Below, piece after piece: positions 1 through 64,000 of a stretch of 64,000 bases of DNA; position 1 is the stretch's first letter, and each line of letters begins with the position of its first letter. Source of the DNA: Methylobacterium sp. PvR107 (lineage in GTDB: Bacteria; Pseudomonadota; Alphaproteobacteria; Rhizobiales; Beijerinckiaceae); contig NZ_JAFIBW010000001.1 in NCBI RefSeq assembly GCF_017833295.1, positions 2,804,001-2,868,000 on the forward strand, written 5' to 3'. The notes beneath the pieces are model-generated. The model saw only the letters and a list, made by a program, of their open reading frames with translations. It was not told the DNA's origin and did no database searches. Position numbers and translations under genes: made by a program.

Positions 1-70
1 TCCGGCGGCTGAGGGCGCTTTCCGGCCCGAAGCGCGTCTGATCGTTTTGGTGCGCGTCATCGTGGGTCAT
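1..70 (-). CDS. 5' end of an unidentified gene, cut by the window edge
   Basis: An ATG at 68-70 on the minus strand overlaps the TGA of the upstream formylglycine-generating enzyme gene (ATGA overlap). It opens 23 uninterrupted codons, polar and without a signal peptide (begins MTHDDAHQNDQTRF), before the window ends. The overlap suggests translational coupling. A sulfatase would be a natural partner of the upstream enzyme, but nothing in these 23 residues identifies one. Confidence 0.5.
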   Translation of the reverse strand, partial: MTHDDAHQNDQTRFGPESALSRR

Positions 71-1059
71 GACCGATCCCTCTCTCTCAGGATGCACCTG
101 AAGCCGACATGGCTCATGGAGGTGTCGACGGGCTGTGCGTGCCGGGCCGCCGGCCGATAGCGGCGGCAGTAATTCGGCGCGCAGAGGTGCGAGCCGCCCT
201 TCACGACCTTGCAGGGGATCGGAACCTGCGGATTGCGTGGGTCGACGCTGTCCTCCTCGCGCGCGCCCTGCGGGTTCCGAGGGATACAACAGGCCTTCGC
301 GGCATCGGCCGGATGCGTCGCTCCGTACCAATCGGACGTCCACTCCCAGACATTGCCGATCATGTCGAAGAGCCCGTAGCCGTTCGGGGGGAACGCGCCG
401 ACTGGCGTCGTGCGCTTGTCGGGTCCGGTGGCGGTGTTGAGGTGCGGGAAGTCGCCTTGCCACGTGTTGGCCATCCGGCGTCCCGCGGGCGCGAACGCGT
501 CACCCCAGGCGTATTCAGCGCCCTCAAGGCCGCCCCGGGCCGCGAACTCCCACTCCGCCTCGGTCGGAAGGGCTTTGCCGGCCCATGCGGCGTAGGCCTC
601 GGCGTCGCGGAGCGCGACGTGCACGACGGGATGATCGTCGAGGCCCCTGATCGAGCTTCCCGGACCGTAGGGATGCCGCCAATTCGCCCCCCGCAGAAAC
701 GTCCACCATCGGGTCCAGTCGCGCCTGTCGCCGGGCTCACGCGGGGGACAGAAGGTGAGCGAGCCGGGATAGAGCATCTCCGGCTGCGCGCCCGGATAGT
801 TCGTCGGATCCGGAGGGCTCTCCGCGACTGTCCGGTAGCCGGTCGCGCGGACGAAGTCCTTGAAACGGCGGTTGGTGACCGGCACCGGGTCGATCCAGAA
901 GCTGTCGACGCCGACACGATGCGCCGGTGCTTCCTCGGGATAGTGATCGTTCGAGCCCATGCGGAACGTTCCGCCGGGAATACGGATCATCCCTTCCACA
1001 GTCCTCGTCGACAATTCGGGACCACGTCGCGCCAGCGCGGAGAGCGAAGCACCCGACAT
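67..1059 (-). CDS. formylglycine-generating enzyme (SUMF1 family)
   Basis: This family converts a Cys or Ser in the CxPxR motif of type I sulfatases to C-alpha-formylglycine. The 330-residue protein has the family landmarks in order: IPGGTFRMGS near residue 27, LPTEAEWEFAARGG near 165, GNVWEWTSDW near 237, and KGGSHLCAPNYCRRYR at about 287-302. Cys293 and Cys298 match in spacing the two copper-binding catalytic cysteines of authentic FGE (Cys336/Cys341 in human). Many SUMF1-domain proteins lack this pair, so real FGE activity is plausible. No signal peptide is seen. A G-rich stretch precedes the ATG. The stop overlaps the next start, so the two genes probably form an operon. Confidence 0.88.
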   Translation of the reverse strand: MSGASLSALARRGPELSTRTVEGMIRIPGGTFRMGSNDHYPEEAPAHRVGVDSFWIDPVPVTNRRFKDFVRATGYRTVAESPPDPTNYPGAQPEMLYPGSLTFCPPREPGDRRDWTRWWTFLRGANWRHPYGPGSSIRGLDDHPVVHVALRDAEAYAAWAGKALPTEAEWEFAARGGLEGAEYAWGDAFAPAGRRMANTWQGDFPHLNTATGPDKRTTPVGAFPPNGYGLFDMIGNVWEWTSDWYGATHPADAAKACCIPRNPQGAREEDSVDPRNPQVPIPCKVVKGGSHLCAPNYCRRYRPAARHAQPVDTSMSHVGFRCILRERDRS

Positions 1060-1178
1060 CGCGGCCCCCCCTGATCGAAATGGGTACTCTTACGTCTGGC
1101 AAGGCAGCAGAATCGTAGATCTGCGCAAGCAAAGGGCCATCGATGCACCCATGCCGGCCCATCGGACGCATTATGGGT

Positions 1179-1469
1179 TCACATCTGGAGACAGGTCAGC
1201 AAGGCGACGTAACTTGGGGGGCCACCGATGTTCACTTCCTGAACGCAGGCGTTGCGGCGGTTCGTTTTGAAGCCCGGCCATTGCTGTTCAAGCTGCGCGC
1301 GCGCCAGCGTCTCGTCGTGGATGCAGCCCTGATCGGTGGCCTGGGCGCTCTGACCGATCGACGGCGCCGCACCGCAGATTGCCTTGATGTCGAAGCGCGG
1401 CACCTCCTCGGCATAGGCAGCCGTAGCGGCGGGAAGTGCCAGGAACAGCAGGCTCAATGACTTCAACAT
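1179..1469 (-). CDS. small secreted four-cysteine protein, unknown function
   Basis: The ORF is open further upstream, but the start chosen here is the ATG at 1467-1469. It has AAGGGGG just upstream and gives a compact signal peptide (MLKSLSLLFLALPAATAAYA). The mature part of about 76 residues has four cysteines (in ICGAA, GCIHD, ACVQE and LTCLQ), which could form two disulfides in the periplasm. I recognise no domain. It stands alone, with a long AT-richer gap upstream. Confidence 0.6.
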   Translation of the reverse strand: MLKSLSLLFLALPAATAAYAEEVPRFDIKAICGAAPSIGQSAQATDQGCIHDETLARAQLEQQWPGFKTNRRNACVQEVNIGGPPSYVALLTCLQM

Positions 1470-1517
1470 CGATTGCCCCCTTCGCTGGACTTCGATGCAA
1501 TCAGCTTTCTCATTCAA

Positions 1518-2343
1518 CGCGGGAGGATTGGACTGCCCGGCTCTTGCCCGAGCAACATCACGCTCCGCGTTAAGTAATAGGTCGCTGCGCCACGTCTGTA
1601 ATCGGCAGTCGAATCGTTGTTAAATCGGGGATACAATAAACATTCGATATCGAAGCGTGTCAAGCGGACTCTTCGAAATAAAGTGTCATCAAGAGCGACA
1701 CCCAAGCGGAATTGAGTAGGCGGCTGCCGATCGGGAATGTGACATGAGTCGCGCCGCGATCGATTTACACGGAATGGATAGAATTTATACGAATTCCAGA
1801 TGGAAGTGAATTGCGAAACCCTTACCGAACACTCAACATCAACAAGTGCTCGAAGGGTCGATGCGTAGGGTGTCAGGTAGATCGCCGGCCTTAAGCGGCG
1901 CGCCTCTCGGTCCACATCGCTGATCCGATCCGGGCGCCGAGATGCGCCGACCCGGACGCTCCGGTTCCGCCGATCCTGCGGCCAGCATGGGAAAGGCGCC
2001 ACAGACGGCACCCTTCTCCGACGTCATCCTCGCAAAGGTTCTTCTGGCCGGCGCGCGTCCTGCGCCGGGATGCACAAGGAACGACAGCGGCGCACGCGGC
2101 GTCACGATCTCCTGGCTCTGCTGAGCGCGATCGCGACGATGCCGGAACACAGTCTCATGCAAAATCGTATCGTATCCAACACATCGAATTCAACGTGATC
2201 CACAGAGCGTGTCGCAAAATTACATCAAATGGTCGGCATTCATAAAATCCGCGCCGCTCGAACGCTTGTTTACCGGCGCGTAATATGACAGCTTTGCTTT
2301 AACTCTCAGCGAGTCTCCTCGCCAAAACTTGGGAGCTGAAGAC
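1518..2343. other. 825-bp gap without a convincing gene
   Basis: This stretch is visibly AT-richer than its surroundings. No reading frame combines a ribosome-binding site, plausible composition and a recognisable motif. Near its right end, GGAAC at 2144-2148 is followed 17 bases later by CGTAT, which resembles an ECF (EcfG-type) promoter and points at the SphA-like gene. The -10 is imperfect, so this is tentative. Confidence 0.4.
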
Positions 2344-3366
2344 ATGCAACGCCTCGGCACGCCGATCCGATGGGCTGCGGCAGCTCTCCTGGGCGTATCG
2401 GCCCTGATCACGGCCGAGGAGGCCCGAGCGGCCGAATATGCGCAGGGCGTCTACGTGCTCGGCAATCGTGGCCCGCTCGCGGGCGTCACGCCACCGCCGG
2501 GCTTCTACTTCGAGAACGAGACGTATTTCTATCAGGGTGACCTGGGGGCGAACCGTGTCTTCCAGGGCGGCGGTGTCGTGGCCGCGGGCGTCAAGAATTC
2601 CACCGTCGCGAACTTCGCGTCGCCGATCTGGGTGACGCCGGTCGAGATCCTGGGCGGCAACCTCGGCTTCTCCATCACCATCCCGTTCGGGACGCCGGAC
2701 GTCAGCGCCGCCGCGGTCCTGTCCTCCCCGCGCATCGACCGCATCATCGCCGGACGCGAGCACGATGCCGTGTTCAACGTCGGCGACATCTATCTCGCGT
2801 CCTTCGTGGGCTGGCATTCCGGCAATGTGCACTGGACCGTGACGGCGCTCGGCGTCGTCCCGTCGGGCTCGTTCGAGAATGGCCAGCTGTCCAACATCGC
2901 GCTGAACCGCCCGGCCCTCGATCTCAGCGGCGCGCTCACCTACCTCGACCCGGTTCTCGGCTACGAGCTCTCGGTCGTCCCCGGCATCACGTTCAACTGG
3001 ATCAATCCCGCGACACGGTACCTGACCGGCACGGAGTTCCACCTGGAGTGGTCGGCATCGAAGTACCTGAGCAAGGACCTGTCGATCGGCCTCGTCGGCT
3101 ATTTCTACGACCAGCTTACGGGTGACAGCGGGTCCGGCGACAGGATCGGCCCGTTCAAGGGCCGGGTCGTGTCGCTGGGCGGCCAGATCGGCTACACCTT
3201 TCACGCCGGCGAGATCCCGATTGCCACGAGCGTGCGGGTCTATCGCGAATTCGATGTCCGGAACCGGTTCCAAGGCACCGCAACGTACCTGACCATCTCG
3301 GCTCCGCTCTGGGTCGCGCCGCCGAAGGCCGCCGCGGAGGCCAAGCCGGTTGTCGCAAAGTATTGA
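2344..3366 (+). CDS. SphA-like outer-membrane protein (phenol-degradation MetA family)
   Basis: The 340-residue protein starts at the ATG at 2344, nine bases after GGGAG. The N-terminal hydrophobic stretch ends in EARAAEYAQG, a typical signal-peptide cleavage region. The rest is alternating amphipathic beta-strand sequence rich in Tyr, Phe and Gly, including PPGFYFENETYFYQGD near residue 50. This is characteristic of the SphA/MetA family (COG4313), outer-membrane barrels often found with aromatic or hydrophobic substrate catabolism. No catabolic genes are adjacent, so the substrate is unknown. Confidence 0.75.
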   Translation: MQRLGTPIRWAAAALLGVSALITAEEARAAEYAQGVYVLGNRGPLAGVTPPPGFYFENETYFYQGDLGANRVFQGGGVVAAGVKNSTVANFASPIWVTPVEILGGNLGFSITIPFGTPDVSAAAVLSSPRIDRIIAGREHDAVFNVGDIYLASFVGWHSGNVHWTVTALGVVPSGSFENGQLSNIALNRPALDLSGALTYLDPVLGYELSVVPGITFNWINPATRYLTGTEFHLEWSASKYLSKDLSIGLVGYFYDQLTGDSGSGDRIGPFKGRVVSLGGQIGYTFHAGEIPIATSVRVYREFDVRNRFQGTATYLTISAPLWVAPPKAAAEAKPVVAKY

Positions 3367-3449
3367 GGAGCGCAGGGACCGCCCTGTGAGCGGCCTGCGG
3401 CACGCGTTCCGGGCCTGACCGCATTCAAGCCCGCGACGGCAGGGTTGCC

Positions 3450-3482
3450 CGACACGCCCCGCCGCCGTGATGGGGCGCGTCG
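3450..3482 (+). terminator. probable hairpin terminator
   Basis: CGACACGCCCC at 3450-3460 pairs with GGGGCGCGTCG at 3472-3482 with one mismatch, about 85 bases after the SphA-like gene. No strong T run follows. Confidence 0.35.
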
Positions 3483-3619
3483 GGGCCCATCCTTTGTGGC
3501 CGTCATCGGTGTATCGCGGCAGCGACACACGCGATCTTGTTAGCCACCGCGGACGCGCGCGCTTGCCTGATTGCTAGGCAGTCTGCTTGGAAGCGCGGCT
3601 GTTCCGAAGGGTGCTCCCC

Positions 3620-4918
3620 ATGTTGTCGCTGTCCAAGCGGGGCCTGTCCGGCCTCGCGCTCCTGGTCCTGGCCGCCACGCCCAGTCTGGCGGCGGCCCCC
3701 GCGCCCGACAGCGGCAGCACGGCCTGGATCCTGACAGCCTCCGCACTCGTCCTGTTCATGACGCTGCCGGGCCTCGCCCTCTTCTACGGCGGGCTGGTTC
3801 ACGCACGGAACGTCCTGTCCGTCCTGATGCAGTGCTTCGCGATCTGCTGCATCGCCTCCGTGCTCTGGGCAATCTGCGGCTACAGTCTGGTGTTCGACGG
3901 TGACGGCGCGATCATCGGGACGCTTCACAAGGCGTTCCTGGCCCATCTGGAGCCGCTGCGGGCCGGGACGCTCCTCCCTGAGCCCGTGTTCGCGCTCTAT
4001 CAGATGACCTTCGCGGTGATCACGCCGGCCCTCATCATCGGCGCCATCCCGGAGCGCGTGGCCTTTCCCTTCGTCGCCCTGTTCTCGGCCCTGTGGCTGC
4101 TGCTCGTCTATATCCCGGTGGCGCACTGGATCTGGGGCGGCGGCTGGCTCGCCGCGCTCGGAACCCTCGACTTTGCCGGCGGCATCGTGGTCCACACCAC
4201 GGCGGGAATCTCAGCCCTGCTCCTCGCCATTCTCGTGGGCCGCCGTCGTGGCTTCCCGACGACGCTGACGCCGCCACACAGCCCAGGAATGACCATGATG
4301 GGCGCCGGCATGCTCTGGGTCGGCTGGTTCGGCTTCAACGGCGGCTCTGCCCTCGCCGCCGACGCGAGCGCCGCGAACGCGATCCTCGTCACGCATCTGT
4401 CGGCCGCTGCGGGCGCCATGGCGTGGACGGCGGCGGAATGGGTGAAGATCCGCAAGCCGACCTCGATCGGGATCGTCACCGGCTGCGTGGCGGGTCTGGC
4501 CACGATCACACCGGGCGCGGGCTACGTCTCGCCGGCCGCGGCCCTCCTGATCGGTGCCGCCGGCGGGCTCGTCTGCTTCTTCGTGACCTTGTACGTGAAG
4601 CACCGCCTCGTCATCGACGATTCCCTCGACGTCTTCGCCGTGCATGGCGTGGGCGGCATTCTCGGATCGCTCCTGCTCGCGCTCTTCCTGCTGCCGGACC
4701 TCGGCGGCATCGGCCTTGGCGAAGGCCGCACGGTTCTGGGACAGCTTGCGGTTCAGGCTCTCGCCGTCGGGGTGACCGCCCTGTGGTCGGGGCTCCTCAC
4801 CTTCGGCCTGGCGCGGCTTCTCGGCGTCGTGACCCCGCTGCGCGTGGACCAGGAAGCCGAGCATGACGGACTGGACCTGGCGAGCCATGGCGAGCGCGCC
4901 TATGAGTACACAACCTGA
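3620..4918 (+). CDS. amtB: ammonium transporter (Amt family)
   Basis: Amt proteins conduct ammonium or ammonia across the inner membrane. This one has 432 residues from the ATG at 3620, which gives a signal-like first segment; an in-frame start at 3587 is possible. It has about 11 membrane segments, the Amt signature region (DFAGGIVVHTTAGISALL) and the second pore histidine in VFAVHGVGGILGSLL. Both histidines of the twin-His pore are therefore present. No glnK (PII) gene is next to it, unlike the usual glnK-amtB pair. Nitrogen control is expected from the family, but no operator is recognised here. Confidence 0.93.
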   Translation: MLSLSKRGLSGLALLVLAATPSLAAAPAPDSGSTAWILTASALVLFMTLPGLALFYGGLVHARNVLSVLMQCFAICCIASVLWAICGYSLVFDGDGAIIGTLHKAFLAHLEPLRAGTLLPEPVFALYQMTFAVITPALIIGAIPERVAFPFVALFSALWLLLVYIPVAHWIWGGGWLAALGTLDFAGGIVVHTTAGISALLLAILVGRRRGFPTTLTPPHSPGMTMMGAGMLWVGWFGFNGGSALAADASAANAILVTHLSAAAGAMAWTAAEWVKIRKPTSIGIVTGCVAGLATITPGAGYVSPAAALLIGAAGGLVCFFVTLYVKHRLVIDDSLDVFAVHGVGGILGSLLLALFLLPDLGGIGLGEGRTVLGQLAVQALAVGVTALWSGLLTFGLARLLGVVTPLRVDQEAEHDGLDLASHGERAYEYTT

Positions 4919-5025
4919 TCGGACGCCCCGCCCCCGACCGGCGACGGTGAGAACGAACGGGATCGGCACGGCAACGTTATCCGCGGCGTGACGTTCATCC
5001 GCGGCTCGCGGTGCAAGGAGGTCTG

Positions 5026-6351
5026 GTGCCGGCCTGGATCCAACACACTGTCTGGTGGCAGGTCTTCCCACTCGGCTTCGTCGGAGCCGAGCCCGAGGCT
5101 GCTCCCGCCGCGCCGGTCGTGCATCGCTTGCCCCAGCTGCACAATTGGCTCGACTATATCGTCGAACTCGGCGCGTCTGGGCTGGCGCTGGGGCCGATCT
5201 TCGCGGCCGCGACCCACGGCTACGATACGGTCGACCCCTTCCGGATCGATCCGCGTCTCGGGGACGATGCCGATTTCGATGCCCTGATCGAGGCCGCGCA
5301 CGCGCGCGGCCTGCGCATCCTCCTCGACGGGGTCTTCAACCATGTCGGCCGCAGCCACCCGGCCTTCCAGGAGGTCCTGCATCGGGGCCCGCAGGCAGAC
5401 CGGGCGAACTGGTTCAAGCTGTCCTGGCCGCGGGGCACCGCGCCCGGGTCCGAGCCGGACTATGCCTGCTTCGAGGGGCATCGGCAGCTTGTCACACTCA
5501 ATCACGACGCGCCGCAGGTTGCGGACTACGTCGCCGCGATCATGGACCACTGGCTCGACCGCGGCGCCGATGGCTGGCGCCTGGACGCGGCCTACGCCGT
5601 CCCGCGGCGGTTCTGGGCCCAGGTTCTGTCTGAGGTCCGCTCCGCGCATCCGGACGCCTACATCGTCGGTGAGGTGATCCACGGCGACTATACCGGCATC
5701 GTGCGCGATACCGGCATGGATGCCGTGACCCAATATGAGCTCTGGAAGGCGATCTGGAGCGGTCTCAACGACCGCAATCTGTTCGAACTCGCCCACGCGC
5801 TGGAACGCCACAACGGCTACCTGGATGCCTTCGTGCCGCTGACCTTCGTGGGCAATCACGATGTCACGCGCATCGCCAGCCGTCTCACGGATGAGCGGCA
5901 CCTGCCCCATGCGCTCGCACTCCTGTTCACCTGCGGCGGCACGCCCTCGATCTACGCCGGCGACGAGCAAGCCTTCCGCGGCGTGAAGGAGGAACGGGTG
6001 GGTGGGGACGATGCGATCCGCCCACAATTCCCGCCGGCGCCGGACGGGCTCGCTCCCTACGGCTGGCCGATCTACCGGTTGCATCAGAGCCTCATCGCCC
6101 TGCGCCGACGCCATCCCTGGCTGCATCGGGCCCGGACGCGGCAGGTCCATTTGGCGAACGCGCAGCTCGTGCTCGCGGTGACGGAGGCGCCTCGGACGCT
6201 GTTCGTCGCGCTGAACCTCGCCGATGAGCCGGTATCGCTGCCCGTACCGGAGGCTCAGCGCATCGAGGTGGGAGACGGTCATCTCGTCGGCGACGCGGGT
6301 GGCGTGCGGGTGAATCTCGCCCCCCACGGCTGGGCGATCCTGACCGCTTGA
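5026..6351 (+). CDS. GH13 alpha-amylase-family glycoside hydrolase
   Basis: The GTG at 5026 follows AAGGAGG at 5015-5021; another GTG lies 15 bases upstream, inside the frame but before the ribosome-binding site. The 441-residue protein has all four GH13 motifs: DGVFNHVG (region I), GWRLDAAY with the nucleophile Asp (region II), GEVIHGDY with the acid/base Glu (region III) and FVGNHDVTRI (region IV). There is no signal peptide, so it should act on cytoplasmic alpha-glucans, maltodextrin or trehalose-type substrates. The sequence alone does not resolve the subfamily. It is 107 bases downstream of the ammonium transporter gene. Confidence 0.88.
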   Translation: MPAWIQHTVWWQVFPLGFVGAEPEAAPAAPVVHRLPQLHNWLDYIVELGASGLALGPIFAAATHGYDTVDPFRIDPRLGDDADFDALIEAAHARGLRILLDGVFNHVGRSHPAFQEVLHRGPQADRANWFKLSWPRGTAPGSEPDYACFEGHRQLVTLNHDAPQVADYVAAIMDHWLDRGADGWRLDAAYAVPRRFWAQVLSEVRSAHPDAYIVGEVIHGDYTGIVRDTGMDAVTQYELWKAIWSGLNDRNLFELAHALERHNGYLDAFVPLTFVGNHDVTRIASRLTDERHLPHALALLFTCGGTPSIYAGDEQAFRGVKEERVGGDDAIRPQFPPAPDGLAPYGWPIYRLHQSLIALRRRHPWLHRARTRQVHLANAQLVLAVTEAPRTLFVALNLADEPVSLPVPEAQRIEVGDGHLVGDAGGVRVNLAPHGWAILTA

Positions 6352-6458
6352 ACAGCGGCCGGATGTAGCCCCGCTCGTGCCCCGTCAACAGACCGGAGCG
6401 TCGATCACGTCCGGATGACGCGGCGGGTGAACGCCGAGCGCGCGGCCTACGAAACGGG

Positions 6459-6482
6459 TTGACCTTGCCACGATGGCAAGGT
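6459..6482 (+). promoter_or_regulatory. CueR/MerR-type operator-promoter
   Basis: TTGACC (6459-6464, a -35 box) overlaps a perfect 9-bp dyad, ACCTTGCCA (6462-6470) and TGGCAAGGT (6474-6482), separated by CGA. This is the layout of metal-responsive MerR-family promoters, and the half-site matches CueR-type ACCTTNCC. It points at the broken gene that begins at 6526. No cueR gene is present in the window. Confidence 0.65.
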
Positions 6483-6525
6483 GCGGCGTTGCCGTCCAGA
6501 CCGCTGAGCCGCGAGGAGGCGTCCT

Positions 6526-6628
6526 GTGAAAAGCCTGTTCGTGACCACTGCCGCCCTGCTGATGCTGAGCGCGGTCCCGCCTTGGCCATGAGCTGCTGCG
6601 CGGCGGCAAGGGCGCGAGAGGCGGCTGA
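6526..6628 (+). pseudogene. remnant of a small secreted Cys-rich (copper-type?) protein
   Basis: GAGGAGG at 6513-6519 precedes a GTG at 6526 that opens a clean signal peptide (MKSLFVTTAALLMLSAVP). The frame then stops at a TGA at 6589-6591. One inserted base would give VPALAMSCC, a cleavage site followed by a CC pair. A second indel would continue as GGKGARGG to a TGA at 6626. The pattern fits a decayed gene for a short CC-containing metal-binding secreted protein, and the CueR-like operator upstream supports that reading. A 21-residue peptide from the uncorrected frame is the alternative. Confidence 0.5.
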
Positions 6629-6885
6629 AACGCGCCGTGCCTTTCGCTCCGCCTCCCCTCCCGGCCTTGTCGATCTGCATACTTCAACGTCCGGGGAGGG
6701 TCGGGCACGGTCGCCACAGCGGCGTCGGCTCCATCCGGCACTCGGCTGGAAGCTGACAGGCGCACCGCCACCTCCAGCGGGTGGCCGCAGAGAGCCGAGA
6801 GCGACTGCGCAGCTAGCCATACAGCAAACCTCTATCGTATACTCACTGTACGATTTTGCATGGTGAGATCAGGATCCGTCACCCC

Positions 6886-7347
6886 ATGCCGCTCCATCCG
6901 GATGCCCGCTCACAGCCCTACGCCGATGAAAGCGGAACGGCGCCGCGCCCGAAGGTCGAAGGCCGGCCGGGCCTGCCGCGCGCCCAAGCCCGCACCGCGG
7001 ACCTTCGCCTGCACAGCCTGCCCGCGCAGATCACTCGGGCGGATGCGGAGCCGTCGCAGGCGCCTGACCCGGACCAGTTTCGCGATGACCTTCTGCGGCT
7101 GCTGCCCGAACTGAGGCACTTTGCGAGATCGGTCACGCAGGCGGCAGAGCAGGCCGAAGACCTCGTCCAAGAGACGCTTCTCAGGGCTTGGCAGAGCCAA
7201 GATCGATATCGGCCGGGCGGCGACCTGAGGGCCTGGATCTTCGCGATGATGCGGAACGGCGTCTCATTCCACAGGCGCGACACGGACCGCGAACGCCCCG
7301 ATCTGGGCATGGCCGCCGCAGGGCGACCGGCCGGTTCCGTTGATTGA
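6886..7347 (+). CDS. sigma-70 region 2-only protein (truncated ECF sigma)
   Basis: The protein has about 153 residues from the ATG at 6886; a TTG at 6856 is in frame. After a Pro/Arg-rich N-terminal tail of about 60 residues comes a good sigma region 2: RDDLLRLLPELRHFARSV, then AEDLVQETLLRAWQSQ and DLRAWIFAMMRNG. The protein stops soon after, and no region 4 helix-turn-helix is found in any downstream frame before the next gene. It cannot recognise a -35 box as a normal ECF sigma does. It may be a relic, or a decoy for a sigma partner, as the sigma-like domain of PhyR is for NepR. Region 2 resembles that of the sigma fusion at 14491. Confidence 0.55.
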   Translation: MPLHPDARSQPYADESGTAPRPKVEGRPGLPRAQARTADLRLHSLPAQITRADAEPSQAPDPDQFRDDLLRLLPELRHFARSVTQAAEQAEDLVQETLLRAWQSQDRYRPGGDLRAWIFAMMRNGVSFHRRDTDRERPDLGMAAAGRPAGSVD

Positions 7348-7404
7348 GGGTTCACGTCCAGCCGACCCTGAAGCTCCCGAGCGGTCGCGTGCTCGACAGG
7401 TTCA

Positions 7405-9858
7405 TCAGGAGTGCAGATCGATGTGATGCGCGTTCGTGCCCTGATCCGAAAGCCCGACCAGCTCGACGTTGCCGTGCGACCCAGCCTCAGCCGGCGTATG
7501 GCTTGGCGCGGCGGCATGCCCGCGCTGGCCATCGGATGAGAACACGAGGTTTCCGGCCGGGTCGACCTGCGCTGCCGGCGGCTGCGCCTGACTCTGCCCA
7601 CCTGCATGGGACGTCTGGCTGACGGAGGACGGCTGACCACCGCTCACGGCGGGCGATGCGCCCGAACCTGGCGGATCAACCGGCTGCCCGGAGCTTATGT
7701 GCGGCCCAGGATCTGCCGCCGCAGGAGTGTTGGCGTGAGGCGCGCCCTGAGCCTCGGTGCCGGGTTGGACGTGCCCTGGATCCGCGCCGTTCGCCTCAGC
7801 CTGCGACGCGCCGGACTGATGGCCCGCATTCGCGCCGTTGGCCGCACCGTGACCCTCGGTGCCCTGTGTGGCCGATCCGGCCTCGTTGAGGTGACCGGGC
7901 GCTTCGCCGCTCTTGCCGGGCGCCCCTTCAGCCTGAGCAGAGCCTGGATCCGCGCCGCTCGCCTCGGCCTGCGACGCGCCGGACTGATGGCCCGCACTCG
8001 CGCCGTTGGCCGCACCGTGACCCTCGATGCCGTGCGTGGCCGATCCGGCCTCCTTGAGCTGACCGGGCGCTTCGCCGCTCTTGCCGGGCGCCCCTTCAGC
8101 CTGAGCAGAGCCTGGATCCGCGCCGCTCGCCTCGGCCTGCGACGCGCCGGATTGATGGCCCGCATTCGCTCCGTTGGCCGCACCGTGACCCTCGATGCCG
8201 TGCGTGGCCGATCCGGCCTCCTTGAGCTGACCGGGCGCTTCGGCGCTCTTGCCGGGTGCCTCGCCGGCCTGAGCCGAGCCTGGATCCGCGCCGTTCGCCT
8301 CGGCCTGCGACGCGCCGGATTGATGGCCCGCACTCGCGCCATTGGCCGCACCGTGGCCGTCGGCGCCGTGCGTGGCCGATCCGGCCTCCTTGAGCTGACC
8401 CGGTGCCTCGCCGCTCTTGCCGGGCGCCCCGTCGGCCTGAGCCGCGCCTGGATCCGCGCCGTTCGCCTCGGCCTGCGACGCGCCGGACTGATGGCCCGCA
8501 TTCGTGCCGTTGGCACCGCCATGACCCTCGGCGCCGGTCCGGCTTTGATCCGGCTCGCTTCTGCCGGAATGAGCCCGATCTCCAACCGCGTTCGCGGCAC
8601 GCAAGGCCTCTCCCTCTGAAACGGGGCCGCCCCGCGCGGCGTGCTCCTGTCCCCCGGTCCCCTCCTCCCGCAGCGCAGGCGCCAAACGAGTCAGGTCGGC
8701 CTGCGTCGTCGCAGTGACCCCGTCGATCGGCGATAACGGTGTCTCGGTCGCGGAATGCCCGATTGTCTGCGCTGCACTCTCATGCTGAGACGCGGTCTCA
8801 CCATTTGTGGCGGGCGACGGGCCCGCCTGCCCCGCACCGTCGGCGCTGCCCGACGCAGCCGCACCGGCGTCCGACCGGGCCTCCGGCGACGTCGACGACC
8901 CAGCGGTTCGGGGTGTGCCCGCCTCCGCCGCTTGGGCTGAAGCCTGATAGGCGGGCTCCAGGCCTGCCCAGGCAGGACCGTGCACGAGCGTCGGATGTCC
9001 GGGACCGATGGCTCTGACATCGGTGCTGCCCGGTTGGGAGGGCGCGGCCGAAATCGGCTCGGCCGTCGTGGAACCGGCAGTCCCGCTCGCTGCCTGGCCG
9101 CTCGCGCCGGACGTGAGCGGCACACCCGCGCTGGCGGTGCGGAGCGCCTCGCCTGCGGGCACCGGGACGCTGCCCTGCTCCCACGAGGCGACAGCGTGGC
9201 CGCCCGCTGAGCCGAAGGACAGGCCCGGCTCCGTCGCCGGCTCGCCAAGGTCGGCCGCGAAGGCATCGGCCGCGAAGACCATCGCGGAGAACACGATGAC
9301 GCCGAACTGCTTGCGATGGCTGTCGCGCTCATCGGCATCGCCGGAATCTCGGGCGCCCGCCGCCCGTTGCTGGAGCGTCTGGCCCAATGGACCGGCCGGA
9401 ACCGGGCCGTCGCCCGCGTGCTCTTGGTCAGCCGCGAACGCGTCTTGGGGTGACAGGCTCAAAGCCGCAGCCGCGACGAGAGCGGCAAGCAGGGCGGCCG
9501 GATGGACCGAGAGCTTCGTTCCGTCGGCGCCTTGCGGGATCGGAAGGAGCTCCGGGTAGCGCTGGGCGACTTGGTTGATCAGGGTGCGGAAATCGCTGCC
9601 CCGCATCGGTCTGTCCAGGACCTCCGAGGCGATGACGTAGCTGCCGTCGATCCGGGCGAAATGCATGATCGCGTCGCCGTCCGGCCGGCAGAAGACGAAC
9701 CAGGGCTCCGCCTCGTCGCTCAGACCCTGTTCGCTGCCGATCTGCAGTCCGGCCCGGATCAGCGCGGCCTCGACGCGGTAGAACTCCGCGAGCTCCTGCT
9801 GCGACCAGCCGCCCTGGCTGGTCGCTGCGGGCCGGAAGAAGGAGATGACCGCACCCAT
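7405..9858 (-). CDS. repeat-containing protein of a type I secretion operon
   Basis: The protein has 817 residues and begins at an ATG preceded by GTGAGG. Residues 1-115 look like a compact folded domain (GGWSQQELAEFYRVEAALIR; ARIDGSYVIASEVLDRPMRG). Two hydrophobic stretches follow, near 120-145 and 184-200. A long Ala/Gly/Ser/Gln-rich region then contains five copies of a 56-residue repeat (core GHQSGASQAEANGADPG), roughly residues 433-693. The C-terminus ends in HHIDLHS. It is the third gene after the ABC transporter and HlyD adaptor, so it may be secreted cargo or an accessory anchor. No GGxGxD calcium-binding (RTX) nonapeptides are seen. The function is unknown. Confidence 0.75.
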   Translation of the reverse strand: MGAVISFFRPAATSQGGWSQQELAEFYRVEAALIRAGLQIGSEQGLSDEAEPWFVFCRPDGDAIMHFARIDGSYVIASEVLDRPMRGSDFRTLINQVAQRYPELLPIPQGADGTKLSVHPAALLAALVAAAALSLSPQDAFAADQEHAGDGPVPAGPLGQTLQQRAAGARDSGDADERDSHRKQFGVIVFSAMVFAADAFAADLGEPATEPGLSFGSAGGHAVASWEQGSVPVPAGEALRTASAGVPLTSGASGQAASGTAGSTTAEPISAAPSQPGSTDVRAIGPGHPTLVHGPAWAGLEPAYQASAQAAEAGTPRTAGSSTSPEARSDAGAAASGSADGAGQAGPSPATNGETASQHESAAQTIGHSATETPLSPIDGVTATTQADLTRLAPALREEGTGGQEHAARGGPVSEGEALRAANAVGDRAHSGRSEPDQSRTGAEGHGGANGTNAGHQSGASQAEANGADPGAAQADGAPGKSGEAPGQLKEAGSATHGADGHGAANGASAGHQSGASQAEANGADPGSAQAGEAPGKSAEAPGQLKEAGSATHGIEGHGAANGANAGHQSGASQAEASGADPGSAQAEGAPGKSGEAPGQLKEAGSATHGIEGHGAANGASAGHQSGASQAEASGADPGSAQAEGAPGKSGEAPGHLNEAGSATQGTEGHGAANGANAGHQSGASQAEANGADPGHVQPGTEAQGAPHANTPAAADPGPHISSGQPVDPPGSGASPAVSGGQPSSVSQTSHAGGQSQAQPPAAQVDPAGNLVFSSDGQRGHAAAPSHTPAEAGSHGNVELVGLSDQGTNAHHIDLHS
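7780..8560 (-). repeat. 168-bp tandem repeat array inside the T1SS-linked gene
   Basis: Landmarks such as gcccgcattcg or gcccgcactcg recur at about 7821, 7989, 8157, 8325 and 8493, exactly 168 bases apart. That is five in-frame units of 56 codons. Copies differ at scattered positions (Asn/Ser, Thr/Ile and Gln/His exchanges), and the outer copies have diverged most. Perfect frame retention indicates selection on the protein. The array is prone to copy-number change and to assembly collapse. Confidence 0.9.
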
Positions 9859-9896
9859 CAGGACCTCACGTCCGAAAGTGAACTGACGAACAGGCT

Positions 9897-11258
9897 CTAG
9901 CGTTCATGGAAGCCGTGTCCGAGAGCCTCGAAGAACGGCGCAACCAGATAGTCGAGCGCCGTACGCTCGCCGGCCGACACGACGATCTCGGCGGGCAGGC
10001 CCGCCAGGAGACGGGGCCGTACCTCCTCCGGCAGTTGATGGTCGTCGATCTCGACCATGCCGGCGAAATAAGGCTGCTTCGTCCCCTCGTCGATCAGGCG
10101 ATCGCGCGAGACCATCGTCAGCGTCCCGAAGATGGCGGGCGTGCGGCGCGTCTGGAAGGCCGGGAACTTGACCTCGGCGCGCATGCCGGCATGGACAGCC
10201 TCCAGGTCGTTCGGCGCGAACTGGACGCTGATCACGAGCCGGTCGTTGGTCGGGACGATCTCCATCAGCGGCTCGCCGGAGCGGATCACCTGCCCGATCG
10301 TGTAGACCTTCAAGCCCTGGACGACACCCTGATGCGAGGCCCGGACCTCGTGCCGCCGGAGAACATCCTGGGCAACGATGAGCTTCTCGCGCAGCTCGGA
10401 ACTCTTCTGACGGGTATCCAGCAGCTGTGCCGTCAGCGTTTCCTGAAGCTTCTGCTTGAGTTGCGCCGCCTGCATCCCCGCCTCGTTGATGCCGTTCTGC
10501 GCCTTGGCGGTCTCGGCCACGGACCGCCCGATCACACCCGCGAGGCGGGCGTGCTCGCGTTCCATCATCAGGACACGGGAGAGCGGGATGAGGTTCTTCT
10601 CGCGCAGGCCGCGCAGGCCATCCAGTTCCTGCTGGATCAGGGCGACCTGCTGCTCGACCGAGGCCTTCTCGACCGCGAGGCCGGCAATCTCGGTGTTCAG
10701 CTGCGTGACCCGCGCCTGGATGAGCGCAAGCTGTGCCTGAAAGGACGCGCGCCGTTCCGACAGCTGACTGGCTTGGTCGTCGATCATGCGGGCCACGGCA
10801 CGGTCATCCCGTCGCGCCGCGATCTCCGGCGGCAGGACCAGATCCGGCGCCTGCTCCTGCTCGGCGCGCAATCGCGCCTCGAGGATCAACGCCGCGTCGA
10901 GCTGGCCGCGGAGCAGATCGTTGCTGGCGCGCGATTGCACGGGATCGATGCGGAGCAGGACGTCGCCGTCGTGGACGGTCTGCCCGTCCCGCACCAGCAC
11001 CTCCTGCACGATGCCGCCTTCGAGATGCTGCACCACCTTGCGGCTGCCTTCCGCGACGATGATCCCGGGACTGATGACCGCCCGGTCCAGGCGCGCATGG
11101 GCGGCCCAGGTCCCGACGACGCCGAACGTCACGACGATGACGGCATAGCCGGCGACGGCGTACACACGCCAGTTGGTCGGACCGCCGCCCGCCCGCTCCT
11201 CGTCAGGCGTTCGCCGCGGGGGCGACAGGCTCGGCATCGCGGCTCGCGAGAGGGTCAT
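9897..11258 (-). CDS. type I secretion periplasmic adaptor, HlyD family
   Basis: The adaptor bridges the inner-membrane ABC exporter and an outer-membrane TolC channel. It has 453 residues: a short cytoplasmic N-terminus, one membrane segment (YAVAGYAVIVVTFGVVGTWA near 30-52), a biotinyl-lipoyl-like half motif (GIIVAEGSRKVVQHLEGG), a long alpha-helical coiled-coil hairpin (about 140-290) and the C-terminal half (VRASHQGVVQGLKVYTIGQV). This is the complete HlyD/PrtE layout. It starts three bases after the ABC transporter stop and lies 38 bases before the repeat protein. No TolC homologue is in the window. Confidence 0.92.
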   Translation of the reverse strand: MTLSRAAMPSLSPPRRTPDEERAGGGPTNWRVYAVAGYAVIVVTFGVVGTWAAHARLDRAVISPGIIVAEGSRKVVQHLEGGIVQEVLVRDGQTVHDGDVLLRIDPVQSRASNDLLRGQLDAALILEARLRAEQEQAPDLVLPPEIAARRDDRAVARMIDDQASQLSERRASFQAQLALIQARVTQLNTEIAGLAVEKASVEQQVALIQQELDGLRGLREKNLIPLSRVLMMEREHARLAGVIGRSVAETAKAQNGINEAGMQAAQLKQKLQETLTAQLLDTRQKSSELREKLIVAQDVLRRHEVRASHQGVVQGLKVYTIGQVIRSGEPLMEIVPTNDRLVISVQFAPNDLEAVHAGMRAEVKFPAFQTRRTPAIFGTLTMVSRDRLIDEGTKQPYFAGMVEIDDHQLPEEVRPRLLAGLPAEIVVSAGERTALDYLVAPFFEALGHGFHER

Positions 11259-11261
11259 CGC

Positions 11262-13025
11262 CTATCCCGCGCTCCGCTGTGCGTCGGAATCCCGGCGGCT
11301 CTGGGACGCCGGGGGAGCGACGGGCGGCACCAGGGTCGGGACCGGACGCGGACCGGTGATCTGTGACAGAACCTGCTCCGCGGTGCCGTCGCTCTGCAAG
11401 GTGCCCCCGCTCATCAGCAGGACGCGGTCGGCCTCGGCCAGCAGGCTCACCTTGTGGGTCACGATCACCACCGTCGTGCCCGACTGCCTCAGCTCCGCCA
11501 CGGCCCGCATCAGCGCAGCCTCGCCGAGCTGATCGAGGCTCGCATTCGGCTCGTCCAACACAACCAAGCTCGGCTCGCCGTAGAGGGCGCGGGCCAGCGC
11601 GATGCGCTGACGCTGACCGCCCGACAATCCGTGGCCATCCCGCCCGATCACCGTGTTGTACCCGTCCGGAAGGGACTGGATCAGCTCGTGACAGCCCGCC
11701 CTCCGGGCCACCGCGATGACACGCGCGTCGTCTGCGGCGGCGAACCGTGCGATGTTCTGCGCCACCGTGCCGTCGAACAGCTCCACGTCCTGGGGCAGGT
11801 AGCCGACGTGCTGGCCGAGCGCCTGCTTGTCCCAGTGACGCAGGTCGGACCCGTCGATGCGCACGGTGCCGTCGAGCAGAGGCCAGACCCCGGTCAGGGC
11901 GCGCACGAGGGTCGACTTTCCGGCCGCACTCGGGCCGATGATGCCCACGAGGCTGCCGGGCTCGAGCCGGAAGCTCACCGCGCTGAGGATCGGCCGCGTC
12001 GAGCCGGGTGCCGCGACGGAGATGTTCTCGGCCTGGATCAAACCCTGCGGGCGCGGCAGCATCAGGCGGCGGCTCTCCGGCTTGGCGATGTCGATGAGAT
12101 CCGTCAGCCGCCGGTAGCTTGCGCGGGCGGCCGTGAAGCCCTTCCAGTTTCCGACGACGGCCTCGATCGGCGCGAGCGTACGGCCGATGATGATCGAGGC
12201 GGCGATCATCGACCCGGCGGAGATCTCGCGGTGGATGGCCAGGTACGCGCCCGCCCCCAGGACCAGGGTCTGCAGGAGCATGCGGACGAACTTCGTCGCG
12301 GCGACGATCAGGCCGGCACGATCGCTCGCCCGCGCCTGAAGGACCAGGACGTCGTCGTGGCGCCGACGCCAGAGGCCACGCAGGGCAGCCAGCATGCCCA
12401 TGGCCTGCAACACTTCCCCGTTCCGGAAAACCGCGGCGGCCTGCTGCCCCGCCTCGCGCGAGGCGTGACTGGCGGCGTCGAGCGTCCAGCGCGTCGCGAT
12501 CTCGGTGAGCAGCGTCAGTCCGAGGATCGTGCCGCCACCCACGAGCGCCATCCAGCCGAACCAGGGATGGAGCACGAAGCAGGCGAGCAGAAAGATCGGG
12601 ATCCAGGGCAGGTCGCAGAAGGCCAGCATCCCGCTGCCGGTCAGGAACTCGCGCAGGACATCGACGTCGCGCAGCGCCGTCTCGTGGCGCGCGCCGGGCC
12701 GGATCAGCATGCCTTGGTGGGCGGCATCGAAGATCGGATTGGCGATCTCCCGATCGAAGATCACCCCCCCACGCACCAGAAGGCGCGCGCGCAACATGTC
12801 CAAGGTCGCGTAAACGGCAAGGCCGAACGCTGCGATCAGCGTGATCCCGACGAGGGTCGTTTCACTGCGGCTCGGAATGACCCGATCATAGATCTGAAGC
12901 ATATACAGCGGGCTGACGAAGAGCAGCAGATTGATGAACAATCCAAAAATCACAGCCGTTGCCAGGACCGGCCGGAGCGCGCGCAGTCCGGTGGTCAATG
13001 TCGACTGCAGTGAATGATCGCCCAT
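11262..13025 (-). CDS. type I secretion ABC transporter, permease/ATPase (PrtD family)
   Basis: The ATG at 13025 is chosen because GGAAGAAGG lies just upstream and it gives the usual length (587 residues). The frame remains open upstream to 13385. Residues about 20-300 form the six-helix exporter membrane domain, without the N-terminal peptidase-like domain of HlyB. The ATPase has Walker A GPSAAGKSTL, signature LSGGQRQRIALARAL, Walker B LVVLDEPNASLD and the H-loop His in VIVTHKVSLL. It is the first gene of a three-gene operon and is expected to move a substrate directly from cytoplasm to exterior. Confidence 0.93.
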   Translation of the reverse strand: MGDHSLQSTLTTGLRALRPVLATAVIFGLFINLLLFVSPLYMLQIYDRVIPSRSETTLVGITLIAAFGLAVYATLDMLRARLLVRGGVIFDREIANPIFDAAHQGMLIRPGARHETALRDVDVLREFLTGSGMLAFCDLPWIPIFLLACFVLHPWFGWMALVGGGTILGLTLLTEIATRWTLDAASHASREAGQQAAAVFRNGEVLQAMGMLAALRGLWRRRHDDVLVLQARASDRAGLIVAATKFVRMLLQTLVLGAGAYLAIHREISAGSMIAASIIIGRTLAPIEAVVGNWKGFTAARASYRRLTDLIDIAKPESRRLMLPRPQGLIQAENISVAAPGSTRPILSAVSFRLEPGSLVGIIGPSAAGKSTLVRALTGVWPLLDGTVRIDGSDLRHWDKQALGQHVGYLPQDVELFDGTVAQNIARFAAADDARVIAVARRAGCHELIQSLPDGYNTVIGRDGHGLSGGQRQRIALARALYGEPSLVVLDEPNASLDQLGEAALMRAVAELRQSGTTVVIVTHKVSLLAEADRVLLMSGGTLQSDGTAEQVLSQITGPRPVPTLVPPVAPPASQSRRDSDAQRSAG

Positions 13026-13389
13026 ACCGCCTTCTTCCTGCAATCGACCGGCGCCATCAGCGGCCTTCAAAAACATACTTCGCGACTTCATCGCGTCGAA
13101 CACCACCCGAAGCCGGCATCCGCCCCCTTGAACCAAGGGTCTGATCGTAGACAGTTCCGCGCGGCCGATCAGGAACACCCTACGACAGGCTGGCCATCGG
13201 CACCCCCGTTCATGTTGGTCCCTGAGGTCGACATGATAGAGCCATTCGGAATCCTGCCAAGCATCACGTCGCGGGAGCGACCGAGTCCACCGGCCAGCGT
13301 CTGGACATCGTAGGGCCGTCGTAGCTATATGGCTTTTACTGTATAAGCACCGCGTGCAGCAGCGACCGCACGCAGGAAGGCACACCCTC

Positions 13390-13716
13390 GTGTATGCGCA
13401 TTACCAACGCCTGGATTCGGAAGAGGTGCTGGAGCTGCGTCGGGAAGGTGGGCGGTATCTGAAGGAATTGAGGGACGCGCAAGGCCTGTCACAACGGCAG
13501 CTCGCCGCTCTCGTGGGCGCGGAATACTATACGTTCATCTCGCAGCTCGAGACCGGGCGCGGCCGGATCCCTCCGGATCGCTACCGTGCCTGGGCGGACG
13601 CGCTGAAAATCGAGCCTCGAGAGTTCGTCCGGAACGTGATGCGCTTCTACGATCCGATGACGTACGAGATCCTGTTCGGCGATCTCACCACCCGGGCCGA
13701 GGACGACGAAGCCTAG
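13390..13716 (+). CDS. XRE-family helix-turn-helix regulator
   Basis: The GTG at 13390, about ten bases after AGGAAGG, gives 108 residues. An in-frame GTG at 13354 is an alternative. The helix-turn-helix is at about residues 22-75 (YLKELRDAQGLSQRQLAALV, then FISQLETGRGRIP). A conserved-looking tail (FVRNVMRFYDPMTYEILFGD) follows. It is divergent from the type I secretion operon across a 364-bp region and is a candidate regulator of it. ACTGTA at 13338-13343 lies in its promoter region. Confidence 0.8.
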   Translation: MYAHYQRLDSEEVLELRREGGRYLKELRDAQGLSQRQLAALVGAEYYTFISQLETGRGRIPPDRYRAWADALKIEPREFVRNVMRFYDPMTYEILFGDLTTRAEDDEA

Positions 13717-13789
13717 GCCATCGGCCGTCCTTCGGGTCGCGGATCCGTGGAAAAGCCGGCTCCGAGGCGGACAGCGGCCGGGCCCACGC

Positions 13790-14044
13790 TCAAGACGTGG
13801 TTTGATCGGCATCGTGCGCCGACTGCGATCCGAAGCGCCGCGCATCCTGCGACGCCGCGTCGGCCGACGATACGGGCGCACCGACCGCCGCCATCAGAAC
13901 CCGTAAGCCGTCGATCCAGGCATCGACCTCGGCACGCGTGACGCAGCCGGAACGCTTGAAGACCTTGCCGGACTCGAGCGTCACCACAACGTCGAAGCGG
14001 CCGTCCGCCCTGTCTTCGATCCGATAGACTACATTCTGTGGCAT
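13790..14044 (-). CDS. conserved-looking small protein, unknown function
   Basis: The product has 84 residues. The first 60 are ordered-looking (YRIEDRADGRFDVVVTLESG; TRAEVDAWIDGLRVLM); the last 20 are polar and variable in character. There is no signal peptide or membrane segment. It is divergent from the sigma fusion gene and convergent with the XRE gene. The beta-strand-rich start and helical middle resemble those of the small protein at 15246, but I do not recognise the family. Confidence 0.55.
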   Translation of the reverse strand: MPQNVVYRIEDRADGRFDVVVTLESGKVFKRSGCVTRAEVDAWIDGLRVLMAAVGAPVSSADAASQDARRFGSQSAHDADQTTS

Positions 14045-14323
14045 CGTCGCTGCCCAGCAGCTCCTCTTCGAACGACAACGGGAGCGATCCGAACCCGGCC
14101 CACGGCCTCGCTCCGATCGAGCGCGATTCCCGACCGGCCACCTCGTCGGGCACGGCCTGGGTTCGGGCGCTCGGGTTCAGTCAGCGCCGAGGTCCGGGTA
14201 TCCCGGAACGCGACGATCCTCGCGGCTCCTGCGCGCCTCACCGACCTTCGCCGCTCACCGAACGGAGCCACCACAAACGCACAAGGCTCCGAGAACGATC
14301 CTCTCGTTGCAGGGTTAGGTGTT

Positions 14324-14331
14324 CACTGTAC
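14324..14331 (+). promoter_or_regulatory. ACTGTA palindrome upstream of the sigma fusion gene
   Basis: The sequence CACTGTACAGTCAG includes the palindrome ACTGTACAGT. The same ACTGTA core occurs at 6845 (before the region-2-only sigma), 13338 (before the XRE gene) and, on the minus strand, 15568-15563 (before the small gene at 15470). All four point towards the nearby gene. A 6-base core is weak evidence alone. Confidence 0.3.
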
Positions 14332-14490
14332 AGTCAGGTGGCTGGGCCTATGGCAGAGGTTGGACGCTTGAAGACGCGCATTTCCGGGACGCCATCGCGG
14401 GATGGCCGATTGCGCCTCGCCGTCGCGGCGGGCGACGCGCACGGTGGACCGGGGCTCGGCAAGACGGCTGAGGCTTTGAGAGGACATGTC

Positions 14491-15180
14491 GTGACGGACA
14501 GGTTGATGAGCGAAAGGACGGCATCTGGCCGGCCGAAACCCCTTGCCCTCCTGGATACGGCCTCACTCCCTGCCGGGGTGCGGGATCATCTCGGCGCCCA
14601 CCTGCGCGGCGCCTACGAAGCGCTGACGGGGGCGCAAACACCGCGGCGCCTGCTTGATCTCGTCGCGCAGCTCGAGACTGCTCTGGAGGGGCAAAGCCGC
14701 GAGAGAGCCTTGGTCTTTCGCGCGGAGCTGACCAAGGCGCTTCCAGGGCTGCGCGCGTTCGCCTTGTCGCTCGTGGCCGACGCCTCGCGCGCCGACGACC
14801 TGGTGCAGGAGACCGTCCTGCGGGCCTGGGCTAGCCAGGACCTGTTCGCAGCAGGCTCGAACCTGAAGGCGTGGCTGTGCACCATCCTGCGCAATCAGTT
14901 CTATACCGAGTGCCGCAAGCGGAAGCGCGAGATCGAGGATGTCGACGGCGCCGCCGCGGCGCAACTCACGGCTCCGGCCGCGCAGGAGCACGGCTCCGAC
15001 CTGCAGACCGTCTGGTCCCATATCGGCAAGCTGCCCGAACTTCAGCGCGAGGCCCTGCTGCTCGTGGGCGCACAAGGCCTGACATATGAAGCGGCTGCCG
15101 AGGTGATGGGCTGTCAAACCGGCACCGTGAAGAGCCGGGTGAGCCGCGCCCGAGCCATGCTCGTGGCCGAGCTCGCGTAG
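14491..15180 (+). CDS. NepR-like domain fused to an EcfG-like ECF sigma factor
   Basis: The GTG at 14491, six bases after AGAGGA, gives 229 residues; in-frame starts at 14350 and 14038 would only add low-complexity sequence. Residues about 26-63 match the NepR anti-sigma signature (LPAGVRDHLGAHLRGAYEAL, then TPRRLLDLVAQLE), with the LRxxYE and PxRxxxL spacing of NepR. Sigma region 2 is at about 74-145 (DDLVQETVLRAWASQ; NLKAWLCTILRNQFYTECRK). Region 4 is at about 175-228 (LPELQREALLLVGAQGLTYE; GTVKSRVSRARAML), typical of EcfG. NepR and EcfG are normally separate proteins, with phosphorylated PhyR removing NepR. A fusion suggests self-inhibition, which is inference. No phyR gene is in the window. 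Confidence 0.8.
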   Translation: MTDRLMSERTASGRPKPLALLDTASLPAGVRDHLGAHLRGAYEALTGAQTPRRLLDLVAQLETALEGQSRERALVFRAELTKALPGLRAFALSLVADASRADDLVQETVLRAWASQDLFAAGSNLKAWLCTILRNQFYTECRKRKREIEDVDGAAAAQLTAPAAQEHGSDLQTVWSHIGKLPELQREALLLVGAQGLTYEAAAEVMGCQTGTVKSRVSRARAMLVAELA

Positions 15181-15245
15181 GGCTTTCGACGCAGGTCGCA
15201 GCCGGGATTCCGGGGCGATCCGCGCCCGGATGCTCGGGTCATGCC

Positions 15246-15470
15246 TCAGGCGAGATCGAGTTCGAGGACCAGATCCGTCAGGTAGAAGGCGATGCGGCGG
15301 CTCGCCTCACGATCCGCGCACTCGACGCTGAAGCCGATTGTGAGAGGCTCGCCCGCGTAGCGGCGCAGGACAGACTCGGCCATCAGGGCGGCCTCGCGCT
15401 CCGTTGCGGCGGTGAGGACGCGTCGGCCGTCGCGGGTTTCCAGCGTCACCCGGAACCGGTTGTGATGCAT
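15246..15470 (-). CDS. small protein, unknown function
   Basis: The product has 74 residues (begins MHHNRFRVTLETRDGRRVL; ends FYLTDLVLELDLA). It has an alternating beta-strand pattern followed by a helix, with no signal peptide. It is convergent with the sigma fusion gene and 65 bases from it. An ACTGTA element lies about 93 bases upstream of its start. The family is not recognised. Confidence 0.5.
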   Translation of the reverse strand: MHHNRFRVTLETRDGRRVLTAATEREAALMAESVLRRYAGEPLTIGFSVECADREASRRIAFYLTDLVLELDLA

Positions 15471-15804
15471 CGCAGGGTGCTCCCCCAGCCAAAGCAGGCA
15501 GCCCCATCGGACCGGTGCATGGGCCCTCTAACGTCCCCGGCCGCCAAACCGATCCAGCGCCGTACAGTAAAACTCCGACGCGGTCGGTAGAAGGCCACCC
15601 GGCCGAGACTTGCCGCCGTCCTGCGCGCACTGGCGGCCGTCGACGAAGCCGTTCATCCGCGCGGCCGAGTGCCCGGGCGTGCTGGCGCGCCGCAGCGATC
15701 CACCGTGACGCAACGACCCGCGCTCTGTGGTCGGCTATCTCACCGTGACCGGGAACGGCTCCAAAGCCGCGATGCGTCCGGCACTTGACCCCAAGAACGC
15801 AGAA
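15471..15804. other. 334-bp gap without a convincing gene
   Basis: I see no supported gene here. It holds the minus-strand element TTTTACTGTACGGC near 15574-15561 and then GC-rich sequence running to the terminator at 15805. Confidence 0.4.
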
Positions 15805-15826
15805 GGGGCGCCCGACAGGGCGCCCC
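15805..15826 (-). terminator. intrinsic terminator of the small secreted protein gene
   Basis: GGGGCGCCC (15805-15813) and GGGCGCCCC (15818-15826) form a perfect 9-bp stem with a 4-base loop. On the minus strand it is followed by TTCTGCGTTCTT. It lies 26 bases past the stop codon of the gene at 15853. Confidence 0.7.
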
Positions 15827-15852
15827 CGAGAATCTCTGAACGGGGCAGCCGC

Positions 15853-16107
15853 TCAGTCGTCCCAGTCGTGATGGCGATGGAAGCCGCCGTCGCGACGCTC
15901 GATCACGCGCACGCCCGGGCGATCCCAGTCGCGATGCCGGAAGTCGACGCCGCGGTAGCCGTCGCGACGGCCTTCCCGCACGATGACGCGGGAGTGGCCG
16001 TAGCCCGGTCCATAGCCATAGCCGCCGCCCCACTCATGCGCCTGGGCGGTCGAGGCGGCGCCCACAAGGGCGGCACCGGCGGCGAGGGTCAAAGCGATTG
16101 TCTTCAA
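15853..16107 (-). CDS. small secreted His/Gly/Arg-rich protein under EcfG-type control
   Basis: The TTG at 16107 follows CGGAGA and gives an ideal signal peptide (starts LKTIALTLAAGAALVGAAST, then AQAHEW). The in-frame TTG at 16137 lies only a few bases past the -10 box, so it is unlikely. The mature part of about 60 residues is rich in Gly, His, Arg, Asp and Trp (GGGYGYGPGYGH; HRHHDWDD) and has no recognised domain. A near-perfect EcfG promoter lies upstream, so it is probably induced in the general stress response and acts in the periplasm or outside the cell. Confidence 0.72.
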   Translation of the reverse strand: MKTIALTLAAGAALVGAASTAQAHEWGGGYGYGPGYGHSRVIVREGRRDGYRGVDFRHRDWDRPGVRVIERRDGGFHRHHDWDD

Positions 16108-16138
16108 GCTGTGTCTCCGTTTCGATGATGGCCCCAAG

Positions 16139-16164
16139 AACGTCGTCGTCGTGAAAACCGTTCC
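16139..16164 (-). promoter_or_regulatory. EcfG-type general stress promoter (GGAAC-N17-CGTT)
   Basis: On the minus strand, GGAAC (16164-16160) is followed after exactly 17 bases by CGTT (16142-16139). This matches the EcfG consensus of Methylobacterium and relatives. The start codon of the secreted protein lies about 30 bases further on. Confidence 0.75.
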
Positions 16165-16261
16165 CGCGAAGTACGGCCCCTGCTTTGGTGCGGCCGCTAA
16201 CCTTGCTCCGGCCCGGCGCCGCCGGCTGTCTAACTGCGATCGCGCGCATCGCGCGGGACGG

Positions 16262-16287
16262 GGAACGGTTCAGCTTGTTCGAACGTC
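16262..16287 (+). promoter_or_regulatory. possible ECF promoter upstream of the MFS gene (GGAAC-N17-CGTC)
   Basis: GGAAC at 16262-16266 and CGTC at 16284-16287 are 17 bases apart and point at the MFS gene. The -10 has one mismatch to the EcfG box, so confidence is lower than for the divergent site at 16164. Confidence 0.4.
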
Positions 16288-16367
16288 TCTGGTGACCTGT
16301 CTTCGCGCGACAAGCGCGGGCCGCGATGCCCGTGTTCTGCGGGGTCGCGGCACACCGGTCTGAGAGC

Positions 16368-17603
16368 ATGCTCGCCACCACACATCTTGCGCTCATCAAC
16401 GTCTTCACCGGCGACATCCAGGGCGGCCTCGGTCCCTTTCTGGGAACGTGGCTCGCCGAGACGGGGGGATGGTCGCCGGCGCGGGTCGGGTTCGTCACGA
16501 CGCTGGTGGGCGTCGGTGCCCTATGCCTCAGCGGGCCCGCTGGCGCCCTTGTCGACCGGTTCGGGCGGCCCCGTCTCCTCATCGCCGCCGCCTGCGCCGC
16601 CATCCTGGCCGGCACGCTGCTGGTCTTGCCGGCCAAGTCCTTCCCGGCCGTGTTCGCCGCCCAGCTCCTGGCGGCGGCCGGCGGCGTGCTCCTTCTGCCT
16701 GCCGTCACCGAATTGACGCTCGGCATCGTCGGCAAGGACCGCTTCCCGAAGCAGCAGGGGCGCAACCAAGCCTACAACCACCTCGGCATCCTCGTCGCGG
16801 CGGGGCTGATCAGCTTCGGCACTGTCCAGTTCGGACCCGCCGTGGCCTTCTGGGTGCTCGGGGCCATGGCCGTGCTCGCCATCGCGGCCAGCGTGACGAC
16901 CCCCGGCCACTGCTACAACGGACGCCGCGCGGTCGGCTGGAAGGAGGACGATCCGGACGACAAGCCGGAACGGGCGGCCACCCGCAGCGTGCTCTCGAAC
17001 CGCAAGCTGATGGTGCTGGCGGTGGCGCTCGCGCTGTTCAACCTCGGCAACGGCGGCATGCTGAGCTTGCTCGGGCAGAAGCTCGTGGCGGCCGGCGCGG
17101 ACGCCACGGCCTGGACGGCCCGATACGTCATGGTCGCGCAGCTGGTCATGATCCCGGTGGCCCTCTTCGCAGGCTCGCTCGCCGACAAGCGCGGGCGCCG
17201 CAAGATCCTGCTGGTCGCCCTGGCTGCGCTGCCGGTGCGTGCAGCCCTGTCCGCCTTCATCGATGACCCGGTCTGGCTCATCGCGGCCGAGATCTTCGAC
17301 GGCGTGGCCTCGGGCATCGTCGGGGTGGCCGTGCCCGTGGTGGTGGCGGATCTCACCTGGGGCTCGGGCCGCACCCAGACCGCGCTCGGCACCGTCAACG
17401 CCGTGCAGGGCATCGGCGGTGCGCTCTCCGCCTGGTACGGCGGCTTGGCGCAATCCGTGCTCGGCTGGACCGGCTCGTTCCTGGCGCTCGGCGCACCCGC
17501 GCTGATTGCCCTCGCCCTGGTCGTCTGGCTCGATGCGACCAGCGAGCCGGGACGCCGGACGCGCAGGCGCGAGCGCTCGGCCGGGCGCTTGCAACCTGCC
17601 TGA
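16368..17603 (+). CDS. MFS transporter
   Basis: The ATG at 16368 puts the first membrane helix right at the N-terminus (MLATTHLALINVFTGDIQGG); an ATG at 16326 is also in frame. The 411-residue protein has about 12 helices, with the MFS loop 2-3 motif as GALVDRFGRPR and its second-half counterpart as GSLADKRGRRK. A polar central loop (about 200-225) separates the two six-helix halves. The substrate cannot be told from sequence. It is divergent from the small EcfG-controlled gene, with a possible ECF promoter of its own. Confidence 0.85.
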   Translation: MLATTHLALINVFTGDIQGGLGPFLGTWLAETGGWSPARVGFVTTLVGVGALCLSGPAGALVDRFGRPRLLIAAACAAILAGTLLVLPAKSFPAVFAAQLLAAAGGVLLLPAVTELTLGIVGKDRFPKQQGRNQAYNHLGILVAAGLISFGTVQFGPAVAFWVLGAMAVLAIAASVTTPGHCYNGRRAVGWKEDDPDDKPERAATRSVLSNRKLMVLAVALALFNLGNGGMLSLLGQKLVAAGADATAWTARYVMVAQLVMIPVALFAGSLADKRGRRKILLVALAALPVRAALSAFIDDPVWLIAAEIFDGVASGIVGVAVPVVVADLTWGSGRTQTALGTVNAVQGIGGALSAWYGGLAQSVLGWTGSFLALGAPALIALALVVWLDATSEPGRRTRRRERSAGRLQPA

Positions 17604-17949
17604 CCCGGGGCGCGACGGGCCCGCACCCGCGAGCGCCGGCATGCCGGAGCCCAGCTCTTAGGCGAGGCGTGCCGCCAAGGACGCCGGGCGATGGCTCTGG
17701 AAAGCCACGCGAACGAAGCCCGTCGGGGCAGCAGACGACCGAGGAGGGCTGCGGACGCACCCTCCGCCGCGCAATGCGCAACCCGGATGGTTGCGGGCCA
17801 CCCCCGCGGGCACCTTCGGCGCGTGTCGAGCCAGGCTTAGAGGGCAACGGGCGCGCACCGAAGAGGCGCAACGGGCAGTTTCTCAGCTGGCCGCGAATAT
17901 TCGCCGCGTGAGCGGTTTGGGGTATTCTCGCCCGGCGGCTCCGGGGCGA
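17604..17949. other. 346-bp gap before the AraC operator
   Basis: I find no gene with a ribosome-binding site and plausible composition. The right end leads into the 17-bp element at 17950. Confidence 0.4.
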
Positions 17950-17966
17950 TGTCCCATTCGATCAAG
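17950..17966 (+). promoter_or_regulatory. conserved 17-bp operator, copy A (AraC gene)
   Basis: TGTCCCATTCGATCAAG, oriented towards the AraC gene, whose ATG is 66 bases downstream. It is followed by CCGGGC, as in copy D, and then a possible -10 (TTATCT) about 10 bases past the element. One of five copies in the window. Confidence 0.7.
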
Positions 17967-18032
17967 CCGGGCTGGCTTATCTGATGTCAACTACGCTGCT
18001 TGCACCGACTCAGGCTTGCAACAGGGGTGGCC

Positions 18033-19277
18033 ATGTCCTCTTCTGGGATAGGAGGAGCGCCGGGAACCGCCACGCGGCCCTTGGGAGGCGGCAGTTCCGG
18101 TGCGAACGGGCAGCCGCTTCCTGTTGCCTTGGGTCGTCCGGGGGTGAAGCAGGCGATCCACGCCACCCTTGTCGAGCTCGGTGCCGATCCGGGCGAAATC
18201 CTGGCCGAGCTGAAGCTCGACCCCGGTCTCTTCGACGGCGGCAAGCGCGTCCCCTATGCAGACCTCAACCGCCTCATCACGCTTGGGGCCGACCGGACGA
18301 AGTGTCCGCATCTCGGGCTGCTCATCGGCCAGCGCGCGTCCCTGGGGTCGCTGCGACACCTCGGCGTGCTGATGCGGCACTCGGAGACCGTTGGCGACGC
18401 CCTGCGCGCGCTCGTCTCGCACGTCGGCACGCAGCACTGGGGGGCGGTGGTCGTGCTTTGCGTCGACCGCGAGGTCGCCGTCCTCAGTTATGCGCCGTAT
18501 GGTCCGGACGCCGATTGGGCGGCCGTCCATTCGGAGCGCGCGCTCGCCACGATGGCCAAAGTTCTTCGGGCGCTGCACGGAGCCGATTGGGCTCTGCAGG
18601 AGGTCCTGCTGCCGCGCTCCAAGCCCCGCGACGCCATTCCCTACGACCGCTTCTTCCAAGCGCCCGTTCGGTTTGATCAGGAAGTCGCCGCCCTGGTTTT
18701 CTCGGCCAAACTACTGGAGCAGCGTGTTGCCGGGGCAAAACCGGTTGTCTGCCGGATGGCGGAGGACCGCATTCGCCGTCTTGAGGCCGACCAAGCGTCC
18801 AATTTGACGGATGAACTTCGTCAATACCTTGGGATCCAGGTGACCCGGCAGCGCTGCAAGGCGGAGCGCGTGGCGCGCCTACGGCTCGTGGACCGCCGCA
18901 CCCTGAGTCGTCACCTGAGGGCTGAGGGCACAACCTTCAGGCAGCTGGCCAACGAGGCGAAGTTCCGGGTGGCCAAGCAGCTGCTCGCCGACACCACCAT
19001 GAGCGTGACGCAGATTTCGGAGGTCCTGGGTTTTTCCGAACTCGCCGCGTTGACACATGCTTTTCGGCGCTGGTCGGGCACGACGCCGAGCGCGTGGCGG
19101 CGCGCGAACGAGCCGGCGGACGTCGTTCAGCCCGTCGACACTCAGACCCCGCCAGGAAAGCCACAGATTTCATCCAGCATAAGCCTTCTTGAAGTGCCGC
19201 CGTCCGGCCGCCGGCCGCCTCCTGCTGACGCCTTAGCAAGGCGCTCCCCAGAACCGGTGGCCGCCGTTCGGAACTAG
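18033..19277 (+). CDS. AraC-family transcriptional regulator (arabinose-binding-type N-terminus)
   Basis: The ATG at 18033 follows AGGGGTGG and gives 414 residues. Residues about 30-225 form the ligand-binding domain of the OruR/arabinose_bd type (GVKQAIHATLVELGADPGEI; LGLLIGQRASLGSLRHLGVL). The two AraC helix-turn-helices lie at about 270-360 (TFRQLANEAKFRVAKQLLAD; SELAALTHAFRRWSGTTPSA). A low-complexity tail of about 50 residues follows. The truncated gene at 27924 is a close paralogue of its C-terminal half. A copy of the 17-bp element lies upstream, so autoregulation is plausible. Confidence 0.9.
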   Translation: MSSSGIGGAPGTATRPLGGGSSGANGQPLPVALGRPGVKQAIHATLVELGADPGEILAELKLDPGLFDGGKRVPYADLNRLITLGADRTKCPHLGLLIGQRASLGSLRHLGVLMRHSETVGDALRALVSHVGTQHWGAVVVLCVDREVAVLSYAPYGPDADWAAVHSERALATMAKVLRALHGADWALQEVLLPRSKPRDAIPYDRFFQAPVRFDQEVAALVFSAKLLEQRVAGAKPVVCRMAEDRIRRLEADQASNLTDELRQYLGIQVTRQRCKAERVARLRLVDRRTLSRHLRAEGTTFRQLANEAKFRVAKQLLADTTMSVTQISEVLGFSELAALTHAFRRWSGTTPSAWRRANEPADVVQPVDTQTPPGKPQISSSISLLEVPPSGRRPPPADALARRSPEPVAAVRN

Positions 19278-19687
19278 GACATACGTCGACCGATGGCCAA
19301 GGTTTTCACCATCAATTCTGGATTTGTACTGTTGTGTGTTGCTGCCTCGGCATACCAATCACCGGAATCTACGGCGAATAATACGGGGACAATAGGTAAT
19401 TTTTATTACAAGATCGACAAACAATACGATCAAAACAAGTGCGGTCGGGTGAGCGCGCTGCTCGCGTCCCGGCTGTCCGCGCATTACGCGTGCAAAAACA
19501 TCGCCTTGCCGCGTGGTCACGGGAAGCACTGTCGGAGCAGGACTGGTCCAGAGTTCAAGCTCTTCGATACGCTGGGAGCCTGTGAACAAAACAGAAACAG
19601 CCGAAGCGAACAAGAATTTGAGCGATGATTTGCTTGGCACCCACACGCGTCATTGCACGATGCAGATCTTCCATGAGAAAGGGCGCG
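19278..19687. other. 410-bp AT-richer gap without a supported gene
   Basis: The base composition is clearly lower in GC than in neighbouring genes. Short frames exist on both strands, but none has a ribosome-binding site or a recognisable domain. It may hold the promoter of the secreted protein at 19688. Confidence 0.35.
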
Positions 19688-20113
19688 ATGGAGACTGCGA
19701 GCATCTTGGGAGCCGCCTTGCTCTATCCAGGCCTCGCCATATTGGCTGGAATGCCGAACGCATCGGCGGCTCAGGGCGGCCTAACGGATTATCAGGGCGC
19801 CTGGGTGTTGGACGGGCGCGGCTGCGAGGATGTCTATGCCTCGGATGGAAAGACGCCAGCGTTTAAGAAGCCGGTCGACATCTTTGCACCTGCTTTCATC
19901 GTCTCCGGCAAGCGGCTGAGGACTCCGATGGCGACATGCCAGATCAAATCGGTCCGGCGGGCCGGGGACCGCCAGCGTCTTCTCCTCGACTGTACGAACG
20001 CCGTTGCCGGTAACGCGGTCACGGTCCTGATGGCGCCTGCGGGCGGGGTTATCACGCGCTACTACGACGTTCGGGATACGACAGGGGTCGGCTACCGGCG
20101 CTGCTCGCGGTGA
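19688..20113 (+). CDS. secreted protein of unknown function
   Basis: The ATG at 19688 follows AAAGGG by five bases and gives 141 residues. The N-terminus is a signal peptide (ILGAALLYPGLAILAG, cleavage near NASAAQ). The mature part (DYQGAWVLDGRGCEDVYASD; DIFAPAFIVSGKRLRTPMAT) has four cysteines and a beta-rich pattern seen in many small periplasmic proteins of Rhizobiales. I do not recognise a functional family. Confidence 0.7.
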   Translation: METASILGAALLYPGLAILAGMPNASAAQGGLTDYQGAWVLDGRGCEDVYASDGKTPAFKKPVDIFAPAFIVSGKRLRTPMATCQIKSVRRAGDRQRLLLDCTNAVAGNAVTVLMAPAGGVITRYYDVRDTTGVGYRRCSR

Positions 20114-20395
20114 GGCGCGCGAGATCAGGGGCGTCGATCCGGCAGTTCAGGCCGTCCGGGTCCGAGCAGCGCCGCAGCGATCAGTGACGCCGACGTGCGT
20201 GTCCGGTCGGCGGCAAGAGCCCCGTGGTCGCGCAGTCTCGGCCGATAGAGAACCTGCCGGTTTTGCCTCGGTGCGCCAAGCCGAAGACAACGCCCCTAGC
20301 AACGGCGATCCACCCGAGTGCGGCGGGCATTCAGCTCCGCACCGGTCCACGGCGCTTAGGCAGACGTGAGCGCGCCGAACCAACATAAGCTCACA

Positions 20396-22555
20396 CTATT
20401 CCGGCGGTCGAAATCGCGCCGAGGCGGGTCCCGCGTAGAGGCGGCCGTCAGGACCGAACGCACCGGCGAAGGCCTGACTCCCGGTCGTTTCCGCGCAGAC
20501 GAGCTCATGCTCGGAAGCCTCCGTCACCGCGCACTCCGAACTTGCGGCCAACGCCCCTGGGATGAGCCGGAAGTCGCCGCGCTCCGGTGCCGCGAAGCCC
20601 GGATTGCCGGCGCGTCCGTGGGACTCGATCCCGTGTTCGCGCTTGAGCGCGATCGGAAAACCGTTGCTGCTGACGTCGTAATCGAAGGCGCTCGCGAGCG
20701 CCGGGAGATCGCGTCCGGACGCGTCGACGGGCAGCCACCGGAAGCAATCGAAGAACGGCAGCGTTCCGGTCTCGCCGAGATAGCGGGCGAGACCCTCTCC
20801 ACCGACGACGCCGCGTCCGCAGGTGCTCGCATCGAATGTCTCGGGCCTCGGCCGGCACAGCTCCCTCTTGTAGCCGGGCACGCCGTCCTCGCAGAACAGC
20901 AGGGCGTTGTTCCAGTGCCTGAGATTGGCGGCCGGGCCGATCCCGGTCACGGGCGAACGCAGGTACCAGCTGTTGTTGAACAGGTAGATCGCCCCGCGCG
21001 CCGCGTAGCGATAGGTCCCGGGCGGGCTGTCCCGAGGCGGAAGCGCGAGCTTGACGACGCGGCCCTGGAGGCTTGCCTCGCAGATCTGATCGAGCGGATC
21101 CATCCAGGAGACCTCACCGGCCGGGTCGACGCTCTCGACCCCGACGGGCAGCCAGCGGGCGCGTGCGAAGTCGTAGCGCCGGTCGAGCTTCGGGTCGAAC
21201 GCACCATCGGCGGCCGGTTTCAAGACGGGGTGGCGTGTGCAGGGCGGCGGGAACGGTGAACGATCCGGCAAGGCGGTCGCGGGGACGTCGTCGAACCAGC
21301 CGCGATTGCCGTAGATGTAGATCGGGCCGCCCGCCATGTCGTCGAACGAGAACCACGCATGGGCATTGACGATCCGGTTGCGGTAGATCCGGACGTCCGT
21401 CGCCCAGGTCTCCAGCTCGACGGGGTTGTCGCGCACGTAGGCGAACAGGTTGTCGTAGATCCAGACATCCTGATTGTAGGGGCAGGTTTCCGGCGAGAGG
21501 TCCGAGGCCTTGCGGTCCTCGCAGGCGGCAGCCTTCAGCCGAACGCCGTTATAGGCCGAAGCGACCGTGTTGCGGCGGAAGATGATCGGCCCGCGCACGT
21601 CGGTTCCGCCGAGCAGCGCGCCGTTGAAGTGATCGTAGGCGCCGTGGTGGCCCGCGCCCCACGGGATGCTCCGCCAGAGCAGGCCCGGGCAGCCCAGCGC
21701 GCGGGCGCGGCCGTCGGCGCAGCGGAACGGACCATCACGCCTCAGGGAAGCGGCGTCGTAGCCGCTCGCGTCCTGCACCCATGTCACGTCCTCGACCACG
21801 AGCGAGTCGGCCGGGCGCTCCCGGCTGCCGCGTGCCGCGAGACCGTAGCTGCTCCCGATCACGAGGGAGCGACGCAGCGTGACGCGGCGACTGCCAATCG
21901 CCCGGACGGCCGCGAGCCAGCACCCGTCGAACGTCAGATCCTCGATCGTGACGCCGTCCCCCCGGTCGATGTCGAGGCAGGCTGCCTCCGCAAGCCGTCC
22001 GGCACGGCCGATCGGTATGGCGAGCCGCGAGCGGCGGCTGCGCGCCCGCTCGCCGGTCGACGCCGGCGTGGTCAGGGCACCGAGCAGGTCCGAAGCCTGG
22101 GGGGCCGCAAGGGCCGTGGCGAGGCCGCCGCAGGCCTGCTCGACATCGTCCTCGGGCATCGGGCAGCCGCGGACCTCGTCGACCGTGCGTCCGACCAGTC
22201 GCGTGCGCCCACCGAGGCCCTTGATCAGGATCGGCGGCGCGTCCCGCTGTCCCAATCCGGACAGCACGATCCGCCTGGCGTAGAGCGCCGCGACGGCGGG
22301 ATCGGGACTGTCGGCGAGAAGCTGGACAACGTCTCCCGGGCGCAGGTCCCGCATCGCCTCGGTCGAGAAGGCCTGCGTCTGCGGGCTGACCATCCGGCCG
22401 TCCGCGTCGTATCCCGGTCCCGACCCTGCGGGCGTGACGTAGATCGTCCGCGCCAGGGCGGCCTGAGGCCCCAGGCAAAGCAGCCCTGCCGCGAGCAGGC
22501 GCCGCACGCGGCGGCCGCCCTGGAGCACGTCGCGCCGGGCCGGCGGATGTCTCAT
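20396..22555 (-). CDS. secreted right-handed beta-helix protein
   Basis: The protein has 719 residues from the ATG at 22555, with AAGGCGG upstream and a signal peptide ending in AALARTIYVTP. The middle carries pectate-lyase-like coil repeats (VTIEDLTFDGCWLAAV; VTLRRSLVIGSSYGLAARG; IIFRRNTVASAYNGVRL; DVWIYDNLFAYVRDNPVEL; VRIYRNRIVNAHAWFSF). These parallel beta-helices usually bind or cleave polysaccharide. About ten cysteines are spread through the C-terminal half. No lyase catalytic motif is recognised, so binding and cleavage cannot be told apart. It stands alone between a gap and asdA. Confidence 0.75.
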   Translation of the reverse strand: MRHPPARRDVLQGGRRVRRLLAAGLLCLGPQAALARTIYVTPAGSGPGYDADGRMVSPQTQAFSTEAMRDLRPGDVVQLLADSPDPAVAALYARRIVLSGLGQRDAPPILIKGLGGRTRLVGRTVDEVRGCPMPEDDVEQACGGLATALAAPQASDLLGALTTPASTGERARSRRSRLAIPIGRAGRLAEAACLDIDRGDGVTIEDLTFDGCWLAAVRAIGSRRVTLRRSLVIGSSYGLAARGSRERPADSLVVEDVTWVQDASGYDAASLRRDGPFRCADGRARALGCPGLLWRSIPWGAGHHGAYDHFNGALLGGTDVRGPIIFRRNTVASAYNGVRLKAAACEDRKASDLSPETCPYNQDVWIYDNLFAYVRDNPVELETWATDVRIYRNRIVNAHAWFSFDDMAGGPIYIYGNRGWFDDVPATALPDRSPFPPPCTRHPVLKPAADGAFDPKLDRRYDFARARWLPVGVESVDPAGEVSWMDPLDQICEASLQGRVVKLALPPRDSPPGTYRYAARGAIYLFNNSWYLRSPVTGIGPAANLRHWNNALLFCEDGVPGYKRELCRPRPETFDASTCGRGVVGGEGLARYLGETGTLPFFDCFRWLPVDASGRDLPALASAFDYDVSSNGFPIALKREHGIESHGRAGNPGFAAPERGDFRLIPGALAASSECAVTEASEHELVCAETTGSQAFAGAFGPDGRLYAGPASARFRPPE

Positions 22556-22670
22556 GGCGGCGTCCGCCTTCACCGAAAGCCATCGTCGGCGCCCCGACGC
22601 TCGGGGCGGCCCGGAGAAGCGATCGACCGGCCCGGGTCCGGCGCGCGGACCCGGTAGCGGCGTCGGACAA

Positions 22671-24320
22671 TCACTCGGCCGGGACCTGCTCGGCCGCCTG
22701 CACGTTCGCCTTGGCGGCGCGCGTGGCAGCCTCGTAGGCATCCCGATACCCGCGCGCGACGGCACGCACGCCGCGTCCGATATCGGCGTAGGCCTCGTCG
22801 GGCAGGTTGGCGAGGGAGACCCGCAGGGACCAGTCGGGCGCTTCGAACCCGCCGCCGTTGAGCAGCACGATACCGTGGACCTCCGCCAGCCGGAAGGCGA
22901 GGTCGAGCGGATGGACGTTGCGCTTCAGGTAGGCCACGGCCTCCTCGCCGATGTTCTTGCGCGCCCAGAACTCGAAATCGATCAGCCCGTAATAGGCATC
23001 GTAATTCGGGTTGGGCGTGATTTGGAGGCCGAGCCCCTCGATCATCGACCAGGCGCGCCGGTTGACGATCTCCATGCAGGCATCCTGATAGGCCTTGTTG
23101 TCGTCCATCAGTTCGGCGAGCGAGAACAGGCTCATCATCACCTGCTGCGGCAGGGAGAGGCCGGCGGTGTGGTTGAGCGCGATGTCGCGACTGTCGGCCA
23201 CGATGCGGTCGATGAAGTTGAGCTTGCGCGGCTCCAGGGTCAGCGGCCCGTAGCGCCTGTCGAGATCGGCGGTCACGTCGGGCGGCAGCTTCGCGATGGC
23301 CTTGTCGAAGATATTGTCCTCATGGATCGCAATCGCGCCGAGCCGCCAGCCGGTGCAGCCGAAATATTTCGAGAACGAGTAGACACCGATGGTGTTGTGC
23401 GGGAGCTCCGCCATCAGCGACCGGAAGTCGTGCACGAACGTGCCGTAGACGTCGTCGGTCAGGATCATCAGATCGGGCCGCTTGTCCCTGACCAACCGGG
23501 TGATCTTGGCGATCGTCTCCGGGCTCAGCGCCATCCCGGTCGGGTTGCCGGGATTGACGACGAAGAACGCCTTGACCTTCGGATCGAGCAGCTTGTCGAT
23601 CTCGGCATCCGTGTACTGGAATTTGTTCTCCTGCGGCGCCTTGATGTGAACCACGTCGAGGGCATAGTCCTCGAGATGCGTCATCTCGAGATACGGCGTG
23701 AAGATCGGCGTGCCGAGAGCGATCGTATCGCCCGGCATCAGGAGCCGGTTGGCCTTGAGGGACTTGAACAGGTAGCACATCGCCGCCGTTCCGCCCTCGA
23801 CCGCGTAGAGATCGAACCGGCCGGGTGGCTTGCGCGACCCGCACATCGCCCACATCAGGTATTCGTGCACGATACGCTCGTTGTGGACGAGCATACGATC
23901 CGGGACGGGATAATTGTCACCGACGATCGAATCGACGAGTTCGTGCACGAAGGCGTCCGGCTCGAAGGCGAACGTCTTGGTCGCGTAGGGAACGAGGGCT
24001 GCCAGGAAGTCGGCGCCGGGCTGATCGGTACGCGACTGCAGCCAGGCCGCGAGCCTCTCCGCGCTTCCGGTCGCCTGCGGCATGCCGCCGAGCCCGGCCG
24101 GGTGAGTCATCACGCGCCGGCTCTCGCTCATTGCGAATTGGCCGAGGAGGAAGAAGGCGTCTCGCGGCGTCGTCGCGACCCAGTTCGGATTGCCCCGCCC
24201 CGCATTGAGGAAGGCCGATTGTGTCCGGCGCGACGTCGACTTAGCCAGCTTGATCAGTTCGTCCTTGATCTCGAATGGGCTAAGCGACTCGAAATCTCGT
24301 AGATCGAACGATTCTGCCAT
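22671..24320 (-). CDS. asdA: bifunctional aspartate aminotransferase / aspartate 4-decarboxylase
   Basis: AsdA decarboxylates L-aspartate to L-alanine and CO2 with PLP. The 549-residue length is right for the family, much longer than ordinary aminotransferases. Fold-type I landmarks are present: YAVEGGTAAM near 172-181, NPGNPTG (256-262), TDDVYGTF (288-295) and the PLP lysine K318 in SFSKYFGCTGWRLG. GGGGAG precedes the ATG at 24320. It lies 26 bases after aspT on the same strand, the known aspT-asdA arrangement. Confidence 0.93.
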   Translation of the reverse strand: MAESFDLRDFESLSPFEIKDELIKLAKSTSRRTQSAFLNAGRGNPNWVATTPRDAFFLLGQFAMSESRRVMTHPAGLGGMPQATGSAERLAAWLQSRTDQPGADFLAALVPYATKTFAFEPDAFVHELVDSIVGDNYPVPDRMLVHNERIVHEYLMWAMCGSRKPPGRFDLYAVEGGTAAMCYLFKSLKANRLLMPGDTIALGTPIFTPYLEMTHLEDYALDVVHIKAPQENKFQYTDAEIDKLLDPKVKAFFVVNPGNPTGMALSPETIAKITRLVRDKRPDLMILTDDVYGTFVHDFRSLMAELPHNTIGVYSFSKYFGCTGWRLGAIAIHEDNIFDKAIAKLPPDVTADLDRRYGPLTLEPRKLNFIDRIVADSRDIALNHTAGLSLPQQVMMSLFSLAELMDDNKAYQDACMEIVNRRAWSMIEGLGLQITPNPNYDAYYGLIDFEFWARKNIGEEAVAYLKRNVHPLDLAFRLAEVHGIVLLNGGGFEAPDWSLRVSLANLPDEAYADIGRGVRAVARGYRDAYEAATRAAKANVQAAEQVPAE

Positions 24321-24346
24321 GACAATACTCCCCGTCGCGGGTTGTC

Positions 24347-26023
24347 TCAGGAAAAGGCGAGCACGATCACCATCCCGTAGATGGTGAGCACAGTGTTGCC
24401 GATGGCGTAGGGCATGCCGTAGCCCAGGGCCGGGATCTTGCTCTTGGCGGCTTCCTGGACCATGCCGAGGGCCGCCGTGGTGGTCCGCACGCCCGCGCAG
24501 GCGCCGAACAGGATCGCCGGGTCGAACTTGAAGATGTACCGGCCGATATAGACCGACAGGACCATCGGGATGGCGGTCGCCAGGGCACCCCAGAGAAGGA
24601 GGCTCAGGCCCACGGCCTGAACGCCCGCCACGAAGCCCGGACCGGCGCTGATGCCGACGACGGCGATGAAGATGTTGAGGCCCAGCGTATTGAGCAGCCA
24701 GAGGGCCGGTCCGGGGATACGCCCGAAGACCGGGCGGATGGTCCGCAGCCAGCCGAGCACCAGACCGGCCAGCAGGGCGCCGCCGGAGGTCGACAGGCTG
24801 ATCGGGATGCCGCCGAGCTTGTAGCTCAGGGCGCCGACGAGGCCGCCGAGGACGATGCCGGCGGCCAGGAAGGCGATATCGGTCGTCTCGACCGTCCGGT
24901 CCGGGTAACCGAGATGCTTGATCGCCGCTTCGACGTGCCGCCGGCCTCCGGCGAGCGTCAGGATGTCCCCGCGCAGGATCTCGGTCCGCGGCAGCACGGG
25001 GATCTCGACCATGTTGCGCATGATCTTGCGCAGATAGACGCCGCGTGCCCACTCATGGCCCGCAAGCGCCTCCAGGGTCATGCCGGCAACGGCTCGGTGC
25101 GTGACCAGGACGTCGACAACTTCTGCCGGAACATCGAGGAGTTCCCGGTCCTGAACCTCCTCGAGCATGGGGTTGAGGCTATCGACGAGGCGCTCGCGAC
25201 GGCCGGAGACGGCCACGACGTCGTCCGGCCGCAGCATGGTCTCGCCATCGGCCTCGATGATCTGATCACCGCGTCGCACGCGCTCGACGAAGACGCGCAT
25301 CCCCGGCCAGATATCCCGCACCGGCCGGCCGACGATGCTGTCGTCGTCCGGCACCCGGTACGCCCGCAGCTCGATGTGCCGGATGGCCGAGATGAGGCCA
25401 CCCTCGCTCACCTGGCCGCCCATCTTCTGTTCGTAGTCCTTGCAGGCCTTCTCAAGATCGACGCCGATCAGTTTCGGCCCGAGCTGCGCCAGGATGATCG
25501 CCGACCCGATCGTGCCAAAGATGTAGGTGACCGCATACCCGATCGGAATCTGATCGAGATAGGTCTTGGCTTGGTCGGCCGGCATGTCGAGCCGCGCGAT
25601 CTGGTCGGATGCGACGCCGATCGAGGCCGAGATGGTCTGCGAACCGGCGTACAACCCCGCCGCGTAGCCGAGATCGAGGCCGGCGAGCTTCGCGCACAGG
25701 ACCGGTGACAGCAGGCAGAGGACGAGGACGACGAGGGAGAAGCCGATCTGCCTCGGCCCCTCTTTGGTCAGGCCGCTCACGAATTGCGGCCCGACGCCAT
25801 ATCCGACCGCGAAGATGAACAGGATGAAGAAGGTCGATTTGACGTTGGGTGAAATGGCGATGCCGAGTTGACCGATGGCAACCGCGGCGAGAAGGGTCGC
25901 CGTGACATTGCCCAGGCTGAAGCCCCCGACTTTCCGGGGACCGACCGCAAACCCGATCGCCAGAGACAGAAATATCGCCAACTCGGGATAGGTTTGAAAG
26001 GTCCTGACGAGCCAATCGGCCAT
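24347..26023 (-). CDS. aspT: aspartate:alanine antiporter
   Basis: AspT exchanges external aspartate for internal alanine. With AsdA it consumes a proton inside the cell and generates proton motive force. From the ATG at 26023 the protein has 558 residues: about five helices, a hydrophilic centre with two TrkA_C-like domains (IELRAYRVPDDDSIVGRPVR; ERVRRGDQIIEADGETMLRP), then about six helices. The AspT/YidE/YbjL duplication appears twice (AAGLYAGSQTISASIGVASD; LFGACAGVRTTTAALGMVQE). It is first in the operon, with a 17-bp operator copy 161 bases upstream. Confidence 0.93.
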   Translation of the reverse strand: MADWLVRTFQTYPELAIFLSLAIGFAVGPRKVGGFSLGNVTATLLAAVAIGQLGIAISPNVKSTFFILFIFAVGYGVGPQFVSGLTKEGPRQIGFSLVVLVLCLLSPVLCAKLAGLDLGYAAGLYAGSQTISASIGVASDQIARLDMPADQAKTYLDQIPIGYAVTYIFGTIGSAIILAQLGPKLIGVDLEKACKDYEQKMGGQVSEGGLISAIRHIELRAYRVPDDDSIVGRPVRDIWPGMRVFVERVRRGDQIIEADGETMLRPDDVVAVSGRRERLVDSLNPMLEEVQDRELLDVPAEVVDVLVTHRAVAGMTLEALAGHEWARGVYLRKIMRNMVEIPVLPRTEILRGDILTLAGGRRHVEAAIKHLGYPDRTVETTDIAFLAAGIVLGGLVGALSYKLGGIPISLSTSGGALLAGLVLGWLRTIRPVFGRIPGPALWLLNTLGLNIFIAVVGISAGPGFVAGVQAVGLSLLLWGALATAIPMVLSVYIGRYIFKFDPAILFGACAGVRTTTAALGMVQEAAKSKIPALGYGMPYAIGNTVLTIYGMVIVLAFS

Positions 26024-26422
26024 GGGAGGCGTCCCTATCTGGCCGCTCGCCCTCGCTTCAGCGGCACCGGGCGCGCGGATGACAGCTGCCAATCTTACCG
26101 CGACAGCCAACACGCTGCGTCGCGGCGCGAACGCTTGGGCGAAGCGCTGAACATTCGGATCTTTAGCGAAACGGATACATTTCGCTTGATCGCATGGGAC
26201 AAATCTCTACTCGAAAGGTCTAATTTTCGTTGGCCGACATTCTGCTATGTTGGGCGGCCGGAAAGCGGTTATGTTCGCGACGGCCAATGAGACGTGGCGC
26301 AGCGCTCGACCGGACAGGTCCCCCGAAACGGGGCGTGCATCCGCAGGTCCGATGAGCGCCTTGAGACCGTAACCCGGCCGATCCGACCCCTGACGGACCT
26401 CGCATCGGCCGGGTTGCCCTCG
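26024..26422. other. divergent intergenic region between aspT and the DUF4344 gene
   Basis: This is about 400 bases, AT-richer in the middle (26150-26280). It contains operator copy B and no supported gene. Confidence 0.45.
26185..26201 (-). promoter_or_regulatory. conserved 17-bp operator, copy B (aspT-asdA)
   Basis: Read on the minus strand it is TGTCCCATGCGATCAAG, pointing at aspT. It differs from copy A at one position only. Confidence 0.65.
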
Positions 26423-27349
26423 ATGGACATGGCACACGCCCCCCAGGCGATCCCGACATCCGAATTCAGCAGTCGGGGCCGGAACGGCAACAGGCCCGGG
26501 CGCGACCGGGTCGGGGTGATCCGCGGGGTCTTGCTCATGGCCGCCACCCTCCTGTCGGTGGCGGCCGCCCATGCCCTGCCTGTGCCGCACGGCCGCGATC
26601 GTGTCGTCGTGGCTTACGTGCCGCCAAGCGACCCCGCGCATGGCGAGATCTACCGGGCTCTGCGGCGGCGGCAGGTGCTGGAGCGGCTCGGCGCGGTCGT
26701 TCGCCTCGTGCGGCTCCCCCGTCGCCTGACCCTCCGGCTGACAGGGTGCGCGGGCGAGGCGAACGCTTGGTACGATCCTGACAGCCGCGCCGTCACGATG
26801 TGCTACGAACTGGTCGCGGGCATCGTCGCGCGCGCGCCGCACGAGGCCTCGTCGGCCGGCGTCACCCCGGAGCAGGCGATCCGCGGGCCGATCGCCCAGA
26901 TCCTGGTGCACGAGACCGGACATGCCCTGTTCCACCTGTTGCGCGTCCCGATCTTCGGACGCGAGGAGGATGCGGCCGACCAACTCGCCGCCCTGCTCCT
27001 GCTCCACCTCGCCCCCGCGCAAGCCCGGGATCTCGTCGGCGGCAGCGGGTCCTTCTTCGCGATGCTCGGGCGGCAGGAAGCGGTCGACACAAGCCGTTTC
27101 GCCGATGTGCACGGCCTGTCGTGGCAGAGATTCTACAGTCTCGCCTGCCTTGCCTACGGCTCCGATCCGCGGCGCTACGCCGACATCGTCGCGAAGGGCT
27201 ATCTACCGGCCGATCGCGCCACGACCTGCGGCGATGAGTACAAACAGGTCGCGTACGCGTTCAGGCGGCTGATCGGGCCGCACCTGCGCGTGCGCCCGCA
27301 TCGCGGCGAACGCCTGCGGCGCGCGTGGCAGGCGCGCCAGCCGCGATAG
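26423..27349 (+). CDS. DUF4344 metallopeptidase-like secreted protein
   Basis: The protein has a hydrophobic export signal (VIRGVLLMAATLLSVAAAHA). If translation starts at the GTG at 26516, this is a perfect N-terminal signal peptide; the ATG at 26423 adds 31 residues in front. The zinc-peptidase motif HETGH lies in QILVHETGHALFHLL, with a downstream acidic motif (GREEDAADQLAALLLL) that may give the third ligand, as in gluzincin-like families. This is the DUF4344 pattern. Activity is not established for the family. It is divergent from aspT. Confidence 0.75.
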   Translation: MDMAHAPQAIPTSEFSSRGRNGNRPGRDRVGVIRGVLLMAATLLSVAAAHALPVPHGRDRVVVAYVPPSDPAHGEIYRALRRRQVLERLGAVVRLVRLPRRLTLRLTGCAGEANAWYDPDSRAVTMCYELVAGIVARAPHEASSAGVTPEQAIRGPIAQILVHETGHALFHLLRVPIFGREEDAADQLAALLLLHLAPAQARDLVGGSGSFFAMLGRQEAVDTSRFADVHGLSWQRFYSLACLAYGSDPRRYADIVAKGYLPADRATTCGDEYKQVAYAFRRLIGPHLRVRPHRGERLRRAWQARQPR

Positions 27350-27543
27350 AGCAAAGACCAATACGGGGCCGGCGACCGCCGTGCCCAGGTCGACGGAATC
27401 CGTGATGCTGGCGATGGTCTCGTCATCGTCCCCCGTCGGGCCGGCAATAAAGGTCACGTCGTCCGCGCTGACGCCGCCGCGATCGACGGACACCCGGATT
27501 GCGGTCTTGAAGACGCCTGGCGTCCGTCCGGTCGGCCCTCGTC

Positions 27544-27909
27544 TCAGGGTCTGATCACCGGGAGCTGCCGGATATCCTCGCGCGTGGCGCTGACGGTCAG
27601 ATCATTGTCGCGCTGATGCAGCCGTGGGACCGGGATGCCGATCTCCCCGCCCCCGAGCCATCGCCGGCGGGCCACGACGGCAATCAGCGTATGGCCGTCC
27701 TGCGAGACCCGGACATCCCGCACACGCCCGACGGCGAGCCTGTGATCGGCATGGAGCCATCGTCCCCGGAGTGTCGGGATCAGCGAGGCCGCGGCCATCT
27801 GCATGCGCGAATCCGCTTCGACCGAGACCAGCGAGCGGGTCTCCTGCGCGTGCGCCGCGGTGACGAGCACGGCGAGGGTGCAGGCCGCAATGCGAGCGGG
27901 GTGTCGCAT
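27544..27909 (-). CDS. secreted PRC-barrel-like protein
   Basis: The protein has 121 residues, with a signal peptide (MRHPARIAACTLAVLVTAAH, cleavage after AHA). The mature beta-rich domain (VGRVRDVRVSQDGHTLIAVV; ATREDIRQLPVI) resembles the periplasmic PRC-barrel proteins common in Methylobacterium. It stops 14 bases before the divergent-looking but same-strand AraC remnant ends. No partner is evident. Confidence 0.6.
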   Translation of the reverse strand: MRHPARIAACTLAVLVTAAHAQETRSLVSVEADSRMQMAAASLIPTLRGRWLHADHRLAVGRVRDVRVSQDGHTLIAVVARRRWLGGGEIGIPVPRLHQRDNDLTVSATREDIRQLPVIRP

Positions 27910-27923
27910 CCGTTGTCCCTCCC

Positions 27924-28508
27924 CTAACCCGAGCGAGGCTTTTCGTTGTCTGCGGGGCCGTTCACCTCCGCGCGCTTCGCCTTCCGCCAGGCACTCGGCG
28001 CCATCCCAGACCAGCGCCGAAAGGCATGCGTGAAGGCGGCAAGCTCGGAGAAATTGAGGACCACCGCGATTTGCGTCAGGTTCAAATGCGTGTCGGCCAG
28101 GAGCTGCTTGGCCACCGCGAACTGGGCCTCGTTGGCGAGCTGGCGGAAGGTTGTACCCTCTGCCTTCAGGCGACGGCTCAGGGTGCGGCGGTTGACCAGC
28201 CGCAGGCGGGCGATCCGCTCCGCCTTGCAGCGCTGCTTGATCACCGTGGCGCGGAGATAGTGGCCGAGGTCATCGGTCAGCTTGGAATGGGGAGCCCCCT
28301 CGATCGGGCCGATCCCGTCTTCCACCCGTCGGCGAACGGCCGGGTCCGCGCCCGCAATCGTCTGCTGCAGGAGCGCCGTCGGGAAGACCCAGTCGGCCCT
28401 GTCCCGATCGAACCGGGCGGGTACGTGGAAGCGCTCGGCCAAGGCCGCCTCCGTCAAGCAGAAGCCGCTGCGCGACGGGGCGGACAGGGGCATCATCGCG
28501 AACTCCAA
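27924..28508 (-). pseudogene. 5'-truncated AraC-family regulator
   Basis: About 194 codons encode the end of the ligand-binding domain and both helix-turn-helices (TFRQLANEAQFAVAKQLLAD; SELAAFTHAFRRWSGMAPSA). It is nearly identical in pattern to the last half of the AraC protein at 18033, but the first 200 or so residues are missing. In frame, a TAG occurs a few codons before the TTG at 28508. The 17-bp operator lies only 29 bases upstream, so a short DNA-binding-only protein could still be made and could compete for the operator. Confidence 0.65.
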
Positions 28509-28808
28509 CGCCAGCTAATCCGACCCGTCGTTTCTTGCTTGATCGAACAGGACACCGGAACAGCACCGATCTTGGCGAGCGCCGGCCCGATCTTCATCGA
28601 TGCGGAGCGAGAGATTTCTCGCGACGATACTATCCTTACCCCTATGAGGATTGGCGGGATGCATCAGGAGCCGCTGAACAGGAAGAGTTCACGCGTCGTC
28701 GAGGCCGTGCCCTCGGCCCATCCGGCTCGGATTGCGCACCCGGACGACACCGCATTCACCCAAGACCGCGAGAGGTGAAACGCGGAGGACGGCGCCAGCG
28801 GCCTGCGC
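28509..28808. other. 300-bp gap holding operator copy C
   Basis: No missing 5' part of the AraC remnant could be found in any minus-strand frame here. Apart from the operator at 28538-28554 I see nothing. Confidence 0.4.
28538..28554 (-). promoter_or_regulatory. conserved 17-bp operator, copy C (truncated AraC)
   Basis: Read on the minus strand it is TGTCCTGTTCGATCAAG, pointing at the truncated AraC gene 29 bases away. It survives although the gene body is deleted. Confidence 0.65.
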
Positions 28809-29657
28809 TCAGTACAGCTCCGGCACGAAGCGCCGGTCGCGCAGCGTGTCGTCGTATGCGTGCTTCTTGCAGCGCTTGGGCAGGGTCACCGGCTCGGGCT
28901 TGAGCTTCCTGTAGGGGATCAGATGCAGCAGGTGCGCGATGCAATTCAGCCGCGCCCTGCGCTTGTCGTCGGAGCGCACCACATACCACGGGAGATCGTC
29001 GGAATCGGTTGCCGCGAGCATCGCGTCGCGAGCGCGGGAATAATCATACCAGCGCCGATAAGATTCCAGGTCCATCGGGCTCAGCTTCCACTGCCGCAGC
29101 GGATCGCTGATGCGGGCCTCGAAGCGGAGCTTCTGTTCCTGGCGGCCGACCTCCAGCCAAAACTTGATGAGCTGAATCCCGCTCCCAGTGATGAACTGCT
29201 CGATCTGCGGACAGAGGGTCAGGAAGCGACGCTGCTCGGCCTCGCTCGTGAAGCCCATGACGGTCTCGACGCCCGCGCGATTGTACCAGCTGCGGTCGAA
29301 GATCACGATCTCGCCCGCAGCCGGGAAGTGCGCGATGTAGCGCTGCAGGAAGAGCTGGCTCTTCTCGCGGTCGGACGGCGCCGGCAGAGCGACGACTCGG
29401 AACACGCGCGGGCTGACCCGCTCGGTGATCGCCTTGATGGTGCCGCCCTTGCCGGCCGCGTCGCGGCCCTCGAACACCACGATGATCCGCGCGCCGGTGG
29501 CCTTCACCCAGGCCTGGAGGTGACAGAGCTGCACCTGGAGCTTTCGCAGCGCGCGCTCATAGGCTTTGCGCTTGAGCCGGCTGTGCTCGAGGATCGGCTC
29601 GGCGCCGGCGGACCTCTCGGCGAGCAGCACCTGATCGGTCTCGTCCATCTGGCCCAC
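28809..29657 (-). CDS. ppk2: polyphosphate kinase 2
   Basis: PPK2 transfers phosphate between polyphosphate and nucleotides, usually favouring nucleotide synthesis. The 282-residue length fits the single-domain class. Walker A is GRDAAGKGG near 63-71, Walker B is FDRSWYNRAG near 119-128, and the lid region is rich in Arg/Lys (ITERVSPRVFRVVALPAPSD). It begins six bases after the RND pump stop on the same strand, so it is probably the third gene of the efflux operon. Confidence 0.93.
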   Translation of the reverse strand: MGQMDETDQVLLAERSAGAEPILEHSRLKRKAYERALRKLQVQLCHLQAWVKATGARIIVVFEGRDAAGKGGTIKAITERVSPRVFRVVALPAPSDREKSQLFLQRYIAHFPAAGEIVIFDRSWYNRAGVETVMGFTSEAEQRRFLTLCPQIEQFITGSGIQLIKFWLEVGRQEQKLRFEARISDPLRQWKLSPMDLESYRRWYDYSRARDAMLAATDSDDLPWYVVRSDDKRRARLNCIAHLLHLIPYRKLKPEPVTLPKRCKKHAYDDTLRDRRFVPELY

Positions 29658-29663
29658 CTTCCG

Positions 29664-32600
29664 CTACTCGGCCGGCAGATGCTCCGGCGTGCCGGCGGGC
29701 ACCTTGGGCGGCGCTGCCGGATGATCCGTGTCCTTCCCGCGGCCCAGAAGCCGCCACGCCCGCTCGCGCAGGCCCTGGAACACGACGTAGAGCGGCGGGA
29801 TCACGAAGATGCCGAGGAACGATGCGGCGATCATGCCGCCGAACACGGGCGTTCCGACATCGCGCCGGGCGAGTTGCGAGGCGCCCGTGGCGATCACGAG
29901 CGGGAGGAGCCCGAGGATGAAGGCGAAGGAGGTCATCATCACCGGGCGGAAGCGGAGCCGCGCGCCTTCGGTCGCGGCCTCGCGCAGCGGGACGCCCTTG
30001 TCCCGCTGCTCCTTGGCGAACTCGACGATGAGGATGCCGTTCTTGGCGGCCAGGCCGATCAGCACGACCATGCCGATCTGTGCGTAGAGATCGAGGGTCA
30101 GATTGCCCCAGACCATCGCCGCGTAGGCGCCGACGATGCCGACGGTCACGGAGAGCAGCACGGGCACCGGGATGGTCCAGCTCTCGTACAGGCCGACCAG
30201 GAACAGGAAGGCGAACAGAACCGCGAAGGCGAGGATGATCGCGGTCTTGCCCTCCGCCCGCTTCTCCTGGAAGGCGGTGTCGGTCCATTCCCCGCCGAAG
30301 CCCGCGGGCAGCGTGCGCGCGGCGACGGCCTCCATGGCGGCGAGCGCCTGGCCCGAGGAGACGCCCGGCGCGGGGCCGCCCTGCACCGTCACGGCGCGGA
30401 GGTTGTTGTACCGGATCAGCGCGGGCGGCCCGACGACGATGCGGGCCTCCGCGAGGCTGCGCAAGGGCACCATCCCGCCGTCCTTGTTGCGCACGTTGAT
30501 GCGGTAGATGTCGTCGACCTTCTGGCGGTCCGTCGCCTCGGCCTGGACCTGGACCTGCCATGCGCGGCCGAACAGGTTGATGTCGTTGATGTAGTAGCCG
30601 CCGAGCGAGGCCTGCAGCGCCTGGAACACGGCGTCGAGCGACACCCCGAGGATCTGGACCTTGTTGCGGTCGATGTCGAGGTAGACCGAGGGGTTCGTCG
30701 CCGAGAACGTGCTGAAGACGCGATTGAGCTTCGGCTCCTGGTTCGCCGCGACGAGGAGCCCGCGCAAGACCTGTGCGAGCTCCTTCGGATCGCCGCCGCG
30801 CAGGTCCTCCAGGACATAGGCGAAGCCGCCGCCCGTGCCGAGACCGATGATCGGCGGCGGCGCGATCGGCACGACCGTGCCGCCGGGGATCTCGCGGAAG
30901 CGCTGGCCGAGCCGCGCGATCAACGCCGCCGCGCCGTCGTCCGCGCCTTTCCGCTCCTCGAAGGGCTTGAGCGTCACCACCTGGAAGGCGGCGTTGCCCT
31001 GCGAGTAATTGTCGATGAAGTTGAGGCCGACCACCGTGGTCGTGTCCGCGACCGCGTGCTCCTCGCGCAGGATCGCCTCGGCTTTGGCTGCGACCTCCGA
31101 GGTCCGGTCGACGGACGCCCCCTCGGGCAGTTGCACGACCACGAAGAACGCGCCCTGGTCGTCCTCCGGCAGGAAGCCCGTGGGCGTGATCTTGGCGAGT
31201 TCGACCGTGCCCCAGGCCGCCGCGAGCGACAGCACGACGCCGATGATCGACAGGCGGACGATGCGGGCGACCGCCACGCCATAGCCGTCGCGCACCCCGT
31301 CGATCGCGCGCATGACGAAGCCCATGATCCCGCGGCGCGGGCCGTGGTGCGGGCGCAGCAGCACCCCGCAGAGCGCGGGCGAGAGTGTCAGCGCGTTGAT
31401 GGCCGAGAGAAACATCGAGACCGCGACCGCCACGGCGAACTGGCGGAACAGCTCCCCCGAGATCCCCGGCACGAAGGCCACCGGCACGAAGACCGACAGC
31501 AGGACCAGGGTGATCGCGATGATCGGGGCCGTGATCTCGGCCATGGCCCGTTTGGTGGCCTCGCGCGGGGAGAGGTCGGGATGCTCCTCCATGACCCGCT
31601 CGACGTTCTCGACGACCACGATGGCGTCGTCGACCACGATGCCGATGGCGAGCACCATGGCGAGCAGCGAGACGGAGTTCGCCGAATACCCCACCGCCTT
31701 CAGGGCGATGAAGGTGCCGATCAGGCTGACGGGCACGGCCAGCGTCGGGATGAGCGTCGCGCGAAGGCTGCCGAGAAACAGGAACACCACCACCACCACG
31801 AGCACGAACGCCTCGATCAGGGTCTTCTGCACCTCGTGGACGGTCTCGGTGATGAAGGCCGTCGGGTCGTAGGTGACCTTCCACTCCAGCCCCTCCGGGA
31901 AGGAGGCGGCGAGCGTCGCGACGCGGGCCTTGACCTCCTTGAGCGTCGCGATCGCGTTGGCGCCCGGCGATTGGTAGATCGCCACGACGGTCGCCGGGCT
32001 GCCGTTGAGCCGGGTCTCACGGTCGAGGCTCGCCGCACCCAGTTCGATCCGGGCGACGTCGCCGAGGCGGAGCAGGGAGCCGTCCGGGTTCGTGCGCAGG
32101 ACGATGTTCTGGAACTGCTCGGGCGAGGTGAGCCGTCCCTGGGTCTGGATGCTGAGCTGAAGCTGCTGCGCGTTGGAGATCGGCCGGGCACCGATCCGCC
32201 CCACGGGCGCCTGGACGTTCTGCGCCTTGATCGCGTCGATCACGTCGCTCGTGGTGAGGTTGAGCCCGGTCAGCTGGTCGGTCCGGACCCAGGCCCGCAT
32301 CGCGTAATCCTGCGGCCCCCACAAGGTCGCGTCGCCGACGCCGGGCGTGCTCTTGATGCGGTCGAGCAGGTTGATGGTGACGTAGTTCGAGATGAAGAGC
32401 GGGTCCTGGACGCCCTTGGGCGAGTAGACCGCGAGCACGCCGAGCAGGGCGGACGACTTCTTCTTGACCGTGATCCCCTGCTTGCGAACGTCCTCGGGCA
32501 GCTTGGCCAGGGCGATCTGGACCCGGTTGTTGACGTTGACGGCGTTGATGTCCGGATCGGTCCCGAGCTCGAACGACCCGGTGAGCGTGTAGCTGCCGTC

Positions 32601-32855
32601 GTTGCCGCTGACGCTCTTCATGTAGATCATCTTGTCGACGCCCACGACCTGCGACTCGATGGGCTGGGCGACCGTGGATTCCACCACCGCGGCGGCGGCG
32701 CCGGGGTAGGTCGTCGTCACCGAGACCTGCGGCGGCACGATGTCGGGGTATTGCGCGACCGGGATGGTGAACAGCGCCAGGGCACCGGCGATCGACGTGA
32801 CGATCGCGATGACGATCGCCAGGCGCGGTCGGTCGACGAAGATCGCGGACAGCAT
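29664..32855 (-). CDS. RND efflux pump inner-membrane subunit (HAE1 family)
   Basis: The pump exports hydrophobic or amphiphilic compounds using the proton gradient. From the ATG at 32855 the protein has 1063 residues, a normal HAE1 length, with 12 membrane helices in two repeated halves and two large periplasmic loops. The start ([20 protein letters not shown]) and the first loop ([20 protein letters not shown]) are classic. Helix 4 has the proton-relay aspartates ([18 protein letters not shown]). It starts four bases after the adaptor gene ends. No TolC-type channel follows; PPK2 does. Confidence 0.95.
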
Positions 32856-32859
32856 GGCC

Positions 32860-33978
32860 TCAGATCCCGCTTGCCGACTGGGCGATCGGGTTCGCCCGGA
32901 CGGCGATCCCGGGCCGCACCCGCTGCAGGCCATCGACGATGACCAGTTCGCCGCCCGACAGGCCCTCGTCGACGATGGCATCCGGTCCGGTGCCGCTGGA
33001 GCCCAGCTTGACCCGCCGGATCACGGCCCGCCCGTCCTCGACGACGAAGACGTAGACGCCGCCCTGGTCGGCGATGAGGGCAGCCTGGGGCACCATCACC
33101 TTCTCCACCGGCGCCCCGGTCTGCAGCGCGACCTTGACGAGCTGGCCGTCCCGCAGGGTGCCGGCCGGGTTCGGCATGCTGGCGCGCACCAGCACCGTGT
33201 CGGTGGTGCGGTCGACGCTGATGTTCACGAAGTTGACCCGGCCGGTCTGGTCGTACGTCGAGCCATCGGAGAACTGGATCCGGACGGCGATCTTGCTCCG
33301 GTCCGGCTGGACACCGCTCTGCTGCACCCGGAGGAATTCGCGCTGGCTGACCGGGAAGGCGACGTACATGGGATTTTGGCTCACGATGGAGGTGAGCACC
33401 CCGCTATCCGGTCCGACCACGTTGCCCTTCGTGACGCTGGTGCGTCCGATCCGGCCGGCGATCGGGGAGAGGATCTTCGTGTAGCCGAGGTTGATCTGCG
33501 CCGTCTTCAGGCTCGCCTCGTCGCCCATCACGGCGCCTCGGGATTGTTCGAGGGCGGCGCGCGCCTGGTCACGCGCGACCACGGTGCCGGAATTGCGGTC
33601 GAGGAGATCCTGCGCGCGCTGAAGCTGGATCGCCGCGAGCGTCTCGGCTGCGCGGGTCCGCTCCAGCGCCCCCTCCGCTTGACGGACGGCGGCCTCGAAG
33701 AGGTCGGGCTCGATCCGGTAGAGCGGCGCTCCGTCCGCGACCAGCTCGCCCTCCTTGAACAGGACAGCGTCGAGGTACCCCGTGACCCGCGCCCGCACCT
33801 CGACGCGGCTCACGGCCTCCACCCGGCCGACGAAGTCGAGCGCCGTATCGATGGCTTTCTTCTGCGCGGCGACGGTGCCGACGGGCAGCGCCGCCGCGGG
33901 CGCCGTCTCCGCGGCGGCGGAATGCGATCCTGCGGTCAGCAGAGCGAGGATGAAGAGACAACGCGACCAGCGGAACAT
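32860..33978 (-). CDS. RND efflux periplasmic adaptor (MFP)
   Basis: The adaptor connects the RND pump to an outer-membrane channel. It has 372 residues: a signal peptide ([20 protein letters not shown]), a lipoyl half-domain ([20 protein letters not shown]), an alpha-hairpin (about 95-150), the second lipoyl half ([20 protein letters not shown]) and a beta-barrel/membrane-proximal region. It lacks a lipobox Cys. It is first in the operon with the pump and ppk2, and operator copy D lies 56 bases upstream. Confidence 0.93.
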
Positions 33979-34034
33979 GACCGTCCCTCGCCCGGAGAAT
34001 CCCCCTCGTATCCTTGCAGATTACGTCTGCCCGG

Positions 34035-34051
34035 CTTGATCGAACGGGACA
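34035..34051 (-). promoter_or_regulatory. conserved 17-bp operator, copy D (RND-ppk2 operon)
   Basis: Read on the minus strand it is TGTCCCGTTCGATCAAG, followed by CCGGGC as in copy A and by TAATCT 11 bases past the element, a plausible -10. It points into the adaptor gene. Confidence 0.7.
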
Positions 34052-34074
34052 GGCGGCCGTCCCGCCCGGAGCGA

Positions 34075-34641
34075 TCAGGCCCCCGGTGGCACCTCGGAAC
34101 CCGAGAGCATCAGCGCCCTCAGCTTGTCGCGGCCGAGCACGCGGCCGAGTTCGCGCCACGTGAAGTAGGGGACGAGCGCGATGGCCATGATCACCGTCAT
34201 GACCGCGAGGCCGCGCACGCCGCCGCCGCCGATCACCGGCAGGGCGTCGGCGAGGCTATGGCCCTTCCACAGATTGATCGCCGATTCTTCCGCCGCGTAG
34301 GCACAGACCAGCAGCAGGGCAAAGCCGGCGGACCGCAGCGCGACGGGCAGGATCAACGGCCGACCCTCGAAGTGCGGACGGGCGTCGAGCCCCTCCGCCA
34401 CCAGCATCACCTTGGCGAGCATCCAGGCGTTGACGAAGGCGAGGCCGTAGAACTGGGTGCTCAGGCCGTGCCGCGACAGCACCACCGATTCGTGCAGCAC
34501 CAGCACGCCGAATACGACCCACAGATAGATGAAGATCGTGGCGATGCGTCTCGCCTCTTGGGACACGCGCCGTCCGATGCGTCGCCAGCGATCCGTCGCC
34601 CCAGTCTTGCGGACGATCGCCGGATCAGCGGGCGTGCCCAT
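34075..34641 (-). CDS. four-helix inner-membrane protein, unknown function
   Basis: The protein has 188 residues with a basic cytoplasmic N-terminus (about 35 residues). It has four predicted membrane helices: IATIFIYLWVVFGVLVLHES, GLAFVNAWMLAKVMLVAEGL, VALRSAGFALLLVCAYAAEE and GLAVMTVIMAIALVPYFTW. I do not recognise the family. It is upstream of the efflux operon on the same strand, but operator D sits in the 97-bp gap, so the operon probably has its own promoter. Confidence 0.65.
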   Translation of the reverse strand: MGTPADPAIVRKTGATDRWRRIGRRVSQEARRIATIFIYLWVVFGVLVLHESVVLSRHGLSTQFYGLAFVNAWMLAKVMLVAEGLDARPHFEGRPLILPVALRSAGFALLLVCAYAAEESAINLWKGHSLADALPVIGGGGVRGLAVMTVIMAIALVPYFTWRELGRVLGRDKLRALMLSGSEVPPGA

Positions 34642-35102
34642 CCGCTCCTCTCCTGCCCGACCGTGATGGGTCGTCCGATCTCGAACGCCGTGAGCGGCGA
34701 CGCATGATCATCGGCAGCCGCCCGTCCCCTACGCACGCGCAGCAGGGCAGCAGCTCGGCCTTGTCGAGCGACAATACGCAACGGTCATTCCGATCATAGG
34801 CCAAAACAATCGGCCCAGGAATGCACTTCTGCCTCGTCTATAAAATTTAATCTGAAGCAATCCAGGCCGATCGAATCTACCGGCACGCGTCTCGGACAGG
34901 AATCGGCCGTCAGTCCTGCTTCCGATTCGGCCGGGCGGCCTCGGCCCGGAACCATGGCGGGTGTCCCTTTCGATCAAGCGTACCGATCCGGCCTAGATTA
35001 GAAGTCGAGCCAATCTACTCGAATGGTGGAATGTTCATCTCTCCGCTTTGGCCCGCGACAAGGCTGGGCCGGCCGTTCCATCAACAAGGAGGAGCCGATC
35101 TC
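34642..35102. other. 460-bp divergent intergenic region with operator copy E
   Basis: It is AT-richer around 34780-34860 and contains the operator at 34963. No gene is supported. Confidence 0.45.
34963..34979 (+). promoter_or_regulatory. conserved 17-bp operator, copy E (Gly-rich secreted protein)
   Basis: TGTCCCTTTCGATCAAG, pointing at the gene at 35103, 123 bases downstream. Confidence 0.65.
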
Positions 35103-35543
35103 ATGAAGCGCTTCATCATTGCTGTCTCTGCCGTCACCGCCCTGATCCTCACCAGCGCCGCTGCGGAGGCACGCGGCTTTGGGGGTGGCGGCTTCCGGGG
35201 CGGCGGCTTTCGCGGTGGTGGCTTTCACGCAGGCGGCTTCCGAGCCGGCGGTTTTCATGGCGGCGGGATAGGAGGCTATCGCGGCGGATACCGCGGTGGT
35301 TATGCCTACCGCGGCGGTGTCGGCCGCTACGGCGGTGCCTATGCCTATCGCGGTGGCTATGGCCGCTACGCACGCCCCGGATACGGGGCCTACGGCTATC
35401 GCTATCGGCCGTATGGCTATGGGCTGGCGGCCGCCGGCGTCGGTGCCGCCGCGGCAGCGGCGGGCTACTACGGAGCGACGTCCGGTGGCTGTGGCCCGTA
35501 CCAATACTGGGACGCCTACGCCGGCGTCTGCCGCCCGAACTGA
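35103..35543 (+). CDS. secreted Gly/Tyr-rich protein
   Basis: AAGGAGG lies ten bases before the ATG at 35103. A signal peptide (MKRFIIAVSAVTALILTSAA, cleavage near AEA) is followed by GGGFRGGG-type and then YRGGY-type repeats (about residues 25-105). A short hydrophobic Ala stretch (VGAAAAAAGYYG) and a C-terminal two-Cys tail (GGCGPYQYWDAYAGVCRPN) complete it. Such proteins are common in Rhizobiales and have no assigned role; surface or cell-envelope localisation is likely. 146 residues. Confidence 0.75.
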   Translation: MKRFIIAVSAVTALILTSAAAEARGFGGGGFRGGGFRGGGFHAGGFRAGGFHGGGIGGYRGGYRGGYAYRGGVGRYGGAYAYRGGYGRYARPGYGAYGYRYRPYGYGLAAAGVGAAAAAAGYYGATSGGCGPYQYWDAYAGVCRPN

Positions 35544-35634
35544 AATCAGCCGCACGTCCGGCGATACCGCGCCTAGAACGCCGACCTCCGGCGTTCCGCA
35601 TCATCCCGTCACGTGATCCGATGAGGCGTCCGTC

Positions 35635-36048
35635 ATGCGAACCAGGATCGCTGCCCTATGTCTCGCCGCCGCCGGATTGTCGTCCGCACAGGCGCAGGAC
35701 TTTTCGAGCACGCCGCCGCTCCTTGTGCACGGCAATTACTGCGGCCTTGGCAACCGCGCGCCGCTTCCCCCCGTCGACGCGCTGGATCGCGCCTGCGCGC
35801 GCCATGATGCGTGCACGCCCACGGGCGGATTGCCGTCCCGGCCCTGCAATCTCCGCTTGTCGCGGGAGGCAGACCTGATCTCCCGGGATCCCCGCCAGCC
35901 CGACGACGTTCGGGCGGCGGCCGGGTTCATTGCGTTCAGCGCCGCGACGATGCCGTTCGACCCGGCGCCGCGGGCCGTGATGGTCGTGGCGCCCAGTGTC
36001 GCCGGCCCTTATGTCCGCCACCGTGTGCGCGTCGGGTACGACTACTAG
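35635..36048 (+). CDS. secreted phospholipase A2-like protein
   Basis: The protein has 137 residues with a signal peptide (MRTRIAALCLAAAGLSSAQA). The mature part carries HGNYCGLGN, a calcium-loop-like motif, and then VDALDRACARHDACTP. That contains the C-x-x-H-D-x-C pattern of the PLA2 active site, with its His-Asp pair. The rest is short and ends in a Val-rich tail. The motifs suggest a periplasmic or secreted calcium-dependent PLA2 fold; activity is inferred. It is convergent with the SulP gene. Confidence 0.7.
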   Translation: MRTRIAALCLAAAGLSSAQAQDFSSTPPLLVHGNYCGLGNRAPLPPVDALDRACARHDACTPTGGLPSRPCNLRLSREADLISRDPRQPDDVRAAAGFIAFSAATMPFDPAPRAVMVVAPSVAGPYVRHRVRVGYDY

Positions 36049-36128
36049 CCTCCGGAGGCGTCACCCGAGGGCCGTCATCCAAGAGCGGTCACGCAGGCGC
36101 GGACGGCCGGCGCCGGCCGGGCTGCCGC

Positions 36129-37808
36129 TCAGGGTTGCGTAGACGGTGCCGTGGGCGTCCGGAGCGCCCCGTAGCGGGCAATGGCCATACGGGCGTTGAA
36201 CAACAGGCGGTCCGGGCCGAGTTCCCGGTCCAGGCCCGCGCGCCGCAACATCCGGAGCACGTCCGGGTTGCAGCCTACGAGCCAGACGCTCACGGCAGCG
36301 GACCGTACGCCCTCCTGCAGCATCTGAAGCGCTGAATACTCGATGTCGGGCACGCGGCTGAGGTCGAGAGCGACGACGTGCGGCTTGTGCTCCTCCATCA
36401 GCGCCCGCATCCGGTCCCCGACGGTCTGGGCGTTCGCGAAATACAGACGGCCCTCCGGACGGAGGATCAGAAGGCCGTCGAAGGTCTCATCCTCGGGATG
36501 GTCGCGTGACTGTGGACGCAGAACGTCGGCCCCGGGCTTACGGACGATGATCGAGATACGGGGCTGAGCCGTCTGGAGGGCGAGGCCCAGGAACGACAGG
36601 ACGACGGCCACGACGATCCCCTGGAGCGTCCCGAAGGCGAGGACGCCGATTGCCGCCGCGACGGCCCAGCGAAACTCCATGGAACGGACCGTATAGATGG
36701 CGCGGAACTCCGCCGGCTGGATCAGGCTGGCCGAGTACACGACGACGATCGCCGCGAGGGTCGCCTGCGGCAGGAGGCCGAGGATCCCGGCGAGGAACAG
36801 CATCGTGGCGAGCGCGGCGACGGCGGTCGCGAGCGAGGTCGCCTGCGTCCGGCCGCCGGCGGCGCGAACGACGCTCGTCTGCGAAGTCCCGCCACCCGCC
36901 GGCATGGCGCCGAGCAGGGCTCCGCCCAGGTTTGCCAATCCGGTCGCGACCAGTTCGCGGTTGGCATCGACGGGCGGATCGCCGGGGCCGACGAAGGCCC
37001 GTGCCGCTGCGATGCTCTCCGTGAAGCTCATCAGGGCGATCCCGACCGCGCCCGGCAGGAGCGCGAGGACGAGTCCGGGATCGGGCACGGTCAGGGACGG
37101 CAGGCCCTGCGGGATCGGCCCGACTGTGGAGACGCCCCGCGCGCCGAGGTCCAGCACCCACGAGGCGGCGATCGCGGCGGCGGCCACGACCAGGGGCGCC
37201 GGCGAGTGCGGCTTCAACCGTTCCATGCCGATGAGGATGGCCAGCGTCGTGCCACCGACGGCCAAGGTTGGCAGAGAGATCTCGGGGAGGTGGCGGACGA
37301 CGCTCGCCAGATCGGCGAAGAACGACTGCTTCGCGATATGCAGCCCGAGGAGCTTGGGGGCCTGGTCCAGCAGGATCACGAGACCGATGCCGGTCTTGAA
37401 ACCCGTGAGCACCGGCACGGAGATGAAGCTTGCGATGAAGCCCAGCTTCAGGAGCCGCGCCGCCAGAAGCAGCGCGCCCACAAGGGCCGTCAATGTCGCC
37501 GCGGCGACCGCAAGTCTCGCCGGATTGCCGTCCGGAACCACATTGCCGAGTTCGGCCCCGGTCAGGATAGCCAGCGTCGTCGTCGAGCTCACGCTGAGGA
37601 CGCGCGACGAGCCAAGCAATCCGTAGACGAGCGGCGGCGCGAATGCGGTGTAGAGCCCCACCGACACCGGTAGTCCGGCCACCGTGGCATAGGCCATTGC
37701 CTTCGGCAGGACGACGGTCGCGGCCGTGAGCCCCGCCACGACGTCGTGGCCGAGATCCGGTGACACACGGTTCCCGTCAGTTCGCAGCGCCGTGCCGGGA
37801 TTTCTCAT
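36129..37808 (-). CDS. SulP-family anion permease with STAS domain
   Basis: The ATG at 37808 follows a G-run; the frame runs open upstream without meaning. The 559-residue protein has 10-14 membrane segments in the SulP order (starts GHDVVAGLTAATVVLPKAMA; AGGGTSQTSVVRAAGGRTQA near 300). It ends in a C-terminal STAS domain (about 430-545: VVALDLSRVPDIEYSALQML). The substrate (sulfate, bicarbonate or dicarboxylate) cannot be assigned from sequence. No carbonic anhydrase is adjacent. Confidence 0.88.
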   Translation of the reverse strand: MRNPGTALRTDGNRVSPDLGHDVVAGLTAATVVLPKAMAYATVAGLPVSVGLYTAFAPPLVYGLLGSSRVLSVSSTTTLAILTGAELGNVVPDGNPARLAVAAATLTALVGALLLAARLLKLGFIASFISVPVLTGFKTGIGLVILLDQAPKLLGLHIAKQSFFADLASVVRHLPEISLPTLAVGGTTLAILIGMERLKPHSPAPLVVAAAAIAASWVLDLGARGVSTVGPIPQGLPSLTVPDPGLVLALLPGAVGIALMSFTESIAAARAFVGPGDPPVDANRELVATGLANLGGALLGAMPAGGGTSQTSVVRAAGGRTQATSLATAVAALATMLFLAGILGLLPQATLAAIVVVYSASLIQPAEFRAIYTVRSMEFRWAVAAAIGVLAFGTLQGIVVAVVLSFLGLALQTAQPRISIIVRKPGADVLRPQSRDHPEDETFDGLLILRPEGRLYFANAQTVGDRMRALMEEHKPHVVALDLSRVPDIEYSALQMLQEGVRSAAVSVWLVGCNPDVLRMLRRAGLDRELGPDRLLFNARMAIARYGALRTPTAPSTQP

Positions 37809-37954
37809 CGGAACCCCCGTCTTCAGGGCACACAACCGACTGTAGCACCGTTCGGGAGAGTGTTGCGGGGTGAAGACGCGGCGACGTCTAATCTGTTTTT
37901 CGCGTCGGCTTTGAAAGATCGACGCCGGACGGCGCCCGGAAGCTGGCCCTGGCC

Positions 37955-38383
37955 TCAGAACGCGTCTCTCTCCATCAGGGCCAGGGTTCGTCGCAGGATC
38001 TCGAAGATCACAGCCGTCGACCAGCCGAACAGCAGGATCCCGTTCATTGCGGCAACCGGGCCGAGGAGTCGCCAGCGTTCGGCCGGAACGATGTCTCCGT
38101 AGCCTAGCGTTGTATAATTGACGAACGCGAAGTACAGGAAGTCGGATCCTGCCGGTGCTATGCGGATCACTTTGTAGATCGCGGCCCAAATCGCAACTTC
38201 AACCGTATGCGCCGCCATTATGACGCACACGGCTGACGACATGATGCGCCACAGGGTCACGCTGCTGTAGCCGCGTATGGCGCCGTGCACACGAACCACC
38301 TTCAGGATGATGGTCATCATGAAGGCGTGGATCGTGATGCTGCACACGCTCCCGAGCGCGCCGACCGCGAGTTGCGCCAGCAT
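37955..38383 (-). CDS. two-helix potassium channel-like protein
   Basis: From the ATG at 38383, preceded by GGGGGAAC, the protein has 142 residues. It has an N-terminal hydrophobic pair (AQLAVGALGSVCSITIHAF; VTLWRIMSSAVCVIMAAHTV). The pore then contains NYTTLGYGD, the K+ selectivity filter, followed by a last helix (LGPVAAMNGILLFGWSTAVI). This matches the ion_trans_2 family. No RCK regulatory domain is present. Confidence 0.82.
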   Translation of the reverse strand: MLAQLAVGALGSVCSITIHAFMMTIILKVVRVHGAIRGYSSVTLWRIMSSAVCVIMAAHTVEVAIWAAIYKVIRIAPAGSDFLYFAFVNYTTLGYGDIVPAERWRLLGPVAAMNGILLFGWSTAVIFEILRRTLALMERDAF

Positions 38384-38521
38384 GTCGTTCCCCCGGAATC
38401 GATGATACTTGAGCACGCGCCAGGACAACAGTCGATCATGATGGCGCGCCATCGCGGTCCGGAGCCGCTTGCCCGGCAGAGCGCAACGGACACGTCAAGC
38501 GGCTGAGGGCCGGGAGGAGGC

Positions 38522-39883
38522 ATGCGCAAATCGGCGTTTCCTGTCGGTCGTGAGGCATGGCTCACCCTCGGATTGGTGCTCGTGCTCGTCGTCACCGCGG
38601 CGGCGGGGATCCATTTCACCCGCGCCACGACCCTGACTCTTGCGGTCGCCCCGAACGGCGGGACCGAGCCGGACTTGCTGCGGGCCTACGCGGGCGAACT
38701 CGCCCGCAGGAAAACCGGCGTCCAACTCAGGATCCTGGACTTCCCCGGGGTCCGCGAGAGCGCGGAGGCGCTCAGAACCGGCAAGGCGGATCTGGCGGTG
38801 GTCCGACCGGACGTCGCGATGCCCGGGAACGGCTTGACCCTCGCGATCCTGCGGGAACTCGCGGCCTTCGCGGCGGCGCCGGCGGAATCCGGCATCGGGA
38901 GCATCCCGGATCTGGCGGGTAAACGTCTGGGCATGCTGGCCAGCCGGGATGCGGACAGGATGCTTCTGCGGGACCTGATCACCCGCGACGGGCTTGAACC
39001 GCTCACCGACGCCCCGAACGGCACCGTTCCGCCGCAGGCCGTTCTCCTCGTGCCGCTCGAGGAAGCGGACGTGACGGCCGCGTTCGGCGACGGGCGCATC
39101 GACGCGATGGCGCTTGTGACGACGGCCACCCTTCCGGCGGCGCGGCGGCTGGTCGGCTTCGTCCGCGCGGCGAGTGGGGACGGTACGGTCGTGCTTGTCG
39201 GCGTGCCGGACACCGCCGCGGTCCTGGCACGATGGCCGCGCCTCCAGTCGGTCACGGTGCCGGCCGGGCTGTTCAGCGGCAACCCACGCCTGCCGGCCGA
39301 GGATGTCGCGACGGTCGGCTCCTCCTACCGGTTGATGGCGCGCGCCAGCCTGTCGCGCAGCGTCGCCGCCGAGGTCACGCAGCATCTGTTCGAGATGCGC
39401 GCGGCTTTGGCCGAGACCGTACCGGCCGCCGAGGCGCTCACCTATCCGGCCTATGAGGACACGGCGGATGCCACCACCGCCCGCCTGCCCATTCATCCGG
39501 GTGCCATCGACTATTACGAGCGTGAGCAGGAGACCTTCATCGAGCGCTACGAGAGCTGGATCTATCTCGTGGCCATCCTGGGCGGCGGCGTCTGCTCGAC
39601 CATCGCTTGGCTGCGGCAGCGCCTCGGGCGCATCCGTCGGCAGCGGATCGAGGTCGCGACGACGCGCCTGCTCGCACTCCGCTCGACCGCCCGGCGGGAG
39701 ACCGACCGGAACCGTCTGGACGCCATCGCGGCTGAGGTCGACGACCTTGCGGCGAGCATCGCCCGTCACGCCCTGAACAGACCGACGGAGCCGCGGCTGC
39801 TCGGCGCCGCCACGGTGGCGATCGAGGCCGCGCGCTCGACGGTCCGTCGCGCCGCGACGCGCCCCGATCAGCCGGCCTGCTGA
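38522..39883 (+). CDS. TAXI-family solute-binding protein with C-terminal membrane helix
   Basis: The protein has 453 residues. An N-terminal signal/anchor (LTLGLVLVLVVTAAAGIHFT) is followed by a TAXI-type periplasmic binding fold (TLTLAVAPNGGTEPDLLRAY; ALRTGKADLAVVRPDVAMPG; DLAGKRLGMLASRDADRMLL). A second membrane helix near 340-360 (SWIYLVAILGGGVCSTIAW) then leads into a cytoplasmic helical tail of about 90 residues. TAXI proteins normally serve TRAP transporters, but no TRAP permease gene is nearby. The tethered form suggests a sensor or a scavenging role. Confidence 0.82.
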   Translation: MRKSAFPVGREAWLTLGLVLVLVVTAAAGIHFTRATTLTLAVAPNGGTEPDLLRAYAGELARRKTGVQLRILDFPGVRESAEALRTGKADLAVVRPDVAMPGNGLTLAILRELAAFAAAPAESGIGSIPDLAGKRLGMLASRDADRMLLRDLITRDGLEPLTDAPNGTVPPQAVLLVPLEEADVTAAFGDGRIDAMALVTTATLPAARRLVGFVRAASGDGTVVLVGVPDTAAVLARWPRLQSVTVPAGLFSGNPRLPAEDVATVGSSYRLMARASLSRSVAAEVTQHLFEMRAALAETVPAAEALTYPAYEDTADATTARLPIHPGAIDYYEREQETFIERYESWIYLVAILGGGVCSTIAWLRQRLGRIRRQRIEVATTRLLALRSTARRETDRNRLDAIAAEVDDLAASIARHALNRPTEPRLLGAATVAIEAARSTVRRAATRPDQPAC

Positions 39884-40404
39884 CGGAAGTTCGACGGAGA
39901 CCTCCCGGGTGACAGGAACGATCGGTCTCGCTGGGGTCAGCGAGGCTTCGCAGGCGCGCGACGCAGGACGTGGGGGTCGACAAAGGTCTTTTGGATCTGT
40001 CGGACATGCGCGCGCGTGACCGGCTGGCGCTCGCCCAGGATCTCAGGGCGAAGTGCGCGTCTGGACCGGGATTCCGACACGCGTCGGCTTCGGACCGATG
40101 AAGACGCGGGCGAAGCGCGCCGACCACATCGCCAGGACGGTACCGGCGTTGAACGGCGTCTGCCACCCGACCGATCCGGTCCAGTACGATCACCGGCTCT
40201 GCCGCATCCATGTCGGGGAACTCTGGGGGATCGTCCTGCCGCGCTCGCCAAGCTCAGCGGCGGAGCCGACAGGTTTCGAGGTGCCGGGTTCCTCCTTCGG
40301 GAGCCCCTGACAAGAAGGCCGATCGCGACACGAGCGGTGCCGCCGACTGCACGACAGGGATCCGAGGCTGCGGCTATGGTGCCGCGACCTGGGAGGTTCA
40401 TACG
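39884..40404. other. 520-bp gap, possible gene debris
   Basis: No complete gene is supported. Minus-strand codons ending at 39937 read like a protein C-terminus (PEILGERQPVTRAHVRQI), and plus-strand codons near 40098 also look ordered, but neither has a start with a ribosome-binding site. This may be remnant sequence. Confidence 0.35.
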
Positions 40405-41412
40405 ATGCGGTTCTCGATCCTGTTTCTCGCGGCCGGTCTGATGGCCTGTGGCCTCAACGGCGCGCTGGCACAGCCGGCGGGAGATGGCGTCGCCGACCTC
40501 GGCAGCTATGCCGCCCGTGTCGAGATCCATCCCTTTGAGAGCCTGACGCTGACCGACCGGCAGTTCCTGACGGGCACGTCGGAGGGGGCCAAGCCCGTGA
40601 TGGTCACAGGTGTCCTGCGCATCGCCAAAGCGGGGACGGAGCGTCTGCCGACCGTGATCCTGATGCATGGGTCCGGCGGCCTGAGTGGTAACATCGAGTT
40701 CTGGCAACGGGCGCTCGCTGCGCGCGGCATCTCGACCTTCGCGCTCGACGGCTTCACCGGGCGCGGCCTGACCTCGGTCAATACCGACCAGAGCCTGCTG
40801 TCACGCACGAACCTGATCCTCGACATCTACCGGGCCCTGGGGGTGCTCGGGAAACACCCGCGCGTGGATCCGGCACAGGTCGCCGTCATGGGCTTCTCGC
40901 GCGGCGGACAGGCGGCACTCTATGCCAGCCTCAAGCGGTTCGACGCGGCCTGGAACAGGTCAGGCCTCACGCCGTCCGTCTTCCTGCCGGTGTACCCCGA
41001 CTGCTCGATCCGCTTCCAAGACGACACCGCGACGGTCGGCCGGCCGATCCGGATGTTCGGCGGCAGTGGCGATGACTACAACCCGGCCGCGACCTGCACC
41101 GCCTACACCGAGCGGCTCAAGGCCGCGGGGGCCGACGTCAGCCTGACCGTGTTCCCGGGGGCCCAGCACGTCTTCGACAACCCGGCGGGCCCGCCTCAGC
41201 CGACGGTGGCCAAGGGCGCGCAGACGGTCCGCGCCTGTTCGCTCCACGAGGCAGCGGACGGGGTGATCGTCGAGGGGCCGAAGGACACGCCGTTCACCTA
41301 TGCCGCTCCGTGCGTGCAGCATGATCCGCATATCGGGTCGGACGAGGCTGCCCGCGTCGCGACCCTGAAGGGCGTCACGGATGCGCTCGGGGCCGCATTC
41401 GGACGGCGCTGA
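40405..41412 (+). CDS. secreted dienelactone-hydrolase-like alpha/beta hydrolase
   Basis: GGGAGG lies eight bases before the ATG at 40405. The 335-residue protein has a signal peptide (MRFSILFLAAGLMACGLNGA). The alpha/beta hydrolase fold shows the oxyanion region VILMHGSGG, the nucleophile elbow MGFSRGG (Ser) and the late His in FPGAQHVFD; an Asp is likely in FGGSGDDYNP. The substrate is unknown; dienelactone hydrolase-like family members cleave esters and lactones. Confidence 0.8.
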   Translation: MRFSILFLAAGLMACGLNGALAQPAGDGVADLGSYAARVEIHPFESLTLTDRQFLTGTSEGAKPVMVTGVLRIAKAGTERLPTVILMHGSGGLSGNIEFWQRALAARGISTFALDGFTGRGLTSVNTDQSLLSRTNLILDIYRALGVLGKHPRVDPAQVAVMGFSRGGQAALYASLKRFDAAWNRSGLTPSVFLPVYPDCSIRFQDDTATVGRPIRMFGGSGDDYNPAATCTAYTERLKAAGADVSLTVFPGAQHVFDNPAGPPQPTVAKGAQTVRACSLHEAADGVIVEGPKDTPFTYAAPCVQHDPHIGSDEAARVATLKGVTDALGAAFGRR

Positions 41413-41426
41413 GACCCCGCCGGGTG

Positions 41427-42398
41427 TCAGGCGGCTTCGCGAACCCGCTCCGCGGCCCGATCGATCGCCGCGACGACCTCCCGCGGCGCGAGATGCTGGA
41501 TCATGTGGCCCATGCCGGGGACGACGACGAGCTCGCTGTTCGACAGTTCGCTGTGCAGCCGCTTCGACTGTCGGTCGACGTCGGCGATCTGGTCGTCGCC
41601 ACCCACGATGATCACAACCGGGAGCCGCAGGTCGCGATAGTGCTTCTCAAGCTCGACAGTCACAGGCGTCATGAGGGCGGCGTCCTCCGCCGAAGCGCGC
41701 AGTTGCAACGGTCGTAGCATCATGGCCTTCGGGAATTCGCGGTCGAAGCGCTCCGTGACGTCCGCCGGTGCGAACATGGCCTTGATCATGGCGGGCTGGA
41801 GGATCCGGCCGACCACGGGCGATACCGTATGGCGCATCAGGTCGCCGATGCCCGGGATCGCCGCCGGAGACGAGAGCATCACGTCGGCGCGCAGCGTCGG
41901 GTAGTAATAGCCGGACGCCAGGACGAGGCTGCGGACCAGCTGGGGGGCTTGGAGCGCGAGCGCGACCGCGACCAGCGCACCCCAGGAATGCCCGAGTACG
42001 ATCGCTTGCGTCACGCCGAGTTGCTGAAGCGCCTTTTGGAACAGCGTGGCGTGGGCGCGCGGTGTCCACAGCGCCCGCGGGCGATCGCTGTAGCCGTAGC
42101 CGGGCCGGTCGATGATGATGACCCGGTAGCGCTCGGCGAGCGCGTCGACGATGCCGCTGACCAAGAAGTCATGGATCATCATGCCGTTGCCGTGGATCAG
42201 GACCAACGGCTCGCCACGCCCCCGCTCGACATAGTGCAGCCTCACCCCGTCGACGTTCAGGAACTGGCCGATCGGCGGGGTCTGGCGCTCGGCCTCACGC
42301 GTCTTCGAGGCGGCGTAGAGCGCTGATGCGGCAAGCGCGGCCGCGGACCCGATGAGCGTCGGCGCAAGCCAGCGACCCGTGGAGGAAGAGCGTGTCAT
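41427..42398 (-). CDS. membrane-anchored alpha/beta hydrolase
   Basis: The protein has 323 residues. An N-terminal hydrophobic helix (APTLIGSAAALAASALYAAS) anchors or exports it. The hydrolase core has HG oxyanion LVLIHGNGMMIH, elbow VLGHSWGALVA (Ser), the acid in IVGGDDQIAD and the final His in VPGMGHMIQHL. It is convergent with the hydrolase at 40405, only 14 bases away. The substrate is unknown. Confidence 0.82.
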   Translation of the reverse strand: MTRSSSTGRWLAPTLIGSAAALAASALYAASKTREAERQTPPIGQFLNVDGVRLHYVERGRGEPLVLIHGNGMMIHDFLVSGIVDALAERYRVIIIDRPGYGYSDRPRALWTPRAHATLFQKALQQLGVTQAIVLGHSWGALVAVALALQAPQLVRSLVLASGYYYPTLRADVMLSSPAAIPGIGDLMRHTVSPVVGRILQPAMIKAMFAPADVTERFDREFPKAMMLRPLQLRASAEDAALMTPVTVELEKHYRDLRLPVVIIVGGDDQIADVDRQSKRLHSELSNSELVVVPGMGHMIQHLAPREVVAAIDRAAERVREAA

Positions 42399-42498
42399 GC
42401 GGTGATCCTGGTGGAGTGCGGGACATGCTCCTCGATCAGCTGGATCGGTCCGAAGTCATGCCATGGGATGTTCGCGGGGGCGGGCTCGATAGACGGCA

Positions 42499-42861
42499 CT
42501 ACGGCAGTGCGCCGATCATGCCTTTGGCCTGGGTCATCGTGTCTTCGCACGCACGCTGATGGCCCTGGCGATCCTCTGCGACCGCTCGGTCGAGCAAGCG
42601 CCGGGCATCAGCCACGTGCGCCGACGTGGGGATCATCGCGGCATCGCTGGGATCGCCGGCTGGTGCAGCGGCGAGAGCCTTCGGCGAGTGGCTGCTGCGG
42701 ATCGCATGGCCGTCCTGAAGTCCGGCGACATGAACTGCACCGGCGCTGTCGAGGCGACGTTCGATCGTGCCGATCTGCTCGGCGCAGGAACTGGCCTGGG
42801 CGGGCAGCTGCACGAGGCCGAGCAGAAGGGCCGAAATCGCCAGGGAGAATTCGAGGCGCAT
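42499..42861 (-). CDS. small secreted helical protein, unknown function
   Basis: The ATG at 42861, after AAAGGAC, gives 120 residues with a signal peptide (MRLEFSLAISALLLGLVQLP, cleavage near AQASS). The mature part has two cysteines (SSCAEQI; RACEDTM) and helical segments (HVADARRLLDRAVAEDRQGH), a pattern seen in many small periplasmic proteins of Methylobacterium. The family is not named. Confidence 0.6.
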   Translation of the reverse strand: MRLEFSLAISALLLGLVQLPAQASSCAEQIGTIERRLDSAGAVHVAGLQDGHAIRSSHSPKALAAAPAGDPSDAAMIPTSAHVADARRLLDRAVAEDRQGHQRACEDTMTQAKGMIGALP

Positions 42862-42937
42862 GGAGATGTCCTTTGTGCTGCGAGGCAGCGATCCGCGGCG
42901 CCAGGCTGAAGCCGCGAACGACGCGGCTTGAGGGGCG

Positions 42938-42970
42938 GCACGCCCGTTCGCCTTGGGCGAACGGGCGTGC
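42938..42970. terminator. perfect 15-bp hairpin, terminator-like
   Basis: GCACGCCCGTTCGCC (42938-42952) and GGCGAACGGGCGTGC (42956-42970) pair perfectly around a TTG loop. No T run follows on either strand. It sits upstream of the small secreted gene and just before the DnaB remnant, so it may be the terminator of a lost neighbour or a mobile-element end. Confidence 0.45.
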
Positions 42971-43081
42971 AAATTGCTGCGGTGCAATATGACAACATCC
43001 GGGTCGGGCGAATGATCCGACGCGCACGGAGAAAGATCGCTGCGATCGATCGATGGTCATCCAGCGATCGGATGAACAGCG

Positions 43082-43475
43082 GCCGAAACCTACGACGGCA
43101 ACCGGGTACTGGAGATCGGCGCGATCACCGGCGGTCTGAAGCATCTCGCCAAGGCCGAGGACATCTGCGTGGTGCTGCTGACGCAGCTCAACCGCGCCGT
43201 CGACGCCAAGGCCAGAACCGACCGCCGCCCGAACCTCGCGGACCTGCGCGCTTCCGGCGAGATCGATCAGGACGCCGACGCGGTGCTGATGCTGGACCGC
43301 GAGGCCTACCACCTGGAGCGCAAGCTGAAGGCCTCCGGCCGGCGACCCTGAGATCGGCACGCGCCTGATCGAGCGGGCAGAACGCCCTCGAACTCATCCT
43401 CGCCAGGAAGCGCTCCGGCCCCTGCCCCACCCTCGACCTGTGGTGCGACGTGGCCGCCTCCGCCATCGCCCAGAC
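43082..43475 (+). pseudogene. remnant of a DnaB-type replicative helicase
   Basis: One frame from 43082 reads YDGNRVLEIGAITGGLKHLA, then VVLLTQLNRAVDAK, then RRPNLADLRASGEIDQDADA and VLMLDREAYHLERK. This is the late RecA-like core of DnaB, with QLNR and LADLR-SG-I-QDAD motifs. The frame stops at 43351, and after a shift the usual DnaB tail resumes (NALELILAR, then PCPTLDLWCDVAASAI). The N-terminal two thirds are missing. The tail resembles phage- or plasmid-type DnaB, so it likely marks a lost mobile element. Confidence 0.75.
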
Positions 43476-43604
43476 GTCACGAGGTCTCTATGAGCCGGTA
43501 TTCCGAGGCATCCAGATCCTTCGGGCCGTCTGCTCCCGACGGCTTGACGAAGGATCCGTCGCGCATCGGGCGCCACGGATCCGCCGACACTCCTCGGGTG
43601 TGGA

Positions 43605-45134
43605 TCAGGCCACCGCCGCTCCCACGCTACGGAGGAATGAGAGGGACGGGGCGAAGAAGTACTCGCCGCCCTTCATGTGCACGAACTGCTCGAATGTGTG
43701 CAGGATTGGTTGGGACCCCGGCGTGTGTCCATCGCGATACGTGTGCTCGCGCGTCGTGGTCGGGTTTCCAGCGGCCTGACCGATCACCGGATCGATACCC
43801 GTCGGAGGGTGCATCGCCTCGCCGATATTGCCGGCAAATTGCGCGTTGTTGGCCCAGGATTTCTGAGTGAATTCAAACTGGTCTTCGAGACTGGCCATGT
43901 AAGCCATGAACAGCAGTCCGGAGCCGTGAACAGGCTCGCGATCCTTGTCGTCGAACTCGCTGCCGTCTGGGCTCATCGGCCGCTTCGGCCCGTACGTGAT
44001 CCCCCGCCGCGCCATGATGGGCGCCCGGTCTCCAGTCTGGTCCGGTAGAGGGACCTGTCTTTGCACGTCGCCGCGCGGGTTGGTCTTGCGGATATGGGCG
44101 TGAAACGGACAGCGATCGCCATCGGCATCGGCTGCATAGGTGAATCCGTTCGGGACGGCCGACGCCGTGCCAGCCTTCGAGGCGGTCAGCGGCGTTCCAT
44201 CCTCGAACCGTCCGACGACCATGGCGCCTGCGCGATCCAGCTGGTCGGGGGTCGCGCCCTTGCCGAAGATCGCCCTTCCAAGTTCGTCTTCGGCGGCATT
44301 GAACCCGCGTATGTTCTGCTCGAGCTTGCGGAACACGAAGTAGCTTCCGGCGGATAGAGGTAAACGCCCGTTCTTGTCCTCCAATATGAACTGCGATGGC
44401 TTGAACGCGGGCTCCCAGATCACACCGCTGGTGTCGAACGTGTTTTTGGGTTCGTGGGCGACGCTCTCAAGCTCTCTGTCTAGATCCTCCTGGAGAAACA
44501 GGGGCTGGCTGCGCCCGTCCACGTATCCAAAGTGTTCCACGCCCTCGGGGTCGCCGTCTTTCCGGAACTTGCGGGTCTGCTGCAGCCCGGTCTCCACCAT
44601 GAGGAGGTGGCAGCCCGCGAGCTTCAGCCACTGCTTGATGATGCCAACCTGGATGTTGAGGATGTGGTCCGATGCGTCTGCCAGGAGGAGCATGGCATCG
44701 GGGCGATGCGTAGCCCAGGCGGGCGCGCCCCAATCGGAACGCGGCGGATCGGACAATTCCGATCGGCGATTTTCCATGCCGTCCCGGAAAGCCTGTCCGT
44801 CAGGCATTTCCGCATGTTCTCCGAGCGCGCGGTACCCGCTCGCACTCAGGAAGAAGCATCGCACTGTGCCGCCGTCCAGATGCGGCGGGTAGCGGCGATT
44901 GTTTCGGAGTTGATTGGCGGCGCTTGTGCAGTGACGTCCGATCGTTCGAACGACATGTGCCACTTTATCGGGTGACAGACCGTGGAAGCCAATGAACAGA
45001 TGCGCTGCGTGATGCCTGCCGTGACCTTTCAGGATGTTTGCCTGAAGATCCTCAAGAAAAAGTTTAACATCCGGGTTCGAAGCCGCCTGGTGCCAGCTAA
45101 TCGGTTTGTCTAACAGATTATTCAGATCAGTCAT
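43605..45134 (-). CDS. DyP-type heme peroxidase
   Basis: DyP peroxidases oxidise dyes, phenolics and related substrates with H2O2. The 509-residue protein has the distal GxxDG motif as GYVDGRSQP (catalytic Asp) and the proximal heme-ligand region CPFHAHIRKTNPRGD (His). Both ferredoxin-like halves are complete. There is no signal peptide, and no encapsulin gene is near. Its base composition is lower in GC than its neighbours and it lies between a DnaB and an IS5 remnant, so it may have been acquired horizontally. Confidence 0.93.
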   Translation of the reverse strand: MTDLNNLLDKPISWHQAASNPDVKLFLEDLQANILKGHGRHHAAHLFIGFHGLSPDKVAHVVRTIGRHCTSAANQLRNNRRYPPHLDGGTVRCFFLSASGYRALGEHAEMPDGQAFRDGMENRRSELSDPPRSDWGAPAWATHRPDAMLLLADASDHILNIQVGIIKQWLKLAGCHLLMVETGLQQTRKFRKDGDPEGVEHFGYVDGRSQPLFLQEDLDRELESVAHEPKNTFDTSGVIWEPAFKPSQFILEDKNGRLPLSAGSYFVFRKLEQNIRGFNAAEDELGRAIFGKGATPDQLDRAGAMVVGRFEDGTPLTASKAGTASAVPNGFTYAADADGDRCPFHAHIRKTNPRGDVQRQVPLPDQTGDRAPIMARRGITYGPKRPMSPDGSEFDDKDREPVHGSGLLFMAYMASLEDQFEFTQKSWANNAQFAGNIGEAMHPPTGIDPVIGQAAGNPTTTREHTYRDGHTPGSQPILHTFEQFVHMKGGEYFFAPSLSFLRSVGAAVA

Positions 45135-45527
45135 CGAAATCGCTCCCTAGCTTATGGTGCAGATGGTCATCAGTATGCGCCCCGCGATCCGCTGCCGAAA
45201 TCGGCATCCATTATTCATAACGGCGAATCGAGACACCGGTACGCTAGAATTCGATAGCGGGCGAGTCCAGTTTTTCGATTGCATTGATTTACAAAATCTG
45301 CTCTAACGACGATATAATTAAGCGAATTCGGCGGATTGGGCGAATTTCGTTGCATGCAAGCTCGCCACAATCGAAGATCCACAGCGAACGATTTGGGGTC
45401 TTTTATGGAATACAGCATTTAAAATCAGGAATTGAACATCTGATTTTAGGTAAAATGCCGAAGTACGGTTGCGATCAGAACTTTCATCCGCGCGCATGCG
45501 ATCGCTTCACGACTTATCTTCAATCGT
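45135..45527. other. 393-bp AT-rich gap upstream of the DyP gene
   Basis: It has markedly low GC, with several AT runs (45215-45470). No gene is supported. It probably holds the DyP promoter and foreign DNA next to the IS remnant. Confidence 0.4.
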
Positions 45528-45755
45528 CAGGCGCTCACCCGCCGTCGCATCCAGCATCGCATCGCCCGCCGCGGCATCGAAAGCAGCCAACGTCTGGGGC
45601 GATACAGGTGGGTCGTCGAGCGGGTCCTGGCCTGGTTCGCCCAGTTCCGCCGCCTCGCCATCCGCCATGAGCGACGGGCCGATATCCATCTCGCCTTCTC
45701 GACCCTGGCCGCAGCCCTCATCGTCTGGCGTTTCATCGAACGCTGGTTGTGTTAG
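45528..45755 (+). mobile_element. IS5-family transposase 3' remnant
   Basis: The frame ending at the TAG at 45753-45755 reads IARRGIESSQRLGRYRWVVE, RVLAWFAQFRRLAIRHERRA and DIHLAFSTLAAALIVWRFIE. This is the C-terminal DDE-fold end of IS5-family (IS427-type) transposases, including the catalytic-region Glu. The N-terminal part is absent. GTTAGACGCTCTAA at the end probably contains the right inverted repeat; no matching left end was found. Confidence 0.8.
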
Positions 45756-45760
45756 ACGCT

Positions 45761-46930
45761 CTAAATCCGGTGGCCCGCGTCATCTATCGAGCGGCGTAGG
45801 AAATCGAGGATCAGGTCGGCGACAGCATGCGGCTGCTCCTGCTGCACCCAATGCCCGGCACCATCCACGAAATGACAGCCGTAAAAATGGGCGCAAGTCC
45901 GCGCGCCCATCCGCTCCAGCGCGCCGGGTGCCTGAAACGGACCCCAGTCGCTGTGTCCAGCGATGAAGAGCGCCGGCACGGCAAGTCGGCCTCCCGCAAA
46001 GCGTCCAAGGTCGCGAGCGAGACTTCCATCCATGCGGCAGCGATAGCCCTGTAATGGTCCCTGGAAGCCGCTGCGCGCGTACTCGGTCGCGTAGACGGCG
46101 AGTTCCCGGTCGGTGAGCCACGCGCAGCCGGCACCGCCCTCCGGCGCTTCGGGCACCACCGTTGCGGGCATGCTTCGGCCGAGGTCCATGATGTAGTAGG
46201 TCGGCATCTCGGCGAGCGCCTCGGGTGTCCAGCCGGCGAGCGGATGCGGCGCGTTGCCTGGCCAGTCGGCGCTCTTGTGATGGAAATAGGCGCGCAGGAA
46301 CGCGGCAACCCGTGTCGGGTTGCCGTCCATATCGGGCGCTGCAGCCGGGGAGGCGAAGTAGCGGTGGTAGTGCTCGCGTGGGCGCGGCAGACCTGACAGC
46401 GCGGCGTGGATCGGATCTTGCGCAGGCGGGCGCAGACTCTCTGCTATGGCGTCGAGGGTGGGTGTCCCCGCAAACGGCGCGCTCATCAGGACGACCGATC
46501 CGAACACGTCGGGTCGGGCCAGGGCACAAAAGCCGGCCACCCACGAGCCGAAATCGTGTCCGATCACCGTCGCGACCCGCTCACGGTCCAGCGCCGCGAT
46601 CAGGCAGAGCAGGTCGAGAAGCAAGTTGTGCATGCGGAAGGGCGCAAGGTCGGCTTCGTAGGCGACTGGCCCCGCCGCAGTGCGCCCATAGCCGCGCAGA
46701 TCCGGGGCGACGACGTGGTAGCCGGCCTTCGCGAGGGCGGGCATCACCTTTCGCCAGGAATAGGCCAACTCCGGGAAGCCGTGCAGCAGCAGGAGGCAGG
46801 GTCGGCCCGGATCCTCGTGCCCGGCCTCCAGCAGATGCATTCGCAGGCCGTTCACGCCGTCGACGAAGCGCGAACGAATGCCCGTGGGGAGAACGGCGTC
46901 GTCCAGGGGCGGCAGGTTCGGTGCGTTCAT
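45761..46930 (-). CDS. epoxide-hydrolase-like alpha/beta hydrolase
   Basis: The protein has 389 residues from the ATG at 46930. The hydrolase core shows LLLLHGFPELAYSW (HGFP oxyanion motif), elbow VIGHDFGSWVA with an Asp nucleophile as in epoxide hydrolases and haloalkane dehalogenases, and the final His in VDGAGHWVQQE. The cap domain (about 150-280) is longer than usual. It ends six bases from the IS5 remnant but appears complete. Confidence 0.82.
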   Translation of the reverse strand: MNAPNLPPLDDAVLPTGIRSRFVDGVNGLRMHLLEAGHEDPGRPCLLLLHGFPELAYSWRKVMPALAKAGYHVVAPDLRGYGRTAAGPVAYEADLAPFRMHNLLLDLLCLIAALDRERVATVIGHDFGSWVAGFCALARPDVFGSVVLMSAPFAGTPTLDAIAESLRPPAQDPIHAALSGLPRPREHYHRYFASPAAAPDMDGNPTRVAAFLRAYFHHKSADWPGNAPHPLAGWTPEALAEMPTYYIMDLGRSMPATVVPEAPEGGAGCAWLTDRELAVYATEYARSGFQGPLQGYRCRMDGSLARDLGRFAGGRLAVPALFIAGHSDWGPFQAPGALERMGARTCAHFYGCHFVDGAGHWVQQEQPHAVADLILDFLRRSIDDAGHRI

Positions 46931-47119
46931 TTCCAACCCTATTGCACGCCGTCTCCCCCTGTGGAGCTGGGCGGTCACCCGTTGCGCGCGCGAGGTCGTT
47001 GTCCGTCAACGTCCGACATAAGCCGGTACAAGCCGCTACAAAATATGGGTGATAAAGTGGGGCTGCTGCCTTTGTAAGGCTGAGTTTTCAAATTAAAACA
47101 ATGGCTTATGCCATTTAAG

Positions 47120-47209
47120 TGGCGGAGAGGGGGGGATTCGAACCCCCGATGCCCTTGCAGGCATGCCGCATTTCGAGTGCGGTGCATTCAACCGCTCTGC
47201 CACCTCTCC
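47120..47209 (-). tRNA. tRNA-Ser, anticodon CGA
   Basis: Read on the minus strand, the acceptor stem is GGAGAGG/CCTCTCC (47209-47203 and 47130-47124). The anticodon arm is CCGCA-CTCGAAA-TGCGG with anticodon CGA. There is a long variable arm typical of tRNA-Ser and a T-loop GTTCGAATC. G73 and an encoded CCA follow. The length is 90 nt. Confidence 0.95.
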
Positions 47210-47291
47210 GCAAGGTGCCTCGATGAGACGGGCGGTGCCTAGCATGCGGGATCGGGCTTCACAAGCGATGTTGAAGCGTGGCGGTGGGTGA

Positions 47292-48410
47292 TCAGATCAC
47301 CACGGTGAGCGCCTGCGCCGCCCGGGTCAGGCCCGTGTAGAGCCAGCGCGCCCGGTGCTCGCGGAACGCGTAGGATTCGTCGAACAGCGTCACCCGATCC
47401 CACTGCGACCCTTGAGCCTTGTGCACGGTCAGCGCGTAGCCGTAGGTGAACTCGTCGGTCTCGCGGCGCAGGAACAGAGGGATTTCCTCGTCCGTGCCGG
47501 AGATCATCGCACGCAGCACCTTGATGTCGGTGGGCTTCCGGCGGAGCGCCGGGTCGTCCTCCGGCACCACGTCGAGGCGGATCAGGTCAGGCCGCGGCGG
47601 CGCACGCAGGGCCTGCACGGTCCAGGTCGAGCCGTTGAGCAGGCCCTTCACCCGATCGTTGCGCAGGCAGACCAGCTTCTCGCCGATGGCCGGCATCGGA
47701 TCGGTGTGGCCGGCGAGCTCCCGGAGCCGGGCGTTGTAGAGGCGGCGCGTCTTGTTGAGACCGACCAGAACCTGGTCGCATTCGAGCACCTCGGCCGGAT
47801 CCAGGTCCCGGCGCGACACCACGCGGCTCTGCCCGTAGCTGCCGAGCTCCAGCCGTCCGCCCTCGCGGATGGTCATCGCCATGCGGACGATCGGGTCGTC
47901 CTTGGCCTGCCGGTGGACCTCGGTCAGCATCACATCGGGCTCGGCCTCGGTGAAGAAGCCGCCGCCGCGCACCGGCGGCAGCTGCGCCGGGTCGCCCAGA
48001 ACCAGAACCGGCCGTTCGAACGACAGCAGGTCGTTGCCGAGGTCGGAATCGACCATCGAACACTCGTCGATGATGATCAGGTCCGCCTTGGCGGCCGGGC
48101 CCGAACGGTTCAGCGTGAAGGTCGGCCCGCCCTCCTCCGCCTCCTTGGTGCGGTAGATCAGCGAGTGGATCGTGGCGGCGTCGTAGCAGCCCTTCTGGCG
48201 CATCACCGAGGCGGCCTTGCCGGTGAAGGCCCCGTAGACCACCGTGCCGTCGACATCCTCGGCGATGCGGCGGGCCAGCGTGGTCTTGCCGGTGCCGGCA
48301 TAGCCGAACAGCCGGAACACCTGGGATCCGCCATCCCGCCGCCACGCAGCGATCGCCTTCAGCGCCGCGTCCTGCTGCGGGGCGTAGGCAGCCGGCAGGC
48401 CCGCGCTCAC
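47292..48410 (-). CDS. RecD-like superfamily 1 DNA helicase
   Basis: The protein has 372 residues: Walker [16 protein letters not shown] near 34, Walker [15 protein letters not shown] near 111, the loop [16 protein letters not shown], and the C-terminal helicase motif [18 protein letters not shown], with arginine finger region [15 protein letters not shown]. This is a short RecD/Dda-type helicase lacking the RecD N-terminal domain. Its start overlaps the hemF stop by four bases (ATGA), so the two are probably translated together, although the functions are unrelated. Confidence 0.88.
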
Positions 48411-49339
48411 GGCCAGCGCACGGTCGGCGGCATCGAGGACAGGATCGACGCGACGTTGCCGCCGGTCTTCAGGCCGAAGATCGTACCCCGGTCGTAGAGC
48501 AGGTTGAACTCGACGTAGCGACCGCGCCGCACCTGCTGCTCGTGACGGTCCGCCTCGGTCCAGGGCGTGCAGAAATTGTCGCGGACGATCTTCGGGTAGG
48601 CCTCCAGGAAGGCGCGTCCCACGTCACGGGTATAGGCGAGGTCGGCCTGCGGATCGCCGCTCCAGAGATAATCGTAGAAGATCCCGCCGATGCCCCGGGG
48701 CTCGTTCCGGTGCTTGAGGTGGAAATACTCGTCGCACCACGCCTTGTAGCGGGCGTGATCGATGCCGTGGGAAGCGCAGGCGCGTTCCAGGCAGGCGTGG
48801 AAGTGGCGGCTGTCCGGATCGTCCTGGTTGCGGCGCCGCTCCAGGACCGGAGTGAGGTCGGCGCCGCCGCCGAACCAAGCCCGCGTCGTCGCGACGAACC
48901 GGGTGTTCATGTGCACCGTCGGCGCGTGCGGGTTCCACGGATGGGCGATCAGCGAGATGCCGGTGGCGAAGAAGCGCGGATCCTCGGCGGCCCCGGGCAT
49001 CTGGGCGCGGAATTCCGGCGCGAACTCGCCGTGCACCGTCGAGATATGCACGCCGGCCTTCTCGAAGACGCGGCCCCGGAGCATCGCCATGACGCCGCCG
49101 CCGCCCGGCCGTCCTGTATGGTCGGTCCGGTTCCACGGCGTCTTCTCGAACGTCCCGGGCCCCTCGGGCGCGTCGGGGTGGAACGGGCCCGCCGCCTCCG
49201 CCTCGAGGGTTTCCAACGCGGCGACGATCCGGTCGCGCAGGCTTTCGAACCACGCCGCGGCCGCGGATTTCATGGCCGTGACATCGGCTTCGGAAGGAGG
49301 CGCAGCCAGGGCTGCGCGCGCGTCGTCCGGCATCGTCAT
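48407..49339 (-). CDS. hemF: oxygen-dependent coproporphyrinogen III oxidase
   Basis: HemF converts coproporphyrinogen III to protoporphyrinogen IX in heme synthesis. From the ATG at 49339 the protein has 310 residues. Family motifs include [45 protein letters not shown] and [20 protein letters not shown]. It lies 69 bases upstream of a thioesterase gene on the same strand. The overlap with the helicase start is noted there. Confidence 0.96.
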
Positions 49340-49408
49340 GAACGAGGCTTTCCCACCGCGCCGCGCCGGCGTCAATTCGCTTGCCGCCAGATGCCGGCCC
49401 ACACGCCG

Positions 49409-49822
49409 CTAGCGCGCCGCCGGCGGCTCGCCGACGGGCTTCAGCAGACCGGTGGCGCTGGCGACCAGTTCGCCGGCCGCATCGCGGATCTCGGCCTCGC
49501 AGAAGATCACGGAGCTCCCTGCCCGGGTGACGCGGCCTTCCGCGAGCAGGACGTCGCGGCCGGGGGCGAGGAAGCGGGTCTGCATATCAAGGGTGACCAC
49601 GGGCCGGCCGGCCCGCAGACGGGCTGCGGTGCCGAGGGCGACGTCGAGCAGGGTGCAGATCACGCCGCCATGCGCGATGCCGAGATTGTTGGCATGCTCC
49701 GGCCGGAGAGCCAGACGCAGCCGCGTCCGGCCGTCGCGCACATCGAGCGCCTCGATCCCGCAGAAACGCACGAAGGGGATATGGGCGCCGAAGACGGTGT
49801 CCGGCTCCGATTGCTGGTTCAC
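49409..49822 (-). CDS. PaaI-family hotdog thioesterase
   Basis: The GTG at 49822, after GGAG, gives 137 residues; upstream codons in frame look non-coding. The hotdog fold shows the PaaI signature HGGVICTLLDVALGTAA (about 55-72), whose HGG-x-x-x-x-x-x-D pattern carries the catalytic Asp/His, and the strand VTLDMQTRFLAPGRD. Its likely role is hydrolysis of an acyl- or phenylacetyl-type CoA; the substrate is not given. It ends 69 bases before hemF begins. Confidence 0.82.
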   Translation of the reverse strand: MNQQSEPDTVFGAHIPFVRFCGIEALDVRDGRTRLRLALRPEHANNLGIAHGGVICTLLDVALGTAARLRAGRPVVTLDMQTRFLAPGRDVLLAEGRVTRAGSSVIFCEAEIRDAAGELVASATGLLKPVGEPPAAR

Positions 49823-50256
49823 GCCGATCGCTCCGGACCTCTCCCTGGCGGACCCGTTATGGCTGAGGCCCGTACACTTGCCCACGCCCCCCGCGACATT
49901 GTCCGAGACATCTCCGCGAGACTTGGCGACGACCGGACACGCAGAGGGGCGCCTCCCGCATGACATCCTGAGAGACTTCGCGCTTCTTGTCAGATGGGCC
50001 AATGCTCTTTGCAGACGAAGGCACCTGCCGGGTTTCGGTGCCAGGCAGAGGGGAGAGGGGTCGAGAGGCGCCAGCGCGTGCAAGTGTGCCAGCTGGGGCT
50101 TGGATTTCTCAAGCTACGATTTCAGCTCCACCGTCGGCTTGAATAATATGCGTGTTCACGACCTGCGCCTTGTGCAGGGAAATGCTCGACGACGACTTGA
50201 TTTTGCTGCAAGGACGATAGATCCGTGTGACCACCGTCAGATAGAGGGAATCATCG
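49823..50256. other. divergent intergenic region between the thioesterase gene and mucR
   Basis: About 430 bases, AT-richer at 50090-50256. It should contain the mucR promoter. I see no gene or clear operator. Confidence 0.4.
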
Positions 50257-50760
50257 ATGGACGACAACGCCACTGAACAGCAGCAGACCTTTATCGAGCA
50301 GGCATCGGATATCGTATCGGCCTATGTCTCGAACAACTCCGTTCCGATCAGCGAGCTGCCTGGTCTTCTCGCCGGTGTCCACGCGGCTCTGACGAAGCTG
50401 TCCGCCCCCGCGGCGACCGTCACCGAGACGGCCGACAAGCCGACGCCGGCCCAGATCCGCAAGTCGGTGACCCCGGATGCGCTGATCTCCTTCATCGACG
50501 GAAAGCCGTACAAGACGCTCAAGCGCCATCTTTCGCGCAATGGTCTGACGATCGAGCAGTATCGCGAGCGTTTCGGGCTGCCGCGGGATTACCCGTCCAC
50601 GGCCGCCAGCTACTCCGCCCAGCGCTCGGAACTCGCGCGCAGCCTCGGCCTCGGCCAGCAGCGCCGCAAATCTGCCGCGCCGGTAGAGGAGCCCGTCGAG
50701 CCGGTTGCCGAGAAGCCGAAGCGCGCGAGCCGTCCGCGCAAGGCCAAGGAAACGGCCTGA
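50257..50760 (+). CDS. MucR/Ros-family transcriptional regulator without zinc cysteines
   Basis: Ros/MucR proteins are nucleoid-associated regulators of surface polysaccharides and cell-cycle genes. The 167-residue protein has the N-terminal oligomerisation part (residues about 1-45) and the core TPDALISFIDGKPYKTLKRH. The zinc-finger cysteines and one of the two histidines are replaced (DGKPYKTLKRHLSRNGLT against a canonical CxxC/H-H). The C-terminal Lys/Arg/Pro-rich tail (about 135-167) is typical. AGAGGG precedes the ATG. Zinc-free homologues are known in Rhizobiales. Confidence 0.9.
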   Translation: MDDNATEQQQTFIEQASDIVSAYVSNNSVPISELPGLLAGVHAALTKLSAPAATVTETADKPTPAQIRKSVTPDALISFIDGKPYKTLKRHLSRNGLTIEQYRERFGLPRDYPSTAASYSAQRSELARSLGLGQQRRKSAAPVEEPVEPVAEKPKRASRPRKAKETA

Positions 50761-50768
50761 CGCCAAGC

Positions 50769-50827
50769 GCCGGCTCTCCATCGCGAGCCGGCTCCACGAT
50801 CTCGAACGGCACGCGACCCGCGTGCCG
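50769..50827 (+). terminator. tandem hairpins after mucR
   Basis: GCCGGCTC/GAGCCGGC (50769-50792) is followed by CGGCACGCG/CGCGTGCCG around ACC (50807-50827). Two adjacent stems just past the mucR stop suggest a terminator without a long T run. Confidence 0.5.
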
Positions 50828-51191
50828 TCCCCGTCAGGCGAAATCGGCGAGGTCGTCGGCCACATCCCCGGCGGCAATCTCCGTCTCGGCCTTCTCGCGC
50901 TCGCCCCCCTCGCGCGCGTTCCGGTCCTCGGACCGGCGATCCGGTTGTGCCGTCTGCGACGCCTGTGCGTCGCCCTGTCCGTCCGGAGATCGATCCGGCA
51001 CCCGCCCCGCCGCCATGCTGCACTCCCCGCCGACCCTGCGGCTGCGGAGCAATGCCTCGCGCGCCCTGCGCGTTCCGGGCTCTGACAGGAGCGGCGTGGT
51101 TTCGCGCGCCCAGAGAGAAAAACGCGAAACATCCGCATTGCCTGATCGGATGCCGCCGGGAAGGCTGGCGGCGACAGGGATGGGACGCACG
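50828..51191. other. 364-bp gap between mucR and the cupin gene
   Basis: Very GC-rich. No frame combines a ribosome-binding site with plausible protein sequence. Nothing else is recognised. Confidence 0.4.
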
Positions 51192-51719
51192 ATGACGGAC
51201 ACGCAAACCCGGGCGGAAGCGAGCCGGCGCGACCTGCTCGCGGCCTCGGTCCTCGGAACATGGCCGTTGCTCCTGGCCGGCGGCGCCGAAGCCAGCCTGC
51301 TCAACCCGGAGCAGACGATCATCCGCGCGCCCGACGACCTCCCATGGGTGCCGTCGAAGGGCTATCCCGAGCGCAGCGTCGACCGCTGCACGCTCACGGG
51401 CGATATCAACGGCAGCGGCCTCTATTACACCCTGATCCGCTGATGGCCGGGCTACATGAGCGCGCCGCACACCTACACCACGGATCGGTTCTGCATGGTC
51501 CTGGCCGGCACGTGGTGGTGCAACAGCGGGGCGGATTTCGATCCGGCCGCCTGCCAGCCCGTGAAGGCGGGCAGCTTCGTGCGCCGGGTTGCGGGAACGC
51601 CGCATTACGACGGCGTCGTCCGCGACGGCACCGAGCCTGCGGTCATCGCTATTTGCGGCCTGGCGCCGGTCAATTACAGGCTGGTCGACCCGTCGCAGCC
51701 GGGCTGGCGCCGGGTCTAA
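51192..51719 (+). pseudogene. secreted cupin-like protein gene with an internal TGA
   Basis: Reading from the ATG at 51192, a Tat-like or Sec signal region (RRDLLAASVLGTWPLLLAGG) is followed by ordered sequence to LYYTLIR. A TGA at 51441-51443 then interrupts the frame. The same frame continues without a shift (WPGYMSAPHTYTTDRFCMVL, GTWWCNSGADFDP) to a stop at 51719, giving 175 codons if read through. The continuation is clearly the rest of the same cupin-type domain. TGG TGG to TGA TGG (a Trp codon) is the simplest explanation, so this is probably a nonsense-mutated gene. Confidence 0.7.
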
Positions 51720-51779
51720 GGGCGACCGATCAGCCGGCCCCGCGTTGAACGGCCGGAGCTTTTCGATCGGGAGCGGGAT

Positions 51780-52241
51780 TTGGGCAATCGCTACGGGCTG
51801 GAGATCCGCGCGGCGACGGGCCCCGACGCCGCAGGCCTCGCAGCCCTGCTGGGCGAGGCGGGAATCGCGGTCGGGGCAGCCGATCTCGCGACGCGGCTCG
51901 ACGACCTGCAACGCAACGGCGGCACCGCCCTCGTCGCCGTCGAATGGGGACCGCCGAGCGGTCTCGTGGCGCTCGCGCCGGTCCGCACCCTCGACGCGCC
52001 CCGGCCGTCCGGCCTCATCACCACCCTCGTGGTCGCAGCCGAGTCCCGGCGCAACGGCATCGGCCGGATCCTACTGAAGGCGGTTGGGCGTGCGGCGCGG
52101 CAGGCCGGCTGCGACCGGCTGCTCCTCACCGTCGGCCCGACCCAGGACGACCTGCGCGCCTTCTGCGCCGCCGCCGGCTTCATCGCGGAGGGTCGAACCC
52201 TCGCGCGCCCATTGCTGAAGCGCGGATCCGGCGATGCCTGA
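51780..52241 (+). CDS. GNAT-family N-acetyltransferase
   Basis: A TTG at 51780 after a GGGAGCGGGA-type ribosome-binding site gives 153 residues. GNAT motif A is seen as TTLVVAAESRRNGIGRILLK, with an acetyl-CoA loop close to RxxGxG (RRNGIG). The following helix and strand (AARQAGCDRLLLTVG) and motif B (RAFCAAAGFIAEG) complete the fold. The substrate is unknown. It follows the cupin pseudogene by 60 bases. Confidence 0.78.
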   Translation: MGNRYGLEIRAATGPDAAGLAALLGEAGIAVGAADLATRLDDLQRNGGTALVAVEWGPPSGLVALAPVRTLDAPRPSGLITTLVVAAESRRNGIGRILLKAVGRAARQAGCDRLLLTVGPTQDDLRAFCAAAGFIAEGRTLARPLLKRGSGDA

Positions 52242-52311
52242 GGCCCGCGACATCCTGACCGCAGCCGACGACGGTTCCGGGCGTTGACCAGGACACGCTG
52301 GAGCCCCGCCG

Positions 52312-52668
52312 ATGACGCTGCGATCCGAGACCCCACCGCCACCCGCGAACCTGCCCGCCGATCCGCCACCGGATTCGGATGCGCCGACCTCTGCCCAGCT
52401 CAAGGGCGACATCGACAGCGGCCGCACGGGCGACAAGACCCCGCACATGGATATCGGCGCCGCCCCGCTCGGGACCTGCGAGGAGGCCGGCGGCACACCG
52501 CCGACGTCTCAAGAGGTCCGGCTCGCACGGCAGAACGAGCGGGCACCCTCCGAGAAGGCGGCCAAGGGCTACGTGCACCAGCGGCAACCCTGGGTTCTGC
52601 CGGTCTATATCGGCTTCATCGTGCTGGCCGCTTTGGCGCTCGGCCTCGGGCTCTGGCTGACGCATTGA
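52312..52668 (+). CDS. small C-terminally anchored protein, unknown function
   Basis: The protein has 118 residues. A disordered Pro/Asp/Ser-rich N-terminal part (about 85 residues) is followed by a single membrane helix at the C-terminus (PWVLPVYIGFIVLAALALGL), tail-anchor style. The N-terminal part should be cytoplasmic. The family is not recognised. Confidence 0.6.
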   Translation: MTLRSETPPPPANLPADPPPDSDAPTSAQLKGDIDSGRTGDKTPHMDIGAAPLGTCEEAGGTPPTSQEVRLARQNERAPSEKAAKGYVHQRQPWVLPVYIGFIVLAALALGLGLWLTH

Positions 52669-53051
52669 GGCCGCACCGCGACAGGCTCGCCGCTCCTGAT
52701 CGCCGGTACGGGCTCGGCGACTGCCGCCCCCCCCCGAGGCCCTGATGCCGTGGGCCTACACGAAGGCCCCGACGGGCTCCACGGCGGAGAGCCCGGACGC
52801 CGCCCGTCGGACGGTGAGGAGGTCCGCATCCGGGACCGCCGGGGCGGTCTGGCCGGCCCAGGACAGCGCTCTGCCGCGGGGGACCGCGCCGGCGCCTGGG
52901 GACGGAGCCGCCAATTCATGATCCTCTGCGGCCGTCGCGGCAGGCCCCGGTGATGCAGGACGGCACGGGTCCGCGCGCGACGGTTTAAAGGTCGATTCAC
53001 GTCGATGCGGTTAGCGTGGCCTTACTGCAGTCCTGCGTAAACCGATCCTCC
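52669..53051. other. 383-bp GC-rich gap
   Basis: It contains a run of about nine C near 52730. No gene is supported. A GTG at 53016 could extend the DUF2336 gene upstream. Confidence 0.4.
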
Positions 53052-54182
53052 ATGCCCCCATCCGTCGATGCTCCGCCGGACCTGTCCGGGCTCCTCGAAC
53101 TGTCCCGCATCGAGAATCTCGATCTCAAGCCGGTGATCCTCCGGGTGCAGACCGACCTGTTCGTCCGGGCACCCGGCCGGGATCGGACGCAGGTCGAGAT
53201 CTTCGAATCCCTCGCCTGCGGCCTGATTCCCACCGTGGATGAGGAGACGGCCCGCGTGGTCGCGGGCAAGCTCGCCCCCTGCCCCGACACGCCGCCGACG
53301 GTGCTGGAGGCCTTGGCGCTCCGGGGCGGCGGTGCCCGCGACGCGGTGGTGGAACTGGCCCCGACCCTGAGCCATCGCCTGATCGAGGCGGCCCTCGCGG
53401 ACGGGTCGGACGTCGCCGCCCGCATCGCGGCCAGGACCGGCCTGAACCGCGAGGTCGTGGACGAGCTCTCCCGGGAGGGCCGCCCGGAGATCGACCGGGC
53501 CCTGGCCGCCAATCTCGGCATCACCCTGCGCGGGGCGACGCTCGCCCGGCTCGTGGGCCGCGGCCGCGGCGATCCCGATCTGGCCAAGCTGCTCCTGGTG
53601 CGCCCCGACGTCTCGGCCGCCGATCTCGTGCCCCTGTACCTGAATGCCGACCCGATCCGCCGCGACGTGATCGGCCGGACCGTCGAGGCGACCGCGGCCC
53701 TGCGTCCCTGCCCCGCGCCGCTGCGTGGCCTGGGCGAGGACCTGACCCGGCTCTCGGGCGCGCAGGACGTGCCCGCCTTTATGGCCGCCCTGGCGGACGG
53801 CCTCGGCCTGCCCCGCGACTTCCTCACCGTGGTCTCGGATCCGGGGGCTCGCTACGATCTCCTGACCCTCGGCCTGCGCGCCGCTGGCCTGCACGAGGAA
53901 GAGGCGGTCTACATCTTCCTCACCCTGAACCAGGGCGTGGCGCGCTCGGCGGAACGGGTGGCCGGCCTCGTCCGCCTGTTCCGGACCGTCAGCCGGCCGG
54001 CGTCTCGGGACCTCGTCGCGGCGATCCTCGACCGACCCTTCACCGAGCGGGGGCGGAGCGAGGCACACCAGCCGCTGCACGGTCCCGAAGCCAAGCTGCG
54101 CCAGGGTGCCGAGCGCAGCGCCGCGCAGCGCGCGCCGCTGCCGATCCGCGCGCGTTCGGCGAGTGGCGGCGAGACGGGCTGA
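53052..54182 (+). CDS. DUF2336 protein
   Basis: The ATG at 53052 is chosen over an in-frame GTG at 53016 because it begins the conserved part (PPDLSGLLELSRIENLDLKP). The 376-residue protein is almost all alpha-helical, with HEAT-like repeated helices (VLEALALRGGGARDAVVELA; HRLIEAALADGSDVAARIAA). This pattern is the DUF2336 family of Alphaproteobacteria. The C-terminal 50 residues are low complexity. No function is established. Confidence 0.82.
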   Translation: MPPSVDAPPDLSGLLELSRIENLDLKPVILRVQTDLFVRAPGRDRTQVEIFESLACGLIPTVDEETARVVAGKLAPCPDTPPTVLEALALRGGGARDAVVELAPTLSHRLIEAALADGSDVAARIAARTGLNREVVDELSREGRPEIDRALAANLGITLRGATLARLVGRGRGDPDLAKLLLVRPDVSAADLVPLYLNADPIRRDVIGRTVEATAALRPCPAPLRGLGEDLTRLSGAQDVPAFMAALADGLGLPRDFLTVVSDPGARYDLLTLGLRAAGLHEEEAVYIFLTLNQGVARSAERVAGLVRLFRTVSRPASRDLVAAILDRPFTERGRSEAHQPLHGPEAKLRQGAERSAAQRAPLPIRARSASGGETG

Positions 54183-54192
54183 CGGCCTGTCC

Positions 54193-54498
54193 TCAGCGGG
54201 GCTCGATACCCCGCCAGGCCGGCTGCCGGTCGGCCGCCTCAAGGGTGTCGTTCGAGGCCGGCGGGTCGGCAGCGCGGCGGCTCAGCTCGGCCATCAGGCC
54301 CCGGGCCAGCACGGCGCGGACCGCGCGCTCGCGGGTCTCGGACGGCACAGCATCGAGCACCGCCGGCAGCACGGCCTGGGCGCTCGGCAATGCGCCCGCG
54401 GCTTTGCGCGCCTCGGCGGCCGGATCGGCACCGTTTCGCAACAAGGCCAGGTACGAGAGCACGCCGATCACCAGCGCGGCGCGCAGCAGGACGGTCAT
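54193..54498 (-). CDS. small membrane-anchored protein, unknown function
   Basis: The protein has 101 residues and starts with an N-terminal membrane helix (MTVLLRAALVIGVLSYLALL) that could be a signal anchor. An Ala/Arg-rich helical domain (ALPSAQAVLPAVLDAVPSET) follows. It ends 11 bases from the DUF2336 gene (convergent). The family is not recognised. GGAG precedes the ATG. Confidence 0.5.
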   Translation of the reverse strand: MTVLLRAALVIGVLSYLALLRNGADPAAEARKAAGALPSAQAVLPAVLDAVPSETRERAVRAVLARGLMAELSRRAADPPASNDTLEAADRQPAWRGIEPR

Positions 54499-54725
54499 GG
54501 GACGGCTCCTCCGCTCGGTGTCGAGCGGCAGATTTCGACAGATTTCGTGAACCGGTCCTCAACCGGCTCGCGCTTTCCCGCGCGATGGTGAACAAATCTT
54601 GCCGAACTGCGGCTGGTTACCTTGCGGAAAGCATCCCGTTCATTCGGATAAATCCCGCAACACTCGTTTAAGCCGGCTCTGCGAGTCTTCGGAAGTCGTT
54701 CGAAGTCGAACCGGAGGCGCGACGG

Positions 54726-56642
54726 ATGCGCAAAACGTATCCAGCGCGACGCGTGCCAGCCTTGCCCATTCAGAAAGTCGTGACGTCCTTGATCGACGAC
54801 CGCCTCGCGGGTCTCGTCCACGAATCCGTGGCCGACAACGCGGCCGCCCAGTCCCGCCACCAGCGCTTCCTGGTGTCGCGCCTCGCCACCGGTGCCGTGA
54901 TGATGGTCGGGCTGCCGCCCTATCTGCTCTGGCGCGGCGTGCCCTCGGGCATCGAGGTGCTGGCGATCGCGAGCCTGCTGCTGCCGGTTCTCGCCGCCGT
55001 GCTGCTCGCCCGCACGGGATCCCTGTGGCTCGCGCACGCCGTCTCCTCGGCGGGCCTGACCGGCATCGTGGTCGCCCTGGCGAGCGTCACCGGCGGGGTC
55101 TCCTCGCCCGCCTCGGTTTGGCTTGTGGCGATCCCCCTGGAGGCGCTGGTCTCCGGCTCGCTGCGCGCGACGGCCGCGGCGGCCGTGATGGCCATCCTCG
55201 GCGTGCTGGCCGTGGTGGGCCTCGGCGCCTGGGCCGACACCCTTCCGGTCATGGACATCTCGGCGAGCCTCGCCCTGCCGGCCTTCGCCATCACGGCGAT
55301 CGGCCATGTCGCCGCCCAGGCCCTGGAGCACATGCGCAACGAGGGCGCGTGGCGCGACCGCCTGCGCGACAACGAGGCGCGCGACCGGCTGCTGCTCTCG
55401 GCGATCGACGACCTCGTAACCTGGCACGACCGCAACGGCCGCGTGCTGGAGGCCTCGGTCTCGGCGGCGCGGCTCCTCGGCAGCGAGCCGACGCGGCTGC
55501 GCGGCCACGGGTTGCTGGAACGGGTTCACGTGGCCGACCGGCCGGCCTTCCTCAAGGCCGTCAGCGACGTCGCCGCCACCGGGCGCCCCGCGACCTTGCC
55601 GCTGCGCCTGCATGTCGAGCCGCAGGCCGGCCGGCCGGACGGTGCGCGGCTGATCCATGCCGAGATGCGCGCCCATCGGATCGAGCACGGGTCGCACGAC
55701 AGCGCCATGGCGGTTGTGGCGGTGACCCGCGACATGACCGAGCACCATCGCCACGCCGAGGAGCTGGAGCGCGCCCGCGCCGAGGCCGAACGGGCCGACG
55801 CGATCAAGAGTCGCTTCCTGGCCAACGTCACCCATGAGCTGCGCACGCCGCTCAACGCGATCATCGGCTTCTCCGAGGTCCTGGCGGGCGAAGGCGTCGT
55901 CAGCCTCAGCCCGGACCAGGCGCGCGAATATGCCGGGATCATCGGCGCGTCGGGCCATCATCTGCTCGGGGTCGTCAACACGCTCCTCGACATGAGCCGG
56001 ATCCAGAGCGGCAACTTCGATTACGCGCCCGAGAGCTTCGACATCGCGGCGCTGCTCCAGGGCTGCTGCGACCTGATGCGCCTCAAGGCCGAAGCGGCCG
56101 GCGTCACGCTCGCGGTCTCGGCGGCGGGGCCCGTGGAGATCACCGCCGATCCGGGCGCGTGCCGACAGGTTCTGATCAATCTGCTCTCGAACGCCGTGAA
56201 GTTCACCCCGCGGGGCGGCCGGGTCGACCTGTCCCTGCACCGGCGCGCGGACAGGCTGGAGATCGTCGTGGCCGATACCGGCGCCGGGATCGGCGCGGAC
56301 GACCTGCCCAAGCTCGGCACCCCGTTCTTCCAGGCGGGTGGCGGCGACTACAAGCGCCAGCACGAGGGGACCGGCCTCGGCCTCTCGGTCGTGCAGGGCC
56401 TTGTGGGACTGCACGGCGGGGCGCTGCTGATCGAGAGCGCCCCGCAGGCCGGCACCGCCGTGACCGTGACGCTGCCCCTCGTGTGCCGACCGTCGGCTGC
56501 GCCGGGCCCCGCCCCGGTCCGTACGTCCGTGCGGGGGGCCCCACCGTCCCGCCGCGTGGTGCGCCTGCCCCTCGGGCTGTTCGACGCGGAGCCGGGTCCC
56601 GCCGCGGCGCCCGCCGGCCCAGCCCTGCGCCGCACGGCGTGA
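54726..56642 (+). CDS. PAS sensor histidine kinase, DivJ/PleC-like
   Basis: The protein has 638 residues. A membrane region of about six helices (about 50-200) is followed by a PAS domain (about 215-335: LLLSAIDDLVTWHDRNGRVL), a coiled linker, a HisKA dimerisation domain with the phospho-acceptor His in NVTHELRTPLNAIIGFSEVL, and a HATPase_c domain (N-box LINLLSNAVKFTPRGG, DTGAGIG, GTGLGLSVV). A proline-rich tail ends it. The HisKA motif and layout resemble PleC/DivJ/PdhS kinases that act on DivK. The partner regulator is not in the window. Confidence 0.85.
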   Translation: MRKTYPARRVPALPIQKVVTSLIDDRLAGLVHESVADNAAAQSRHQRFLVSRLATGAVMMVGLPPYLLWRGVPSGIEVLAIASLLLPVLAAVLLARTGSLWLAHAVSSAGLTGIVVALASVTGGVSSPASVWLVAIPLEALVSGSLRATAAAAVMAILGVLAVVGLGAWADTLPVMDISASLALPAFAITAIGHVAAQALEHMRNEGAWRDRLRDNEARDRLLLSAIDDLVTWHDRNGRVLEASVSAARLLGSEPTRLRGHGLLERVHVADRPAFLKAVSDVAATGRPATLPLRLHVEPQAGRPDGARLIHAEMRAHRIEHGSHDSAMAVVAVTRDMTEHHRHAEELERARAEAERADAIKSRFLANVTHELRTPLNAIIGFSEVLAGEGVVSLSPDQAREYAGIIGASGHHLLGVVNTLLDMSRIQSGNFDYAPESFDIAALLQGCCDLMRLKAEAAGVTLAVSAAGPVEITADPGACRQVLINLLSNAVKFTPRGGRVDLSLHRRADRLEIVVADTGAGIGADDLPKLGTPFFQAGGGDYKRQHEGTGLGLSVVQGLVGLHGGALLIESAPQAGTAVTVTLPLVCRPSAAPGPAPVRTSVRGAPPSRRVVRLPLGLFDAEPGPAAAPAGPALRRTA

Positions 56643-56669
56643 GCCCCAGGTCCCCCGGAAGGAGTTAGG

Positions 56670-57386
56670 ATGTCAGGCTACCGCGAGATCGCCATCCCGG
56701 GTGAAGTCGGCCGTGCCCGCCGCCCCGGCCCCAGCCGGACCGCCGTCCCGGGCGACTGGCGCGCCGTCCTCATGGGCGTGCTGAAGGCGACGGGCACGAC
56801 GTGCCGGACCAGACCCGGCACCGTGCTGGGGAGCCTCGTGGCCGTGGGCGCGGCGGCCTTCGTCTGCGTCAACGCCCTGGGCTATCAGGCCGGGCGGCAT
56901 CCCGCGCCGATCCTGCCGAAGCTGGCTCAGAAGGCGCCCCCGCCGCGCGACGCGGCCCCGGCCGCGAAGGAGCCCGTCAGGGACGTCGCGCGGGATCCGG
57001 CCCGCCCCGAGCCCGACCGGGCGGCCACGCCGGCTCCGGCGAAGTCGGCAAGCCGGGACGCGATCGGCGATCTGATCCATGCGGACGAGACCACGGCCTC
57101 GGTGACCCCGAAGGCATCGCCGCGGGCCGCCGCGAAACCGGCGGCGTCCAAGGAGGCCTCGAAGGAGGCGTCGAAGACGGCCAAGCCCGAGAAGGAGACG
57201 GATCCGATCCTACGGGCCCAGAAGGCGCTGTCGAAGCTCGGCTATCCGATCAAGGCCGACGGCGCGATGGGCCCGGGCACGCGGGCGGCGATCGAGAAGT
57301 TCGAGCGCAATGCCAAGCTGCCGGTCACCGGCGAGGCCTCGGGTCGGACCCTGCGCGAGCTGGTCACCCGGGCCGGTCACGGCTAG
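56670..57386 (+). CDS. membrane-anchored peptidoglycan-binding protein
   Basis: The protein has 238 residues: a basic N-terminus, one membrane helix (TVLGSLVAVGAAAFVCVNAL, about 50-70), an Ala/Pro/Lys-rich disordered linker (about 85-170) and a C-terminal PG_binding_1 domain (DPILRAQKALSKLGYPIKAD; GPGTRAAIEKFERNAKLPVT). It sits 28 bases after the kinase gene and is likely co-transcribed, which suggests a link between the kinase and the cell wall, as in polarity modules. Confidence 0.85.
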   Translation: MSGYREIAIPGEVGRARRPGPSRTAVPGDWRAVLMGVLKATGTTCRTRPGTVLGSLVAVGAAAFVCVNALGYQAGRHPAPILPKLAQKAPPPRDAAPAAKEPVRDVARDPARPEPDRAATPAPAKSASRDAIGDLIHADETTASVTPKASPRAAAKPAASKEASKEASKTAKPEKETDPILRAQKALSKLGYPIKADGAMGPGTRAAIEKFERNAKLPVTGEASGRTLRELVTRAGHG

Positions 57387-58117
57387 CACGGCTCGTCGAC
57401 CGGTACCGTCGCGAAGCCCATCGCGCGCTGCGTCGACGCGGCCCCGACGCGATCTGCAACTCTGGCTTGCGGGCTCTCGCCGACAGCGGGTCGCGGGATG
57501 ACGACACCCCGTTTCGTGAACCCTGCCAGGGGAGGCGTCAGCGCCCCATGGCGGGTGGCGAACAGGCGAATTCGTTCGCCGACGAGCACGCGTGATGACA
57601 AGCGGCTCGATGGGTTCGGCGGATGCCGGTGTTCAGGGCTTTGCGGGCACGTCACACCATCCGGACGCTCATCGCGAGCGGCATCGAGCCAGCCGTCATC
57701 GTGATGGGTTGGCGCAGACGAGACCCTGGCCATCCCAGCCCCCGGCAACGCCACCGTGCTGCGCGGCGCTGAGGGTTGCGTGACCTGTCGAGACGGTGCG
57801 CGGCGCGCCCTCGTCGTGATCCGGATCGCCGGTGCATCACAGGCGGATCGGATCCGCTTCGGCGATCAGGAGAGCCGGTCAGGCGATCCGTAAAAATCCT
57901 GATCGAGCGGGGATTAAATCAAATACTCATCCGTGGCACTGATTTTACCAGTATATAGACATGTTGTCGCAGGATAAATCGTGACTTTCCTGGCATTGTC
58001 GGTCAGACATGGCGAGTAGAATCGGGTTTTAGATTTCGATGTGACTTTGTAGATACAGGACATACGAACATTTGTGGGTAGCTTCCGACCGACTGGAATT
58101 CGGGGAGCCACTTGCGC
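57387..58117. other. 730-bp gap, AT-rich towards the porin promoter
   Basis: GC-rich in the first 480 bases with no supported gene. 57880-58110 is AT-rich and should carry the promoter and a long 5' leader of the porin gene. No riboswitch is recognised. Confidence 0.4.
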
Positions 58118-58942
58118 ATGAATAAGTTTCTGGCCGCGCTGGCCACGTTCGCCGCCATGACGGCCACCGCCTCGGCCGCCGACCTGCCGCGTCGCGCGGC
58201 CCCGCCGCCGGTCTTCACGCCCGTGCCGGTGTTCACGTGGACCGGCGCCTATTTCGGCGTCAACGCCGGCTACGCCTACACCGAGTCGGACACGATCCGG
58301 ACCGTCGGCATCGGCACCCTTCAGAACAACGTGAACAACCTGCTGCGCAGCCCGGCGGTCCGCCTGCCGCAGGACGGTTTCACCGCCGGTGGCCAGGTCG
58401 GGTACAATTACCAGTTCACGCCCGGGTCCGGCATCGTTGTCGGCGTCGAGGCGGACGCCCAGTACATGGATCTCCAGCGCACCGGCGTGCAGTCGATCTT
58501 CCGCCCGGCCTTCAATCCCAACGTCCTCACCAACACCTATCGGACGGATCTGAGCTTCCTCGGGACCGTGCGCGGGCGCGTCGGCTACGCCTTCGACCGC
58601 GTCTTCGTGTACGGCACCGGCGGCTTCGCCTACGGCGACGTGACCCAGCGCGTCGGGTTCCAGACCGGGGCGCCGCTGACCTATTTCGGCAGCCGCTCGC
58701 GGTTGGACACCGGATACGCCTACGGCGGCGGGATCGAGTACGCGCTGCCGACCGACTCCTTCCTGAACTTCTTCCGCTCCAGCGCGGTGACCCTCAAGGC
58801 CGAGTACCTGCGCTACGATCTCGGAAGCCACAATCTGCTCGTCGGCTCCGTGGGCGGCCCGGGTGTCGGCTACATCTCCCGGTTCCGGACCGAAGGCGGC
58901 ATCGCGCGCGCCGGCCTGAACTTCAAGTTCGGGTCGTACTAG
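58118..58942 (+). CDS. Omp31-like outer-membrane beta-barrel protein
   Basis: The protein has 274 residues with a signal peptide (MNKFLAALATFAAMTATASA) and a Pro-rich start (PPPVFTPVPVFTWTGAYFGV) typical of the Rhizobiales Omp31/RopB family. The barrel strands end in an aromatic C-terminal (LNFKFGSY), and the family motif GFTAGGQVGYNYQF is seen near 88. It is the last gene before a strong terminator. Confidence 0.9.
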   Translation: MNKFLAALATFAAMTATASAADLPRRAAPPPVFTPVPVFTWTGAYFGVNAGYAYTESDTIRTVGIGTLQNNVNNLLRSPAVRLPQDGFTAGGQVGYNYQFTPGSGIVVGVEADAQYMDLQRTGVQSIFRPAFNPNVLTNTYRTDLSFLGTVRGRVGYAFDRVFVYGTGGFAYGDVTQRVGFQTGAPLTYFGSRSRLDTGYAYGGGIEYALPTDSFLNFFRSSAVTLKAEYLRYDLGSHNLLVGSVGGPGVGYISRFRTEGGIARAGLNFKFGSY

Positions 58943-59097
58943 CGCGACGCGCAGCGGAACCCGCCTTCCGTGCCAAGGTGCTCGCGGCCTCCGGGCGAGG
59001 AACGGGTCTTCCGCGTCACGCGTCGGCCGCGAGCATCGTGACAACTTGATTTGACCGCCGCAGCCCAAGTGGCATCACCGGGTCGGCGAGGTCGATG

Positions 59098-59132
59098 ACA
59101 CCCTGAACGAGCGAGCGGCCAGGGTGTTTTTT
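59098..59132 (+). terminator. intrinsic terminator of the porin gene
   Basis: ACACCCTG (59098-59105) and CAGGGTGT (59120-59127) form an 8-bp stem with a 14-base loop, followed by a run of six T (59127-59132) and TTT shortly after. It lies about 155 bases past the porin stop. Confidence 0.75.
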
Positions 59133-59454
59133 GTTTCAAGCGCTCTCCATGTCGATCGAGAACACGTTCATCCGGCGGCCGGCCCCGGCCGGACCAAGCC
59201 TCGCCCCTGTGCTGGGACGGTCCGTATTGCGGTGCGTTCGAGACGCATCAAAAATCGCCGACTGTCCGGCGCCCATGTTTCAGGGCGGCCGAGCCCTGAG
59301 ATCTTCATCCCGGACGCCGCCGACCGAGGTCGAACGCTGCGCCGGGATCCCCTGTCCCTGCCACGGTATCTTCCCAGTCACGAAAAGTGGGCTAAAGCAG
59401 CGGTGGGGAGGGCGCCCGACACAGGACGCCTCGAGGCTTTGCGGAGGGCCCATC
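59133..59454. other. 322-bp leader region of the ECF sigma operon
   Basis: It follows the terminator. An open frame runs through it ahead of the sigma start, but the sequence lacks conserved features. No clear promoter is recognised. Confidence 0.35.
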
Positions 59455-60006
59455 TTGGCCGACGACGCCACGCTGCGCCGGCTGCTTGCTGGGATCGGCC
59501 GAGGTGAGGCGGACCAGCTTGCCGAACTCTACGATCTCACGAGCCCGAAACTTTACGGGCTGATCCTGCGTATCCAGCGCGACCGGGCCTTGGCCGAGGA
59601 CGTGCTCCAGGACGTCTACATGCGGATCTGGCAGGCGGCGGGCACCTATAGGCCGGACGCCGGCCCGCCGATGCCCTGGCTGATCGCGATCGCACGCAAC
59701 CGCGCCATCGACAGCGTGCGCCGGAAAGTCGAGGTTCAGGGGCCGGAACTGGAGAGCGGCGAGGATTGGGTGGCACGGCTGATCGACCCGCACGACGAGG
59801 CGGTCGCGTTCCAGAACCGCGATGCCCTGGCGGCTTGCCTCAGCCGGCTTGACCCGCGCCACAGGGATTGCGTGGTGCTGGCGTATTGTGAGGGTCGCTC
59901 GCGTGAGGAACTGGCCCGCCGGTTCGACTGCCCCGTCAACACCATCAAGACCTGGCTGCATCGCGCGCTGGCCACTTTGAAGACCTGCCTGGAGGCCGTG
60001 TCGTGA
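59455..60006 (+). CDS. ECF sigma factor (SigK/RpoE-like)
   Basis: The TTG at 59455, six bases after GGAGGG, starts the conserved part (ADDATLRRLLAGIGRGEADQ), giving 183 residues. Region 2 has LAEDVLQDVYMRIWQAAGTY and MPWLIAIARNRAIDSVRRK. Region 4 has LDPRHRDCVVLAYCEGRSRE and PVNTIKTWLHRALATLK. The stop overlaps the start of the anti-sigma gene (GTGA), typical of a co-regulated pair. Confidence 0.9.
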   Translation: MADDATLRRLLAGIGRGEADQLAELYDLTSPKLYGLILRIQRDRALAEDVLQDVYMRIWQAAGTYRPDAGPPMPWLIAIARNRAIDSVRRKVEVQGPELESGEDWVARLIDPHDEAVAFQNRDALAACLSRLDPRHRDCVVLAYCEGRSREELARRFDCPVNTIKTWLHRALATLKTCLEAVS

Positions 60007-60698
60007 CCGGACCGGGCGGACCCGACCCCGACGATCCCGACCTGCGCGCGGCGGAGTACGTGCTCGGAACGCTCGACGCCCGGGAACGCGAAGCCGTGGA
60101 GCGCGCAGCCGCCGGCGATCCGGCCGCACGGGCGCGAATCCGCGCCTGGGAACAGCGCTTCGGCCCTCTGGCCGAGGTGGTCCCCGCCGAGACGCCGCCG
60201 CCGCGGGTGCGCGCCGCGTTGTTGCGGGCGTTGCCGCGGTCGGGCCGCGCAGACGCCGGTCAGATCGCGCTACTTCGCGCTCAGCTCCGGCGCTGGCGGA
60301 TCGCCGCCGGCGGAGCCGGGTTGCTGGCGGCCGGGCTCGCCCTGTTCGTCGTGGTGGGGCCGTCGCTGACGCCGTCCGGCGGCCGCTACCTCGCCGTGGT
60401 GCAGGGCGGCGGCACGGTGCCGGCGCTGATCGTGCGTGTGGACCTCGGAACCGGCCTCGCGCAGGTGAGACCCGTCAACGCCGAGGCACCCGCGGATCGC
60501 AGCCTGGAGCTCTGGTACGTCGGCGCGCAGGGGCCGAGGCCGCTCGGCCTCGTCGGGGCCGGACAGAGTGAGGTGAGGCTGCCGACGGGCACCGCGCCGG
60601 ATGGGGTGCTCGCCGTCTCGGTGGAGCCGCCCGGAGGTTCGCCGACCGGCCAGCCCACCGGCCCTGTGGTCTATACCGGCAAGCTTCTCGCGGACTGA
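60003..60698 (+). CDS. anti-sigma factor, RskA-like
   Basis: The GTG at 60003 overlaps the sigma stop. The 231-residue protein has a cytoplasmic N-terminal anti-sigma domain (about 1-90: DPDLRAAEYVLGTLDARERE). One membrane helix follows (about 100-122: WRIAAGGAGLLAAGLALFVV), then a periplasmic RskA C-terminal domain (LELWYVGAQGPRPLGLVG; LPTGTAPDGVLAVSVEPPGG). It inserts in the inner membrane and holds the sigma factor until released. Confidence 0.88.
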   Translation: MTGPGGPDPDDPDLRAAEYVLGTLDAREREAVERAAAGDPAARARIRAWEQRFGPLAEVVPAETPPPRVRAALLRALPRSGRADAGQIALLRAQLRRWRIAAGGAGLLAAGLALFVVVGPSLTPSGGRYLAVVQGGGTVPALIVRVDLGTGLAQVRPVNAEAPADRSLELWYVGAQGPRPLGLVGAGQSEVRLPTGTAPDGVLAVSVEPPGGSPTGQPTGPVVYTGKLLAD

Positions 60699-60738
60699 CA
60701 CGATGTCGGCGCGCCGCCGGCTCGTCCTGGGCGGGATC

Positions 60739-60771
60739 GGCGCCCGCAGCCTCGGCGAGGCTGCGGGCGCC
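60739..60771. terminator. perfect 15-bp hairpin between convergent genes
   Basis: GGCGCCCGCAGCCTC (60739-60753) pairs perfectly with GAGGCTGCGGGCGCC (60757-60771) around a 3-base loop. It lies between the stops of the anti-sigma and fasciclin genes. No T run follows. It has the same 15/3 geometry as the hairpin at 42938. Confidence 0.6.
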
Positions 60772-60787
60772 GCACCGCTCGGGCCGA

Positions 60788-61357
60788 TCAGGGCATCAGC
60801 ACGGCGTTGACGACGTGGATGACGCCGTTCGACTGCATCACGTTCGGGATGGTCACGGTGGCGGTGTTGCCCTTCACGTCGGTCACGTAGACCTTCTTGC
60901 CCTGCACCTCGACGGCGAGCGGCTCGCCGGCAACGGTGGTGAGCGTCCCCTGTCCGCCGCCCTTCTTGGCGAGCGCCATCAGGTCCTTAGCCGTGTAGAC
61001 GCCCGGGACGACGTGGTAGGTCAGGATCTTCGTCAGCGTCGCCTTGTTCTGCGGCTGCACGAGGTTCTCGACGGTCCCCGGCGGCAGCTTGGCGAAGGCG
61101 GCGTTGGTCGGTGCGAACACGGTGAACGGACCCGGACCGTTCAGCGTGTCGACCAAGCCGGCAGCCTTCACGGCGGCCACCAGGGTGGTGTGATCCTTCG
61201 AATTGACCGCGTTCTCGACGATGGTCTTCTGGGCATACATCGGCGCGCCGCCGACCATTGGGTTCTTGGCGTAGGCTGCGCCGCTCGCCCCGAGGCCGAG
61301 CGCGAGGGTAAGGGCGAGCGCCTTGGCGGCGCGGCGGCCCGTGTTCATGGTGAGCAT
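60788..61357 (-). CDS. secreted fasciclin (FAS1) domain protein
   Basis: The protein has 189 residues; GGAAGG lies before the ATG at 61357. A signal peptide (AAKALALTLALGLGASGAAY) is followed by one FAS1 domain, with H1-box-like FTVFAPTNAAFAKLP, the YH motif in ILTYHVVPGVYTAKDL, and the C-terminal motif SNGVIHVVNAVLMP. FAS1 proteins mediate adhesion or cell-surface interactions. It is convergent with a SigK-like/RskA-like pair; FAS1 proteins are the main SigK targets in Mycobacterium (MPT70/MPT83). Confidence 0.92.
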   Translation of the reverse strand: MLTMNTGRRAAKALALTLALGLGASGAAYAKNPMVGGAPMYAQKTIVENAVNSKDHTTLVAAVKAAGLVDTLNGPGPFTVFAPTNAAFAKLPPGTVENLVQPQNKATLTKILTYHVVPGVYTAKDLMALAKKGGGQGTLTTVAGEPLAVEVQGKKVYVTDVKGNTATVTIPNVMQSNGVIHVVNAVLMP

Positions 61358-61478
61358 CGTATTTCCTTCCGTCCCAACCCCTGTGAGCGGGGTAACGGGC
61401 CCACTTACGGAGACGTCAGAGGGAAAGTTTCGCCGCGCGGAGGCAAACGGATGGGACGGCAGTCCCAGCCGATGCCGC

Positions 61479-63131
61479 CTATTCGTCCGCCTCGATCGCT
61501 GCCAGCGGGGCGGTCAGCTCGCACACCACGCCCGTGGGCTCGTAGGTCAGGCTCGCCTCGCCGCCGAATGCCCCGGCCAGACCGCGCTCGATCAGGCGGC
61601 TGCCGAACCCCCGGCTGGTAGGCGGCATCACCGGCGGACCGTCCTGCTCGATCCAGCACAGGCGCACGATCGGCTCCGGACCCGTCGTGTCGATCGTCCA
61701 CCCAACGCGGACATGGCCTCCGGCAACCGACAGCGCCCCGTACTTGGCCGCATTGATCCCCAGTTCGTGGACGATCAGCGCCAGCGACAGCGCGGCACGG
61801 GCGCCGACCTGCACCGGAGGCCCGTCCAGCCGCAGGCGATTGGCCTGCGCGTCTTCGTGAATCGCCAGCGTACCCCGCAGAATGGCGCCGATGCTGGCGC
61901 TCTCGCGCGTGCCGCTCAACAGCAGGTCATGGGCCTTGCCCAGAGCGACCAGCCGCGCCGCGAGAGCGCTGCGGGCCGCATCGAGGTCCACGGCATTGCG
62001 CATGGTCTGCGTGGCGATGGCCTGCACCATCGCCAGCGTGTTCTTCATACGGTGGCTGATTTCGTGGTTGAGGGTCGCCTGCTGCTCCTCGGCCCGCAGG
62101 CGGCCGATGCCGACCTGCACCCGGTCGGCCACGTTGCGGGCGAACGCGACCTCCTCCGGCCCCCATTCCCGCACCGTGGGATTGTGCACGAAGAACACGC
62201 CGACCGTGCGTCCCCGCTCATGCACCGGCACGTTGAGCATGGCGTGAACGTTGATGGCCGTGAACGGCTTGGCGTGGCCGGCGGTGCGGGTGTCGGTCTC
62301 GACGTTCGCGACCACGAGGGTGTCGCCGCGCTTGAGCCCGGATCCAAACGTGCCGTAATCGGCGAAGCGATGACGGCCGATCAGCCGGACCTCGCCGGGC
62401 AAGGCCCAATCGTCCGGAATGGTGATGAATTGGCCGGTGCTGTCCAGCTCACCATAGCCGGCGCGGCTGGCGTTCAGGGTCCGGCCGACGATCTCGGCCG
62501 CCTTCGCGGTCATCGCGTCGATCGTGGAAAGGTCGCGCAACTGATCGCCCAACTCGATCAGCGCAAGGCGGCGGATCGTGGCGGCACGAGCCATCCCCTC
62601 CGAGGCCAGCATCCTGGCGAGCTGGCGGCGCTCGCGCAGCAGAATCATCACCTGCCGTGCCAGTCGCCGCAGCGCGTCCTGCTGCGCCTCCGTCAACCCG
62701 TCCGGCCGGGGCTGGTGGTCGATGACGCACAGGCTCCCGAGCACACGTCCGCTGCGTGTGCGCAGCGGGGCTCCGGCATAGAAGCGGATATGCGGCTCGC
62801 CCGTCACCAGCGGGTTCGTGCGAGTGCGCGGATCTGCACTGAGGTCGGGGATGATCAGCAGGTCCGGCTCGCTCAGCGCGTACACGCAGACCGATCTGTC
62901 CAGGTCGGTTTCGCAAGACGGAAAGCCGACCCGCGCCTTGAACCACTGGCGCTTGGCCGCGACCAGGCTGACGAGGGCCACCGAAGTCTGACAGATCAGC
63001 CGGGCAATCTGCACCGCATCCTCGAAGCCCTCCTCGGGCCCCGTGTCGAGGACGTCAAAGGCATCAAGCTCGGCGAGGCGGTCCGGGTCGGACGTATCCG
63101 GCCTGATGGAGCTTTCGACGGGGTGGATCAT
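61479..63131 (-). CDS. GAF-domain HWE-family sensor histidine kinase
   Basis: The protein has 550 residues, with no membrane segment. Two GAF domains come first (about 20-160, with SVCVYALSEPDLLIIPDLSA; about 190-335, with LVVANVETDTRTAGHA). The HWE/HisKA_2 catalytic part has the phospho-acceptor region NHEISHRMKNTLAMVQAIAT (His), the N-box ALIVHELGINAAKYGAL and a final G-box (GFGSRLIERGLAGAFGG). HWE kinases often act in stress or light signalling in Rhizobiales. No response regulator is adjacent. It is a soluble sensor. Confidence 0.88.
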   Translation of the reverse strand: MIHPVESSIRPDTSDPDRLAELDAFDVLDTGPEEGFEDAVQIARLICQTSVALVSLVAAKRQWFKARVGFPSCETDLDRSVCVYALSEPDLLIIPDLSADPRTRTNPLVTGEPHIRFYAGAPLRTRSGRVLGSLCVIDHQPRPDGLTEAQQDALRRLARQVMILLRERRQLARMLASEGMARAATIRRLALIELGDQLRDLSTIDAMTAKAAEIVGRTLNASRAGYGELDSTGQFITIPDDWALPGEVRLIGRHRFADYGTFGSGLKRGDTLVVANVETDTRTAGHAKPFTAINVHAMLNVPVHERGRTVGVFFVHNPTVREWGPEEVAFARNVADRVQVGIGRLRAEEQQATLNHEISHRMKNTLAMVQAIATQTMRNAVDLDAARSALAARLVALGKAHDLLLSGTRESASIGAILRGTLAIHEDAQANRLRLDGPPVQVGARAALSLALIVHELGINAAKYGALSVAGGHVRVGWTIDTTGPEPIVRLCWIEQDGPPVMPPTSRGFGSRLIERGLAGAFGGEASLTYEPTGVVCELTAPLAAIEADE

Positions 63132-63518
63132 GACCGGGGGAATACAAGGCTTGGCCTTCAGTCGTAGCGACTTCCAGAGCCTGTGTCAGCCGCAACACCA
63201 CCAGATGGTCGATGAGAGTAAGGGCGCACGGAGCCGCAGGTTCAGTCGCGCAGGGGCTCCGGCTTCCGTCCGCCGGGCGGGATCTCCCTGCGGTGCGCGC
63301 AGAGCCGTTCGGCCGAGAACGGCTTCGGGATGAAGCGCGCTCCGTCCGGCCGATCGCGAGGTTCGGGATCGGAAGCGGAACGCCCGCTTCCGAACACGGG
63401 GTCGAGGTCCAGGGCGATCCGCTGCCGACATCGCGAGCGGAGGTCCTAGCATCAAATGGCAGCCCTGGAAGCGCCCTCCGCCGCAGAGGACGCGCGTTCG
63501 GCATTTAGGCGCGCGGCT
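63132..63518. other. 387-bp gap without a supported gene
   Basis: GC-rich. Open frames overlap on both strands, but none has a ribosome-binding site and known motifs. It should hold the promoter of the kinase gene. Confidence 0.35.
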
Positions 63519-63809
63519 CTAGTATTGTGTGCCGGTAAATCGGCAGATCGTCTTGCAACGCGGGCCGCCATTGGCCTGCCAGGACTTCGCGTGGCCGATC
63601 GAACCGGTCATGTCCTGCGTGGGATTCCCGCCCGGCCGGTGCACGACGATGTTGCAGGCATCCTGCGGCGTCCGCTGATAGCGCGGGCACGACTTGGAAT
63701 CGCGGTTGCCCAGCAAATCCATAAGCGTCTCCGAACGAGCGTGGGCCGACGGCACAACACCGCACAGGCCGGCGACGATCAGCGTGGCAAGCGAGGTCAT
63801 TCTCCACAT
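63519..63809 (-). CDS. small secreted Cys-containing protein
   Basis: AAGGAGC precedes the ATG at 63809. The 96-residue protein has a signal peptide (MTSLATLIVAGLCGVVPSAH, with three residues before it). The mature part has four cysteines (KSCPRYQ; DACNIVV; RCKTICRF) and no recognised domain. The right end of the window (63880-64000) is AT-rich and holds no further gene. Confidence 0.6.
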   Translation of the reverse strand: MWRMTSLATLIVAGLCGVVPSAHARSETLMDLLGNRDSKSCPRYQRTPQDACNIVVHRPGGNPTQDMTGSIGHAKSWQANGGPRCKTICRFTGTQY

Positions 63810-64000
63810 CGGAATGCTCCTTCAATCATCGGAGGATGCGAATTCGGGCGCCCTTTGCTCAGTTAATCAGCAATAAATACTGTCGATGTGCGCTGAAACA
63901 CATCAATCAATTCTATTTTAATCCCGAAAAAGCCGGATTTTTTTGAAGGAATATTTCAGGCGCCGAGCCGTTGCAGGCTGGCGGGGCTGCGCGCCGGAGG

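Follow-up and report, generated by a model that had tools for sequence, protein, structure and literature searches.

Genes and element at the locus

The window analyzed here, a stretch of 64,000 nucleotides from Methylobacterium sp. PvR107, carries five copies of a short DNA element in front of genes for AraC-type regulators, an aspartate-alanine exchanger family protein, an RND efflux operon and a small secreted protein. Site A (17950..17967, + strand; an exact match with a matrix score of 32.3) lies upstream of the gene for a full-length AraC-type regulator (18033..19277, +), an arrangement that would amount to putative autoregulation. A small protein gene (19625..20113, +) belongs to a family, fam19, that has no Pfam match and is present in 5 fetched genomes. 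Site B (26184..26201, −) precedes aspT-asdA: aspT (24347..26113, −; PF06826, 263.9 bits), whose start is probably an internal ATG near 26029, and as second gene after it an aminotransferase-fold gene (22671..24320, −; PF00155), presumed to encode the aspartate decarboxylase AsdA, with a product 96% identical to a 548-aa paralogue in L032. Site C (28537..28554, −) is found upstream of a short AraC gene (27924..28508, −) encoding the helix-turn-helix part only, behind which lies a gene for a PRC-barrel-like small protein (27544..27909, −) whose family representative, from the same sequence cluster, matches PF05239.

Site D (34034..34051, −) stands before the efflux operon, which consists of genes for a membrane fusion protein (MFP; 32860..33978, −; PF16576 and PF13437), an RND pump (29664..32981, −, as open reading frame; PF00873, 1043.8 bits) and, in third place, a PPK2 polyphosphate kinase (28809..29657, −; PF03976, 318.5 bits); the RND reading frame overlaps that of the MFP, so its true start lies further in. 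Finally, site E (34962..34979, +) precedes the gene for a Gly-rich small secreted protein (35103..35543, +) that matches no Pfam family and has a signal-peptide-like start as read from its sequence. It is followed by a fam6 small secreted protein gene (35635..36048, +), from a recurrent target family whose members are preceded by the site in 5 genomes and whose representative shows a weak PLA2-like resemblance, under the Pfam cut-off.

Five stretches of the window, and no others, match the pattern TGTCCYNTNCGATCAAG perfectly (17950-17966 and 34962-34978 on the + strand; 26185-26201, 28538-28554 and 34035-34051 on the − strand). A pattern search thus recovers all five 17-bp sites of a preliminary description, which had also rightly counted 14 of 17 positions as invariant and noted that every copy faces a gene: all five lie upstream of a gene start and point to it. 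Its start for copy E, 34963, should read 34962, one base earlier. The element extends to an 18-mer, TGTCCynTnCGATCAAGC. Because TGTCCYNTNCGATCAAG had been derived from the window copies, we scored the window with a matrix built from 79 sites of other genomes only. The five sites take the top five scores, 28.8 to 32.3, followed by 16.9 and 7.6, while 18.4 was the highest score in 60 windows simulated with a first-order Markov model, in keeping with the earlier claim that chance does not account for them.

AraC regulators and site clusters in the genome

The protein encoded at 18033 combines a PF12625 sensor-like domain (127.8 bits, cut-off 27.6) with HTH_18 (65.9 bits, cut-off 33.6), which places it among the PF12625-type AraC regulators and makes it, from its sequence, the best candidate binder within the window. 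It is only one of several candidates, since the genome encodes five PF12625 AraC proteins and one short form. When compared with its paralogue at 273 kb, the short AraC retains roughly 23 residues at its start along with the DNA-binding part, and lacks PF12625, in frame. Many AraC genes also contain a motif-like stretch coding for PVRFDQ, probably a coding coincidence; stretches of this type are left in the counts given below for sites in the paralogous block, sites in AraC-locus flanks, the 114 sites used for promoter geometry and the 83 scored sites.

Across the whole genome, up to two mismatches allowed, the element has 37 matches, as against 6 for the reversed pattern. Within one mismatch, 12 of 14 places fall in three clusters that cover about 1.2% of the 6.36-Mb chromosome, the clusters being delimited from the sites themselves; they contain four of the five PF12625 AraC genes, and the fifth is 12 kb away. 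The region from 22.7 to 34 kb of the window is paralogous to a block near 266-279 kb in the same genome (96% identity for AspT, 96% for AsdA, 98% for RND and 90% for PPK2), and that block has the site too, in copies that have partly diverged. The five sites are therefore not a set special to the window, and what had been proposed as a local regulon occupies three clusters in this genome and extends across the genus. The wider predicted target set includes Pta-AckA, lactate dehydrogenase, an Orn/Lys/Arg decarboxylase and small secreted proteins. The gene behind 1292199 was considered as an aspartate decarboxylase and rejected as such, Pfam giving an Orn/Lys/Arg decarboxylase.

Predicted −35 position of the element

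In 114 non-redundant sites, chosen with no regard to the bases downstream, a recurrent −10-like hexamer starts 18-19 bp past the 18-mer. TAnnnT begins at one of these two offsets in 32 of the 114 (12 at offset 18 and 20 at offset 19, with 0.88 expected for each), and in 70 sites this is also where the best −10-like hexamer is found. In the window, TAAAGA, TTAGCT, AAGGAT (as TGC-AAGGAT) and TTAGAA stand 18 bp downstream of sites B, C, D and E, while site A has only a weak −10-like hexamer at this offset. The TWATCT that the preliminary description had read as a −10 is a real sequence common to A and D, but it is not the general −10, TAnnnT being rare near its offset.

The element would thus occupy about −48 to −31, the place of the −35 hexamer, at a preferred distance from the −10, as predicted for a class II promoter. 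Because it sits over the −35, a bound AraC protein would most likely recruit RNA polymerase. The same position would suit a repressor that covers the −35 until a signal releases it. We regard this as unlikely: the element probably leaves little room for a TTGACA-like −35, and a full TAnnnT is present at the expected spacing in only 32 of 114 sites, as at activator-dependent promoters, two points that weigh lightly. Most AraC regulators of this type act as activators.

A preferred spacing to a −10-like hexamer also fits a different view, in which the element itself is a promoter recognized by an alternative sigma factor. To our knowledge, a 17-bp bipartite element with a far block centered near −46 does not resemble the −35 elements described so far, and the hexamer downstream is of the housekeeping TAnnnT type. 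Moreover, among the 24 gene families present in at least 4 genomes in the fetched clusters, six of them without a Pfam name, AraC is the only recognized transcription-factor family and no sigma factor gene was recognized. These observations make a sigma factor promoter very improbable, and activation by an AraC protein remains our preferred reading.

Conservation of sites and co-occurrence with AraC

The site is found upstream of all 14 MFP genes of at least 76% identity (13 genomes), all 6 aspT genes of at least 79% identity (5 genomes) and all 13 Pta genes examined of at least 78% identity, drawn from 14 genomes found. Some of the loci counted here had also served to train the matrix; its training set did not include the sites before MFP in G006, G021 and G026, before AspT in G006 and G029 or before Pta in G021, G068 and G070. 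None of nine distant MFP genes (38-46%) has the site, nor do three diverged AspT genes (53-55%) directly upstream.

Could the element be a dispersed mobile repeat, or a transposase end that travels with islands? The clusters do hold transposase genes (PF13546, others recognized by their look), and many genome-wide copies away from promoters, as in a dispersed repeat, had been named at the outset as a finding that would overturn the regulon. Around the 18-mer little is conserved besides the −10 region, and close orthologues keep the element upstream across species; together with the fixed distance to the −10, this contradicts a repeat, to which we give next to no probability. The fixed spacing and the orthologous operons of other species likewise strengthen, at the level of sequence, the original idea of an AraC-controlled promoter site.

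The site also tracks the AraC gene. The regulator is present in all 14 close-Pta, all 13 close-MFP and all 7 AspT genus genomes, by a census at E 1e-60 in which, for most genomes, 15 candidates were scored. Exact sites that have T at position 8 occur in 16 of 24 AraC-positive and 1 of 46 AraC-negative genus genomes (Fisher p 4e-9, a value that ignores phylogeny and shared islands); with a looser pattern, 9 of the 46 AraC-negative genomes have at least one exact match. Among the best 80 of 194 relatives, with flanks of up to 10 kb, sites lie near the AraC gene in 31 of 37 Methylobacterium/Methylorubrum loci, 2 of 4 Microvirga loci and 0 of 38 others, and the reversed matrix finds none; for six of the 37, including one on a contig of only 4.7 kb, the flanks fetched contain no site. 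In 12 of 41 loci, two from Microvirga among them, the AraC match has a site no more than 450 bases before it, and 29 of 41 have none directly upstream. In fetched stretches that were chosen for holding sites, AraC or Pta, a crude codon-composition script for gene calling places a same-strand gene start downstream of only 59 of 83 scored sites; for 24, it finds a gene starting on the other side and on the opposite strand. Beyond the genus, a narrower pattern has one exact match each in 8 of 189 other family genomes (reversed control, 0); five of these loci are inside a called gene, one is at a gene start and two are between genes, so that perhaps two or three are real sites.

Relation to FNR/FixK boxes

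The element's GATCAA block resembles a half-site of the CRP/FNR-type regulators FixK and FNR, and the element is centered near −41. Of 11 distant Pta loci examined in this genus, 9 are preceded by FNR/FixK-like boxes at up to 4 kb, but only 2 at up to 1.5 kb. As the binder of the element itself, a protein of this type is nonetheless highly unlikely: the conserved left block is TGTCC, and the TTGAT arm of TTGAT-N4-ATCAA is absent from the window sites; the element, being asymmetric, has a single orientation relative to the −10; and in the upstream DNA fetched, a box is present in just 2 of 13 site-bearing Pta promoters, apart from the site. One Pta promoter, in G061, combines two perfect FNR boxes with the AraC site.

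Alphaproteobacterial FNR/FixK regulons for low oxygen include universal stress proteins (PMC2908626). FNR/FixK belong to a different regulator family with a palindromic site, whereas close Pta operons have the AraC-type element. We tentatively put forward a joint reading, possible but on balance doubtful: some members of Methylobacterium may use an AraC circuit in place of, or alongside, FNR/FixK for the same anaerobic-energy program, and sensor-less AraC genes may have arisen repeatedly under the same site (27924-28508 in the window, M. oxalidis, Microvirga zambiensis and, less clearly, a Microvirga MAG) to act as switches. This reading is given a lower probability in view of the box count within 1.5 kb, 2 of 11 distant Pta loci. 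If true, two different regulator families might control equivalent operons in sister lineages, and the sensor-less proteins would either switch through their abundance or antagonize the full-length forms.

A predicted acid- and energy-stress regulon

Overall, we judge it likely that the element, a bipartite, asymmetric site whose occurrence follows the AraC gene across genomes, is the binding site of a PF12625/HTH_18 AraC clade across Methylobacterium and Methylorubrum, acting by class II activation in a response to acid or energy stress. From the sites, their spacing, the conserved promoters and AraC co-occurrence we infer binding, the direction of activation, the signal and the physiology. 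The two helix-turn-helix motifs of an AraC monomer would contact the blocks TGTCC and GATCAAG, which start ten bases apart and so lie one helical turn from each other on the same face. Activation would concern AspT-AsdA, the Orn/Lys/Arg decarboxylase with an AspT-like exchanger, the RND pump with PPK2, Pta-AckA and its neighbors, lactate dehydrogenase, small secreted proteins and sometimes AraC's own gene; as a group these targets would serve the decarboxylation of amino acids, efflux, the use of polyphosphate and fermentation. Gene content suggests acid as the signal, or a loss of proton-motive force or oxygen, and a response that may consist of proton-consuming decarboxylation, substrate-level ATP formation and polyphosphate turnover.

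We recognized no published description of the motif, regulon or gene set among the matches listed, in sources that cover few subscription journals. The analysis outlines a predicted genus-wide network with a precise promoter code, whose genes probably aid plant- and water-associated methylotrophs in acid, anoxia or energy collapse; it would tie a little-studied class of AraC regulators to a defined DNA site, and small secreted proteins of unknown function gain a physiological context.

Comparison with known systems

The best solved relative of the Methylobacterium AraC family is mycobacterial VirS (8rcx), also of PF12625 type, which an 18-sequence family profile matches over nearly its whole length (positions 12-357 of 376, E 3.4e-31). 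VirS is acid-responsive; its targets and its host differ. The second-best is 5chh (E 1.3e-30), an entry named only AraC family transcriptional regulator, which we take to be CuxR of Sinorhizobium. CuxR is a c-di-GMP-responsive exopolysaccharide regulator. The solved chain of GadX is a 120-residue fragment, of which the profile matches the helix-turn-helix part.

The E. coli acid fitness island includes a decarboxylase and an exchanger. With GadX/GadW and gadE-mdtEF it likewise brings together AraC regulators, an amino-acid decarboxylase system and an RND efflux operon, and in Methylobacterium a decarboxylase and exchanger, RND efflux and an AraC gene stand under one predicted site. The decarboxylases here are those for aspartate and Orn/Lys/Arg and the exchanger family is AspT; the set adds PPK2, Pta-AckA and lactate dehydrogenase, and its regulators are of PF12625 type. 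No match to HdeA or HdeD was found among 50 proteins scanned, a part of the proteins. E. coli mdtEF is also induced without oxygen, and this anaerobic induction is ArcA-dependent, with little effect of a gadX deletion (PMC3708157). The likeness to the GadX/GadW island is one of analogy, not descent, and in our best reading these genes would form a VirS-like AraC regulon for acid or energy stress that is analogous to the GadX/GadW system of E. coli.

The element beyond the window

The preliminary description had placed five copies (A-E) of a 17-bp element in the window, each facing a gene start, a recurrence that it held chance could not explain, and had read them as a likely local AraC regulon. 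All five are present as described, except that copy E lies one base off. Under a matrix whose training sites all came from other genomes they score 28.8-32.3, the next window positions reach 16.9 and 7.6, and simulated windows peak at 18.4 (60 runs, same matrix); the five are not chance matches. Sequence comparison supports an AraC regulon, but not its local extent, which widened beyond the window. Systems of this kind are known; the set of targets is unusual.

In the single-contig genome (6,358,934 bases, of which the window is 2804001-2868000), 14 places match with at most one mismatch, and 12 of them fall into three clusters, that of the window and two more at 245.7-279.3 kb and 1270.0-1293.0 kb, replacing the one-locus picture; the other two lie at 3685044 and 5924060. 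Allowing two mismatches gives 37 places genome-wide versus 6 for the reversed pattern. Four of the five PF12625 proteins encoded in the genome lie within site clusters, the fifth, at 1257.9 kb, being 12 kb from one of them; a sixth AraC relative is the short window protein, which lacks PF12625. Window 22.7-34 kb has a paralogous block at ~266-279 kb. In the 1286-1293 kb cluster a perfect site precedes an Orn/Lys/Arg decarboxylase gene (PF01276, 232 bits), which is followed by a diverged AspT (53%).

Members of one transposase-like gene family, presumably IS21-like, mark either end of the 242-282 kb cluster and also occur close to the one at 1266 kb (L031 119-1651, L032 18575-19999 and L033 1097-2410 of our fetched stretches), so the site-bearing islands may be mobile. 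Three sites of this genome (L031 4148, L031 14405 and L033 4034) are followed by similar-looking small secreted proteins, of 85-88 amino acids where called, the third read by eye only; the one tested had no match in Pfam.

Association with the AraC regulator

Among 70 same-genus relatives (Methylobacterium taken broadly to include Methylorubrum), 24 carry the AraC regulator at E 1e-60 or better. An exact site with T at position 8 occurs in 16/24 AraC-positive versus 1/46 AraC-negative genomes (Fisher p 4e-9, uncorrected for phylogeny), and any exact match in 17/24 versus 9/46. In a collection of named genomes (the best 80 of 194 relatives, 79 loci), at least one site was found in the fetched flanks of 31/37 Methylobacterium/Methylorubrum AraC loci and 2/4 Microvirga loci; over 691 kb at 38 loci of other taxa there was none, and the reversed matrix gave no match around any locus of this collection. 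AraC is also the sole recognised transcription-factor family among the 24 families (six unnamed by Pfam) present in at least four genomes of the fetched clusters. Of the regulators with a solved structure, VirS (8rcx) comes nearest to it in sequence.

In 12/41 loci the AraC match is preceded by a site at a distance of at most 450 bases; among the 12 are those of Microvirga zambiensis and of a Microvirga MAG, neither of which served to train the matrix. Autoregulation is thus predicted in a minority of loci. Within the AraC coding sequence, a stretch encoding PVRFDQ differs from the element by few mismatches (L107 3142, L126 8755, L185 1245 and others); it is probably a coding coincidence, and possibly an internal site.

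The short AraC gene behind site C (27924-28508, -) keeps the start and DNA-binding part of its 273-kb paralogue, with the sensor domain absent in frame. HTH-only AraC reading frames also follow sites in M. oxalidis (L228 9893-10387), Microvirga zambiensis (L249 9392-9814) and, less clearly, the Microvirga MAG (L258 1690-2415). Their recurrence in several species looks like repeated loss of the sensor domain with retention of the promoter and the DNA-binding part. Such genes may be either decaying copies or functional switches.

Promoter architecture

Merging sites with similar downstream sequence reduced 135 sites to 114. Among these, TAnnnT starts at offset 18 in 12/114 and at offset 19 in 20/114, against 0.88 expected per offset, and the best -10-like hexamer lies at one of these offsets in 70/114. 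Taking the first -10 base as -12, the element would occupy the -35 place, about -48 to -31. The starts of its two conserved blocks are separated by ten bases, or one helical turn, an arrangement that, going by the MarA/AraC literature, an AraC subunit with two HTH motifs would be expected to contact.

Target operons in other species

The site accompanies close homologues of the window operons. It lies upstream of all 14 MFP genes of the efflux operon at 76% identity or above (13 of 72 genomes searched) and of none of nine distant MFPs (38-46%). It is found at 6/6 AspT genes at 79% or above; three at 53-55% have no site directly upstream, and one at 51% outside the genus has none. In three genomes (G000, G019, G035) a decarboxylase-family gene, assigned by Pfam in G000 only, precedes a diverged AspT, and the site stands in front of that gene. 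Pta at 78% or above occurs in 14/119 genomes, with the site 135-264 bases before the match in 13/13 having upstream DNA (427 to 4000 bases each; a partial second match in G026 was left out). AraC itself is also a recurrent target (7 genomes), as are fam6 secreted proteins (5) and lactate dehydrogenase (3), and neighbours include acetate kinase, DUF3141, enoyl-ACP reductase, an ATP-synthase epsilon-like protein and universal stress proteins. An FGE-sulfatase-type gene adjoins the site in two Methylobacterium genomes (L123 7843, by PF03781; L130 3503, same sequence cluster), and one of similar look lies beside a site in another genus of the family (L269 1517).

Eleven of 18 same-genus distant Pta matches (56-67% identity) were sampled. 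Within 4 kb upstream, none of the 11 has an AraC-type site and 9/11 have an FNR/FixK-like box (TTGAT-N4-ATCAA, at most one mismatch): 12 boxes in 44 kb. For comparison, the site-bearing loci (674 kb) hold 12 and the other AraC loci (572 kb) hold 16. Most boxes at the distant Pta loci lie 1.6-3.3 kb upstream and may serve Pta or other genes; within 1.5 kb the count is 2/11, no more than the 2/13 at close Pta promoters. Boxes also occur at 1/3 Pta loci outside the genus and somewhere in 4/9 distant MFP loci. One programme may exist in two regulatory styles, AraC-type site and FNR/FixK-like box. In one genome (G061, L120 6714-6843) two perfect boxes, starting 20 bases apart, stand together with an AraC-type site upstream of Pta, about 90-110 bases upstream of that site. 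A study of alphaproteobacterial FNR regulons predicts universal stress proteins among their members; for the Rhizobiales group with Methylobacterium it predicts that the FNR regulon is reduced or missing and that the FixK regulon is well conserved (PMC2908626).

A possible acid and energy stress response

AraC-dependent activation of site-bearing promoters is the best-supported reading, with activation as the direction we infer: AraC bound to the element would switch on the target operons. The joint presence of decarboxylation with exchange, RND efflux, PPK2, Pta-AckA and lactate dehydrogenase suggests that the regulon serves acid and energy stress, the signal we infer, and AspT would make the exchange electrogenic, as the Tetragenococcus aspartate/alanine exchanger is described to be (PMC9508256). 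In E. coli, GadX/GadW are associated with the glutamate decarboxylase system and with MdtEF, a set to which the targets described here are analogous; there, however, anaerobic mdtEF induction needs ArcA and hardly GadX (PMC3708157).
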